From: a virus
Strand: one strand, 5' to 3'
DNA: 44,079 nt
IMG/VR virus record: IMGVR_UViG_3300029892_000190
Span: 1 to 44,079 of that record
Positions 1 through 44,079 of the stretch are shown here, piece after piece (within the stretch, counting starts at the first letter, position 1; each line of letters opens with the position of its first letter). The position numbers and the translations under genes were made by a program. The notes under the pieces are model-generated. The model did not search any database. It was not told the DNA's origin and worked only from the letters and a program-made list of their open reading frames with translations.

Positions 1-186
1 CTAGACCCTGGGGCGCTCAATAAATAGCGCCGCCAGCACAATGGCAGGCGCCACGAACCAAAGCGGATTCCCCGACCCGATCCAGGCCATCAGGCCGAGA
101 GCAGTCAGTCCAAGAGTTAAGCCGAGCAGACCGTAGTGGAGCATAGCGATTATGGCTAGGTGACACGCTGAATATAGGTCTTCCAT
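1..186 (-). CDS. Small two-helix membrane protein downstream of tape measure
   Basis: A 61-residue protein with two hydrophobic stretches (about residues 18-37 and 40-56) separated by a short polar turn, so probably an inner-membrane hairpin. An AGGAG four bases before the ATG supports the start. It follows the tape measure stop codon by 11 bases and is probably in the same operon. Small membrane proteins in this position of phage tail operons can be holin-like or of unknown role; I do not recognise the family. The stop codon lies at the very edge of the window. Confidence 0.55.
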   Translation of the reverse strand: MEDLYSACHLAIIAMLHYGLLGLTLGLTALGLMAWIGSGNPLWFVAPAIVLAALFIERPRV

Positions 187-197
187 CGGCTCCTGGT

Positions 198-2156
198 CTA
201 GCTGCCTCTTTTCAGCGCCGCCTTTGTGATCTCCCTGCGCAGTTCACGTGCCACGTCCGGCGAGGCCTGCACTGGATAGCTGCCAATGCCAGGCAGGACC
301 AGGGTGATAGGCTGCAGCGAGTTGGATTTGTTCGCCGAGGCGATCGGCCCACCCACAAGGCCACCGCTGGCGAAGCGACTCAGTCGCATCCGGTTCAGGT
401 CGCTGAGGAAGTCCACGCCGTATCGCCGTACCGCTGCAGCCCGGACCACGAACTCACCCGGGGAGAGCCAGGACAGGAGGTTGTCTGAGGTGTCCGAGCC
501 AGGGCCGCGCACCATGCCACCGCTTGCAAAGTGCCCGGTGGCCCCGCCTTGCTGGTTGACCGTCACGGTGACGGTCTTGTCCTGGATCTTGGCTAGTTCT
601 GCAGTAATGAGCGCCAGATCTTGCCTGGCCTGCTCGATCTCGGCCTGGACGGTCACCGTCTTGCTGTCCGGGATGGCGGCGAGCTCTGCCTTCAGGCCCT
701 CAGCCTGCTGCTGGGCCAGCTCTTCTTGTTTGCTCAGATCCTGGATGTGTTGCTGCTCGCGCTCGGCCTCGCGATCATAGGCGTCCGCCAGGGCCAGTTT
801 CGCCTGTGCGGCATAGTGATCCGCCGCCGCGCTCAGTTCGGCCTGACGCTGGCTGTCTTCGGTGGCATTCGAGAGCTCGCGCAGGCGCTCGACAACAGCG
901 CCCGTGGCCTCGTACTGCGCCTCTGTTGCATCCAGGCTGGCATCCGGGCTGGCGGACATGCGCTCCAGATCGTCCAGGGCGGCGATGAGGTCGATAACGG
1001 CGCCAGCCGAGCGTCTGTAGATCTGTTCCTGATCGAGGCCTGACAGACTCTCTTTGCCAGCCTCGCGGCGCAGCGCCTGCGCCTTTGCCCGGTAGTCATC
1101 GATGGACTTGATCGCGTCCCCGATGCTCTTCTTGATCGCCTCGCGCAGCTTCTCATAATCGCTGATCTGGCTGCGGATGGAATCGGCCGTAGCCTTCTTC
1201 TGAGCCTCGGCCGCTTCCTGGACGAGCTTCTGCTCGAGCTGCTTGATCTTGAGGCGCTTGGCGAAGCCTTCCTTCTCCAGCTCCTGCCGGCGTCTCTCGA
1301 TCGCCATGGCCTCTTTGTTCTGTTTGGCTTCTTCAGGGCCCAGGCCGAAGGATTCGGCCGCCAGCCCGCCCAAGCCGACGAACAGCGCCTTGAGCACGCC
1401 ACTCTCCTTGGCGGCTTCACGCATGGCCTTGGTGATGCGGCTCAGGCTCGGGAGCATCCTGCTGGCCATTTCCTGCCCGAGGGCCTCGCCGGATCTTTTC
1501 AGGGCATCGAGATCATCCTGGAGCTGCTTGGCCTGCTTCGCGGTCTCTTCATTCATGACCAGGCCCAGGCGCTCGGCTTCCTCTCGGAATTGGGCCAGGC
1601 CCTCCTTGCCGAGGTTGAGCAGGGGGATCAGCTGCTCACCGCTGCGCCCGAACAGGTCCATGGCCAGGGCTGCCTTCTCGGGACCGTCCGGGAGGCGTGA
1701 GAAGACATCGGCCACGTCCCCCAGGACCTGCTGCAGACCACGGTCCTTGACCTGGATGCCCAGCTCTTCGAACTTCTCCGAGGCGCCGCCGATATTGCGG
1801 CTTAGGTACTTGAGCCCGTCCGCCAGGATGGCCAGGTCGATATCCGATTGTGTGGCGGCGAAGGAGAGACCGGAGAGGTCTTCCACCGCCACCCCGAAGC
1901 GTTCGGACAGGTTGGCCACTTCCGCCTGGGCGGCGATCGAGCGGGCAGTCAGGGCCACCAGGGCGCCCCCGGTGGCGACCGCCGCGATGCCGAGGTTGCG
2001 CAGGTTTAATGGGGATATCCGCTCCAGTTCCTTGTTGAAATCGGCCATGCGGCCTTTGAGGCCGGACAGCCCTTTCGCGGCATCCCCTAGCGCCTGCTTG
2101 AATTGGCCATCGTCGGCCTTGATTACGACGCTGAGTGCTTCACCTATTGCCGGCAT
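198..2156 (-). CDS. Phage tail tape measure protein of the outer element
   Basis: A 652-residue protein with the layout of a siphophage-type tape measure protein: an N-terminal helical region, hydrophobic segments near residues 50-75, a long Ala/Gln/Glu/Lys-rich coiled coil (about 270-490), and a glycine-rich C-terminus with repeated FASGG motifs. Tape measure proteins set tail length and occupy the tube lumen. I chose the ATG at 2156 over a TTG at 2171 because GAGGA lies eight bases upstream and because the chaperone extension ends 17 bases inside this start, the usual spacing in lambda-like tail operons. It is short for a tape measure, implying a short tail. Confidence 0.85.
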   Translation of the reverse strand: MPAIGEALSVVIKADDGQFKQALGDAAKGLSGLKGRMADFNKELERISPLNLRNLGIAAVATGGALVALTARSIAAQAEVANLSERFGVAVEDLSGLSFAATQSDIDLAILADGLKYLSRNIGGASEKFEELGIQVKDRGLQQVLGDVADVFSRLPDGPEKAALAMDLFGRSGEQLIPLLNLGKEGLAQFREEAERLGLVMNEETAKQAKQLQDDLDALKRSGEALGQEMASRMLPSLSRITKAMREAAKESGVLKALFVGLGGLAAESFGLGPEEAKQNKEAMAIERRRQELEKEGFAKRLKIKQLEQKLVQEAAEAQKKATADSIRSQISDYEKLREAIKKSIGDAIKSIDDYRAKAQALRREAGKESLSGLDQEQIYRRSAGAVIDLIAALDDLERMSASPDASLDATEAQYEATGAVVERLRELSNATEDSQRQAELSAAADHYAAQAKLALADAYDREAEREQQHIQDLSKQEELAQQQAEGLKAELAAIPDSKTVTVQAEIEQARQDLALITAELAKIQDKTVTVTVNQQGGATGHFASGGMVRGPGSDTSDNLLSWLSPGEFVVRAAAVRRYGVDFLSDLNRMRLSRFASGGLVGGPIASANKSNSLQPITLVLPGIGSYPVQASPDVARELRREITKAALKRGS

Positions 2157-2603
2157 CGTTGATTTCCTCAATCGCTATGAGATATGTGCTCAAGCCATAC
2201 TCCCAGGCATGTACATGGCCCAGGCGGATCAGGGCGCAGACGTTGCGGGTGAAGCGCTCAAGCGGTTTTCCAGGCTTTGCCAGATGCGGATGAGTTTGTC
2301 CGCTAGGGCGAAAAAATGCGGGTTGACCTCCTTAACCGCCTCGACCACCCGGGCCAGCTCCGACGGCCGCATGGTGTTGATGTCATCCATGGATAGGTCG
2401 GTCATCTTCATCAGATCGGGAAGGGCCACGTAATCGAACAACGCAAAATCGACGATCTGCTCTACCTTGTTGGGGTAGAGGCCACTTACCGAGGCCTCAT
2501 AGCGCTGCTCATCTTCCTTGAGCATCTGCAGGATGTCCTTGACACTGATTTCCTTGACCGTGACGGTGCGGCCATTCACGTCGATCTGCTTTTCGAATTG
2601 CAT
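2140..2603 (-). CDS. Putative -1 frameshift product of the tail assembly chaperone
   Basis: After the zero-frame chaperone region, the -1 frame is open from about 2271 to a TGA at 2140-2142. It encodes about 43 residues of good protein-like composition, including ERFTRNVCALIRLG and a Tyr/Leu/Ile-rich helix, and has no ATG or GTG start of its own. The likely slip site is GGAAAAC at 2271-2265 (codons GAA AAC), related to but weaker than the lambda G-T site. Lambda-like phages make such G-T fusions, with T recruiting the tape measure protein. The position just before the tape measure gene fits. The frameshift itself is inferred. Confidence 0.6.
2229..2603 (-). CDS. Phage tail assembly chaperone (zero-frame product)
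   Basis: A 124-residue protein beginning with a beta-rich segment (IDVNGRTVTVKEISVKDI) followed by helices, the pattern of phage tail assembly chaperones that coat the tape measure protein before tube polymerisation. AGGAAA five bases before the ATG supports the start. It sits directly upstream of the tape measure gene, the canonical place for this family. The zero-frame stop lies 73 bases before the tape measure ATG, and the gap is filled by a -1-frame extension. Family assignment rests on position and general sequence character. Confidence 0.65.
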   Translation of the reverse strand: MQFEKQIDVNGRTVTVKEISVKDILQMLKEDEQRYEASVSGLYPNKVEQIVDFALFDYVALPDLMKMTDLSMDDINTMRPSELARVVEAVKEVNPHFFALADKLIRIWQSLENRLSASPATSAP

Positions 2604-2642
2604 TCGGGTTTCCTTTCAGAAGATGGGGTGGGGGGCGCCCTA

Positions 2643-2720
2643 TCACTGCCAGGAGTTGGCGAGCATCGGGAGGCGCTGCCGGTGAAATCGCCGCACCGGC
2701 CCGTGCACGCCCATGGTCAT
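2643..2720 (-). CDS. Possible 25-residue ORF
   Basis: In the 194-base gap between the interrupted gene and the chaperone there is a short frame starting at an ATG with a good Shine-Dalgarno (GGAGG four bases upstream). The 25-residue Arg/Pro-rich product resembles nothing I know. The rest of the gap holds a GC-rich inverted repeat (GCCGGGCC and its complement, about 2752-2784). It may equally be non-coding leader sequence. Confidence 0.2.
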   Translation of the reverse strand: MTMGVHGPVRRFHRQRLPMLANSWQ

Positions 2721-2797
2721 GTCGCCTCCGCGTTGGCGCACGGAGAAATCAGCCGGGCCTATGGGCATGCTCTCTCGGCCCGGCCGGTATGCGGGCA

Positions 2798-3314
2798 TTA
2801 CCGGATGACGGTAGCGCCCTCAAGCGCTGCGCGATGGATGGCCCCGATGCTGACGCCGATCTCGCCGAATTCGGACAAGAGGCTATCGCGCTGCAGCTGC
2901 AGCTCGGCAATCTCGAGTTCAACCTCGGTAATGCGGCTCTCGCGGTCAGCCACATTGACTTCCATCCGCGGCCATTCGGCCTCTTCCATGATGAACGTGC
3001 GTACCCGAGCCTTGACCATGTCCTTGAAGAAGAAGCACATGGCCTCATTGTCGAGGGGTTCGAAGTAGCGCGACACCCCGGGGAAGATGGCCTCGCATGA
3101 ATGTGGGTTGGCCTGGTGGCGCGCCTCGGCGATGACTTGGTTTTGCAGCTTTCCCCGGTATTGATCGGCCCAATAGTCAATGTGCCATTCATATTTTGCC
3201 CAGGTATCTTCGCGGGTGCGGAGTGCGTTTTTCAGGGTCTCCAGTTCGGAGTTTTTTTCGCCGATGCGCTGGTTCAGCGTGTCAACCTCGGCGCGCAGTT
3301 CAGTAAAGCGGCTT
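2798..3314 (-). pseudogene. C-terminal part of coiled-coil protein interrupted by the Mu-like phage
   Basis: An open frame of about 170 residues with GC-rich codon use and no ATG, GTG or TTG start near its upstream end. The first in-frame GTG lies well inside a continuous coding segment. Its start is missing because the Mu-like prophage abuts it near 3315. The protein is mostly helical: a heptad-like segment near its N-terminal side (LRAEVDTLNQRIGEKNSEL), then a mixed region, then another coiled coil near the C-terminus. The probable N-terminal fragment is at 36734-36814, where the reading frame is compatible at several possible junctions. The function is not recognisable. Confidence 0.6.
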
Positions 3315-3390
3315 TGATTTCTGGATGAAAAGCGTTTGAAAAGCGGATGAATAATATTCGAAGAAATCCGGTGATTCCAGGACAGTGAAT

Positions 3391-3421
3391 AACCGCCCCG
3401 ATTGAGGGCGGTTTTCTTTTT
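3391..3421 (+). terminator. Rho-independent terminator facing into the prophage
   Basis: A perfect 8-bp stem (AACCGCCC / GGGCGGTT) with a seven-base loop is followed by TTTTCTTTTT. The T tract lies on the plus strand, opposite to all nearby genes, so it would stop transcription entering from the left flank rather than end a phage operon. Confidence 0.75.
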
Positions 3422-3427
3422 CTGGGG

Positions 3428-4177
3428 TCAGTTCCCCCGGAGACGATCCACAGCGACCTGGTAGTAGTGTTCGCTCAACTCGATACCGACGAACTCTTTC
3501 CCCTGGCCAAGGGCTGCCAGGCCGGTGGTGCCTGATCCCATGAACGGGTCAAGGATGCGCTGGCCACAGGCGGCCACCAGCGGCTCCATGAGGTCCAGGG
3601 GCTTCCCTACCTGGTGCAGCTTCTCACCAGGCTTCTGCTGCACCCGGAACAGGCCCGCCGAGTAGGTGTCGCCCACCAGGCCGCCCTTGCTACCCCAGAC
3701 AAAGAACTCGGTCTGCGCCTTGAACCCGCCCTTGTAGGGCCTGGCGCTGCCCGCCTTGTCCCAGACGCCCACGCCGCGCCAAGTGAAGCCTGCGGCCTGT
3801 AGGGCATCGGAAGTAACGGGCAACTGCCGCCAGTCGCTGAAAACAACCATCAGGCCGCCAGGGTTCAGCTTCTCGTAGCAGAGGGCCATCCAGAGGGCCG
3901 ACCAGTGCAGGTAGCTGCGCTGGTCTTTCGAGTCTCCGGTGAAGTCGGGCCACTGGGTGCTGCCGGTGTTCAGGTACTTTGCCCCAGTGGAGGCTGCCCG
4001 GTTGCCTTTCGACTGGCCACCGCTGGAATACGGCGGGTCGGTGACCACGGCATCAAAGAAGCCGTCCAGGCTGGGTATCACCGCCAGGCAGTCCCCTTGG
4101 TGGAGGTCTGCCCTAGCCAGGCGCACGTGCTTCTGACTGTTAAAGAGCGGGTGGTGCTGTTGTTTCGTTGCTTCCAT
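3428..4177 (-). CDS. Site-specific DNA methyltransferase (beta-class, N6-adenine/N4-cytosine type)
   Basis: A 249-residue AdoMet-dependent DNA methyltransferase. The catalytic motif DPPY is near residue 48 and the AdoMet-binding motif FMGSGTTG near residue 210; this order (IV before I) marks the beta class. It probably modifies phage DNA to evade restriction, taking the place Mom holds in Mu. The ATG at 4177 has GGGGA seven bases upstream and is preferred to one at 4207. Its start overlaps the end of com, as mom overlaps com in Mu, so translation may be controlled by Com. It is the last gene before the left phage end. The target sequence is unknown. Confidence 0.88.
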   Translation of the reverse strand: MEATKQQHHPLFNSQKHVRLARADLHQGDCLAVIPSLDGFFDAVVTDPPYSSGGQSKGNRAASTGAKYLNTGSTQWPDFTGDSKDQRSYLHWSALWMALCYEKLNPGGLMVVFSDWRQLPVTSDALQAAGFTWRGVGVWDKAGSARPYKGGFKAQTEFFVWGSKGGLVGDTYSAGLFRVQQKPGEKLHQVGKPLDLMEPLVAACGQRILDPFMGSGTTGLAALGQGKEFVGIELSEHYYQVAVDRLRGN

Positions 4178-4337
4178 GGAGTGTCCCCTTTCGGACTGAC
4201 GCTCCATGGCGCTCGGATTCGCGGCTCGCGGCCTTCACTTGGTTGATTACCCCACAGCGGGGGCACTTAATCGACAGGCGGGTGTATTCCGCTTCTGCCA
4301 GTTTCTTGTTGCAAGAGCCGCAACGGATGATTTCCAT
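4140..4337 (-). CDS. com: Com-family zinc-binding translational regulator
   Basis: A 65-residue protein whose first 40 residues contain CGSC and CPRC pairs (C-x2-C, about 20 residues apart, C-x2-C), the zinc-binding pattern of Mu Com. In Mu, Com binds mom mRNA and opens a structure hiding the mom ribosome binding site. Here the downstream overlapping gene is a DNA methyltransferase instead of mom, so Com may control that. The C-terminal 25 residues are polar and encoded over the methyltransferase start region. Confidence 0.82.
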   Translation of the reverse strand: MEIIRCGSCNKKLAEAEYTRLSIKCPRCGVINQVKAASRESERHGASVRKGTLHGSNETTAPPAL

Positions 4338-4423
4338 GTTTGCTACCTACGGTGATAGCCTTCGGCCCGCTGTGTGCACAGCACGGTGCCTTGGCCAAAC
4401 GCAGGCGCGTCTGCGGGCGGTGG

Positions 4424-4470
4424 CCGTTACGGGTGTTCCAGCACCTGTAACGGTCGCACCGTTCTTTTTA
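4424..4470. promoter_or_regulatory. Overlapping hairpins upstream of com
   Basis: A 12-bp inverted repeat (CCGTTACGGGTG, 4424-4435, with CACCTGTAACGG, 4442-4453, one mismatch) overlaps a second stem, AACGGT-CGC-ACCGTT (4449-4463), followed by CTTTTT. On the plus strand the two stems exclude each other, like an antiterminator/terminator pair, but no plus-strand gene follows. On the minus strand the 12-bp hairpin lies in the com leader. The remaining com upstream region (4338-4423) shows no other gene. Confidence 0.45.
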
Positions 4471-4830
4471 TGGCCTGTAGTTCCCCCGCCCGAACAGCCG
4501 GACAGTCCAGTACATCACCATCCGGGTAAAGCGCGACACCCCCAGCACGTCCATAGCCTCCAGGAACGTCCGGTCGGCGTATGCCTTGCTGCCGATGGCC
4601 TGGGCGTAGAGGTAGTCATGGACAATGGCCGCCTTGGCGTAACGGCCATGGGGCGGAAAGAGCGCCCACAGCAGCCTGGGAACCGTGGCCAGGTCGGTCA
4701 CCGTTCCTACCGGGACGCTGATGATCGTGCTGCTGGGATAGCTGCCCACGTGGTACTCAAACGGGGCCAGCACCTGCCAGCGGTAGTCATCAAGCATCCG
4801 CAGATCGGCGGGAGTGGTGAAGGAACTCAT
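4468..4830 (-). CDS. DUF1353 family phage protein
   Basis: A 120-residue protein with the conserved core of the DUF1353 family: TDLATVPRLLW, then a segment ending AAIVHDYLY. The HDYLY histidine and aspartate are typical of the family, whose biochemical role is unknown; members are common near tail-fibre or lysis genes of phages. The ATG at 4830 follows the upstream stop codon by one base, so it is probably translated by coupling. An upstream in-frame extension to 4947 overlaps the preceding gene and is rejected. Confidence 0.75.
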   Translation of the reverse strand: MSSFTTPADLRMLDDYRWQVLAPFEYHVGSYPSSTIISVPVGTVTDLATVPRLLWALFPPHGRYAKAAIVHDYLYAQAIGSKAYADRTFLEAMDVLGVSRFTRMVMYWTVRLFGRGNYRP

Positions 4831-4831
4831 G

Positions 4832-5338
4832 TCACCAGGCGATGGCCGCGATCTGCTCAGCCGTCGCATCAGCAGGAAGCGCGTTGAGTGCATCCTCCAG
4901 CGCCTGCCGTTTACCGATTGCAGCGCCGGAATACTGGGCGAAAGCATCTGCCTTGAGGATCACCCGCCGGGCCAATTCAGCCTTGTCGATGCCTCGTGCT
5001 TCGGCCAGCGCATCTAGTAGCGGCGTAACTGCATCAGGATCGGCGACATAGGAGCGGGCCTCAGCCTCCTGCTTGGGCCAACTCAATACCTCGCTGGCCG
5101 GGTAACTGGCCTGGATCGAAGCGATGGCCTTCTCACAATCGGCGTTGATGGCTGCATGTTTTTCTTCCCTGACCGTCGTCAGATCAAGCACCCACTTCGC
5201 CCCATCCCAGCGGTGATTGGAAGTTGGGGGCGGTCCATCACACTCCACCATGCCGCTGCCGATGATCTCGTTGACCTCTTCGTCCGTACCATCGTGGCTC
5301 AGAGCCAGGCGGCCATCTTTTACGAAAAATCGTTGCAT
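4832..5338 (-). CDS. Tail fibre assembly protein-like (DUF4376-type)
   Basis: A 168-residue protein with a short N-terminal beta region followed by helices containing INADCEKAIASIQASYPASEV and SWPKQEAEAR, typical of DUF4376-type proteins encoded next to tail fibre genes. Such proteins are thought to act as fibre chaperones or fibre tip components. The start at 5338 has AAGGAG seven bases upstream. It directly follows the tail fibre gene with a 10-base gap. The C-terminus ends in a helical segment rich in alanine. Family identity is fairly sure, exact role inferred. Confidence 0.68.
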   Translation of the reverse strand: MQRFFVKDGRLALSHDGTDEEVNEIIGSGMVECDGPPPTSNHRWDGAKWVLDLTTVREEKHAAINADCEKAIASIQASYPASEVLSWPKQEAEARSYVADPDAVTPLLDALAEARGIDKAELARRVILKADAFAQYSGAAIGKRQALEDALNALPADATAEQIAAIAW

Positions 5339-5348
5339 AACCTTCTCC

Positions 5349-6506
5349 TTACCAAGCTCGCATGACGACTCGCCAATTGGCGAACGTGATGTTCCACAGA
5401 TTACCGAGCGGCGCATCTCGCCGCGCGACCGTTATATTCGCGTCGGACATAAAACCAAGCGCCGTCGAATTCGACCAAAAGCTGAAAGCGTTCGAGACTG
5501 AGTTCGAGCCGCTACGGAAGTGGATTTCGTCCCCTACCGCAAAGCCGCCCTCTGCCGTCTTGCAGCGCAGGATAATCTGCGCGAGATACGGCTGCCTGCC
5601 GAGCCCATGGCTAACGGTTGTTGAGGTAAATGAGGTGATCGTCTGCTCCGCGCTTTCATAAAGCGGGGCACCATTGAGCGGGTCCAGGATGACCATGTCG
5701 ATACCGTCATATTCGACATCAGCAAGTTGATTGGCAGCGATAACTGCCGGCACCTTATTCCCGGCGCCGTCGTACTGTTTGACGTTTTTCGCTCCACAGC
5801 CAGATACGTTCAGGGTATTGCTTCCGGTCGTTCCGACCGCATGGAATTTGACTCGGAATCGCTGGCCAGCCGAATAAGCGGCTACTGCCGGCACGGGAGT
5901 CAAAGTAAAAACAGGAGCGCCACCTCCGGTAGTGAAGGCCGTGTAGGTTTGCCCTTGAATGGAGCTTGGGCTTGTTCCAACGGCAGGAGGAAGCGCGTCA
6001 AGCAACACAAAATCAACGCCATCAAATTCGACATCGACCAGTTGCCCAGCCACGATTACAGGGGCAACTTTTGCCCCTGTACTGTCGTATTGCTTGAGGT
6101 TTTTGGCACCGAGACCGGAAACATTAATGGTGTCTACACCGTTCCCAACGGCGTGGAATTTCACTCGGAAGCGCTGGCCAGCTGCATAGGCGGCGATGGC
6201 CGGAGCAGGGGCAAGGGTAAAGGCTCCGGTCACCCCGGCGGTTGTGAAGGCCGTATAGGTCTGACCTTGCACTCCGGCCTTGGTGGCGGCAACGTCAAGC
6301 CCGGCAAACTTGGCCAGCAGCGCCTGCTTCAACTGGGTGTTGTCGCCCTTGGCCAGGACGATCCCGGCCCACTCGATGAACGTGGCCAGTTCTTCCTGGA
6401 AGGCGTTCATGATCTCCGGCGTAATCTCCGTCGGCGGACGGAGGGTGGCCGGGTCTTCGGCCACGAACAAGTGGTCTACGTGTCCGGCCCCATCAATTCG
6501 GTGCAT
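5349..6506 (-). CDS. Tail fibre protein with internal ~95-residue duplication
   Basis: A 385-residue fibre protein. Two consecutive copies of a beta-rich unit of about 95 residues (roughly residues 80-175 and 185-275), each opening with QGQTYTAFTT and containing AGQRFRVKFHAVG and a KQYD turn, form the shaft. The C-terminal ~90 residues (SHGLGRQPYLAQI onward to NWRVVMRAW) form a different domain resembling distal tips that bind the host surface. AGGAGG five bases upstream of the ATG gives a strong start. The start overlaps the preceding gene by 14 bases. It probably determines host range. Confidence 0.8.
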   Translation of the reverse strand: MHRIDGAGHVDHLFVAEDPATLRPPTEITPEIMNAFQEELATFIEWAGIVLAKGDNTQLKQALLAKFAGLDVAATKAGVQGQTYTAFTTAGVTGAFTLAPAPAIAAYAAGQRFRVKFHAVGNGVDTINVSGLGAKNLKQYDSTGAKVAPVIVAGQLVDVEFDGVDFVLLDALPPAVGTSPSSIQGQTYTAFTTGGGAPVFTLTPVPAVAAYSAGQRFRVKFHAVGTTGSNTLNVSGCGAKNVKQYDGAGNKVPAVIAANQLADVEYDGIDMVILDPLNGAPLYESAEQTITSFTSTTVSHGLGRQPYLAQIILRCKTAEGGFAVGDEIHFRSGSNSVSNAFSFWSNSTALGFMSDANITVARRDAPLGNLWNITFANWRVVMRAW

Positions 6507-7077
6507 AGCTGCCTCCTACTCCTGAAATATCTTCAAACCACAAGAAAACGTGGAATTGCTGGAAGGCCGACAGGGCCTCCCAGAGCACCGCCGGATTGAC
6601 CACTGAGCGGTAATAGCGCACCCGCAGCACGTAGCGGCCACGGCTACCCCACAAGCGGTCGCCGATGCGGCTGCCGTTGCCATTCCCCACGCGGGCAGGC
6701 CCCAGCAGGTGCTCAACCCGCACCAGGTCAATGGGAAAGGTCAGGTCCGGCGCGGCCTGGCTCCACAGTCGCTGCCCCACCTTGCTGCCAATAGCGAAGG
6801 GGTGGCGCGGCATTGTCTCGACCAGCCCGCCCAGGGACTCTTCCGCCACACGCTGGTATTCGCTGATGTGCCAGCTGCTGGTCTTGGGGCGGTGGGTCTC
6901 GATGGCGTTGTCCAGCACCTCCTGGGCGGCTGCTTCGATGCGGGCAAGCTCTTCTGCGGTGCCGAGCAGCATGCCGTCGCCCAGGCCGCCTTCCGGCCAT
7001 TCCCAGGCCGCGCCGGGCGGTAGCAGGGCCTTGATGGCGTCAGCGAACTCACGGGGGGTATGGGCCGTTATCTTCAT
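6493..7077 (-). CDS. Mu gp48-like baseplate/tail protein (DUF2313)
   Basis: A 194-residue protein. The N-terminal signature PREFADAIKALLPPGAAW is characteristic of the YmfQ/DUF2313 family, to which Mu gp48 belongs; members link the baseplate wedge to the fibre. The start overlaps the stop of the gp47 gene by four bases (ATGA), indicating translational coupling. Order gp47-gp48-fibre matches phage Mu. Confidence 0.82.
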   Translation of the reverse strand: MKITAHTPREFADAIKALLPPGAAWEWPEGGLGDGMLLGTAEELARIEAAAQEVLDNAIETHRPKTSSWHISEYQRVAEESLGGLVETMPRHPFAIGSKVGQRLWSQAAPDLTFPIDLVRVEHLLGPARVGNGNGSRIGDRLWGSRGRYVLRVRYYRSVVNPAVLWEALSAFQQFHVFLWFEDISGVGGSYAPN

Positions 7078-8120
7078 GCCCAGACAATCGGGTTCAGCAC
7101 CAGCACCTCGCCAGCGAGCACCGCGATATCGGCGGTCGGCTCAAGCCGGGTGTATTGGCTGGTGACAGTGGCGGTTGCAGCGTCGATCTCGGCCATGGCC
7201 AGCAGCGAGGTCTCGCTTTCCTCGGCTATCACCGTGGCACCGATGGCGCTGGAGATAGCTGCCCGGTTTTCGGCGGTATCGAAGCCAGGCAGCAGGTCGA
7301 TGGATACGGTCACCGCCCGCGTGATCGGAGCGACAACACGCCAATCGGCGGTCGCTGGGGCGATGTCCAGAAGGTAGGCGGCCACGGCGTCCAGAACGGC
7401 CTGGGTCGGAAGGCGGTCGGCCAGGCCGTTGCAGATCGGGCGCACCACCACCGTTCCCATGCCCAGGACGTGGCGCTGGATCAATGCCCCGGTGACAGAT
7501 GGGTGGGCACTCTTGGCCCAGAAGCGGTAGTCCTCATCTTTGCCGGAACGCGCCCCACGGGTGACCACCGTTCGCCATTCGTCGGCTACCCGGACGCGCC
7601 AGTCATCGACATCCTCTTCCGCTTCGCCACCCGTGAGGCCGGGGGCATCAATGGTCAAGGTGTTGGAGCAGCCGGGAATAGGATCGACCAGGGTCAGAGT
7701 CTGCCCGGCGGCCAAGTTGCCCGCGCTGCCGGTGGTGTCGCAGCGCACAGAAACGGAAGTGGAGCCAGCCCCCAGCACCACGGCGGCTTGCACCGTGTAG
7801 TCCAGCCCGTTGGGGCCGCGCAGCTGGGTTCCTGCCAACAGCGGCGTCCCTACGGTGCCGGTAGCCAGCGCCGGGCCAATAGAGGCAGTAGCCCCCAGCC
7901 GATCAACGCCGTAGAGGGCGGCCCAGTCGTAGAGCCGTTCCAGTTCGCAGGTCAGCGGGGAGCACTGCTTGTCGATCCAATCCAGGTGGCCGTGCTGGCC
8001 ATGGCAGGATCGTGCCCAGGCCACGGACAGCGGCCCCCGCAAGACGGCGGGCATCGCGGCCAGGTCGGCGGCGATGCGGGCATTCAGGTCGGTATAGCTT
8101 GGTCTCGCGTAGGCGGTCAC
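7074..8120 (-). CDS. Baseplate J-like protein (Mu gp47)
   Basis: A 348-residue protein of the baseplate J family, a wedge component of contractile tails. The central part has the conserved GxxGN pattern (DTTGSAGNLAAGQTLTLV) followed by acidic GGEAEEDVDDWRVRV, which is typical. It starts with GTG at 8120, overlapping the end of gp46, with no clear Shine-Dalgarno. An inverted repeat (8132-8138 with 8149-8155) and a GGAAACATTTC palindrome lie 12 and 63 bases upstream, suggesting that this gene may also be expressed from its own signal. Confidence 0.9.
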   Translation of the reverse strand: MTAYARPSYTDLNARIAADLAAMPAVLRGPLSVAWARSCHGQHGHLDWIDKQCSPLTCELERLYDWAALYGVDRLGATASIGPALATGTVGTPLLAGTQLRGPNGLDYTVQAAVVLGAGSTSVSVRCDTTGSAGNLAAGQTLTLVDPIPGCSNTLTIDAPGLTGGEAEEDVDDWRVRVADEWRTVVTRGARSGKDEDYRFWAKSAHPSVTGALIQRHVLGMGTVVVRPICNGLADRLPTQAVLDAVAAYLLDIAPATADWRVVAPITRAVTVSIDLLPGFDTAENRAAISSAIGATVIAEESETSLLAMAEIDAATATVTSQYTRLEPTADIAVLAGEVLVLNPIVWA

Positions 8121-8527
8121 AGGGGGGCTCGCACAATGAACTTTCGTCCATTGTGGAAGCCCGTGACTTCAAGAAAAACGCTGGAAATGTTTCCCGCAGG
8201 CTCCGGCAGCGTCACTTCCAGAACCTCGATGTCGGTCAGCGCCGGTGCCCGCACCGTCAAGGCGGTGCGCACCATGGCCAGCGCCTCAAGCCTGGCGTTG
8301 CTGTTCAGCGGCTGGCGGCGCACGTGCCACAGGCCGCTCCCGGCTTCCGGGTCGGCATACCAGCCGCGCCGGTCGAAAAGATCATCCACCCGGCTAGCCG
8401 GGGCCTCGGCATCGGTATAGAGCACACCGAAAACCAGCGTGGCCGCTGCCGCGTCGGCGTCGGCCTGGGCAGGGTCATCGACCGCCAGGTCGAAGCGGCC
8501 CCAATCCGTCTGCACCAGTTTCAGCAT
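8117..8527 (-). CDS. Mu gp46-like baseplate wedge protein
   Basis: A 136-residue protein of the phage GP46 family (DWGRFDLAV near the start, DDLFDRRGWYADP in the middle). In Mu-like phages this is a T4 gp25-like baseplate wedge part. It lies between gp45 and gp47 as in Mu. The ATG follows the gp45 stop by one base. The 3' end carries one of the four palindromic sites proposed for late control. Confidence 0.85.
   Translation of the reverse strand: MLKLVQTDWGRFDLAVDDPAQADADAAAATLVFGVLYTDAEAPASRVDDLFDRRGWYADPEAGSGLWHVRRQPLNSNARLEALAMVRTALTVRAPALTDIEVLEVTLPEPAGNISSVFLEVTGFHNGRKFIVRAPL
8132..8194 (-). promoter_or_regulatory. Putative late operator and hairpin upstream of gp47
   Basis: Read toward gp47, GGAAACATTTCC occurs at 8194-8183, and the 16-base CGCTGGAAATGTTTCC on the plus strand is identical to the copy upstream of protease I. 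A 7-bp inverted repeat (CACAATG/CATTGTG, 8132-8155) lies between the site and the GTG start. It lies inside the gp46 gene, so it could be a chance match, but spacing and orientation agree with the other three copies. Confidence 0.4.
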
Positions 8528-8528
8528 G

Positions 8529-9104
8529 TCAATTCACTCCCGAGGTCGGCGCACCTGGCGCATTGCTGGTGTGGGTATGGCTGTCGCTCACGTTCTTGCC
8601 GTTCACCGTGAAATCGTTGGTGACATGGAGGCCGCCCTGCATCTGAGCCGCGCCGCCGTCCGTACCGTAGTAGCCGCCGTTGGAGTTAGTCTGCCCCATC
8701 ACCACCAGGTTGCCGCCGATCTTGGCGTCCTGCGTCGTCTCGAACAGGGGCGTGTCGGCGATGACCTTGGTGGCGGCCTTGGCCTCAATGATCCCGCCGC
8801 GCTTGATGTGCACCCAGTTCTCTTCGTCGTCATGGATGGCCACTTCGCCCTCCACCAGGTCCATCTGGTAGCGCTTGTCGCCGATCACGATGGCCACGCC
8901 GTAGGAGCGGTCGCCGCTGGGGAACAGAAGGTAGGTCTGGCAGCCAGGCTTGGGCCGATACGAATAGCCGTAAGGCTCCACACGGTTGAGGTTGTGCAGC
9001 GGCTCTTCATCCAGCACACGCGCTTGCACCTTGTCCGCACCGATCATCAGGCCGACGCCCTGGGCGAAGAGCAGCTGGAGCCGGGTCCAAATCTGGCCAA
9101 TCAC
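8529..9104 (-). CDS. Baseplate spike protein (Mu gp45)
   Basis: A 191-residue central spike protein. The N-terminal part has an OB-fold-like region (VQARVLDEE ... NRVEPYGYSYRP), the middle is a beta-rich shaft (DAKIGGNLVV, GGAAQMQGGLHV), and the C-terminus contains DSHTHTS, the His-x-His motif that binds iron at the apex of Mu and P2 spikes. The protein punctures the outer membrane during infection. It overlaps the gp44 gene by four bases. Confidence 0.9.
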   Translation of the reverse strand: MIGQIWTRLQLLFAQGVGLMIGADKVQARVLDEEPLHNLNRVEPYGYSYRPKPGCQTYLLFPSGDRSYGVAIVIGDKRYQMDLVEGEVAIHDDEENWVHIKRGGIIEAKAATKVIADTPLFETTQDAKIGGNLVVMGQTNSNGGYYGTDGGAAQMQGGLHVTNDFTVNGKNVSDSHTHTSNAPGAPTSGVN

Positions 9105-10138
9105 TTCCTGCCTCCCTTCACTCCTGCGCCACGCTTGGCCTTCTTCTTTTCCTCGCCGATGAAGGCGTTCCGGTGCATGACCTGCAACAGCGTCACGCTG
9201 CCGCCCTTGTCATCCAGGCGGAAGGTGCGCTCGCCGATCAGGAACACGTCGTCGATGCCCTCTTCGGGGATGATGACCCGCACCTGGGTGTTGATGGCCC
9301 ACAGCTGCCAGTTTCCGCCCTCATCCTGGTAGCGCCAGCCCGGCACCTCCAGTTCGATGCGATGGGCACGGGCCAGCCGCCGGTTGCGCTCCAGGTTGGC
9401 CCTGCGGTCGCAGCCGCCCAGACCATGGCCATGCCGGTCGGCGACGATGTGCATGGGCCGGAAAAAGCTGATCCCGCCATCCTTGGCCGCGCCCTTCAAG
9501 GCCGCGTCGCTGGCGTAGTCGTAGCCCTTGATGACGTAGTCGGAGAAGCGCAGCTTGAACTCATCGACCACCTCGTAGCGCTTGATGTGCACCCCATATA
9601 CCAGGGAGGCGACGGGCGCAGCGTTGGTCGGCTTGGTCAGCACCAGGCCGCCATCCGGGAGCGGGTAGAGCAGCAGATTGGCCGCCCGCACCGCGTTGAT
9701 GAGGGCATTGGCCGGTAGCTCGCACTGCATGGAGAAATCAGGCACCACGGCGGTTTCCGCCTCGATCTTCACAGGCACTTTGAAGGTGCTGCAAATGCGC
9801 TTCACGATCTCGCCCAACTTGAGGCCGGACAGGGTCTTGGAATACTGGCAATCCACCAGTTCCCGCCCAAGCGACCGGGCTTCGATATAGATGGCGTGGC
9901 TGTCGGCATCGACCTGGCGGCGGACGCTGTCCGGGCGGACCTTCGTCACTAGGCCGTCGCCGATCAGCACGTCGGCCACCGTGTTGGCCGTCAGGCCCAG
10001 GGAATCCCCGGTGCCGGGGCGGGTGATGGCCAGGCGCACCGAGGCGCACAGGTCATCCACTGACTCCCGGATATCGACCTTCTGCCAGTAGCCGTAGCGC
10101 AGGCCGTCGAAACGGATCTCGGCCAACACCTCATCCAT
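9101..10138 (-). CDS. Baseplate hub protein (Mu gp44/P-like)
   Basis: A 345-residue protein corresponding to the Mu gp44 hub, a structural relative of T4 gp27. The N-terminus is beta-rich with SVRLAITRPGTGD, and the middle contains a LysM-like part (SGLKLGEIVKRICSTFKVPV). It connects tube and spike. The C-terminus is basic (KKKAKRGAGVKGGRK). Order gp43-gp44-gp45 is conserved with Mu, and the genes overlap by a few bases on both sides. Confidence 0.86.
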   Translation of the reverse strand: MDEVLAEIRFDGLRYGYWQKVDIRESVDDLCASVRLAITRPGTGDSLGLTANTVADVLIGDGLVTKVRPDSVRRQVDADSHAIYIEARSLGRELVDCQYSKTLSGLKLGEIVKRICSTFKVPVKIEAETAVVPDFSMQCELPANALINAVRAANLLLYPLPDGGLVLTKPTNAAPVASLVYGVHIKRYEVVDEFKLRFSDYVIKGYDYASDAALKGAAKDGGISFFRPMHIVADRHGHGLGGCDRRANLERNRRLARAHRIELEVPGWRYQDEGGNWQLWAINTQVRVIIPEEGIDDVFLIGERTFRLDDKGGSVTLLQVMHRNAFIGEEKKKAKRGAGVKGGRK

Positions 10139-11288
10139 AGACCCGGCCCCTTACGAACAGCGGATGCCGCACCGCATTGCGGGCCAGGAAAACCGCCTCA
10201 TCCACCCCCAGCCGGTGGGCCAGTACGATGGCGGGAAGCGGGGCTGTCACGTCGCGGTAGGTGGCGGGCTTCAAGTCCTGGGCCAGCAGCGCCTCGATCA
10301 GGGACGTGCGGGCAGCCACGGCGGCCTGGAACACCGGATCGGGCAGGCTGGGCAGCAGCACGTCGATGGCGGAGACCACGCTGGCCAGCGCCGCGTCCCG
10401 GTCGGCCTCGGCCCGGTAGTCAGCCATGGCCACCTGGGCGGCGGAAGTCACCAGCAGGCGGCTGCGCAGGGCCTCTTCCCGCAGCAGGTTGCGGCGCACC
10501 GCGCCATCCGTGGCGACGACGCCGGTAAGCGCCACGGCGCTCTTGGCGGTGGCCACACGGGCAATACGGGACACCACGCGGGGGCGGTCGGTGTCGGCCA
10601 GGCCGCTGCTGTCAGCGCCGCCGCCCAAGGCATCGGCCAGGCCCCGGAAGGCCGAGGCGTAGGCGGCGGGCATTCCCATCAGCGTGGCCAAGTCGCCCTT
10701 GACCCCGGCGATCAGGCCCTTGATCTGGTTCGCCCAGGTGAGCGGCAAGGTGGCCAGGGAAATCACCTGGCGCAGTACCTCCAGCTTCTGATGCACGGCG
10801 GCGATGAAGGCCGTCATGCCGTCGGCGCTCATCGGCTCCAGGCCGAAGTCATCCTCCACCGCATCCGCCAGCTTGCGGGTGCGGTCGAAGGCCACGTCCA
10901 CCATGTCCGGCGTCGGCTGCACAGTCTCGCCGCCGGGAACGAACTCGATGGCGATGGTGCAGTAGCCGCCCTTGTCGGTGCTTTCACGCAGCGACCAGTT
11001 GTGCGCCCGAACCCAAAGCAGGCCCAGCCACGGGTGGGTGAGCCAGTCCGCGCCCGGCTCGGCCAGCTTGGCCAGGAAGCCGTTGCGCTCCAGGTCGTAC
11101 TCCGGGCCGATGAAATAGGCGTTCAGCTTCCAGTCCCACGCCTTGCCGCCCAAATCCTGGGTGCTCGGCTGTTCCGCGCCGGGGTACTCATGCACCACCA
11201 GGCGGCGGCCACCCTTAGCATCGTGGCTTTCGGTCAGGAACTCGAAGCCCCGGAACGAGGCGCGGGACATGCGGTCAGTCCAGGTCAT
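10131..11288 (-). CDS. DNA circularisation N-terminal family tail protein (Mu gp43)
   Basis: A 385-residue protein whose N-terminal ~95 residues match the DNA circularisation protein N-terminal family (ASFRGFEFLTESHDAKGGRR, then HEYPG and DLERNGFLAKL). Despite the family name, in Mu this is a baseplate/tail protein, a relative of P2 gpD/T4 gp53 region proteins. The rest is helical. It overlaps the tape measure gene stop by four bases and the gp44 start by eight. Confidence 0.85.
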   Translation of the reverse strand: MTWTDRMSRASFRGFEFLTESHDAKGGRRLVVHEYPGAEQPSTQDLGGKAWDWKLNAYFIGPEYDLERNGFLAKLAEPGADWLTHPWLGLLWVRAHNWSLRESTDKGGYCTIAIEFVPGGETVQPTPDMVDVAFDRTRKLADAVEDDFGLEPMSADGMTAFIAAVHQKLEVLRQVISLATLPLTWANQIKGLIAGVKGDLATLMGMPAAYASAFRGLADALGGGADSSGLADTDRPRVVSRIARVATAKSAVALTGVVATDGAVRRNLLREEALRSRLLVTSAAQVAMADYRAEADRDAALASVVSAIDVLLPSLPDPVFQAAVAARTSLIEALLAQDLKPATYRDVTAPLPAIVLAHRLGVDEAVFLARNAVRHPLFVRGRVYG

Positions 11289-13357
11289 CCCGGCGCTCCT
11301 GTGAAGAGATTCCCGGTGTTCATCTGCACGTTGCCGCCGCTGGCCTGCATGGACTGGCCTTGCAGCACCAGGCCGGGGGCCAGGCCCACGGTCATCTTGG
11401 CGTTGACGTCGACGGGCTTCTGCTCGGCGGGCTTCAACAGGTCTTTGATGCCCTCCCAGGCCAGGCCGAGGCCGCCGCCGATGGCAGCGCCAACGCCCGT
11501 GCCCAGGACCGGCACGATGCTGCCGACCGTCGCGCCGAGGGCCGCGCCGTTCAGGGCGCTGGAGCCGTAGCGGCTGATGGCGGACTCTTCGCCGAATCCC
11601 TTCTCCAGGGCATAGCCGCCCACGGTGGAAGCGATGCCCGCGATCCCGCCGACCTTGGCCATCCGCATCGCGCCCTGGCCTACCTTGCTGGCGGTCGCCC
11701 AGGCAGCCGCCTTGCCAATCGCACCGCCGCCGGGCAGCCCCTTGCCGCCCATGGCCACAGACGCCAGGCCAGCGGCCCCGGCCAAGGCTCCCAGGGCGGT
11801 GGTGGCCAGCGTGGTGGTGCCGACCAGCAGCGGGTGCTTGCTGGCCAGGTCAGCGAACGCCTCGGCGGCCTTGCCGATGGCAGGGGTCAGGCTGTCCATG
11901 GCGGTAATGCTCGCCATATCCAGGCGTTCCTTGGCGACCCGCGTCTTGACGCCTGCGCGGTCGGCCATGGATTCGTAGTCAGTGTCGACAATCGACCCGG
12001 AAAGCCGCAAAGCCTCTTCTACCTTCTGGCCGACTTCTTTGTTCCGCAGGCCGAACAGCGCTCCCTTGGCTTGCATGTCCTGGAAGAACTTGCCCATGCT
12101 CTGGCCTTCCGCCATGCCATTCAGCGCCTCGATGGCGGCGTCCTGCTCTTCCTTGGTCTTGGCCCCTTGCAGCTTGGCAATGGCGGGCTTGAGATTGGGG
12201 TTCTTGGCGATTTCCGAGTCGATGACGTTCTGCCAGGCAGTGAGGGGGTCAATGCCCTTTGCCCGCTGATCCATCAGGTGCTGGTACAAGTCGCCACGGC
12301 CAGCCTTCTTGAAGTCCGTGGCGGTGTCATTCGAGGCCAGTTTGCTCAGCAGGTTCTTGACGTTGTTGGCTGCCTCATCGGACGAACCGGCGGTGGTTCG
12401 TGCCTGCTGCAACAGAACCAGCAGCTTCTTGAAGCCTTCCTCGCCCGTGAGGCCCGCCGTCTTGGCTATAGGCAGCAGCGACGGCAGGTGCTTGGCCATG
12501 TCGTTTTTCTCGAATGCCCCGGCAGTAGCGGCGGCGGAACTGATGCCCAGCAGCCGTTTTGCCCCTTCGGCATCCTTGGCATAGCCGCTGCCGATGAAGC
12601 CGCCCATCATTGCGGCGACATCCCGGCTGGTGCTGCCGGAGCCGGTGGAGACCTTCCCGATATAGGGCAACAGGTCCAAGGCACCGGCCACGCCGCCGAC
12701 TTGGTTATCCGCAATAAGCTTCTCCAGGGCGTCCATCGCGGCATCCCGCGTCATGCCGGTGCCGATGGCCTTTTCAACCGCCTTGCGTATTTGAGCCTCG
12801 CCGAGCTTGCGGCCATCCTTGCCGTATTCCGCAAAGGCGGTGTTGGACAACAGGCCAAGACGCTCATCGAAAGACATGGCCGTCGCCGCTGGGGCCTTGA
12901 GCGTGTAGGCGGCAGCGGCAGCGCCCGCGACGCCAGCAGCGGCAAACTTCACACCGGCATAGGCTTTCTGGGCAGTAGTCAGCTTGCCCATTTCGTTGGT
13001 GAGTTGGGTCACCTTCTGCCGCATCTGGTCGGCGGCGGCGGCCTGCTGCTGCCAGGACAGGGTGCCGGACGCTTTGAGGCGGTTGTAGGCGGCTTCGGTC
13101 TGCTGGATTTCGCGCTGGATGGCCCGCTCGGAACGCACCCCGAGCACCTCGCGGGCCTGGGATAGCTTCTCGTAGCTGCTGCGCTGCCGGGCGGTGCTCT
13201 TCTGAGTGGCCTCGGCGGCCTTCTGGGCGGCTTTCTCGGTGGCTGTCGCGGTCTTGGCCGCTTCCTGCTGTGCGGTCTGCGAGACGGCCTTGATGCCAGC
13301 CGTCGCGCCGTCCCTCATCTTGAGGCGGACTTCAACATTAACGGCGGACGACGACAT
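11285..13357 (-). CDS. Tail tape measure protein (Mu gp42)
   Basis: A 690-residue protein: N-terminal coiled coil (residues ~15-110, rich in Ala/Gln/Lys), then predicted membrane-like Ala/Gly segments near 135-155 and 505-535, and a Gly/Ala-rich C-terminal part (LPGGGAIGKAAAWATASKVG). It determines contractile tail length and probably forms a channel for DNA entry. The ATG is preceded by GGAG that lies inside the 3' arm of a 10-bp hairpin, so its translation may be restricted. It is the first gene after a likely terminator, separate from the gp41 cluster. Confidence 0.88.
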   Translation of the reverse strand: MSSSAVNVEVRLKMRDGATAGIKAVSQTAQQEAAKTATATEKAAQKAAEATQKSTARQRSSYEKLSQAREVLGVRSERAIQREIQQTEAAYNRLKASGTLSWQQQAAAADQMRQKVTQLTNEMGKLTTAQKAYAGVKFAAAGVAGAAAAAYTLKAPAATAMSFDERLGLLSNTAFAEYGKDGRKLGEAQIRKAVEKAIGTGMTRDAAMDALEKLIADNQVGGVAGALDLLPYIGKVSTGSGSTSRDVAAMMGGFIGSGYAKDAEGAKRLLGISSAAATAGAFEKNDMAKHLPSLLPIAKTAGLTGEEGFKKLLVLLQQARTTAGSSDEAANNVKNLLSKLASNDTATDFKKAGRGDLYQHLMDQRAKGIDPLTAWQNVIDSEIAKNPNLKPAIAKLQGAKTKEEQDAAIEALNGMAEGQSMGKFFQDMQAKGALFGLRNKEVGQKVEEALRLSGSIVDTDYESMADRAGVKTRVAKERLDMASITAMDSLTPAIGKAAEAFADLASKHPLLVGTTTLATTALGALAGAAGLASVAMGGKGLPGGGAIGKAAAWATASKVGQGAMRMAKVGGIAGIASTVGGYALEKGFGEESAISRYGSSALNGAALGATVGSIVPVLGTGVGAAIGGGLGLAWEGIKDLLKPAEQKPVDVNAKMTVGLAPGLVLQGQSMQASGGNVQMNTGNLFTGAPG

Positions 13358-13360
13358 AAG

Positions 13361-13394
13361 AAAAGCTCCAGAACCGGGGGGGTATCTGGAGCTT
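13361..13394 (-). terminator. Terminator-like hairpin covering the tape measure RBS
   Basis: A perfect 10-bp stem (AAGCTCCAGA / TCTGGAGCTT, 12-base loop) is followed on the minus strand by TTTTCTT. The GGAG for the tape measure gene (8 bases before ATG) is in the 3' arm. It could stop upstream transcription, hide the ribosome binding site, or both. Confidence 0.65.
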
Positions 13395-13417
13395 ATCGGT
13401 GGGTGCCCGGATGGGGC

Positions 13418-13437
13418 AGGCGTGAAACGTTTCCCGC
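13418..13437 (-). promoter_or_regulatory. Putative late operator upstream of the tape measure gene
   Basis: The palindrome GAAACGTTTC at 13424-13433 is part of GGGAAACGTTTCACGCC (read toward the gene), 67 bases upstream of the tape measure ATG. It shares GGAAACGTTTCACGCC with the site before the holin. Binding by the Mor-like activator is inferred. Confidence 0.5.
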
Positions 13438-13451
13438 TGGTTACGCTTGGC

Positions 13452-13867
13452 CTATCTGAACTGTCTGCCGCTCATCACGGCGGCCAATTCGGCCAGGACA
13501 TAGAGCTTTCTCAAGGGTAGCGCTTCGACCACCGGGAGCGGCTGGTGCATCACGTTCATCAGCAGCCCCACGGCGGTCAGGATGCGCACTACTTTTTTTG
13601 GATAGCTTCCTCGCCTTCCTCGGCCTCATCCGCCTGGATGAGTTCGTCGGCGATCTTCTCGGCGGCCCGGTAGTCGGGGCCGCGCAGCTGTCGGATGAGG
13701 CTTTCGTCAGTGCCGGTCAGGCTGGCGATCAGCGCGATCCGCTGGGCCACGCCGCCGCGCTGGTCGAACGCCAGGTAGTCCCCGGCGGTGGTGTGGTCGC
13801 GGAACGTCAGGGAGTCGATGGTCTTCTTGCCGAAGGTCAGCGGGTGCTTAAGGGGTAGCTTGGCCAT
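13452..13867 (-). CDS. Programmed -1 frameshift product of the tail chaperone (gp41 extended)
   Basis: The gp41 frame ends CAA AAA AAG TAG, which contains the efficient slippery heptamer A AAA AAG (13598-13592) in the correct phase directly before the stop codon. In the -1 frame translation continues about 46 residues (VVRILTAVGLLMNVMHQ ... VMSGRQFR) to a TAG at 13452-13454, with GC3-rich codons and no start of its own at its beginning. The fusion is about 138 residues. This mirrors lambda G-T and frameshifted chaperones of contractile-tailed phages. The extension lies between the chaperone and the tape measure gene, as expected. Confidence 0.82.
13589..13867 (-). CDS. Tail assembly chaperone, zero-frame (Mu gp41)
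   Basis: A 92-residue protein with the beginning typical of phage tail assembly proteins of the Mu gp41/P2 E type (LKHPLTFGKKTIDSLTFRDHT) and an acidic C-terminus (ADEAEEGEEAIQKK). It would bind the tape measure protein during tube assembly. It lies between the gp49-like gene and the tape measure. The final three codons are the slippery sequence for the -1 extension. Confidence 0.84.
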   Translation of the reverse strand: MAKLPLKHPLTFGKKTIDSLTFRDHTTAGDYLAFDQRGGVAQRIALIASLTGTDESLIRQLRGPDYRAAEKIADELIQADEAEEGEEAIQKK

Positions 13868-13876
13868 GGTGTCCTC

Positions 13877-14176
13877 TTAGGCGGTTGCTTGCAGGGTATT
13901 GCGGAGGGCGTAGCCTTCCAGCGCCCAGATTTTGCCCTTGGCGTTGTCCCTGGCGATCTTGCGCCCCAGGGCTTCGTCAAAGTTCTCGGGGCTGGCGCAG
14001 GCGCTTTCGCCCACCACGTTGAAGCCGTTGGCCAGCGTCAGGCAGCAGACCGTCAGGGTGGTGTCGGGGAAGACGTGGTATGCCTCGCCGACGATGACCT
14101 CTTCGATCCGCTGGGGAGTGACGCGGGGCGCGGTCAGGCCCTTGGCCTGGATTTCCCGTTCGATGATGTTGTCCAT
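13877..14176 (-). CDS. Phage Gp49-like small protein
   Basis: A 99-residue protein with the C-terminal signature DNAKGKIWALEGYALRN, characteristic of the Gp49-like family found in many phages. The family features an N-terminal helix, a CCLTLANGF beta strand and this helical end. The role is unknown. It sits between the tail tube and tail chaperone genes, with 9-base gaps on both sides, and so belongs to the tail operon. Confidence 0.72.
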   Translation of the reverse strand: MDNIIEREIQAKGLTAPRVTPQRIEEVIVGEAYHVFPDTTLTVCCLTLANGFNVVGESACASPENFDEALGRKIARDNAKGKIWALEGYALRNTLQATA

Positions 14177-14185
14177 GGTTGCCTC

Positions 14186-14548
14186 TTAGGAAATCTGCTC
14201 GGAGGTGTTGGACATGATGGTGAGCTTGCTCTCGCCGTCGCCGACCGGGACCGGCTCGGTGACGAAAGCCATGCTCATCATATGCACGTGGCCATCGGCC
14301 AGGCGCACCGTCACGTCCTCATCCTTGATGGCGTTGAGGGCAATGATGTCCACCCCGCCCAGCAGGTTGATGTTCAGTTCCAGCTTGGCCGGAACGCCGG
14401 ACTCGGTGAAGCCGCCGTCTTCCGGCAGGCGGCCCCCCTTGTGTTCGCGCTTGACCCCGCTCGGGGTGAAGGTGCCGGGCTTCTCCGCCAGCGGCAGCTT
14501 GCCGATGGAGGGCACCGACACGGTGCGGATGTTGTTGATTTGTGCCAT
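14186..14548 (-). CDS. Tail tube protein (Mu gp40/M-like)
   Basis: A 120-residue protein with alternating strand pattern (VPSIGKLPLAEKPGTFTPSG; PAKLELNINLLGGVD; DVTVRLADGHVHMMSMAFV), matching the Mu tail tube family. It polymerises into the inner tube, directly downstream of the sheath gene as in Mu. Confidence 0.86.
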   Translation of the reverse strand: MAQINNIRTVSVPSIGKLPLAEKPGTFTPSGVKREHKGGRLPEDGGFTESGVPAKLELNINLLGGVDIIALNAIKDEDVTVRLADGHVHMMSMAFVTEPVPVGDGESKLTIMSNTSEQIS

Positions 14549-14590
14549 GGGTAAAGCCCTTTCAAATCGGGTTTGGGATCAGTGCGCTGC

Positions 14591-16066
14591 TTAGTACGCA
14601 GGCACGGCCTTGCGGAAGCTGGAGCGGCCCGCCAGGATGTAGAACGGCGAGTTCACCACCGGGTCATCCCGGAAATTGAAGCGGCTCGGGTTGTCCGGGT
14701 CTTGCTCCACAAACAGGGTGCCCTTGTAGTAGCTGTACGCCTGCACCCAGCCGTATTCCGCCATCAGCACGTTCTTGTAGAGGGACAGCAGGAACGCCTT
14801 GACGCCGTCCTCGGTGGTGATGGGCAGGCCGGGGCGGTAGCCCTCATCGGTCTTGGCCGCCACCGTGCCCCGGAACTTCTGGATGGCCCCGATGCGCTGT
14901 TCGTAGCGGATGCGCTCCATCACCTCGGCCACGTTGATGTCCAGGTAGGCGTCGTCGGCGCTGCCGTCGGAGCGGTACTGGTACATGGAGATCAGGCGCT
15001 TGATGTAGCAGGAGCCATCCTTGCCGACTTCCATCAGGGACATGCCCTTGAACAGCAGGCTGTTGCCGTTGGTGAAGTCGTTGTAGCCCACGTCCGCTTT
15101 CAGGCCGGGCAGCGGCGTCCCTTCCAGGGAAATGACCGGGTTGTTGTAGAGGCGCGGCGCGGCAGCGGCGGCCAGGGTGGCAGCCGCCTCCCAGGTGGTG
15201 GGCGGGTTGATGCCCAGCCACACGTCGCTAATGTGCTCGTAGTTCTTGGTCTCGCCGAAGCCAGCCGCCGCCGCGTAGTCGCCACGGAAGGCGGTGAAGG
15301 CGCGGAACCCGGCCTGCACCGGCACGGCATAGCGCCGCTGGCTCTCGGTATGCCAGGCGGCCAGGGTGGCGGCATCGTTGATGCCCAGCACCACGTAGCG
15401 GAACCAGCGCTGACCGATCTGGGCGGCCAGGTCGCCGGGCGCGGGGTCGCCAGCACCGCCGGACATGGCCACCAGGGCCAGCACCAGGCCCGCCGGGGTG
15501 TCCTCGCCGTAGAGATTCAGGCGCAAGTCGATGGCGTTGCCGCAGGTGCCCTTGTGGCGGGCGGTCAGCGTCACCACGGCACCGGCAGCCGCAGCCGTCA
15601 CCGGGATGTCGATACCGGCGTCGGTGATGGCCTGGGCGATGGCGGTGGCGATTTGGGCCGCAGTCTGGCCGATGGAGACGCCCACGCTGATGAGCTTCTG
15701 GGCGATGTAGATGGCCAGGGTGCCGCTGGCGGTGGCGGGGCTGGTCACCGTGATGGTGCCGGTCGCGGCCACGCCCGCCGGGTTGTCGGCATAGGGCAGC
15801 ATGAAGATGTCAAAGGTCGGGTCGATCTTGCGGTAGCGGGCAGCCATCTGCGCCAGCATGGAGCCGGGGCCAGCCTTGGCCTTGGCATCCTCGATACCGG
15901 AGAGACGCACCACCTCCCCGACCGGGGCGGTGCCGGTCGGGAGCTTCTGGCCGACCAGCAGCACTACGGGCAGGTCACCGCCCAGCCCGGCCTGGCTGCC
16001 GTCGATCTCGATATAGGCGCCGGGATAGCGCAGCGCCTGGGGGACTTCGGAAAAAGTAATGGTCAC
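14591..16066 (-). CDS. Contractile tail sheath protein (Mu gp39/L)
   Basis: A 491-residue sheath protein. The start (ITFSEVPQALRYPGAYIEIDGS) and the end (FNFRDDPVVNSPFYILAGRSSFRK) fit the Mu-type sheath family. It forms the contractile outer cylinder around the tube. It overlaps the gp37 gene by four bases, in the order gp37-sheath-tube of Mu. Very GC-rich codon use throughout explains the long empty frames on the opposite strand. Confidence 0.92.
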   Translation of the reverse strand: MTITFSEVPQALRYPGAYIEIDGSQAGLGGDLPVVLLVGQKLPTGTAPVGEVVRLSGIEDAKAKAGPGSMLAQMAARYRKIDPTFDIFMLPYADNPAGVAATGTITVTSPATASGTLAIYIAQKLISVGVSIGQTAAQIATAIAQAITDAGIDIPVTAAAAGAVVTLTARHKGTCGNAIDLRLNLYGEDTPAGLVLALVAMSGGAGDPAPGDLAAQIGQRWFRYVVLGINDAATLAAWHTESQRRYAVPVQAGFRAFTAFRGDYAAAAGFGETKNYEHISDVWLGINPPTTWEAAATLAAAAAPRLYNNPVISLEGTPLPGLKADVGYNDFTNGNSLLFKGMSLMEVGKDGSCYIKRLISMYQYRSDGSADDAYLDINVAEVMERIRYEQRIGAIQKFRGTVAAKTDEGYRPGLPITTEDGVKAFLLSLYKNVLMAEYGWVQAYSYYKGTLFVEQDPDNPSRFNFRDDPVVNSPFYILAGRSSFRKAVPAY

Positions 16067-16542
16067 AGCTTGTCTCCCGTATAGGTGAGTTGATCAAAGG
16101 GCGCCGGGTCCGGCAGGTAGTTGGTAATCAGAGCCTCGAAGTCGTAGCGGTCGCGCCAGTAGAGGTCGCCGTCGGTGTATTCCAATACCTGGCCCCCAGC
16201 GAACTGGAGCGGGCGCACGTTCGGCTCGATCTCCCAGCCCAGCAGCAAGGTCTTCACCGCCTGGCGATACTTGAGCAGCACGTCGTCGGTTTCGCCCTGG
16301 GCGTGGGTGCGGGCGTTCTCGATGGCGATGACCACGTCGAACGCCAGCGTCACGTTCTCGGCCCGCTCCCCGGCGTGCTGCACCTTGTCCGCCGCCCGCA
16401 CGATCCAGGCGGCGGGAAGGGGCAAGGATTCGGGGCGGATGCGGGCGAACTCGGCGGCCCCGGCCACCTGGCGGAACCACACGCCGTCGAACCCGGCGGG
16501 CTTCTTCTCCAGGCGGGCGATGAGGGGCCGGAGCGAAATCAC
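16063..16542 (-). CDS. Mu gp37-like tail terminator protein (DUF1834)
   Basis: A 159-residue protein of the Mu gp37/DUF1834 family (GFDGVWFRQVAGAAEFARI; the central VTLAFDVVIAIENAR strand; the YWRDRYDFEALI end). In Mu this is thought to be a tail terminator or neck component. It overlaps the upstream gp36 gene by four bases and the sheath gene by four bases. Confidence 0.82.
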   Translation of the reverse strand: MISLRPLIARLEKKPAGFDGVWFRQVAGAAEFARIRPESLPLPAAWIVRAADKVQHAGERAENVTLAFDVVIAIENARTHAQGETDDVLLKYRQAVKTLLLGWEIEPNVRPLQFAGGQVLEYTDGDLYWRDRYDFEALITNYLPDPAPFDQLTYTGDKL

Positions 16543-17033
16543 AGCCCCACCTCATCCACGCCGGAAGAGCGGTAGCGCCGGGGCTGGCTCTCGATGACGG
16601 CCAGGTCAACGGAAAGCACGGGATCGGTGGGCGCGGCGGGCACCAGGTCAAGGTCGCCACGGCTGTGCGCCTTCAAGGTGTCGATCACGCCGTCGTAAGC
16701 CTTGCGGACATCGTCCGTCATGCGCTCGGCCCCTTGCAGGTAGTAGAGCGCCACGGTGGAGGCCAGCCGGGCCAGCAGCGTGGTCTGGACGGTGTCCGGG
16801 ATGCCGTAGGACAGGATGAGCGCGTCAGCGTCGGCCAGGGCCTTGTCGATGGCCTCCAGGGCCAGCGCCAGGGCGGCCTGTTCGGCCTGACTGAACGCGC
16901 TCAGGTCGCTCCCCGCTATGGCAGCCCGCAGGGCTTCGTCCGGCACCATGTCCATGTCGGCGGGAACCGCCAGCTGGGCAAGGCGGCGGGCGTTGCTCCG
17001 CGCCAGCAGGTCAGAGCGGGAAGCGAAGGCCAT
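16539..17033 (-). CDS. Mu gp36-like head-tail connector protein (DUF1320)
   Basis: A 164-residue helical protein of the DUF1320 family, with the starting pattern MAFASRSDLLARSNARRLAQL and the ADADALILSYGIPDTVQTTLLARLAST helix pair typical for Mu gp36. Probably an adaptor in the head-tail neck. It overlaps the gp35 gene by one base (stop/start) and gp37 by four. Confidence 0.84.
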   Translation of the reverse strand: MAFASRSDLLARSNARRLAQLAVPADMDMVPDEALRAAIAGSDLSAFSQAEQAALALALEAIDKALADADALILSYGIPDTVQTTLLARLASTVALYYLQGAERMTDDVRKAYDGVIDTLKAHSRGDLDLVPAAPTDPVLSVDLAVIESQPRRYRSSGVDEVGL

Positions 17034-17488
17034 TACTGCGCCCCACCTACCGCCGTGGCGGCATCACGCTCGGCAGCGGTCACCGGCCAGCCGGTGATGG
17101 CGGCGATGGCCTCGGTCTTGGGCTTTCCGCCAGCCGTCCAGAGGGCGGCGTCTTCCTTGTTCAGCTGGCCGATGGCGGCGCGGATGGCCTCCAGGCGAAC
17201 GGCAGGGTCTTCGGGGGCCGCCGGAGCGCCGTTGTTCGGCGCAGCCGCCGGGGTGCCGGAACCCGTCGCAGCGGTGGAGTGGCCCGAAGTGTCAGCTTCG
17301 TTGGGCGCTTGGTTCTCCAGTTCCGCCGGTTTGGTTTCCGACACCTCCAGCATCTGCTCTGCTTCCAGGCGGGAAGCGGTGGCGGCATCGACCTCCACTT
17401 CCTTCCATGCCTGGCGAAATTCGATACCGCAGCGGAAGAAGCGCTCCGCGCCTTGCTTCGGCTGCACCCGCACATACAGTTTCTTCAT
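17033..17488 (-). CDS. Mu gp35/FluMu-like head operon protein
   Basis: A 151-residue protein in two parts: an N-terminal FluMu-like segment (KKLYVRVQPKQGAERFFRCG, to about residue 55) and a C-terminal LWTAGGKPKTEAIAAITG motif preceded by a Pro/Ala/Asn-rich linker. The C-terminal motif recalls short DNA- or protein-binding helices seen in HI1506-type proteins. It lies between the major head protein and gp36, the gp35 position of Mu. Function unknown. Confidence 0.7.
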   Translation of the reverse strand: MKKLYVRVQPKQGAERFFRCGIEFRQAWKEVEVDAATASRLEAEQMLEVSETKPAELENQAPNEADTSGHSTAATGSGTPAAAPNNGAPAAPEDPAVRLEAIRAAIGQLNKEDAALWTAGGKPKTEAIAAITGWPVTAAERDAATAVGGAQ

Positions 17489-17568
17489 GTCGATCTCCTA
17501 CCGAGGCTGCCGCACCCGGCGGGCAATCCCGCCGGGCGTAGCTACTGCGCTCGGGTGGTATGGGTTAG

Positions 17569-18471
17569 TTACATCCAGGGCGTGACGATCAGCTGCACCT
17601 TGTTGTAGTTGGTGTTGCTGGCCCCGGCGGCGTTTTGCTGCGCCTTGAGCAGCGCCTCGGCGGCGGCCATGTTGTCCGGGCCGGTGACCAGGGTGTCCGG
17701 CACGATGCCCAGCTTGCGGCCACCGTCGCCGGTGAACTTCATCATCGCGGCGTAGGCGGCGTTGAAGTTGTCGGCGGAGAGGGCGGCCTTGGAGCCGAAG
17801 GCGCACTGCCAGAAGCCGTAGGCGGCTTCACCGCGCCAGCGACCGCCGAAGCTGTACACGTCCAGGTCGAAGACGTTGCCGTTCTGCACCGAGGTGATGC
17901 TGTCGAACTCGGCAGCCATGCGCTCCTGGAGGTAGATCGGCGAGGCGGCCCGCTTGGTGCAGAGCAGCACCCAGGGGGCACCGGCACCGGCCTGCATGTT
18001 GCTGACGCTGGCAGCAACGCCGCTGCCATCCTCGTTCGGATAGACCGGGTGGTCGGTGTCGAAGAAATACTGGCCGTCGTAGCAGACCGAGGCGAAGCCA
18101 GCGGAGAGCGCCTGGAACACCAGGTCATTCTTGAGGTCGGTCGAAGACTGCCCGGCGGATTCGGCAAGAGTGCCGTACTGGCCGATGTTGTCGTCCTCGA
18201 TGTCGGTGCGCTGCACGTCCACCGTGGCCTCGAACTTGCGGTTGACCACCGTATAGGCGGTTTCCTTGAACACCTTGTGCAGGCGGGAGCCGACCCACTC
18301 GCGGAAGGCCGGGAACTGGCTCAGCCATTCGTAGGTGTTGGACTTGCCGTTGCTCTTGACCAGCTTGGCGATCTTCTTCCAGTCGTCGGGCGACAGTTTG
18401 AGACCGGCGTTCCAGCGGGCCACCAGCGTGGTCTTGAGGGCGTCGATCTGGGCTTGCGTCAGTGCTGCCAT
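17569..18471 (-). CDS. Major head protein (Mu T, gp34)
   Basis: A 300-residue major capsid protein of the Mu T family: MAALTQAQIDALKTTLVARWNAG at the start, then FPAFREWVGSRL and an HK97-fold-like E-loop and P-domain pattern. C-terminal NYNKVQLIVTPWM is typical. AGGAG lies six bases before the ATG. It follows the protease/scaffold gene and would assemble with gpZ. The 80-base gap downstream has a short GC-rich inverted repeat (CCGGCGGGC type). Confidence 0.92.
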   Translation of the reverse strand: MAALTQAQIDALKTTLVARWNAGLKLSPDDWKKIAKLVKSNGKSNTYEWLSQFPAFREWVGSRLHKVFKETAYTVVNRKFEATVDVQRTDIEDDNIGQYGTLAESAGQSSTDLKNDLVFQALSAGFASVCYDGQYFFDTDHPVYPNEDGSGVAASVSNMQAGAGAPWVLLCTKRAASPIYLQERMAAEFDSITSVQNGNVFDLDVYSFGGRWRGEAAYGFWQCAFGSKAALSADNFNAAYAAMMKFTGDGGRKLGIVPDTLVTGPDNMAAAEALLKAQQNAAGASNTNYNKVQLIVTPWM

Positions 18472-18518
18472 TGTTTTCTCCTGTGTTTGTCCGAAAGGTT
18501 GTGGCTAGGGCGCAGTGC

Positions 18519-18965
18519 TCAGCACTTGCCCTTGGCCTTGGCGAAATCCTCGGGGGTGACGCCCATGCGCTTGCACATCTCCAGTTCTTCCTGGGTGAGG
18601 CCGTTGCCGCCATCCTTGCCGTCGGTCTGCTTTTTCAGGACGGCCAGGGGGTTGGTGGCTTCCAGGTACTCGGTGAGGTCCGCCAGGGACTGCTTTTCCG
18701 CCCAGGCTTTCTGGGCCGGGGTCAGGCGGCCATCGTTCAGGGCCGCCGTCAGCAGGTCGGTATGCTTCGCCTTCTCGGAAGCTAGGGCGGCATCGGCCTT
18801 TTCCTTCTCCAGGGCGTCCAGCTTGGTCTTCTGAGCGTCGCGCTCGGCGGTCAGGGTGGCCAGCTGGGTTTTCAGCCCATCGCGCTCGGCGGTGAGCGAC
18901 ACCACTTGGGTTTTCAGGCCGTCACGCTCGGAAGTGAGCGCGGCCACTTGCTTCTCGTCAGCCAT
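18519..18965 (-). CDS. Scaffold protein from internal start (Mu Z-like)
   Basis: Inside the protease gene an in-frame ATG at 18965 is preceded by GAGGAGG five bases upstream, stronger than the signal for the full protein. The 148-residue product (MADEKQVAALTSERDG onward) consists of the coiled coil and C-terminal region. Mu makes its scaffold Z from such an internal start of I, so the same arrangement is likely here. Confidence 0.75.
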   Translation of the reverse strand: MADEKQVAALTSERDGLKTQVVSLTAERDGLKTQLATLTAERDAQKTKLDALEKEKADAALASEKAKHTDLLTAALNDGRLTPAQKAWAEKQSLADLTEYLEATNPLAVLKKQTDGKDGGNGLTQEELEMCKRMGVTPEDFAKAKGKC

Positions 18966-19520
18966 ATCGGCCTCCTCTTCGGTTGAAAAAACGGAATGCT
19001 TCCGGGCCAGGTCGGCCAGGGCGTCCAGCCCGTCCAGGGCGGGGGTGTTGGTGAGTGCCACGGAAATGATTTCCAGCACTTCGCCGGTAATGAGGTCGAA
19101 CATGAACACCGCGCTGATGTAGCGGTACTTCTTCTGGGCGATCAGATCGGGGGTATCGCCGACCCAGCTGATGTTCAGGGCGTAGAGGCCCTTGCCCTCG
19201 CGCCACTCGATGCTGCGCGGAATCCAGCCGGCAGCTTCGGCCCGCTTGCCGTTCTCGGCAGAGCGCAGGCTCTGGTGCTCGAAGTCGATCAGGATGTCGG
19301 TCTTCTGGGCGGCGGCCCGCGCAATCACACGGGCGGCGATGGCTGCGTCCAGTTGCCAGTCTTGGCAATGAACACCCTCCATGGTCCCAGGGCGGCCATC
19401 CAGGGCGCGGAAGGGGCCGGGGGGCAGCAAGTGGGCTTCGACGGGGATACCTCCGTCACCCGGCAATAGCTCAAATGCCAGGGAGGCGATGGAGGTCTTG
19501 GTGGTGGTCTTCTGGGGCAC
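18519..19520 (-). CDS. Head maturation protease I (Mu gp32) with C-terminal scaffold
   Basis: A 333-residue protein. Residues 1-180 form the Mu I-type protease domain (TDILIDFEHQSLRSAENGKRAEAAGWI; SWVGDTPDLIAQKKYRYISAVF; ISVALTNTPAL). Residues about 190-270 are a coiled coil of repeated ERDGLKTQ units, followed by a scaffold end. It begins with GTG at 19520 after AGGAG, and that AGGAG lies in a 7-bp hairpin. It is the first gene of the minus late arm, separated from G, its usual neighbour in Mu, which is at 35955 on the other strand. Confidence 0.9.
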   Translation of the reverse strand: MPQKTTTKTSIASLAFELLPGDGGIPVEAHLLPPGPFRALDGRPGTMEGVHCQDWQLDAAIAARVIARAAAQKTDILIDFEHQSLRSAENGKRAEAAGWIPRSIEWREGKGLYALNISWVGDTPDLIAQKKYRYISAVFMFDLITGEVLEIISVALTNTPALDGLDALADLARKHSVFSTEEEADMADEKQVAALTSERDGLKTQVVSLTAERDGLKTQLATLTAERDAQKTKLDALEKEKADAALASEKAKHTDLLTAALNDGRLTPAQKAWAEKQSLADLTEYLEATNPLAVLKKQTDGKDGGNGLTQEELEMCKRMGVTPEDFAKAKGKC

Positions 19521-19524
19521 GGTT

Positions 19525-19547
19525 TGCTCCTAAGCAGTTCAGGAGCA
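19525..19547 (-). promoter_or_regulatory. Hairpin covering the RBS of protease I
   Basis: A 7-bp inverted repeat, TGCTCCT (19547-19541) and AGGAGCA (19531-19525) on the minus strand, with a nine-base loop. The AGGAG serving the GTG start at 19520 is in the 3' arm. Confidence 0.5.
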
Positions 19548-19574
19548 TTTTTCCCGTTGGGGCGGGTTCGATCA

Positions 19575-19596
19575 CCGCTGGAAATGTTTCCTACCC
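19575..19596 (-). promoter_or_regulatory. Putative late operator upstream of protease I
   Basis: Read toward the gene, GGAAACATTTCCAGCG at 19591-19576 contains a 12-bp near-palindrome 60 bases before the start. The region from 19548 to 19756 holds no gene; besides this site it has only short inverted repeats (a GCCCC/GGGGC pair near 19650). It is directly downstream of the mor-like gene. Confidence 0.5.
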
Positions 19597-19756
19597 GGTG
19601 GCTTGGGGAGGACTTCCATAAACGCGATTTGAGGCGTTTTGACGCCCCGGTGGGGCCGTCCTATACCCAAGGGCCTGTGAGGCGCTTTTAAATGGCTTTC
19701 AAATGCAACAATGGGCATTCGTGCGGCAGGGGTCGATGGGCCGAACCGCCAACCGC

Positions 19757-20212
19757 TTAAAACAGGTCGAATTGCCTGTCGTCGTCTTCCCGGCAGATGT
19801 TCAGAATCTGGCGGGAGGAAAGATGGTTGCGACGGGCCAGCGTGTTGATGCTGGCGTGGTTGCGATCCTGCCGAATCTGGGCGTCGCGCACCCGGATGAA
19901 GAGCTTGTCGGCCTTGGGCAGCCAGCACCGGCCCGCTGCGTCCAGGTGCGGGGCCAGCGTCACCCGCAGGCGGGACAGTTCGTCCGGCTCCAGGCCCAGC
20001 GCTTGGGTGCGGTAGGTAGGGATGGAGACATTCACCCCGCCGTGGTCGGCCAGCCATTCCCGCGCCCGGCCAAAGCCCAAGGCCCGCACCACGGCCCGCA
20101 GGACCGGCGGCAGGGTCTTGAGCAGTTCCTCATCGACAGCGGGGAAGCTGCTGTCCTCGCGCTCCAGACCGGGCGCAGCTGGGAGGGTTTGACGGTGGCG
20201 CGGGAGTCCCAT
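19757..20212 (-). CDS. mor: Mor/C-family transcription activator
   Basis: A 151-residue protein; residues about 55-151 match the Mor transcription activator family, with a C-terminal helix-turn-helix (ASINTLARRNHLSSRQILNI). In Mu, Mor activates the middle promoter and its relative C the late promoters. No second family member is visible here, so this protein may turn on late genes directly. Its gene is last in the early operon and lies 177 bases from the late operator before protease I. It begins 4 bases after the GemA stop. Confidence 0.86.
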   Translation of the reverse strand: MGLPRHRQTLPAAPGLEREDSSFPAVDEELLKTLPPVLRAVVRALGFGRAREWLADHGGVNVSIPTYRTQALGLEPDELSRLRVTLAPHLDAAGRCWLPKADKLFIRVRDAQIRQDRNHASINTLARRNHLSSRQILNICREDDDRQFDLF

Positions 20213-20215
20213 GGC

Positions 20216-20671
20216 TTACCCGCGCCCCAGCCAGCCCTTGAGGGCTTCGGTGATGCTCTGGCACTCGGCCACGTCCAGGCTGTCAAGGTCCGGCACCTCG
20301 CGGCCCACCTGGCGGGCGCAGAAGGACAGCAAGGCCGGGCGGGTGGCCTTGGCCACCTTGCCCGCCTGGCCGAGCTTGCCCCACAAGCGCACCAGGTGCG
20401 CGATCCGGGGCGGCACCGGCTTGGCTACCGCCTTGCCCTGGCCGAACACCTTCTTGGTACGGGGCCAGCCACGGCGCTGGTAGTCATCCAGTGCCGCGCC
20501 CAGCTGCGGAACAGTCATGGTGCTGGCGGACACCCGGCCATCGACCATCGTGGCCCCGTGGCGGGCCAGCAGGTCGCGGTGGGTCTCATCGCACCAGCCG
20601 GGCAGGTTCTTGAGCGCCCAGCCCTTGGCGATGCCGACCAGCTGGCGGTGGTGGGTCAGCAGGTCGCTCAT
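20216..20671 (-). CDS. GemA-like early protein (Mu gp16, DUF1018)
   Basis: A 151-residue protein of the GemA/DUF1018 family (HHRQLVGIAKGWALKNL; RDLLARHGA; YQRRGWPR; PPRIAHLVRLWGKLGQAG). In Mu, GemA modulates host gyrase-related gene expression. The start at 20671 has GGAGGAAGGG immediately upstream and overlaps the preceding stop. An upstream in-frame extension to 20944 is antisense-like and rejected because it would cross the membrane protein gene. Confidence 0.8.
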   Translation of the reverse strand: MSDLLTHHRQLVGIAKGWALKNLPGWCDETHRDLLARHGATMVDGRVSASTMTVPQLGAALDDYQRRGWPRTKKVFGQGKAVAKPVPPRIAHLVRLWGKLGQAGKVAKATRPALLSFCARQVGREVPDLDSLDVAECQSITEALKGWLGRG

Positions 20672-20934
20672 CCCTTCCTCCCCAGGCGGCGAACCATCCA
20701 CGGGTGAATGGCCATGGAGGTGAGGATGCCCAGCGGCCCACCCAGCAGGTAGGCGGCCACCTCCAGCCAGCCGGTGGGGCCGGGCATGATCTTGAGCACC
20801 GTCACGTTGGCCGCGCCGATGCCGAAGCTGGTCAGCGCCGACAGCAGGCGGTGGCCGCCATTCACGTTGAGGGACTGGAGGCCCAGGAACAGCACCAGGG
20901 CGAAGGTCGCGGAGAAGAGGTACAGGGCGTTCAT
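20668..20934 (-). CDS. Small early membrane protein
   Basis: An 88-residue protein with about three hydrophobic segments (ALYLFSATFALVLFLGL; LTSFGIGAANVTVL; WLEVAAYLLGGPLGILTSM) and a positively charged tail (MVRRLGRKG). It is probably an inner-membrane protein. The ATG at 20934 overlaps the upstream stop by four bases (ATGA), which decides the start over an upstream one at 20952. Similar small membrane proteins are found in early regions of Pseudomonas Mu-like phages; function unknown. Confidence 0.65.
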   Translation of the reverse strand: MNALYLFSATFALVLFLGLQSLNVNGGHRLLSALTSFGIGAANVTVLKIMPGPTGWLEVAAYLLGGPLGILTSMAIHPWMVRRLGRKG

Positions 20935-21164
20935 TTCCGAGCATCCCGCCACTTCAACGAACCGCCGTCCAGGGACAACACCTCCAGGCTGCCGCCGTCT
21001 TCGTCCAGCGTCTTGAACTTCACGCTGTTCTTGGCGGTCTCGGCCAGGATCAGGCAGGCGGTCTTGACCCGGTCGTAGTCAGCCGCCGGGTAGCGGCCCA
21101 CGTTGGCCCAGCTGCCCGCTGCGTTGACCTTGAGTTCAAAGGTGGTGAAGGCGACGGTTCTCAT
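20931..21164 (-). CDS. Small early protein, unknown
   Basis: A 77-residue protein (MRTVAFTTFELKVNAAGSW at the start) with a beta-rich pattern, without recognised motifs. The start at 21164 lies one base after the upstream stop. A longer in-frame reading to 21305 overlaps the DUF3164 gene and is rejected. Part of the tightly packed early operon. Confidence 0.6.
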   Translation of the reverse strand: MRTVAFTTFELKVNAAGSWANVGRYPAADYDRVKTACLILAETAKNSVKFKTLDEDGGSLEVLSLDGGSLKWRDARK

Positions 21165-21165
21165 G

Positions 21166-21786
21166 TCACACCGCCGCCACGTCGAGACTGATAGGCCGGT
21201 ACTGGTCGGTGTTGCCGATGCGCTCGTAGAAGCGGACGTATTCCTTGCTGCCGACCACCTGGAGGCTTTCGCCGATGGCCTGCATGGCCTTCTGCCACTT
21301 CTCATCGCGGATATCCAGGCGGCGCAGGGCCAGCACTCGCCCAGTGTTGATCTTGCCTTCCTTGTCGGTCTGGAAGGCGGACTGCACCAGCACCTTGATT
21401 TCGTCGCGGCTGCCCTGGCTCCAGTCGATGATGCATTCGTCGATCAGGTGCTTGGCCGCCTGGAGGCGTTCGTCAAACACCATGTGTTCGGCGATGGCCA
21501 CCTGGACCTTGAAGGCCCCGTCGAAGCTGAACAGGGTCAGGTTGCCCTTCTTGCCGCCCAGCTTCACGTCGTACTGCTCGGCTGACAGATCGACGAAGGC
21601 GTTGATGTCGCCGAAGACCTTGGCCTTGAAGTCGCGCAGGCCGTCGCTGACGCCCTTGGCCTGACGTGCCAATTCCTGCACCAGTTCGTCACGGGCGCGG
21701 TCAATCGGCTTGATCATGGATTCGGGCACCAGGCAGCCTTTGGCGTCGGCGCGGTAGCCCTCGGGAATTGCGTTTTCAGTCGTCAT
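21166..21786 (-). CDS. DUF3164 family early protein
   Basis: A 206-residue protein of the DUF3164 family, common in early regions of Mu-like phages. It begins IPEGYRADAKGCLVPESMIKP; the KLGGKKGNLTLFSFDG motif and the C-terminal VGSKEYVRFYER motif are characteristic. Biochemical function is unknown. A GGAG-type signal lies ahead of the ATG (CCGGAGCAACAAGCAATG). Confidence 0.78.
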   Translation of the reverse strand: MTTENAIPEGYRADAKGCLVPESMIKPIDRARDELVQELARQAKGVSDGLRDFKAKVFGDINAFVDLSAEQYDVKLGGKKGNLTLFSFDGAFKVQVAIAEHMVFDERLQAAKHLIDECIIDWSQGSRDEIKVLVQSAFQTDKEGKINTGRVLALRRLDIRDEKWQKAMQAIGESLQVVGSKEYVRFYERIGNTDQYRPISLDVAAV

Positions 21787-21804
21787 TGCTTGTTGCTCCG
21801 GTCA

Positions 21805-22173
21805 TTATCTCATTTGCTTGCTTCTGGCCAGGCTTTCCATGATTTCGCGCAGCCTGGCGCGGTTCCGTTCTCTCGCCTCCGGGGTGACGGGAGGCTCTGG
21901 CAGCGCCTTGGGCGGGTCGCGGTTGCCCAGGTTCTCCAGGAACAACTTAGGCGCGGGCCAGCGGTCGCAGATGCGGAACAGCGTCTGGAAGGCCCGCTGC
22001 ACCCGATCCCGGTCAAGGTGTTCCACCCACTGGACGCCGCAGTTCCCGATGGCCTCAAGCCAGACTTCCGCCGTGCCGATGATGGCGTCCTCGGGCGGGG
22101 TGCCGATCAGCCGCAAGGCCAGCAGCTTTTGCAGGCCGGAGGCGATCTCGAAGCGGAGCCAGTCAGCCACCAC
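21805..22173 (-). CDS. Early protein, unknown
   Basis: A 122-residue protein with ADWLRFEIASGLQKLLALRL at the start and a middle segment DRVQRAFQTLFRICDRWPAPKLFLENL. The RWP.P..FL.. pattern resembles short segments in phage replication-associated proteins, but I do not assign a role. C-terminus is basic and helical (ARERNRARLREIMESLAR). Its start overlaps the preceding gene by 11 bases. Confidence 0.6.
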   Translation of the reverse strand: MVADWLRFEIASGLQKLLALRLIGTPPEDAIIGTAEVWLEAIGNCGVQWVEHLDRDRVQRAFQTLFRICDRWPAPKLFLENLGNRDPPKALPEPPVTPEARERNRARLREIMESLARSKQMR

Positions 22174-22648
22174 GCTTGAAGTCCTCCAGGGCGGCGATGC
22201 CGGAGAGGGTCCGCGACGCCTGCTTTCCGGCGGCCAGGCGCGGCGCTCCGTCGGTCACCACCTGGCCCGCCTGGGGCCGGTAGCTGCTGATAACCTCGTA
22301 GAGCCAGCCGTGGCTCTTGAGGGGCGTTTTCAGGCGGCCAGCGTCGCGGGCGGCCAGGCTCTGCTCGATGGCCCAGACCCAGGCATCGGCGGGGGCATCG
22401 AACACCTGGCCGTCGCGGCTGATGCGCTGGGCTTGGATGTCCGGCAGGATTTCGCCCAGCAGGCGGCCCACGCGGTCCATGGTCAGTTCCCGCGTCTCGG
22501 GGCGGAACAGCGCCAGGTAGCGCACCACCGCCGCGCCTAGGGGGCCGGAGAGCTTGAACACGGCGGCCAGGGCCTCCCGTGCCCCGTCATGGGCCACCAG
22601 GGCGTCCAGAGAGAGGGTCGCGCCGCAGGACGGGCAACGGGTGCGCAT
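22163..22648 (-). CDS. Early protein with N-terminal zinc-finger-like CxxC
   Basis: A 161-residue protein starting MRTRCPSCGATLSLDAL. The single CPSC pair recalls a rubredoxin-like knuckle but no second cysteine pair is present, so zinc binding would need a dimer or histidine partners. The middle is helical (LTMDRVGRLLGEILPDIQAQRI), and DAWVWAIEQSLAARDAGRLKTPLKSHGWLYEV is reminiscent of replication or DNA-binding helices. Start codon overlaps the upstream stop by one base. Confidence 0.62.
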   Translation of the reverse strand: MRTRCPSCGATLSLDALVAHDGAREALAAVFKLSGPLGAAVVRYLALFRPETRELTMDRVGRLLGEILPDIQAQRISRDGQVFDAPADAWVWAIEQSLAARDAGRLKTPLKSHGWLYEVISSYRPQAGQVVTDGAPRLAAGKQASRTLSGIAALEDFKRGG

Positions 22649-22983
22649 CAGTTCGGCTCCGCCCAGCTCAAGACGATGCCCTCGAACTTGCCCGAGACCA
22701 CCGTGCAGCCGCCCTCGGTACGGAACGAGCGCGGCCCCATGCGATTGAGCAGGGGTGCGACCGATACCGACGCATCCCGGCGAATGTGGGCCTGCGGCAC
22801 CGGCCCGGCCAGGCGGCTCCAGACGATGTGGAAACCCAGGCGGCGCAACTCGCGGTCGGCGGCATTGAGTACGGCCAGCCGCTCCTGGAACGTGGCGGTG
22901 AATACCCGAGGGGCGGACTGCTGGGGCAGTGCCACCGACACGGGCGCTGCGGCCTGATTGGTAAATGGGATGACGGTCGGCAT
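22648..22983 (-). CDS. Early protein, unknown
   Basis: A 111-residue protein. The N-terminal 35 residues are Ala/Pro/Gln-rich and probably disordered; the rest has ATFQERLAVLNAADRELRRLGFHIVWSRL, a helix followed by a strand, and a basic IRRDASVSVAPLLNRMGPR segment. The gene lies immediately after MuB with an 8-base gap. I do not recognise the family. Confidence 0.6.
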   Translation of the reverse strand: MPTVIPFTNQAAAPVSVALPQQSAPRVFTATFQERLAVLNAADRELRRLGFHIVWSRLAGPVPQAHIRRDASVSVAPLLNRMGPRSFRTEGGCTVVSGKFEGIVLSWAEPN

Positions 22984-22991
22984 GATCGGCC

Positions 22992-23939
22992 TCAGGCAAC
23001 CGATTGGAGGCAAAGGGCCTGCTTGGCCACCGCATCCACCAGCTTCACGTCCAGGGCACGGCCCCGGCGGAATTCCTTGATCCCGGCAATCAGGCCCTCG
23101 ACCAGCATCCGGGCGCTGCCCTTGCAGTAGGCGTACAGGCGGGCGATGACCTCTTCGGCCACCTCTTCTGCCCCGAAGGCAGACTGCACCAGGGCGGCGG
23201 CGTCGGCGTCGGTGATGTGGCGCACCGTCTCCGGCCAGAAGCCGGTGCGGGAGCGAATCTGGTCGAACTGGCCGTGCTGGGGCTTGATGAGGCCGGAGAG
23301 GTGTTCGGTGCCGCACAGCACGATGCCGATGTTCGCCAGGTCGCGGATGCGGCGGATGGTGTGCAGCTGGTGCGGCGTCAGGGTCTCGGCCTCATCCACG
23401 ATGATCAGGCTGTCGGTGTTCTTGAGGCTGGCCACCACCTGGTCGAACTTGTCGGCGATGCTGCCCTTCTCCAGGCCGACCACCATGCGGGCCAGCAGCT
23501 TGGTCAGGCTCTGCGGGGTCATCGTCGGCGTGGCTTCGATGACGTAGGTGTTAGGGTGCGTGGCCGCATAGTGCTTGACGGCGAAGGTCTTGCCGGTGCC
23601 GACGAAGGCCGACAGCACCGCGAAATTGCGGTAGCGCCGGGCCATGTCGCAGGCGATGTTGGCCAGGCGGAAGACGCTGGTTTCCACCGGGGCAATGATG
23701 TGGCCGCTGGTTTCGTCGGCGTGGCGCATGGCGGACTCGACGGCAGCCAGCATCTTGGTGGGGCTGGTGGCATACACACCCTTGATGATCTGGTTCAGGC
23801 TGCTGCTGGAAATGCGGGCCAGCCGGGCCAGGGCGGCCTGGGTGTATTCGCGGTCGGCGATCCACTGCCGGGCCTTTTCGATCATGGCCACGTCGGCACT
23901 GGTGTAGTGGCTGGGCCACACGGTTTTTTGTTCAGTCAT
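22992..23939 (-). CDS. MuB-like AAA ATPase, transposition target selector
   Basis: A 315-residue AAA+ ATPase. Residues ~30-58 form a helix-turn-helix (YTQAALARLARISSSSLNQI), Walker A is GTGKT at 114-118 and Walker B VDEAE at 181-185. MuB forms ATP-dependent filaments on target DNA and delivers it to MuA. The ATG at 23939 follows GGGGGAAAA; a TTG at 23957 is less likely. It overlaps nothing but follows transposase by 14 bases, the A-B order of Mu. Confidence 0.92.
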   Translation of the reverse strand: MTEQKTVWPSHYTSADVAMIEKARQWIADREYTQAALARLARISSSSLNQIIKGVYATSPTKMLAAVESAMRHADETSGHIIAPVETSVFRLANIACDMARRYRNFAVLSAFVGTGKTFAVKHYAATHPNTYVIEATPTMTPQSLTKLLARMVVGLEKGSIADKFDQVVASLKNTDSLIIVDEAETLTPHQLHTIRRIRDLANIGIVLCGTEHLSGLIKPQHGQFDQIRSRTGFWPETVRHITDADAAALVQSAFGAEEVAEEVIARLYAYCKGSARMLVEGLIAGIKEFRRGRALDVKLVDAVAKQALCLQSVA

Positions 23940-23953
23940 GGTTTTCCCCCTAG

Positions 23954-25612
23954 TCAAATGTCGTCAAACAGGTTGATTTCTTCGCCGCTGGGGGCATCCA
24001 GCAGGCGGGTGGCAGTGCCTTCCAGCACCGCGCCGTCGGCAACGGCGTCGGCGTCGATGACCAGCCCGGCGCGGGCCTTCTGTTCGTCCATCTTTCGTTG
24101 CAGGCGCTTCATGGCGTCCTCGGCGCGGGCCTGGCGTTTCTCTTCCAGGCGATTGGTCGGGATGGCGTCCATTTCGCTGACCAGGTGGGCGTCACAAATC
24201 CAGCGGCCCTCCTGGGTGCGCATGACGCCGACGGTGTTGTCCATGAGGTCGTACTCCAGCACCAGCTTCTGGCCGTTAAAGGCATGCAGGTCGGGGTGCT
24301 TGTAGAAGCGCTTTCCGTGCTTGACCATGGCGCGGCTGACGGTGAGCACCACGGCCTGGCGCTTGAGTTCCGTCACGCTTCCGGCGGGCGGGATCGGCAC
24401 CAGCTTCGACCACAGTTCGGCGCGGGTTACCCGCTGGTCTTCCGGGTGGGGCCGATGGACGTAGCGGTTGATCCAGGCGTTGAACGCATCGGCGAACTCG
24501 GCCAGGGAGGGCAGTTGCAGCCGCCCGGCCTTCACTTCCGCCACGGTACGGTTCAGTGCTTCCGGGGCCATATCGTCACCGCAGTACAGTTCCGGGTGCC
24601 ACAGCTTGAGGAAGTCGTCGCGCATGCTTCGGAAGAAGCGCTCGATCCAGCCCTTGCCGTGCGGATTGCCGGGAATGGCGTGGATGATCTGCTGGATACC
24701 GGCGCGGGCGTAGAAGCCCGTCATGTCGTCGCTCATCAGCCGGTTCTTGTGCCCGGAGCCGTTGTCGACGTAGAGGAATGGCGGCACGTGGTTCCACTTG
24801 GCGAAGCACTCAGCCCACATGTTCTGCACGGCGTAGGTGCCTTCGTGTTCGTCTGCCCGCCAGTGCACCGGCATGCGGCTGCGCATGTCCATGGCCACGG
24901 TCAGTTCGGGCCGCCAGATGTCGCCGGTCACCGGATGGGCCAGATACACGTCGGCGCGGTAGCCGTCGGCCACATACACGTCGCCGGGCAGGGCGTTCTC
25001 GGTGGAGCGCTTGATGTAGGCTTTCTCGGTGAGCTTGTAGAGGTTCTTGCCGATCCGGGCCGGGCTGTTGCGTCCGAGCATGGCGGGTACTCCTGTCAGG
25101 TAGTTGCGCACCTGGTCGTAGCTGACGGCGAAGCCATCCACCTCGACCAGCTTGCGGTGCACCGCGCTCATGTCCGGCTTGCTGGGTGCGTTGAAATACT
25201 CCAGGGCCGGACCCCACCAGCCAGCGGCTTCCACCACCCGGCCCTTGTGGTCGGGCAGCAGGTAGGAAATGCCGCCCTCCCTGTGCTGGGCGCACCATTC
25301 GCAGATGGCCGAGCGGGAAGGGGCGGAACGGCCAGCCTTGGCCGCCCCGGCCAGGGCGACGGCGAAGTGGGCAGGCAAGCGACCTGCGGCGGCCCGCTCC
25401 AGCAGCAGCGCCACGGCGTTGTTTTGCGTGACCCCTTCGTCGGTCAGGCCACGGATGTAGGTCACCACGGTTTCCCGCCAGGTGGCGACCTGCCGGGCAC
25501 GATCCGTGGCTTCCCGCCAGGGGTCGCGTGCCCGCAGGGCCAGCACCTGAGCCGTCGGCATCACCGCCACCGCGCCACCGGACCCTTTGCCGGACTCGAT
25601 GCGCTTGACCAT
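23954..25612 (-). CDS. MuA-like DDE transposase
   Basis: A 552-residue DDE recombinase. Catalytic residues are visible in the expected contexts: D in VADGYRADV (about residue 216), D in YVDNGSG (283) and E in KGWIERFF (324), with the IIHAIPGNPHGKG loop before the Glu. N-terminal ~120 residues are helical DNA-binding; the C-terminal basic helix (EKRQARAEDAMKRLQRKMDEQ) would contact MuB. The ATG at 25612 with AAGGGAG is preferred; 25627 is an alternative adding five residues. It catalyses integration and replicative transposition. Confidence 0.95.
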   Translation of the reverse strand: MVKRIESGKGSGGAVAVMPTAQVLALRARDPWREATDRARQVATWRETVVTYIRGLTDEGVTQNNAVALLLERAAAGRLPAHFAVALAGAAKAGRSAPSRSAICEWCAQHREGGISYLLPDHKGRVVEAAGWWGPALEYFNAPSKPDMSAVHRKLVEVDGFAVSYDQVRNYLTGVPAMLGRNSPARIGKNLYKLTEKAYIKRSTENALPGDVYVADGYRADVYLAHPVTGDIWRPELTVAMDMRSRMPVHWRADEHEGTYAVQNMWAECFAKWNHVPPFLYVDNGSGHKNRLMSDDMTGFYARAGIQQIIHAIPGNPHGKGWIERFFRSMRDDFLKLWHPELYCGDDMAPEALNRTVAEVKAGRLQLPSLAEFADAFNAWINRYVHRPHPEDQRVTRAELWSKLVPIPPAGSVTELKRQAVVLTVSRAMVKHGKRFYKHPDLHAFNGQKLVLEYDLMDNTVGVMRTQEGRWICDAHLVSEMDAIPTNRLEEKRQARAEDAMKRLQRKMDEQKARAGLVIDADAVADGAVLEGTATRLLDAPSGEEINLFDDI

Positions 25613-25630
25613 TGCGCTCCCTTTCATGGC

Positions 25631-26668
25631 TTATTCCCCGGCAGCGGTCTTGTTGGTCGAACCTTTCGGACGACCCGGCCCCTTGGGCTTGGCGGCATCC
25701 CGCTTCTCCTGACGGGCGGCGGCGTCGGCGGCGTGGCGGTTTTCGATCATGGGATAGTCCAGCATCCAGCGCTGAGCCTCGGCGGGGGTGAGGATGTGCT
25801 GGCCCATGACGCGCTCGGGCATTTCGCCGTCCCGGACGCTATCTTTCATCCGCTCCACCATGTCCAGGGCGCGGGCGGCCACCACGTGGGCGGTCACCCA
25901 GATTTGTTCGATCTGGAGCTTCCATTCGGGCAGGCTTGGGTCTTCGGCGCGGACCTCTTCAAACAGCTTTTGCAGGCTGTTCAAGTTGAGTTCGGCTCCC
26001 AGCTGGAGGGCCATGCACTCTTCGCGGATTTCCTCGGTGCGCAGCAGGAACTCGGTGGTGCGCTTTTTCGTCTCGGTCAGGCGTTTGACCATCGACTGCG
26101 CCCGCTCGATTTCCGCCTCGTAGTTCTTCTCCCGGCGCTTCAATGTCTGAATCTCTTCCTTGAGTTCAGCGACCGTCATCAGGTCGGCCTTCTCGATCAG
26201 GTCATTTCCGGACTCGGCGGCCTGGTCGATAACTTCCTGCGGAAGAGATGCCAACAGCAAGGCCGGTTTTTTGCCGATTTGAAGCAGTTGACCGCGTTTG
26301 TCATCGGGCAGGCGGGCGTAGAACTTGGCGAGACTGATGCACTCATAGACGCGCTGCTTGGTGAGTCCAGACGAAGCTATCCACTCTTTGAAATCCTGAG
26401 TCCGCCCGGCGGACTCGGCATTTTTCAGCGCCTCTTGTGCGGCCCAAAAGGCTGCGCCAGCCCGGCAGGAGCGGAGCATGCTCTGATTCAACTCATCGAT
26501 TCCGACCTGCAAGAACTCATCAGCCGTCAGGGAGGAAAAGCCAAATTCGCGCAGGCAAACAGCAAGCTGCTGATGGCTGGGTTCGCCGGAAGATGCGACC
26601 AGGCCGGTAGCAACCTCTTGGTTAGCGGCACCTTCATCGTCGCCGTCGATTTCCAATTCAAATTTCAT
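25631..26668 (-). CDS. Early DNA-binding protein with DUF3102-like region and AT-hook-like tail
   Basis: A 345-residue protein. The N-terminal half has ALKNAESAGRTQDFKEWIASSGLTKQRVYECISLAKFY, resembling DUF3102/ParB-type helix-turn-helix proteins, followed by a long coiled coil (about 165-225, LKEEIQTLKRREKNYEAEIERAQ). The C-terminus PKGPGRPKGSTNK contains the GRPKG core of AT-hooks, which bind AT-rich minor grooves. It precedes the transposase in the same operon. The ATG at 26668 with GGAGAG is chosen over TTG 26680. Possible roles are nucleoid-like protection of phage DNA or help in transposition; both are inferred. Confidence 0.68.
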   Translation of the reverse strand: MKFELEIDGDDEGAANQEVATGLVASSGEPSHQQLAVCLREFGFSSLTADEFLQVGIDELNQSMLRSCRAGAAFWAAQEALKNAESAGRTQDFKEWIASSGLTKQRVYECISLAKFYARLPDDKRGQLLQIGKKPALLLASLPQEVIDQAAESGNDLIEKADLMTVAELKEEIQTLKRREKNYEAEIERAQSMVKRLTETKKRTTEFLLRTEEIREECMALQLGAELNLNSLQKLFEEVRAEDPSLPEWKLQIEQIWVTAHVVAARALDMVERMKDSVRDGEMPERVMGQHILTPAEAQRWMLDYPMIENRHAADAAARQEKRDAAKPKGPGRPKGSTNKTAAGE

Positions 26669-27119
26669 TTTTCTCTCCAATCTCGAAACAGAGTTCAGAC
26701 TCGGCAGCGAAGGCGCGAACCTTTTCCGCCATCCGTTTGTTCAGCTGGCTTCCGGCTTCAATCCGCGCCAACAGATCAATCAAAATCTTTTTGAGTTGAA
26801 TGGTCCCGTGAAGCTTTCCGCTGTCGCAGGCAACCATTTCCTCAATGAGCTTGAGCATCGCTAGGCAGGCGGACTGGTCATAGCTGAGGGGGTTTTCTGC
26901 TTTGCCGACTTCGTCGCCCATCCGAACCTTCGTCGGATGCCAGTGCTTACCGCCCGTCGGAAGCTGCGATGCCATTCCGGCCAGCACGGTGAGTTGTTGA
27001 GCCAGTCGAAGCAGATCAACCGGGCGAATTTCCATGCCGTTGAACGGTTCGGAGTCGAGAACTACCAGCGGCTGCCCGTGGCAGCAGCGGGTGAGCGTGG
27101 ATTGAATTGCGATAGTCAT
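26658..27119 (-). CDS. Early protein, unknown
   Basis: A 153-residue protein. Helices predominate (PVDLLRLAQQLTVLAGMA; YDQSACLAMLKLIEEMVAC; LKKILIDLLARIEAGSQLNKRMAEKVRAFAAE). No motif recognised. It is the second gene of the early operon after the Ner-like gene and overlaps the following gene by 11 bases. Confidence 0.6.
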   Translation of the reverse strand: MTIAIQSTLTRCCHGQPLVVLDSEPFNGMEIRPVDLLRLAQQLTVLAGMASQLPTGGKHWHPTKVRMGDEVGKAENPLSYDQSACLAMLKLIEEMVACDSGKLHGTIQLKKILIDLLARIEAGSQLNKRMAEKVRAFAAESELCFEIGEKNEI

Positions 27120-27140
27120 GGGATTTGTCCGCCGGTAGAA

Positions 27141-27320
27141 TCAGGCTGCTTTCTTCATACCGAGCGCAACGGCGATCTCATGCCCTTTGCCGTACAGGGC
27201 CTTGATCTGTCCGTTGAGCACCAGATACACGGTGTGGCGGTTGTAGCCATGATCCTTCGCCCACTGGGTGATGGTCTGGCCTTCTCGCTTGAACTTGGCT
27301 TTAACTTGGTCTGCGGTCAT
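27141..27320 (-). CDS. Ner/Cro-like small helix-turn-helix regulator
   Basis: A 59-residue protein starting MTADQVKAKFKREGQTITQW. The segment TITQWAKDHGYNRHTVYLVLNG is a helix-turn-helix, and the rest (KGHEIAVALGMKKAA) is like Ner/Cro-family phage regulators, which repress both repressor and early promoters after induction. It is the first gene of the early operon, divergent from the repressor; the intergenic operator is 76 bases long. Confidence 0.78.
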   Translation of the reverse strand: MTADQVKAKFKREGQTITQWAKDHGYNRHTVYLVLNGQIKALYGKGHEIAVALGMKKAA

Positions 27321-27338
27321 GGCGTGTTACCTCGCGTT

Positions 27339-27396
27339 GTCTGTGGAACATATTAAGTAGATTATATCTACTTTTGTAGATTTGCAAGGGGGTTTT
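27339..27396. promoter_or_regulatory. Divergent early/repressor promoter and operator
   Basis: Three alternating copies of GTAGAT (27357-27362 and 27376-27381 forward, 27366-27371 reversed as ATCTAC) make the perfect palindrome AGTAGAT-TAT-ATCTACT plus an extra half-site. The minus strand has TATAAT at 27366-27361 and TTGCAA 15 bases upstream, an early promoter buried in the operator. AT-rich composition contrasts with the surrounding DNA. Confidence 0.7.
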
Positions 27397-27822
27397 GTGT
27401 CGGACTTTGAAAAAGGCTTGTTGAGGCTGAAAGAGCAGCTTGGCGTGGCAACCGACAAAGAGGCTGCTGACTTCCTGGGGCTTTCAGACAAGGCATTGAA
27501 TGCCAGGAAAAGACGGGATAGCTTCCCGACCAAAGAAGTCTTCGCGTTGGCAGCGCAGCGCCCCGAGCTAGGGCTTGACCCTGACTGGATCGTGACTGGC
27601 GGCAGCCACAAGATGGAAACGGCGGGCAGCCGCGAGGCCAGCCTATTGCAGTGTTTTCGAAAATTGGCAGATAGGGATCAGCAGCGGCTGCTACAAACGG
27701 CGCTGCTGTGGTCGGGGGAGATGGTCCTGGCGTTACCGCCAAAGCCAGCCGATGATGATATTGACTTGCTTGGTGAAATACTTGGCCGGGACACAGGGAC
27801 TACGCGAGGGAGCAAGGAATGA
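27397..27822 (+). CDS. Phage repressor (CI-type helix-turn-helix)
   Basis: A 141-residue protein with the bacteriophage CI repressor-type DNA-binding domain at the N-terminus (LKEQLGVATDKEAADFLGLSDKALNARKRRDSFP, then ALAAQRPELGLDPDWIVTGG). The GTG start at 27397 has AAGGGGG five bases upstream. The C-terminal part has no protease-like Ser/Lys dyad that I can see, so induction may not be by self-cleavage. It diverges from the early operon and keeps the lysogenic state. Confidence 0.85.
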   Translation: MSDFEKGLLRLKEQLGVATDKEAADFLGLSDKALNARKRRDSFPTKEVFALAAQRPELGLDPDWIVTGGSHKMETAGSREASLLQCFRKLADRDQQRLLQTALLWSGEMVLALPPKPADDDIDLLGEILGRDTGTTRGSKE

Positions 27823-28235
27823 TTCGATTTCTGCTCATCGTCATACTTGCCCTTCCGGGCATGGCGGCTGCAAAGCCAACCTATCAGCAAGCCCGCGCAA
27901 TCTACGACGCCATGGGCAAGACGATTGACCAGAGCGGCATTTGGTATCAGAAGGACCGCCAAACGCGGATTGGATTGGCAAGAGACGCTGCTGCGCTGGT
28001 CAAGAAAGCCGAGGCTGTTTTTGGCTCGGATGTTCTGACATCACCGTACCGTTCGTGCCTGAGAGCCGCCATCGGGCATCAGTCATTCGTCACCTATCTG
28101 AACGACCTCGCTGACGCGGTGCAGGGCATCACCAACATTTCCGATTCCCACAAGCTTTTCGGACCCCTCCCAGATACTGCACGCTTTGGCGATGCACGGG
28201 CATGGTGCTACTCTGAGATTGAAACGCTCCGATAG
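27819..28235 (+). CDS. Secreted small protein co-transcribed with the repressor (lysogenic conversion candidate)
   Basis: A 138-residue protein with a signal peptide (MIRFLLIVILALPGMAAA, cleavage after AAA near residue 18). The mature part has helical character and two cysteines (YRSCLRA, RAWCYSE) that could form one disulfide. It overlaps the repressor gene by four bases (ATGA), so it is expressed in lysogens. Phages often place exclusion or host-fitness genes here; I do not recognise the family, so the role is open. Confidence 0.7.
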   Translation: MIRFLLIVILALPGMAAAKPTYQQARAIYDAMGKTIDQSGIWYQKDRQTRIGLARDAAALVKKAEAVFGSDVLTSPYRSCLRAAIGHQSFVTYLNDLADAVQGITNISDSHKLFGPLPDTARFGDARAWCYSEIETLR

Positions 28236-28280
28236 GGCTTGCGCCGCCGGATGGCTCGCTGACCATCCCGTAGCCTCCCC

Positions 28281-28298
28281 CCTGGAAACGTTTCACGC
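28281..28298 (+). promoter_or_regulatory. Putative late operator upstream of the lysis operon
   Basis: GGAAACGTTTCACGCC at 28284-28299, 73 bases upstream of the holin ATG. The 10-bp core palindrome GAAACGTTTC and the following ACGCC equal the site before the tape measure gene. A TAATCG eleven bases downstream may be a weak -10 element. Confidence 0.5.
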
Positions 28299-28320
28299 CT
28301 AATCGCGCCTCGCGCGCCCG

Positions 28321-28364
28321 CGTAATCTCCGGTTGTCATATCGCATGAACAACCGGAGATTACG
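28321..28364 (+). promoter_or_regulatory. 16-bp perfect inverted repeat enclosing the holin RBS
   Basis: CGTAATCTCCGGTTGT (28321-28336) and its exact complement (28349-28364) with a 12-base loop, ending two bases before the holin ATG. The GGAG of the ribosome binding site (28355-28358) lies in the 3' arm. In mRNA this very stable stem should block translation unless opened. Alternatively the DNA form could be a protein-binding site. Confidence 0.7.
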
Positions 28365-28366
28365 CC

Positions 28367-28720
28367 ATGAAACAACCCCGCCTTTTCGGGTGGCTGATTG
28401 CCACCGTCCTGCTGCTGGCCGTCATCGGCCTGCTCTATCCACACCAGCTTCCCGTCAGCCTCTACAAGCTCTCCCTGGTCACCATGGCCGGGGTGGCCGG
28501 GTACTGGCTTGACCGCTCCCTCTTCCCCTACGCCCGCCCCGATTCGTTCATCGTCAAGATCACGCCCGATGAGGAAGCCTGCGACATCGACCTGGACGGC
28601 GACTGCAAGCTGATCCCCTGGGAGGTAGTCGATGGCGATGGCTTCGTGTTCGCCATGGCCATGCTGCGCCGGGCCATCATCGTCGGCTGCGCCATGATGG
28701 CCATCGGCCTGGGGGCCTGA
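28367..28720 (+). CDS. Putative holin
   Basis: A 117-residue protein with hydrophobic segments at about residues 8-24 (WLIATVLLLAVIGLLY), 33-50 and 98-115 (AIIVGCAMMAIGLG), and an acidic DEEACDIDLDGDC loop between. This fits a putative holin of the type seen ahead of secreted lysozymes in Pseudomonas Mu-like phages. First gene of the plus late arm; the next gene begins one base after its stop. Confidence 0.65.
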   Translation: MKQPRLFGWLIATVLLLAVIGLLYPHQLPVSLYKLSLVTMAGVAGYWLDRSLFPYARPDSFIVKITPDEEACDIDLDGDCKLIPWEVVDGDGFVFAMAMLRRAIIVGCAMMAIGLGA

Positions 28721-28721
28721 C

Positions 28722-29351
28722 ATGCGCATCCATCGCTCCACTGCCCGCTGGGCACTGGTGGTCTGCGCCGCGCTGCTATCGCTGGTCATGCTGCCACTGC
28801 TGGCGAACGCCCAGGACGTTCCCCGTGCCGCTCTCAAGCACCGGGCCGACCTTACCCGCGCCGCCCATGCCGCCTGGGGCCTGGATGCCCCGGTCGCGGC
28901 CTTCGCTGCCCAAATCCACCAGGAAAGCGGATGGAACCCCGAGGCCGTTTCCCGCGTCGGTGCCGTCGGCATGGCGCAGTTCATGCCCGCCACGGCGCGG
29001 TGGTGGTGCGAGGCCAACGGGCTGGGCGCTGCCGAGTGCCAGCCGACCAATCCGACATGGGCCATGCGGGCGCTGGTGGGCTACGACCGCTGGCTGTTTG
29101 ACCGGGTGCGCGGCCCTTCCGAGTTCGACCGCCTATGGGCCGCCCTGCGGGCCTACAACGGCGGGCTGGGCCACTGGCAGCAGGAGGCCGCCACAGTACG
29201 CCCGGCGCTGGATCGGCAGGCGGTGGACAACGCCTGCGGCAAGGCCCGCCGCCACCCCAGCTTCTGCCCGGAAAACCTGGGCTATCCCCGCCGCATCCTG
29301 ACCCTGTTGCAGCCCCGCTATCTCGCCTGGGGCCGTGGGGTGTCGGCATGA
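28722..29351 (+). CDS. Secreted lytic transglycosylase (endolysin)
   Basis: A 209-residue protein with an N-terminal signal sequence or signal anchor (ALVVCAALLSLVMLPLLANA) followed by an SLT-type lytic transglycosylase domain: catalytic Glu in IHQESGWNP, then GAVGMAQFMPATA and LRAYNGGLG. It cleaves peptidoglycan for lysis. Four cysteines in the mature part may form disulfides. It overlaps the Rz gene by four bases. Confidence 0.88.
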   Translation: MRIHRSTARWALVVCAALLSLVMLPLLANAQDVPRAALKHRADLTRAAHAAWGLDAPVAAFAAQIHQESGWNPEAVSRVGAVGMAQFMPATARWWCEANGLGAAECQPTNPTWAMRALVGYDRWLFDRVRGPSEFDRLWAALRAYNGGLGHWQQEAATVRPALDRQAVDNACGKARRHPSFCPENLGYPRRILTLLQPRYLAWGRGVSA

Positions 29352-29896
29352 AGCTGCCCATCATTCCGCCGTGGGCCAAGCTGCTGGGCGCCGTGCTTCT
29401 GGTGGCCGCCGTAGTGGCCGCCATCTACGCCTACGGCCAACAGCAGTTCGGGCAGGGAGAAAAGGCCGAGCGGACGGCATGGCTGGGCCGCGAGAACACC
29501 GCCCTGACCAAGGCCAACACCCGTATCAAGGAACTGGAAGACCAGGCCCGCGCCAGGGAGCGTGAGCACGCCCATGACATGGCCGCCGCATCGGCCAAAT
29601 ACCAAGAGGATTTGAAGCATGAAAAAGCTGCAAAGGACCGCGCTGTTGCTGATCTGCGCTCTGGCGCTCTGCGCCTGCGCATCCCCGTTGCCTGCCCCGA
29701 TGGAGCCGGTGGAAGTGGAACCGCCGCGCCTGGCCCCGGCACCGTCGGACGTGATGGTGAAACGCGAGCCGAACTTTCTGTCCAGGCTTCTGAATTTCTT
29801 GTCGGACTCGCCAGCGAAGCCGACGAAGTAGTCCATCAACTGACTGCCTGCCAGGCGGTCGTTACCGCAGATCGCAAACAACAAGGGGAGCAGTAA
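29348..29896 (+). CDS. Rz-like inner-membrane spanin
   Basis: A 182-residue protein: N-terminal membrane anchor (LLGAVLLVAAVVAAIYAYG, residues ~12-30) and a coiled-coil ectodomain (about 40-100, KANTRIKELEDQARAREREH). This is the i-spanin layout, linking inner and outer membranes in the last lysis step. The Rz1 gene is entirely inside it in the +1 frame. Confidence 0.82.
   Translation: MKLPIIPPWAKLLGAVLLVAAVVAAIYAYGQQQFGQGEKAERTAWLGRENTALTKANTRIKELEDQARAREREHAHDMAAASAKYQEDLKHEKAAKDRAVADLRSGALRLRIPVACPDGAGGSGTAAPGPGTVGRDGETRAELSVQASEFLVGLASEADEVVHQLTACQAVVTADRKQQGEQ
29619..29831 (+). CDS. Rz1-like outer-membrane spanin lipoprotein, embedded in Rz
   Basis: A 70-residue lipoprotein: signal peptide MKKLQRTALLLICALALCAC with a lipobox (LALC) whose cysteine is near residue 18, and a proline-rich mature part (PLPAPMEPVEVEPPRLAPAP). 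Encoded wholly within the Rz gene in another frame, like lambda Rz1. Rz1 joins Rz to fuse the membranes. Confidence 0.85.
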   Translation: MKKLQRTALLLICALALCACASPLPAPMEPVEVEPPRLAPAPSDVMVKREPNFLSRLLNFLSDSPAKPTK

Positions 29897-30264
29897 TGGA
29901 ACAAACCGAAGGCGACCGCCGCGACAACTCTCAAATCATGCATAGCATCGGTCAGCTGACCGGCGCGGTGCAGGCCATGCACCAGGGCCTGACGGCCCGG
30001 ATCGAAGACATCAAGGCCGATATCCGCCGCATGGAATCCGCACAGTCCGAACGCATGGACCGTATCGAGGACAGCCTCGGCCAGCGCATCGACAACCTGG
30101 AAACCAGCGTCGGCAAGCGTATCGACAGCCTGGGCACCCGCGTCAGCAACCTGGAAGCCGAAGACAAGCGCCTGATCGAGAAGACGGCCAAGCTGTCAGC
30201 CCTCGGCGGCGGTGTCGGCGGTGCGCTGGCAGCTGCTGCGGTCGAACTCATCAAGCGGATGTGA
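29896..30264 (+). CDS. Coiled-coil protein with C-terminal membrane segment
   Basis: A 122-residue protein. Residues ~15-95 are a long regular coiled coil with repeated ERMDRIEDSLGQRIDNLETSVGKRIDSLGTRV units, and the end (LSALGGGVGGALAAAAVELI) is hydrophobic. It overlaps the Rz stop by one base and precedes the small terminase; Mu has small unknown genes here too. Possibly involved in lysis or packaging, not established. Confidence 0.65.
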   Translation: MEQTEGDRRDNSQIMHSIGQLTGAVQAMHQGLTARIEDIKADIRRMESAQSERMDRIEDSLGQRIDNLETSVGKRIDSLGTRVSNLEAEDKRLIEKTAKLSALGGGVGGALAAAAVELIKRM

Positions 30265-30267
30265 CTG

Positions 30268-30765
30268 ATGGCCCATTCTCAGGAAACCCGCGACAAGGTG
30301 CGGCAGCTGTACATCGAGGGCATGCCCTTGAACGGCGCTGCCGTCACTTGCGGGGTCAGCTATGACACGGCGCGGGACTGGAAGGCCAAGGCGCAGTCCA
30401 GGGGCGACGACTGGGATACGGCCCGTGCCGCCTACCGCATCAGCGAACAGGGCATGGATGACCTGAACAAGCAGCTGGTGGAAGATTTTGCCCGCCAGGT
30501 CATCACCACCACCCGCGAACTGGAGGAAGCCAAGATTCCCGCCGCCGACAAGGCGACGTTGCTGGCGCAGTTGGCCGATGCCTACGCCAAGTTCAGCAAA
30601 TCATTCTCACGGCTCAATCCGCAGTTCTCCGGCCTCTCTGTAGCGTTGGACACGCTCAAGACCATCGCCGACCACCTGCGCCTGCACGATCCCGCAGCTT
30701 TGAAGGCGCTACAACCGCACTTTGAAGAGGTCGGGGCCACCCTGGGGAAGCGCTATGGTGGGTAA
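30268..30765 (+). CDS. Small terminase subunit-like (Mu gp27, DUF1804)
   Basis: A 165-residue protein of the DUF1804 family: N-terminal helix-turn-helix (RDKVRQLYIEGMPLNGAAVTCGVSYDTARDWKAKA) and a helical oligomerisation part. It recognises phage DNA and regulates the large terminase. It overlaps the large subunit gene by 11 bases. Confidence 0.85.
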   Translation: MAHSQETRDKVRQLYIEGMPLNGAAVTCGVSYDTARDWKAKAQSRGDDWDTARAAYRISEQGMDDLNKQLVEDFARQVITTTRELEEAKIPAADKATLLAQLADAYAKFSKSFSRLNPQFSGLSVALDTLKTIADHLRLHDPAALKALQPHFEEVGATLGKRYGG

Positions 30766-32452
30766 CGACCGGGCGATCAAGGAAGTCCGCAACTGGCGGG
30801 AGTTCGAGGAAGAACTGGCCAAGCTGGGCGAGGAAATCCGCAACACCATCGAACTGGAGTGCGAGGCTTTCGACACCGACCCGGCGGCCAGCAAGGCGCG
30901 GCGGGAACGGGCCTGGAATGACTACGAGTTCTTCTGCCGCACCTACTTCCCGCACTACGTCCCGACCGCCTTTTTCTCGCTGTTCCAGCAGTTCATCTTC
31001 AAGCGCCTGCCGGAGGTCATCGACGGCCACACGGATGGCCGCGAAGTGCATCAAGCCCCACGGGGCGAGGCCAAGTCGACCTACGAGACCCAGCTGGGCA
31101 GCTTGTGGTGCATCGTGACGGGCCGCAAGCACATGATCGGCATCATCATGAACACCGAGGAACAGGCCGCCGAAATGCTGGAGAGCATCAAGGCGGAACT
31201 GGACACCAACCCGCGCCTGGCGATGGACTTCCCGGAGGCTTGCGGGCGCGGTCGGGTGTGGCAGGCGACGACGATTGTCACGGCCAACAATCGCAAGGTG
31301 CGGATCGGCGGCACGGGCAAGAAAATCCGGGGTATGAAGCACGGCCCGCACCGGCCCGACCTGATCTTCCTGGATGACCTGGAAAACGACGACAACGTGC
31401 GGGACAAGGGCCAGCGCGACAAGGTGCAGGACTTCGTGCTGAAAGCCGTCCTCGGCTTGGCCGGTCCTGCCGGTGGTATGGATGTGTTCTGGCCAGGCAC
31501 CAGCCTGCACTACGACGCCGCGATCAACCGCGTTTCTCGCAAGCCTGGCTGGCGTCGCAAGGTCTTCAAGTCGATTATGCAATGGCCCGACCGCATGGAC
31601 CTGTGGGACAAGTGGGAAGGCATCTACACCGCCGGGGCCGATGACGAAGAGGCCAAGGAAGCCGCCGAAGCCGAGGCGCTGGCCTTCTACCAGTCAAACA
31701 AAGAGGCCATGGACGCCGGGGCCGTGGTTTCCTGGCCGGATGTGCGCCCGCTGTACCGCCTGATGTGCATGCGGGCGACCGACCACGATGCCTTTAACCA
31801 GGAGCAGCAGAACGAGGCTGGCAACGATGACACGGCCCCATTCAAGACCCTGCAATTCTGGGTGGATCGGCGTAACGACTGGCTCTTCTTCGGGTCCATC
31901 GACCCGTCGCTGGGCAAGCAGAACAAGAAGCGCGACCCGTCGGCCATCCTGGTGGGAGGTCTGAACCGCAACACGATGGTGCTGGACGTGGTGGAGGCGG
32001 ATATCTGCCGCCGGGTTCCCGACCTCATCATCAGCCGCGCCATCGACCTACAGGCTGAATACCAGTGCCTGGCCTGGGGCGTGGAGACCGTGCAGTTCCA
32101 AGAATTCATGTACACCGAACTGCTCAAGCGTGCCGCCCTGCTGGGCATCGCCTTCCCCGGCATTCCGATGCCGGAGAACGTGGAAAAGGACTTGCGGATC
32201 ATCTCGCTGCAACCCCATGTGGCCAACGGGAAGATTCGCACCCACCGCTCCCATGGGGTGCTGAACGAGCAGTTGAAGTTCTGGCCGGAAGCCGACCATG
32301 ACGACGGCCCGGACGCCCTGGAAAAGCTCTGGAAGCTCGCCACCCAGTTCGCGGGCGAATGGCAATACACGTCGGCGGCGGCATCACGCCGGGACCGCCG
32401 CAGCACCAGCCGCGCCAGCGGCCATTCTGACGATTGGGACGATGATGATTAA
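30755..32452 (+). CDS. Terminase large subunit (Mu gp28)
   Basis: A 565-residue packaging motor. A Walker A-like PRGEAKST is near residues 102-109, Walker B LIFLDD near 195, and the nuclease region contains SIDPSLGKQ (first acidic residue) and a late acidic cluster near WPEADHDDGPDALEK. It powers headful packaging from the phage end. Start at 30755 is favoured by GGGGAAG upstream and the short overlap; an extension to 30722 runs back into the small subunit gene. Acidic C-terminus (DDWDDDD). Confidence 0.93.
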   Translation: MVGNDRAIKEVRNWREFEEELAKLGEEIRNTIELECEAFDTDPAASKARRERAWNDYEFFCRTYFPHYVPTAFFSLFQQFIFKRLPEVIDGHTDGREVHQAPRGEAKSTYETQLGSLWCIVTGRKHMIGIIMNTEEQAAEMLESIKAELDTNPRLAMDFPEACGRGRVWQATTIVTANNRKVRIGGTGKKIRGMKHGPHRPDLIFLDDLENDDNVRDKGQRDKVQDFVLKAVLGLAGPAGGMDVFWPGTSLHYDAAINRVSRKPGWRRKVFKSIMQWPDRMDLWDKWEGIYTAGADDEEAKEAAEAEALAFYQSNKEAMDAGAVVSWPDVRPLYRLMCMRATDHDAFNQEQQNEAGNDDTAPFKTLQFWVDRRNDWLFFGSIDPSLGKQNKKRDPSAILVGGLNRNTMVLDVVEADICRRVPDLIISRAIDLQAEYQCLAWGVETVQFQEFMYTELLKRAALLGIAFPGIPMPENVEKDLRIISLQPHVANGKIRTHRSHGVLNEQLKFWPEADHDDGPDALEKLWKLATQFAGEWQYTSAAASRRDRRSTSRASGHSDDWDDDD

Positions 32453-33983
32453 AGAGATCAAGGCCGCACTGGCCAAGGTGGCCCGCTCCGGGCTGGACAA
32501 GTTGCAGGCGGGTGCCCGTTCCACCCAGGGCAACAGCCTCAACTACGCCTCGGTGAACACCCTGGACCCGTCGCGGCTCGCCGCCGCGTTTGCCTCTGCC
32601 GACCAGGGCTTCATCACCGACCAGGCGACCCTGTTTGAACTGGTCGAAGAGCAAGACCCGCACATCTTCGCCGAACTGGCGAAGCGCCGCCGGGCGGTGA
32701 CCGGCCTCGGCTGGCAGCTGCACCCGCCCAAGGATGCCAGCCAGGCCGAAATCGACCGCACCGAGGAACTGGCGGACATGCTGCGCAACATCCCGCGCTT
32801 CGAGGACGCCCAGTACGACCTCACCGACGCCATCGGCAAGGGCTTCGCCGCCCTGGAGATCGAGTGGAAGACGGGCAGCACCTGGCTGCCGCAGGCGCTC
32901 CACTGGGTGCCGCAGCGCATGTTCCAGGTGGATCGTGACACCGGGGCCATCCAGTTCCTCAAGATGGGGCTGCCGGAGGCCCTGCGTGAATGGGGCTGGG
33001 TGGTCCATGAGCACCGGGCGAAGTCCGGCTACATCGAACAGGCCGCGCTGTTCCGTGTGCTGGCCTGGACGTATGCCTACAAGGCTTACAACGTCCGCGA
33101 CATGCAGCGCTTCCTGGAGGTCTACGGCCTGCCGTTGCGTCTGGGCAAGTATCCGGCGGGCATCGCCCCCAAACAGCGCGACGAACTGCTGAAAGCGGTG
33201 CGCAACATCGGCAACGATGGCGCGGGCGTGGTCCCCAGCACCATGTCCATCGACTTCATCCAGGCAACGAAGACCGGCACGGTCGATGACTTCCTGAACG
33301 CGGTCGGCTACTGGGAGCGCAAGCAGTCCATGGCGATCCTGGGCGGGACGCTGACCAGCCAGGCCGACGGCAAGACCAGCACCAACGCCCTGGGCGCGAT
33401 CCATGACAAGGTCCGGCGCGAAATCATGCTGCACGATGTCCGCCAGATCGAACCGACCATGAACGGTCAGGTAGTGCGCCCGGTGGCGCTCATCAACGGC
33501 ATGTTCCCGGCGGATCGGCTGCCGACCTTCGGCTACCAGACCGAAGAAACGGTCGATCAGGCCAAGATGGTGGATGTCCTGGTCAAGGCCGCCGACGTGG
33601 GCATGGAGATCGACGTGGAGTGGGCGCACCAGACCATGCAGATTCCCCGCGCCGCAAAGGGGGCCAAGCTGCTGGTGACGTCCGGCAAGCCGACCACGTC
33701 GCCCGCCGACGCTGCCCTGGTGCGCCTAGCGGCGCTGGCCAAGGCCGGAGAGCAGGACATCACCGGCCCCTATGCCGCCCAGCTGGCCGCCCTGTGCGCA
33801 CCGCATGAGCAGGCCCTCATTCAGCAGATTGCCGCCGTCGTCGCCGAGGCGGGAGACTTCGACGAAGCCCTGGCCGGGATCGAAGCCTTGAAGGCGAACA
33901 ACCCGAAGTGGGCGGAAGCCATGGCGCGGGGCATGGCGGCGGCGAACTTGGCCGGGCGGTCTGACATCGGGAATGGGGAGTAA
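32442..33983 (+). CDS. Portal protein (Mu gp29, DUF935)
   Basis: A 513-residue portal protein with DUF935 features: EEQDPHIFAELAKRRRAVTGLGWQLHP, the ALHWVPQRMFQVDRDTG motif, and WTYAYKAYNVRDMQRFLEVYGLPLRLGKYP. It forms the dodecameric gate at the capsid vertex. Two adjacent ATGs (32442, 32445) overlap the terminase stop. The order terminase-portal-F-G is that of Mu. Confidence 0.92.
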   Translation: MMIKEIKAALAKVARSGLDKLQAGARSTQGNSLNYASVNTLDPSRLAAAFASADQGFITDQATLFELVEEQDPHIFAELAKRRRAVTGLGWQLHPPKDASQAEIDRTEELADMLRNIPRFEDAQYDLTDAIGKGFAALEIEWKTGSTWLPQALHWVPQRMFQVDRDTGAIQFLKMGLPEALREWGWVVHEHRAKSGYIEQAALFRVLAWTYAYKAYNVRDMQRFLEVYGLPLRLGKYPAGIAPKQRDELLKAVRNIGNDGAGVVPSTMSIDFIQATKTGTVDDFLNAVGYWERKQSMAILGGTLTSQADGKTSTNALGAIHDKVRREIMLHDVRQIEPTMNGQVVRPVALINGMFPADRLPTFGYQTEETVDQAKMVDVLVKAADVGMEIDVEWAHQTMQIPRAAKGAKLLVTSGKPTTSPADAALVRLAALAKAGEQDITGPYAAQLAALCAPHEQALIQQIAAVVAEAGDFDEALAGIEALKANNPKWAEAMARGMAAANLAGRSDIGNGE

Positions 33984-33988
33984 GGACC

Positions 33989-34294
33989 ATGCTGCAAATC
34001 GAAGATATGAACATCGCCTGGTGCATTGCAGAAGCTAAGGCCCAGGAGAAAGACCAGCTGCATCCAGAGTTCAGCCGCTTCATGGCTGCGACGGCCTTGC
34101 ATCTGGAAACCATGCAGAAGAACGTGGCAATGCTTCGGGCTGCATTGGTAGGGATGGTCGGTTCTGACGACGATGACGCCCTGCGGCAGATGGAGGCTGC
34201 AATCCGCCTGCTACCGGCCCCGGATTCCGACAAGGCGGTAACCATCAACGCGATCCACGCGCTACTTGCAACCGGGGGCAAAAATGAATCGTGA
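33989..34294 (+). CDS. Small moron gene, unknown
   Basis: A 101-residue helical protein (MNIAWCIAEAKAQEKDQLH; MAATALHLETMQKNVAMLRAALVGMV) inserted between portal and F, where Mu has no gene. AAGGA lies just ahead of the ATG. Codon use is less GC3-rich than in its neighbours. It overlaps the next gene by 11 bases, so both likely arrived together. Confidence 0.6.
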   Translation: MLQIEDMNIAWCIAEAKAQEKDQLHPEFSRFMAATALHLETMQKNVAMLRAALVGMVGSDDDDALRQMEAAIRLLPAPDSDKAVTINAIHALLATGGKNES

Positions 34295-34577
34295 ACAGCA
34301 TCTGCTCTTGTGCCTTGCAGAAGAGTGCGCAGAAGTCGCGCAGCGGGCAAGCAAGGCGCTCCGTTTCGGGCTTGATGAGGTACAGCCAGGCCAGGAACTG
34401 ACAAACGAAGAACGGCTGTGGCAGGAAATGAACGACCTGGCCGGGGTGGCGGAAATGATTATTTCCCTGCGGAGGAAAGGCGGGCTATCTAGGTCCGCTG
34501 TTGATGCAAAAAAGGCGAAGGTGGAGAAGTTTCTGCGCTACTCGGGAGAGTGCGGAACCTTGACCTCGGAAATATAG
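34284..34577 (+). CDS. MazG-like all-alpha NTP pyrophosphohydrolase-type protein
   Basis: A 97-residue protein with AEECAEVAQRASKAL near residue 10 and LWQEMNDLAGVAEMI near residue 55. The EExxE and ExxND patterns are those of the all-alpha NTP pyrophosphatase fold (MazG/dUTPase-like), which hydrolyses nucleotides with Mg2+. Phage members may cleanse nucleotides or lower alarmones. GGGGG precedes the ATG at 34284. The gene breaks the conserved portal-F order. Confidence 0.65.
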   Translation: MNREQHLLLCLAEECAEVAQRASKALRFGLDEVQPGQELTNEERLWQEMNDLAGVAEMIISLRRKGGLSRSAVDAKKAKVEKFLRYSGECGTLTSEI

Positions 34578-34580
34578 GCG

Positions 34581-35861
34581 ATGCCACCGACTCCAGACCA
34601 GCTTCAGTTCTCCGAAGCCATCGACTTCTTCAAGCAGAAAATCCGCCTGCCTTCTTCGGGCTGGACGGACATCTGGCAGGAGCAGCACAGCCACGGCTTT
34701 GTGGTGGCCGGGGCGGCCCATGATGCCCTGGTGGAAGACTTCTACAACGCCATCCGCCAGGCCAAGGAATCGGGCACCGGCTATCCGGCTTTCCGCAAGC
34801 AGTTCGATGAGATCGTGGCCAAGCACGGCTGGGCCTACAACGGCACCCCCGGCTGGCGCAGCAAGGTCATCTACGACACCAATGTCACCCAGGCGTACAA
34901 CGCTGGCCGGTACCAGCAGATGACGGCCGTCAAGCACCTGCGGCCCTACTGGCGCTACCGGCACACCAGCTTTGAGCACCCGCGCCTTGAGCACAAGGCA
35001 TGGAACGGCCTGATCCTGCCCGCCGATGACCCGTGGTGGAACACTCACATGCCGCAGAACGGCTGGGGCTGCAAGTGCAAGGTCGATTCGCTCTCCCGCC
35101 TGGAGGCCAGCCGCGAATGGGAGAAGAACGGCAAGAGCGGCCCCGACGAAGCGCCGCCCATCGAATGGGAAGAGCGCGTGGTGGGCAAGAACGGCAGCGC
35201 CCCGCGCACTGTGCGCACCCCGAAGGGCATTGACCCAGGCTTCGCCTACAACCCTGGCAAGGCATGGCTGGAGCCGCAGACGGTGCCGCCCCTGCAAGGC
35301 TACGACGCGGTGCTGAAAGAGCGCGGGACGCCCTGGCCAACGGGCTTTACCCCGCCGCCGATGCCTAAGCCGACCGTGGTTCCGAAAAGTGCCCTGCTGC
35401 CAGCCAAAACGGCCCCCGAAGTGGCCGTAGCGGACTTCCTGGATGTCTTCGGGGCCACCATGGACGAAGGCGCGGCATTCACCGATGCGGCAGGCAGCAC
35501 GCTGGCCATCACCAAGGCACTTTTCGAGGACGGCGCGGGGGAGTTCAAGTGGCTGTCGAAGCCCGGAAAGGCCGCCCGCCTAGAGTACATCAACCTACTG
35601 GCCATGACAGTAATTGAGCCGGACGAAATCTGGTGGGTCTGGGTGAAAGACCACGGCGACAAGGGCCGGTGGCGTCTAAAGCGCCGCTACCTGCGAGCCT
35701 TCGAGGTGGAAGGGACGGACGAATTCGGCGTGGCGGTCTTCGAGTGGGGAAAAACCGGCTGGACAGGCTCCACCGCCTTTATGGGAACCCAGAAAACCGA
35801 GGCCGCCCGCGAGGCGTACTTTGATAAACAGCGGGCGGGCAGGCTGGTATTCAGCAAATAA
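34581..35861 (+). CDS. F-like head morphogenesis protein with C-terminal nuclease-like (PBECR) domain
   Basis: A 426-residue protein. Residues ~1-230 match the Mu F/SPP1 gp7 head morphogenesis family (YDTNVTQAYNAGRYQQM; WNGLILPADDPWWNTHMPQNGWGCKC with cysteine pair). Residues ~275-426, after a Pro-rich linker, contain LAMTVIEPDEIWWVWV, KRRYLRAFEVEG and a final REAYFDKQRAGRLVFSK, typical of phage BECR-type (PBECR) nuclease-like domains known to be fused to this protein family. F is present in the virion, so the domain may enter the cell with DNA. Confidence 0.82.
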   Translation: MPPTPDQLQFSEAIDFFKQKIRLPSSGWTDIWQEQHSHGFVVAGAAHDALVEDFYNAIRQAKESGTGYPAFRKQFDEIVAKHGWAYNGTPGWRSKVIYDTNVTQAYNAGRYQQMTAVKHLRPYWRYRHTSFEHPRLEHKAWNGLILPADDPWWNTHMPQNGWGCKCKVDSLSRLEASREWEKNGKSGPDEAPPIEWEERVVGKNGSAPRTVRTPKGIDPGFAYNPGKAWLEPQTVPPLQGYDAVLKERGTPWPTGFTPPPMPKPTVVPKSALLPAKTAPEVAVADFLDVFGATMDEGAAFTDAAGSTLAITKALFEDGAGEFKWLSKPGKAARLEYINLLAMTVIEPDEIWWVWVKDHGDKGRWRLKRRYLRAFEVEGTDEFGVAVFEWGKTGWTGSTAFMGTQKTEAAREAYFDKQRAGRLVFSK

Positions 35862-35863
35862 AA

Positions 35864-35889
35864 AACGCGGCCTTTTCAGGGGCCGCGTT
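35864..35889 (-). terminator. Terminator-type hairpin after F, minus-strand T tract
   Basis: A 9-bp stem (AACGCGGCC / GGCCGCGTT) with an eight-base loop right after the F stop. The T tract (TTTTTTATTT) is on the minus strand, so it would stop transcripts coming from the right flank, whose genes run leftward. In the plus direction the tail is only TTAGTT and read-through to G is likely. The remaining bases to 35954 show no gene. Confidence 0.65.
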
Positions 35890-35954
35890 AGTTGTGGCTC
35901 GGATACTGTGCAGTAGCGCCGAAGCGCAGTCTGACCTAACCACGGACACAGCAT

Positions 35955-36557
35955 ATGCAATTCACCATCGAATTTCAAGCCGACCACCTGGCCAGGGCCA
36001 TGGAAGCCGTCCGCCTCGAAATCGCCACGCCCCAGCAGATGCTGGGCAGCCTGGGCGAATCGCTGCTGCGGGTGAATCAGGAGCGCCATGACCAGGGCCT
36101 GGCCCCAGACGGTACAAAATGGAAGGAAGCGTCGCCGATGACCATCGGCTCGGCGGTTTGGAAGTCCCAGGACGATTCATTCCGCAAGAATGGCCAGATG
36201 AGCCTGGCCACGGCCAAGAAAGTGCAGGAGAAGAAGCGCCGAATCCTCTACGACCACGGCGACATGCTGGGGAGCTTCAATTACCAGGTACAGGGGACCG
36301 AGTTGAAACTCGGGTTCAGCGATCAGAAGGCCGTGTGGCATCACTTCGGCACCGGCACCTACGGTCCCAAGGGAGCCGCCTACACAATCACGCCGAAGAA
36401 GGCCAAGGCGCTGGCCTTCGGTGGGCTATTCAGGAAGCGGGTGACCCATCCCGGCATCCCGGCCCGCCAGCTGGTCGGTTTTCCTTCCTCTGACCAGCGC
36501 CTGGTGGCCGACGTTATTGAAGACCATCTGACGGCTGTATTAAATCGGGTTCGGTGA
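35955..36557 (+). CDS. Virion morphogenesis protein (Mu G, gp31)
   Basis: A 200-residue protein of the phage virion morphogenesis family: QQMLGSLGESLLRVNQERHDQGLAPDGTKW near the start, HHFGTGTYGPKG in the middle and PGIPARQLVGFPSSDQRLVADVI at the end, all family signatures. It is involved in tail completion/head-tail joining. It is the last gene of the plus arm, 176 bases from the right phage end. Confidence 0.9.
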   Translation: MQFTIEFQADHLARAMEAVRLEIATPQQMLGSLGESLLRVNQERHDQGLAPDGTKWKEASPMTIGSAVWKSQDDSFRKNGQMSLATAKKVQEKKRRILYDHGDMLGSFNYQVQGTELKLGFSDQKAVWHHFGTGTYGPKGAAYTITPKKAKALAFGGLFRKRVTHPGIPARQLVGFPSSDQRLVADVIEDHLTAVLNRVR

Positions 36558-36584
36558 CCAATTAAACGGCCTTCAAACTGGGGT

Positions 36585-36733
36585 AATTTCCGTACCGGCC
36601 TACGCTATTTCCCGCAGTTTCCACCAAGATTTCCCGCACTTTATCCCCGCAGCCGTCCAGAAATCAGGAATTCAGTGTTTCGGGCAACTTTCCAGTAACG
36701 ACGGGCTTTTCGGGCCAATTTTCTCGCCGTTCA
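36585..36733. repeat. Right-end repeats of the prophage, putative transposase-binding sites
   Basis: On the minus strand, reading inward from 36733, boxes are CGAGAAAA, GGCCCGAAAAG, TTGCCCGAAAC, GTGCGGGAAAT, CTGCGGGAAAT and GTACGGAAAT. The last three are exactly 22 bases apart, as in MuA end sites, and the second box has CGAAAA at bases 23-27 of the end, like Mu R1. No gene lies in 36558-36733. Confidence 0.6.
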
Positions 36734-36814
36734 CCTGTCCGGTTTCTCCCCCCTCCCTACTAGTTCCTGCGCCAGTTCTCGAACGGTCTTGGTTTTGCTT
36801 TGAGTGGTGCTCAT
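36734..36814 (-). pseudogene. N-terminal fragment of the gene interrupted by the prophage
   Basis: An ATG at 36814 overlaps the preceding stop by four bases and has AAAGGA upstream. The frame MSTTQSKTKTVRELAQELV continues for about 27 codons and ends at the TGA formed by the phage terminus. This is probably the start of the coiled-coil gene whose body is at 2798-3314. TVRELAQELVGRGEKP resembles the beginning of KfrA-type coiled-coil DNA-binding proteins, a weak similarity only. Confidence 0.5.
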
Positions 36815-37137
36815 TTCGTGTCCTTTCGTCTGGTGAGTCGGTTGAAACCCGCCGCGATCTCGGCGGCCAGGATGACGCCTTCCGCGCTTTCCATATTGCT
36901 GTCTGGCGCGATGCCGGGATTGGGCAAATGGCCCATGGCCTCGGCCAGGAAGTTGTGCGGGGTCGGGGCGAAGGCCTTGAGCAGGGCGATGGCCTTGGCA
37001 GCAGGCATATCGGTACCCAGCGCGAGCTGAACCGCATAGTTGCCGGCGTGTCTCGCTTCGGGCGCGTTCAGGATGGCGCGGATACGGGCCTGTTCGCCGG
37101 CCACAACCTCCAGCAGGGCGGGATCGTGTTCAGGCAT
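36811..37137 (-). CDS. Small helical protein resembling the C-terminal part of phage S49/ClpP-type proteases
   Basis: A 108-residue protein. EQARIRAILNAPEARHAGNYAVQLALGTDMPAAKAIALLKAF follows the pattern found after the catalytic domain of phage head maturation proteases, but there is no protease domain here. Strong GAGGAGG upstream of the ATG. Genes on both sides overlap by a few bases. It shares the TxDxxxAxxLLK pattern with the next two upstream genes. Confidence 0.55.
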   Translation of the reverse strand: MPEHDPALLEVVAGEQARIRAILNAPEARHAGNYAVQLALGTDMPAAKAIALLKAFAPTPHNFLAEAMGHLPNPGIAPDSNMESAEGVILAAEIAAGFNRLTRRKDTK

Positions 37138-37405
37138 GGGCTTTTGCCTCCTCGCGCTTTTCCATCACGAAGGCCTCGATCCGGCTCGGCTGGGCCAGGG
37201 CCTCGGGGGCGTTTTTCAGCAGCCCGGCCACGGTTTGCAGATCGAGATCGGTTTCAGCCAGCTCCAGGGCCGCCTCCATGCGGCCGGAGGCCTCCGACAG
37301 GCTCAAGACAGCCTGGTAGCGCATGCGCACGGCAGTGCGGATCTTGTCGGCATCTGCCAGGGCGAGCGGGCCGGCAAGCTGTGCGGGCTTGGCGTACTCA
37401 CTCAT
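37130..37405 (-). CDS. Small helical protein, paralogue-like trio member 2
   Basis: A 91-residue helical protein: ADADKIRTAVRMRYQAVLSLSEASGRMEAALE, then ETDLDLQTVAGLLKNAPE and a charged tail (FVMEKREEAKAHA). The LDxxTVAGxLK motif is shared with the gene upstream. Starts overlap the preceding stop by eight bases. Function not recognised. Confidence 0.55.
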   Translation of the reverse strand: MSEYAKPAQLAGPLALADADKIRTAVRMRYQAVLSLSEASGRMEAALELAETDLDLQTVAGLLKNAPEALAQPSRIEAFVMEKREEAKAHA

Positions 37406-37784
37406 GGCCGCGCCTCCCGAAGGCGAGGATCTGCGCCCTCAGTTCCTGGGCCTCGCCGGCCAGGTCGTAGGTGCGACGACCGACTGAGGAAATCCGCGCC
37501 CAGGCGGCTTCGTCGGTCAGGTCGGATTTGAGGATGCCGGCGACGGTCTCGGCGTCCAGGCCATGCTCGGCCATGAGCACGACACCGCGGTTCCAGCGGA
37601 CTTGATCGGCGGCAGCGGACTGCATGAGCTGCCGCGCGTCGCGCTCGATGCCAGCGGCGACCTGCGGGTCAATGTGGCCGCCCTCGATGGCGGCCAGGCA
37701 GGCCAGGCCGATGAACTTGGCGCGGTGATTGCGCTCAAGCTCGGCCATGGCCTCACGGGTGGCGGTGGCTTTGTCGAAACTCAT
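37398..37784 (-). CDS. Small helical protein, paralogue-like trio member 3
   Basis: A 128-residue helical protein beginning MSFDKATATREAMAELERNH. HGLDAETVAGILKSDLTDEAAW carries the motif shared with the next gene. GGAG is eight bases upstream of the ATG at 37784, which overlaps the upstream stop (ATGA); a longer in-frame reading to 37985 would lie in the upstream gene and is rejected. Function not recognised. Confidence 0.55.
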   Translation of the reverse strand: MSFDKATATREAMAELERNHRAKFIGLACLAAIEGGHIDPQVAAGIERDARQLMQSAAADQVRWNRGVVLMAEHGLDAETVAGILKSDLTDEAAWARISSVGRRTYDLAGEAQELRAQILAFGRRGHE

Positions 37785-38287
37785 CTCTTGGGCTCCTTCA
37801 GTGCAGGTGACTCGATGGTCGCGCAGTTTTCTTGACATGAAATCAGGGGGGTTGATGTCAGGATGCGATCGATCTGCCGCGCACTGCTGGGCACCAGGAG
37901 GCCGCTCCTGAAGACATCGAAGAGGATGCGTTCGATCGGCGTGGCATGGGACGGGGCGACAGCCAACTGGCGCCAGGCGGGCCACTTGCGCGTCTCGAAT
38001 CGGCTGATCTCGGCGGCCAGGGCGGCGGCGTCCCGGCCGTCTACCAGGGCGGCCGCCTCTGCTATCAGGGTGTCGCGGTAGGCCATCCGGCGCAGCGTCT
38101 TCAGCTTGCGGATGCCGGCGCCCTTGAGGCCCAGGCCGGTCTCCAGCGACACCCCCTCATCCATCGCCGCGACAAAGCCGGCCAGCAGCCAGAGCCGGAG
38201 CGGCTCGGGGAAGCCGGCCACCGGCTTGGAGAGGACCGAGCGCAGTTGCAGGCAGTGCTGGAGTGGCGTCGTATCTGTCAATGTCAA
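37781..38287 (-). CDS. Helical protein, unknown; start uncertain
   Basis: About 168 residues if it starts at the TTG of 38287; no ATG with a ribosome binding site is near. The sequence is helical with conserved-looking FPEPLRLWLLAGFVAAMDEG and FETRKWPAWRQL. It follows a 107-base gap containing GTCAA repeats and is the first of four overlapping genes. Confidence 0.5.
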   Translation of the reverse strand: MTLTDTTPLQHCLQLRSVLSKPVAGFPEPLRLWLLAGFVAAMDEGVSLETGLGLKGAGIRKLKTLRRMAYRDTLIAEAAALVDGRDAAALAAEISRFETRKWPAWRQLAVAPSHATPIERILFDVFRSGLLVPSSARQIDRILTSTPLISCQENCATIESPALKEPKR

Positions 38288-38317
38288 CCCAGGAGGAGAG
38301 TCAACTGGTATGTCAAC
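38277..38317. repeat. Cluster of GTCAA repeats in the gap before the small-protein genes
   Basis: GTCAA occurs at 38277, 38283, 38300 and 38312 on the plus strand (TTGAC on the coding strand). They could be operator repeats or -35-like elements for the four small genes. The rest of the gap to 38393 has no gene; GGGTTCGAAT at 38351 looks like a T-loop but no tRNA folds around it. Confidence 0.35.
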
Positions 38318-38393
38318 CCCGAGAAAATCCCACCCACTAGCGAAAAGTCTGGGTTCGAATTGCCCGTAAGGCGTTTTTCCCAGGAAGGACCCA

Positions 38394-39104
38394 CTATTTG
38401 CCCAGCTCGTACTTCAGCGCCCTGACCAGCTCCCGCTCCATGCGCTCTTCGATCACTCGCTGAGCAACACCGTGGAAATCGAATCGAGGCTTGTAGTTCG
38501 GCTTCCTGCCGAAGGCCAGCACGGGGGTTACGCGGCCGGTGCCGAGCAGCTTCCATACCCCGAGCGGCTTGCCGTTCGACTTGCTGCGGGCGACGAAATA
38601 CTGTGTGCCGAGGTGACGATGGATAATCTTCTGCGCGATCCCGGCCTTCCTGGCCCGCTTGCTCATCGTGTTGACGCCCAGCCTGCCCAGCTGGGTCAGT
38701 ATCTTGACGATCTCGCCACGGCTCATATTCCCGTAGGCATCAAGCTCAGCACCCCGGCCAGGGTAGGCATAAGTGCCCAGCCGCCGCTCGGAGCGCTTGA
38801 GCACACGGCTGCCGCCATAGACCTGGGGGCGCATGTACCGATCAGGCGGGATCGCCTTGAACGCCTCATCCTTGAAATCGACCGTCATCGTCGGATTGGT
38901 CTCCGTGGCCTTGTGCACGTAGATGCTGCGCTTCGTGTATGGCGTCGGGTTGGCGAATGCGCTCTCCATCTCCTTCTGGAGTGACTTCCTGATACCGAAG
39001 CCCAGGTTGTTCAGCGCACGCGCGGACACGCTGTTCGACTGCTTGCCTAAGCGGTTCAGTACCCGTGTCACGTTGTCCACGCCCTTGATTTCAAGCTTGA
39101 TCAT
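38394..39104 (-). CDS. Minor tail protein (lambda Z / HK97 gp10-like)
   Basis: A 236-residue protein of the prophage minor tail protein Z type: LEIKGVDNVTRVLNRLGKQ at the start, ARALNNLGFGIRKSLQKEM, PYTKRSIYVHKAT and DRYMRPQVYGGSR with a basic, Arg/Lys-rich remainder. Such proteins complete the tail tip or tail terminator region in siphophages. The ATG at 39104 has AAGGAG eight bases upstream; 39110 is too close to the signal. It is the only clear virion protein on the right side of the outer element. Confidence 0.72.
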   Translation of the reverse strand: MIKLEIKGVDNVTRVLNRLGKQSNSVSARALNNLGFGIRKSLQKEMESAFANPTPYTKRSIYVHKATETNPTMTVDFKDEAFKAIPPDRYMRPQVYGGSRVLKRSERRLGTYAYPGRGAELDAYGNMSRGEIVKILTQLGRLGVNTMSKRARKAGIAQKIIHRHLGTQYFVARSKSNGKPLGVWKLLGTGRVTPVLAFGRKPNYKPRFDFHGVAQRVIEERMERELVRALKYELGK

Positions 39105-39588
39105 TTCCATGCTCCTTCTTCAAATCGAGTGCCGTTGTCTGCACCCCATGCCTCTTGCGCGCAGCCTCCAAGGCGCTCGCATCGATCTCCTTCAGCCAGG
39201 CGGCATGATCACGGACCATCTGCGCCATACCAGCCATCCACTCAGCCCAGAAAGCACGCTCGCCATGGTCAGCCCCATCGATAGCCCCCCAGACCTCCAG
39301 GGCCTCGGCCTCGGTCCATTCACCACAGCAAACGAACCAAGCCCGAACCGTGATGAAGTCTGAGCGCAGACCGCCCAGATCATCGCGGCTGTTGCTTCCT
39401 CGCGTTGCGGGTGTTTCAGGCGTTGCCCTGTCTGAGTTGTTGCGTGATAAAACCGCATGGGCTAAGGCTTTCAGGCTCATCGTTGCGCCTTTGTTGCATG
39501 GTTTGTTGCGGGGCCGCCCCTTGTTGTTGCGTGTTGCCCCCTCTTTAGAGGGGCAACAGCGCAACAGGGGGCAGGGGACATAGTTCAT
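39091..39588 (-). CDS. Unknown protein overlapping the iteron region
   Basis: Up to 165 residues. The ATG at 39588 overlaps the RepA-like stop by four bases. A second start at 39480 (MSLKALAHAV) gives 129 residues, and the first 36 residues are low complexity because they are encoded by GTTGC repeats, so the shorter form may be the real one. The C-terminal half has EWTEAEALEVWGAIDG and AWLKEIDASALEAAR helices. Similar short proteins sit beside rep genes in small elements. Confidence 0.5.
   Translation of the reverse strand: MNYVPCPLLRCCPSKEGATRNNKGRPRNKPCNKGATMSLKALAHAVLSRNNSDRATPETPATRGSNSRDDLGGLRSDFITVRAWFVCCGEWTEAEALEVWGAIDGADHGERAFWAEWMAGMAQMVRDHAAWLKEIDASALEAARKRHGVQTTALDLKKEHGNDQA
39391..39565. 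repeat. GTTGC iteron-like cluster, candidate replication origin
   Basis: Within 175 bases GTTGC occurs nine times on the plus strand (39391, 39404, 39422, 39439, 39482, 39493, 39505, 39526, 39533), and twice inverted (39553, 39561), including the tandem TTGTTGTTGC. Chance would give about one in this length on both strands. The cluster lies right beside the gene for a RepA-like ATPase, so it may be an iteron origin. Confidence 0.5.
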
Positions 39589-40577
39589 TTCTGCTTGCCC
39601 CTGGGGGTAATCCGCCCCTCATGCTGTGCGCGCTGTAACGCGCGGCTGATGGTGGACTTGTGCACCTCCAGTTCCCTGGCGATGTCGGTCACAGAAAGAC
39701 CAAGCCCATGCAGCTCGATGGAGCGCTCATAGGTCGAGTTTTCCAAGGGGCTGGTTGCCCAGGCCTGCCGGCCTTGGTCGTCGGTACCGAGTGCGGCCTC
39801 GAACGGGTCAACGTCAGCGCCAAACAGTCCTCGCGCCTTCTCGAAGTGGACTTCAAAGCGGGCGCCTTGGCTGGGGTCGTAATCGGTTGGGTGTCGCAGA
39901 GCCAGCACCAGGTCGAGAAGATCCTCGCGCTTGCTGGTGCCACGCTGCTGTCCGCTCTTGCCGGCGTGGTGGACGAACAGGATGGCCCTGCCCTTGGCGC
40001 GATGCCTCAGAGCCCATTCAGAAACCGAGAGCCAGCTCTCCGCGTCGTTCTCGCTGCCACCCCAACGGACCAGGGAGCTCAGGTTGTCGACGATGATCAG
40101 GGCGGTGTCATCCTCCACCTGTTCATCGATGGCCATCTGCCCATCCAACAGGGCCAGATCAGGCATGCCGCGCGGCTGCAGGTCTGGGGTGATGATTCGG
40201 AGATAGCCCTTGGGGGGCTCCTTATCGTTGGCTTTCACCAACTCCGCCAAGCGTTGTTGCAGGCTGGCGGCCGGCATCTCCCCATCGATGTGCAGCACCT
40301 TGCGCGGCTCAGGTGCTGACCAGCCCATGAACTGTGCGCCAGCCGCCACCGCATAGCCGAAACCCATGACGAACTGCGTCTTCCCAACACCACGCTTAGC
40401 GTAGATCATCCCCAGGCTCTGCTCGTGGAGCACAGGGTCTATGAGGGCTTTCCTGGGTGGAATGGGTGTTGTCAGGAAATCTTCGAGGTTGATTGCGACG
40501 AGCCCTGTTGCGCTCGGTGTTGCGCGCCGTCGCGCTGCGCGCTGCTCTTCGGTCTCTGCAACCAACTCAAGCACCAT
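39585..40577 (-). CDS. RepA-like AAA ATPase (AAA_25 type) with C-terminal helix-turn-helix
   Basis: A 330-residue RecA-fold ATPase: Walker A KRGVGKT at 61-67, Walker B ALIIVDNLS near 160-168, and FVHHAGKSG as the following sensor region, as in RSF1010 RepA-type hexameric helicases and element-borne regulators. The C-terminus (LGLSVTDIARELEVHKSTISRALQRAQ) is a helix-turn-helix. It probably drives replication of the outer element. It overlaps the genes on both sides. Confidence 0.85.
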   Translation of the reverse strand: MVLELVAETEEQRAARRRATPSATGLVAINLEDFLTTPIPPRKALIDPVLHEQSLGMIYAKRGVGKTQFVMGFGYAVAAGAQFMGWSAPEPRKVLHIDGEMPAASLQQRLAELVKANDKEPPKGYLRIITPDLQPRGMPDLALLDGQMAIDEQVEDDTALIIVDNLSSLVRWGGSENDAESWLSVSEWALRHRAKGRAILFVHHAGKSGQQRGTSKREDLLDLVLALRHPTDYDPSQGARFEVHFEKARGLFGADVDPFEAALGTDDQGRQAWATSPLENSTYERSIELHGLGLSVTDIARELEVHKSTISRALQRAQHEGRITPRGKQK

Positions 40578-40950
40578 TCAGCCCCACCAGCAGAGTGGCA
40601 CCTGGTGCGTGCCAGTAATGCCACGGCACGGCTACGGTGCCAACGGCGCAGGCGGTCAAGGTGCGTGGACGGATGGCCAGCAGTGCATCGGCGACAGCTT
40701 GCACCCGATGCGCATCATGCCGGCAGTAGGCGATGATCAGGTCCAGGCCCGCGAGCGCCGCGAGGTCGTAGCCGTCCACCGGCTTGTCGGATGGCAGCAC
40801 GATCCTGGGCTGGCCTTTGGCCAGATCCCACCCCAGGGCCACCACGAACCAGCCAAGGGGAAGCTTGGGCACCAGCCCCCGACGCCTGGCCTCGGCCAAT
40901 TCGCGGCCAAAGGGCGGCAGCCGGCGGGCGCCGCGCTGATCAGCCGGCAT
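40567..40950 (-). CDS. Unknown protein upstream of the RepA-like gene
   Basis: A 127-residue protein: basic N-terminus (RGARRLPPFGRELAEARRRG), then LGWFVVALGWDLAKGQPRIVLPSD and CRHDAHRVQAVADALLAIRPR. No family recognised. The start at 40950 overlaps the upstream gene by 11 bases. Gene arrangement suggests a partner of the replication protein. Confidence 0.5.
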   Translation of the reverse strand: MPADQRGARRLPPFGRELAEARRRGLVPKLPLGWFVVALGWDLAKGQPRIVLPSDKPVDGYDLAALAGLDLIIAYCRHDAHRVQAVADALLAIRPRTLTACAVGTVAVPWHYWHAPGATLLVGLNGA

Positions 40951-41140
40951 CGCGGCAACCCTGGCCGTGGGTATCGAACTGATCCATGCGACTGATGATT
41001 TCTTGGAGGCGGGCGGCAAGCACATCTACGACGCGCCACGGGTAGCTGCCCGTCTCATGCATCGCTTTCAATGCCTCGGCAAGAGCAGCAGCGTCGTGGA
41101 GGTCATCTATGGCCTTCAGGATGATGTCAGCGGTACTCAT
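40940..41140 (-). CDS. Small unknown protein
   Basis: A 66-residue helical protein (ADIILKAIDDLHDAAALAEALKAMHE) overlapping both neighbours. No motif recognised; it is kept because of the continuous overlapping-gene pattern. Confidence 0.5.
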   Translation of the reverse strand: MSTADIILKAIDDLHDAAALAEALKAMHETGSYPWRVVDVLAARLQEIISRMDQFDTHGQGCRDAG

Positions 41141-41514
41141 GCCTTACCTCCTTCCTTGCCGGCCCCGGCCATCGCCAGGGAGATCACTGTCGCCACTTGG
41201 CGGCCGGCATCGGCCGCCGCGTTTAACTTGGTTTCCTGCTCCAGCTGCTCGTATTCGTACAGCCAGAGGATTTCGCCGACCCGGCCCATGAAGCCGAACA
41301 GGCGAGCCAGGCCGTCACGGGGATCTGCAGCACGTTGGAAGGCCAGAATCTCGTCGACGGCCACCTCCACGAAGGCCGAGGCCATTTCCTCGTGTGAGGT
41401 GAGCTCGACGCTGTCGTGAACGCTCTGCAGGAAGACGCTGGCAGCGAAGCGCCCGTCCTGGTAGGCCTCACCAGTTATGTCGATCTGAGGGATATGGGCG
41501 CCGGATTCAGCCAT
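41137..41514 (-). CDS. Unknown helical protein
   Basis: A 125-residue protein beginning MAESGAHIPQID with ITGEAYQDGRFAASVFLQSVHDSVELT and RLFGFMGRVGEILWLYEYEQLEQE. GAGG precedes the ATG at 41514; a reading to 41562 overlaps further into the next gene and is rejected. Not recognised. Confidence 0.5.
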   Translation of the reverse strand: MAESGAHIPQIDITGEAYQDGRFAASVFLQSVHDSVELTSHEEMASAFVEVAVDEILAFQRAADPRDGLARLFGFMGRVGEILWLYEYEQLEQETKLNAAADAGRQVATVISLAMAGAGKEGGKA

Positions 41515-41797
41515 GATGCACCTCGTCGCGCAGGGACTTGTGCGCTTCGCTGGTCTGCTCAAACACGCCGTCGTAGTGGTCGGCCCAATAGCCCGCCATG
41601 TACTCGCCGATCTTGGCCAGGCGCCAGACTTCCGTGTCCCGCTGGGCCAGCTTCATGATGGCGCCGAAGAGACCGTCCAGGTCCAGGAGGAGGTCTTTCG
41701 CCAGGCTGGCGCTGTCCGTGTGTTCGCCCAACGCCTTGATGAGGGCAGCAGTATCGGTGCCGCCTGGCTGTTGCGCAGTAGGCTTAGCTTTAGGCAT
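41507..41797 (-). CDS. Unknown small protein
   Basis: A 96-residue protein starting MPKAKPTAQQPGGTDTAALI with a strong AAGGAG ribosome binding site. The following helices (LLLDLDGLFGAIMKLAQRD; YMAGYWADHYDGVFEQT) are not recognised. It overlaps both neighbours by eight bases. Confidence 0.5.
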   Translation of the reverse strand: MPKAKPTAQQPGGTDTAALIKALGEHTDSASLAKDLLLDLDGLFGAIMKLAQRDTEVWRLAKIGEYMAGYWADHYDGVFEQTSEAHKSLRDEVHHG

Positions 41798-42113
41798 GGT
41801 TTTCTCCTTCGTCGTCGTTGAGGAAGCGTTCAATGGCGTCGATGACGCCCTGCTTGTGGCGTCCACCTTTGCGGTAGGTGTGTGCACAAGGTCCGCAGAG
41901 CCGGTAGAGAAAGGCCACGGGCACTGGGGTAAGGGATGGGTAGAGGCAGATCGTCAGGCGCGGCTTGCGGGCCGCGGTGAAGGCCTTGCCGCAACTCGGG
42001 CAGACGCGGCAAGGCTGCCCGACAGGGGTGGACCACTCGCGCACGTCGCGGAAGGCCTCAAGCATGTGCTGGATGCGCTTGCCACGCGGCAGGGCTTCGA
42101 GGCGGATGCTCAT
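41790..42113 (-). CDS. Zinc-finger-like protein downstream of AlpA
   Basis: A 107-residue protein with CRVCPSCGKAF and later CGPCAHTY, a C-x2-C-x2-C...C-x2-C pattern typical of a small zinc ribbon, then a helical end (KQGVIDAIERFLNDDE). The ATG overlaps the AlpA stop (ATGA). DNA-binding is likely; the role in the element is unknown. Confidence 0.6.
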   Translation of the reverse strand: MSIRLEALPRGKRIQHMLEAFRDVREWSTPVGQPCRVCPSCGKAFTAARKPRLTICLYPSLTPVPVAFLYRLCGPCAHTYRKGGRHKQGVIDAIERFLNDDEGENHA

Positions 42114-42337
42114 CACGCGCACTTGCTGCCACTGCGGGCAGATCGGATGCGTTCAGAGATCCAGTCGTTGACTTCATCGTCGATCCAGCCGACGGCCTTG
42201 CCGCTGTCGGCCAGCGGGATGGGCTTGGGGAATTTGCCCTGCTGGATCAGTTCGTAGAGGGTGCTACGGGATAGCCCGGTACGGGCTTCGACTTCAGGGC
42301 GCCGGAGAATGCTCGGAGTGTGGTGCTGAGTGGCCAT
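42113..42337 (-). CDS. AlpA-type transcriptional regulator/excisionase activator
   Basis: A 74-residue MerR-like helix-turn-helix protein: ILRRPEVEARTGLSRSTLYELIQQGKFPKPIPL and GWIDDEVNDWISERI are AlpA family signatures. In P4-like elements and phage-inducible islands of Gram-negatives, AlpA activates integrase/excision functions. It lies downstream of the integrase and heads the operon toward the RepA-like gene. The 70-base gap upstream is AT-richer and may hold its promoter. Confidence 0.85.
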   Translation of the reverse strand: MATQHHTPSILRRPEVEARTGLSRSTLYELIQQGKFPKPIPLADSGKAVGWIDDEVNDWISERIRSARSGSKCA

Positions 42338-42407
42338 GATTGGAACCTCCTGGGTTCGTGCGGTACATGGCTACCCCATTATGTGCGGAGAAACAGAAAG
42401 AACAACG

Positions 42408-42875
42408 CTAAGGTTTTTTCTCTGCAATGTTTCGGATTTGGCTAGCAGATTTCTTGTTTTTCTCGCAGAGAGCTCGCCATCTATGAGCATCGGGCGTCAA
42501 GGCGTCCACCTGGGCTTTCAACTGCTCCACTTCCTTGTGCATCGCACTCAACGCCTCTTGGCATGACGCCAGATCTCCTGGTGGATGATAGGCTTCGTAG
42601 ACGTTGATGCACAGCCTGGCCGTAGGTTGTCCGAAAGCCACAAATGGGTAATCGATGAAATGTTCCTCTCCGTATTTTTCTCTTGCCCAAACGAGCAAAT
42701 AAGCAAAACGGTAGAGGCCGTCTTTTCCGCGCTGCAGCTTGCCGCTGTTGGTTGCGTACGATACCCGCTTTCGGATTCTGTCCTCGGCAGTTCTTTGTGT
42801 GTCGTTCTTGTCCTTGATTCGGCTGGCAATGAATTTTGTTGCCTCATCGAGACTGAGTTGATCGTCGAGCTGCAT
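42408..42875 (-). CDS. Unknown protein between integrase and AlpA
   Basis: A 155-residue protein beginning MQLDDQLSLDEATKFIASRI, with a central RIRKRVSYATNSGKLQRGKDGLYRFAYLLVWAREKY that may be a DNA-binding helix pair and a C-terminal coiled coil (HKEVEQLKAQVDALT). GGGGGAG precedes the ATG. It starts one base after the integrase stop and is AT-richer than neighbours. Not recognised. Confidence 0.55.
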   Translation of the reverse strand: MQLDDQLSLDEATKFIASRIKDKNDTQRTAEDRIRKRVSYATNSGKLQRGKDGLYRFAYLLVWAREKYGEEHFIDYPFVAFGQPTARLCINVYEAYHPPGDLASCQEALSAMHKEVEQLKAQVDALTPDAHRWRALCEKNKKSASQIRNIAEKKP

Positions 42876-42876
42876 A

Positions 42877-44079
42877 TCAACTCCCCCTACCGGCACCGGC
42901 CTTGAGCCCGTCCAGATAGTCCGCCCAAGCCTGCAGCATCTCCCGCCGCTGCTTCAGGTGTGCGGTGCGGTTGTATGCGCGGCCGTTCGGATCGCGAACG
43001 GCGTGAGCGAGCTGGTGCTCGATCCAATCCGGGCGGAACCCGAGCACCTCATCCAGGAGCGTGCGGGCCGTGGCCCGGAAGCCGTGGCTGGTGAGGGTGT
43101 CCTTGTCGTAACCAAGGCGGCGCAGGCCGGCATTCAGGGTGTTCTCGCTCATAGGTTTGGCATGGTCGCGCACGCCCGGAAAGACCCAGCGGCTTCGACC
43201 GGTGAGTGGATGCAGCTCGCGCAGGATCTCCACCACCTTGTGAGGCAAAGGCACCAGGTGGGGCACTCGGGTCTTCATCTTCTCGGCAGGGATGGACCAG
43301 GAGGCCTCTTTGAAGTCTACCTCGGCCCACTCCATCTGCCGCAGCTCCCCGGGTCGGACCAGGAGCATGGGCAGGAGCTGCAGGGCGCACTTCACCGGGA
43401 AGGTGCCGGTGAAGCCATCGATGGCCAGAAGCAGGGGGCTGATCTCTTTGGGGTCGGTAATGGCCGGGTAGTGCTTCGGTTTCCATGGAGTGAGGGACCC
43501 GCGCAAATCGCCCGTAGGGTCCCGCATAGCGCGCCCTGTGGCCACGGCATAGCGGAAGACCTGTCCAGCATTTTGCAGGGCACGGTGGGCCGTCTCGATG
43601 GCGCCGCGGCCTTCGATGCGGCGGAGTACGGTCAGTATATCCGGCGCCGTGATGTCGGCGACCGGCCGGGAGCCGAGCCAGGGGAACAGATCGCGCTCCA
43701 GTCGGCGGATGATCTTTTCGGCATGCCCCCGGGCCCAGTGGATGGACTGCTTGGCAAACCACTCCCGAGCAACCGCCTCGAAACTGTTGGCGGCCGCGTC
43801 TTCCTTGGCACGCTTGGCGGCTTTGCGATGTTCGCCCGGGTCAACGCCGTCGGCCAGCAATTTGCGGGCATCGTCCCGCCTCTCGCGGGCTCTGGCCAGG
43901 GTCACGTCTGGATAGACCCCGAGGGACAGCCGCTTCTCTTTACCGCCGAATCGGTACTTGAGCCGCCACCACTTGCCTCCGCCTGGAGCGACCTCCAGGT
44001 AGAGACCACGTTCATCGAAGAGCCGGATAGGCTTTTCGCCAGGCTGCGCCTTGCGGATAGCGGTGTCTGTCAGGGGCAT
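42877..44079 (-). CDS. P4-type tyrosine integrase
   Basis: A 400-residue integrase with N-terminal DUF4102 arm-binding domain (KPIRLFDERGLYLEVAPGG), core-binding helices and a catalytic domain: R242 (VRPGELRQ), K near 268-270, HGFR with H332/R335, H359 (QLAHAV) and the likely nucleophile Y369 (AYNRT); the alternative tyrosine usual in YLxQRR is His here. It integrates the outer element, usually into a tRNA gene. The start codon is at the very end of the window, so attachment site and host gene lie outside. Confidence 0.93.
   Translation of the reverse strand: MPLTDTAIRKAQPGEKPIRLFDERGLYLEVAPGGGKWWRLKYRFGGKEKRLSLGVYPDVTLARARERRDDARKLLADGVDPGEHRKAAKRAKEDAAANSFEAVAREWFAKQSIHWARGHAEKIIRRLERDLFPWLGSRPVADITAPDILTVLRRIEGRGAIETAHRALQNAGQVFRYAVATGRAMRDPTGDLRGSLTPWKPKHYPAITDPKEISPLLLAIDGFTGTFPVKCALQLLPMLLVRPGELRQMEWAEVDFKEASWSIPAEKMKTRVPHLVPLPHKVVEILRELHPLTGRSRWVFPGVRDHAKPMSENTLNAGLRRLGYDKDTLTSHGFRATARTLLDEVLGFRPDWIEHQLAHAVRDPNGRAYNRTAHLKQRREMLQAWADYLDGLKAGAGRGS

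Follow-up and report, generated by a model that had tools for sequence, protein, structure and literature searches.

The Mu-like prophage in IMG/VR record IMGVR_UViG_3300029892_000190, the whole stretch of which was analyzed (44,079 nt, hereafter called the window), raises the question of how late genes lying in two divergent arms are switched on, and what part is played by a short palindrome that precedes them. The sequence GGAAACRTTTC occurs four times at the coordinates given in a preliminary description of this DNA, without any further exact match in the 44,079 bases. The expected number is 0.02, and none of 1000 simulations under a first-order Markov model of the window reached four. When up to two mismatches are allowed, the 11-mer shows no enrichment in the window (17 instances against 12 expected), so that only near-exact sites count. 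The four sites lie ahead of gp47 (baseplate J-like, 7074..8120, minus strand; PF04865, E=1e-46), the tape measure protein (11285..13357, minus strand; phrog_794, E=1e-124), protease I, which opens the leftward late arm (18519..19520, minus strand; PF10123, E=1e-63) and the holin as the first gene of the rightward lysis and packaging arm (28367..28720, plus strand; PF13272, E=4e-32). Their distances from the gene starts are 64, 67, 61 and 73 nt, respectively, in agreement with the 60-73 bases previously proposed. As 12-mers, they read GGAAACATTTCC for gp47 (8183..8194, minus strand, inside gp46) and protease I (19580..19591, minus strand), and GGAAACGTTTCA for the tape measure (13423..13434, minus strand) and the holin (28284..28295, plus strand); all four are conserved in relatives. 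The shared flanks noted earlier are also real, with GGAAACGTTTCACGCC common to the tape measure and holin sites and GGAAACATTTCCAGCG, read on the gene strand, common to those of gp47 and protease I. What does not hold is the constant orientation relative to the downstream gene that had been claimed: relatives carry either reading at one and the same promoter (for instance GGAAATGTTTCC at the protease promoter of L005) and, the sequence being a near-perfect palindrome, its orientation is not conserved and has little meaning.

A motif search in related prophages had been proposed as a check of these sites, and we carried it out on a first set of relatives retrieved via Mor and protease I. The palindrome is kept at the four places in most of the relatives examined. 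Protease I, the tape measure gene and the divergent holin are preceded by GGAAAYRTTTCC or a one-base variant in L005-L020 and L026-L028 wherever the contig reaches, and the same is true of gp47 in relatives. Near-complete relatives contain three or four palindromes, mostly four and at the same four places, whereas the reversed-pattern control gives none; in those examined, the sites also lie ahead of late units in both divergent arms, as the preliminary description had it for the window. In whole records, each near-complete phage has four sites, and the host genomes of 2.9-3.0 Mb contain few others. The motif deduced from 70 sites is the longer GCKGGAAAYRTTTCCMGC, with C at -2 in 67 and G at +13 in 68 of them. 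The palindrome is absent from the distant protease relatives L021, L022, L024 and L030 and from phage B23; L029, which had seemed to lack it too, was removed from this group because degenerate versions (GGAATTATTTCC, GTAAAAATTTCC and GGAAAAATTTCC) stand at the same places. Chance repeats or coding coincidences, for which one could invoke the location of the gp47 site inside gp46 and the chance frequency of the 11-mer with two or fewer mismatches, have a negligible probability, given that exact sites exceed expectation and that the same four places are kept in relatives with protease identity down to 49%. We thus regard the four palindromes as almost certainly the operators of four late promoters.

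The genome plan deserves a separate remark. Lysis, terminase and portal genes occupy one arm of the late region, and protease, head and tail genes the other. Such a split was described in 2008 as unique to Burkholderia phage KS10 (PMC2628397), but it appears to be common in this phage group, since in near-complete relatives (G006-G048) the holin site diverges from the others. Genes for an integrase, an AAA_25 protein, a minor-tail-Z-like protein and (by eye) a tape-measure-like protein flank the Mu-like element (window positions 1-3300 and 37000-44079), which suggests that it sits inside another prophage of the integrase type.

Which protein would read these operators? Only one Mor-family protein was identified in the prophage, as previously stated, namely the 151-aa product of the gene that immediately precedes the leftward late arm (19757..20212, minus strand). 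It scores 26.1 bits with PF08765 (curated cut-off 24.9) and matches phrog_836, 'late transcriptional activator', with E=8e-17. Mor and C of Mu consist of a dimer domain at the N-terminus and a C-terminal helix-turn-helix. The AlphaFold2 model of the window protein has a pLDDT of 80, and the five best PDB matches of this model are Mu C (9l0x) and Mor (1rr7), with E values of 0.37 or worse that are not significant. A Mor homologue is present in relatives having the sites. The association was also examined from DNA alone, by searching IMG/VR with a protein-free pattern composed of the palindrome, 31 nt, CTCC, 8-28 nt and GGAG. This composite pattern was found in 48 stretches at spacing 31, compared with 52 stretches over the ten spacings 36-45 and 34 over the ten spacings 18-27, corresponding to an enrichment of about tenfold per spacing. 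Correct spacing was seen in 35 new records, of which 20 encode a Mor homologue (E 1e-42 or better), among them every one of the 15 that exceed 21 kb; none of 35 control records with wrong spacing does so. The 20 Mor-bearing records mostly have four exact palindromes each, and none in the reversed-pattern control.

The palindromes might instead be operators of some other protein, either the CI-like repressor of the prophage or a host regulator of the LacI type. Symmetric cores of the AAACGTTT type are common operators of repressors and LacI-type regulators, and the sites of Cra/FruR presumably resemble TGAAACGTTTCA. We consider this very unlikely, because a position near -45 without a -35 element suits an activator rather than a repressor, and because four sites per phage recur in contigs of several hosts while being rare elsewhere in the host genomes. 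Moreover, the presence of the palindrome tracks that of the Mor homologue, as in the counts above, and the phages TJ1 and KS10, which have diverged Mor homologues, have a diverged palindrome at the matching late promoters. This co-occurrence of DNA pattern and Mor, together with the Mu-like geometry described below, sustains the earlier proposal of the Mor-like protein as candidate binder, and we judge it very likely that the protein binds the four palindromes.

The geometry of the promoters was deduced by counting offsets from the end of the palindrome 12-mer. Two columns vary hardly or not at all in the relatives: offset 28 is A and offset 32 is T in 16/17 holin, 18/18 protease, 19/19 tape measure and 16/16 gp47 promoters, the surrounding hexamers differing otherwise between classes (TAANCT, xAnnAT, TAARCT and CAYAAT, in the same order). 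The two most critical bases of a -10 element are A-11 and T-7, and the invariant positions fit these bases of a weak -10 at offset 27-32; after the column counts, this assignment replaced an earlier choice of offset 25-30 for the holin and tape measure promoters. In the window, the predicted -10 elements are CACAAT for gp47 (8150..8155, minus strand; +1 near 8143; CACAAT or CATAAT in relatives), TAAGCT for the tape measure (13390..13395, minus strand; +1 near 13383; A-11 and T-7 invariant in the class), AAAAAT for the protease (19547..19552, minus strand; +1 near 19540; A-11 and T-7 in 18/18 new relatives) and TAATCT for the holin (28323..28328, plus strand; +1 near 28335; A-11 and T-7 in 16/17 new relatives). 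The centre of the palindrome would thus lie at about -45 relative to the extrapolated +1. No -35 element is recognizable at the four promoters (match of 2.8-3.3 of 6, against 2.7 for random sequence).

Judged from these predicted starts, a dyad near -45 without a -35 and with a weak -10 would reproduce the geometry of promoters activated by Mor and C in Mu, where the site bound by Mor at Pm is a dyad of 16 bp with its centre at -43.5, taking the place of the -35 (PMC4390567). Pm and the C-dependent Plys, PI, PP and Pmom similarly combine a dyad at the activator position with a weak -10, and Mu resembles the window phage in having a Mor/C-type activator gene and four late units, those for lysis and protease I among them (PMC4390567, PMC4461284). 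In distinction to Mu, the operator sequence is another one, a single Mor-type protein was found instead of a cascade from Mor to C, the late units are divergent, and promoters precede the tape measure gene and gp47 whereas Mu has P and mom. Mu late promoters (positions 9000-29000) contain no match to the palindrome, indicating that the present promoters work like those of Mu without belonging to the same operator class.

At three of the four promoters, those of holin, protease I and tape measure, a hairpin has its 5' arm in the last bases of the -10 together with the discriminator, and its 3' arm contains the Shine-Dalgarno sequence (SD) of the gene. These hairpins were absent from the preliminary description and may matter more than the operators. 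The holin has a perfect 15-bp hairpin, with GTAATCTCCGGTTGT (28322..28336, plus strand) pairing with ACAACCGGAGATTAC (28349..28363, plus strand), the latter including the holin SD. For protease I, the 5' arm GCTCCT (19541..19546, minus strand) is the discriminator itself (-6 to -1), and AGGAGC (19526..19531, minus strand) contains the SD. In the tape measure promoter, AAGCTCCAGA (13385..13394, minus strand) overlaps the -10 and the discriminator, and TCTGGAGCTT (13363..13372, minus strand) contains the SD (TGGAG) and is followed by a T-run. When the 40 genes of the window are ranked by burial of the SD, holin, tape measure and protease I occupy the first three ranks, in this order. No conserved SD hairpin was seen at the gp47 promoter among the relatives compared; the candidate CACAATG..CATTGTG was rejected, since relatives have CATCGTG, CTTGTG and other sequences and the coding of gp46 explains the match.

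The two arms covary. Those of the holin change from GTAATCTCC/GGAGATTAC to GTAACCTCC/GGAGGTTAC (L028, G035) and GCAAACTCC/GGAGTTTGC (G015, G016), and those of the protease from GACCTC/GAGGTC (G049) to AACCTC/GAGGTT (G048), both arms being altered together. In all three classes, pairing is better between arms matched by lineage than between permuted ones (z of -6.8, -6.9 and -5.3, with 0/20000 permutations each, for 24, 26 and 26 distinct promoters), in a test where shuffling leaves shared ancestry in and where arms and loop lengths vary widely. The tape measure arms were too uniform in a first small set (1852/20000) and became informative once more genomes were added. Loop lengths vary, but the anti-SD keeps a constant distance from the operator (31 or about 34 nt), which favours pairing in RNA over a second protein operator. 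The first lysis gene of G024 and G044, read from its encoded start, looks like an endolysin and not a holin, and the retention of the hairpin ahead of it indicates that the hairpin belongs to the promoter.

From the -10 at offset 27-32 with its near-invariant A-11 and T-7, it follows that the predicted +1 should fall within the 5' arm or beyond it. The probability of an unpaired SD, averaged over 88 promoters, is 0.08 for read-through RNA, rises to 0.28 when the upstream part is shuffled and reaches 0.40 for RNA beginning at the predicted +1. The value for late RNA exceeds that for read-through RNA in 82 of the 88 promoters, and the same holds for starts at offsets 35-41; being only about 0.4 in late RNA, it predicts a partial switch. 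On the long RNA, the SD is paired in a stable and conserved hairpin, a feature of gating of the type described for T4 gene e. Directly upstream of the three genes, and co-directional with them, lie the repressor operon (holin), the Mor operon (protease I) and the head operon (tape measure). The CI-like repressor gene (27382..27822, plus strand; PF07022, E=1e-6), upstream of the holin and co-directional with it, is the likely source of read-through RNA into the holin gene in the lysogen.

We propose on these grounds that a dimer of the Mor-like protein (19757-20212) would bind each palindrome, centred near -45 and replacing the -35 element, and would recruit or activate the host sigma-70 RNA polymerase at the weak -10 (xAnnnT). 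Read-through RNA, which would come from the repressor operon into the holin, from the early or Mor operon into the protease and from the head operon into the tape measure gene, would have both arms, fold and hide the SD, leaving the gene untranslated. RNA begun at the late promoter would be devoid of the 5' arm, so that the SD would be free and the gene translated, and late translation would thereby be tied to the promoter that made the RNA. Gating of translation by the late promoters, in the manner of T4 gene e, is in our opinion probable, although both the +1 positions and the translational effect are deduced from sequence. For the whole model, combining activator-dependent late promoters with translation gating, our estimate is a probability of roughly 0.7.

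An alternative role of the hairpins would be exerted on the late mRNA itself, as stabilizers of its 5' end or as structures opened by a Com zinc-ribbon protein, as in Mu mom, where binding of Com is reported to melt the structure at the site of translation initiation (PMC6483171). A Com homologue is indeed encoded at 4140-4337, and a search of 20 near-complete records found one in 15. Such a role seems improbable to us, because the fixed operator-to-anti-SD spacing with variable loops is as expected for a 5' arm tied to the position of the promoter, and because the invariant -10 positions overlap the 5' arm, so that transcription should start downstream of most of it. Furthermore, the Com gene lies far downstream in the late arm, and Com was not found in several records of 36-37 kb that keep the hairpins (G015, G016 and G034, possibly fragments). 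The Com homologue (PF10122) overlaps a DNA N6/N4 methylase gene (PF01555; 3428-4207, minus strand), the position of com and mom in Mu; no GGAAAYRTTTCC promoter was found ahead of these genes in the window.

The hairpins could also be mainly intrinsic terminators of upstream transcription that overlap the next late promoter, the hiding of the SD being a by-product. The tape measure hairpin (13361-13395) has this appearance, since a T-run succeeds its stem in almost every relative (GGAGCTTTTTTTATG), and it may in addition terminate RNA coming from upstream. However, the holin and protease hairpins are usually without a T-run and yet their arms covary as strongly, and we consider termination unlikely to be the main function.

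Gating by the late promoters has its closest precedent in T4 gene e (and also soc, 49 and I-TevI), where a long early RNA hides the SD and the late RNA starts inside the structure, the late promoter lying within the sequence that encodes the 5' strand, which the late RNA consequently lacks (PMC3014915). Unlike T4, the present case involves a temperate transposable phage and a promoter that is probably of the sigma-70 and activator type, with the anti-SD in the -10 and discriminator, and the hairpin recurs at three late operons, capsid genes among them. The Mu mom/com system similarly has a stem-loop that closes the initiation region of a late gene (PMC6483171) but depends on Com for its opening; in our model, opening would result from the start site itself.

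Burkholderia phage KS10 and Curvibacter phage TJ1 have the same split genome plan and a related palindrome at late promoters which, in distinction to that of the window phage, is of the TGAARYRYTTCA type. GGTGAA-N4-TTCACC stands at the four matching places in TJ1 and a related site at three of them in KS10, and their Mor homologues are recognizable although below the Pfam cut-off. A hairpin arm overlaps the predicted -10 and discriminator at both holins and at KS10 gp44. The accessible passages of the KS10 paper do not mention these sites (PMC2628397). The protease starts annotated in KS10 (L165; 18120) and TJ1 (L167; 18593) fall within the predicted late operator or adjoin it; both are probably incorrect, the ATG at 18177 fitting better in KS10. 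Should the operator be centred at -43.5, the mRNAs of TJ1 protease, tail chaperone and gp46 (18570, 25572 and 31235) would be leaderless, starting at the ATG or one base before it. Short stems are also seen near the putative -10 of Mu (L164) PI and Plys, upstream of gene I and gene 22 (CTGCTCA/TGAGCAG and GCCATCA/TGATGGC, respectively). Mu and KP12 were considered as further cases of gating, given these stems at Mu I and lys and others at the KP12 holin and protease, but were set aside as merely suggestive, since burial of the SD is unexceptional except for Mu I (rank 3/28). Among the open-access papers searched, no report of the sites or of gating in Mu-like phages was found, and their novelty is therefore provisional.

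For dozens of uncultured Mu-like phages, the results provide the regulon of a late activator of the Mor type together with a concrete operator and a promoter layout, and with operator and layout known, a DNA pattern is enough to locate late operons. On balance, we favour the notion that, in the transposable phages of this large group, the late promoter acts as a translational password: with the anti-SD placed inside the promoter, only RNA made from a promoter activated by Mor would be translatable, a lock repeated at lysis, head and tail operons that may reach to KS10 and TJ1 and, more weakly, to Mu. If this reading of the hairpins is true, it would explain how a prophage with a repressor operon aimed at the holin escapes killing of its host by read-through, and the trick of T4 lysozyme would no longer be confined to single genes but would operate on late operons in a temperate phage, by means of bases internal to the promoter.
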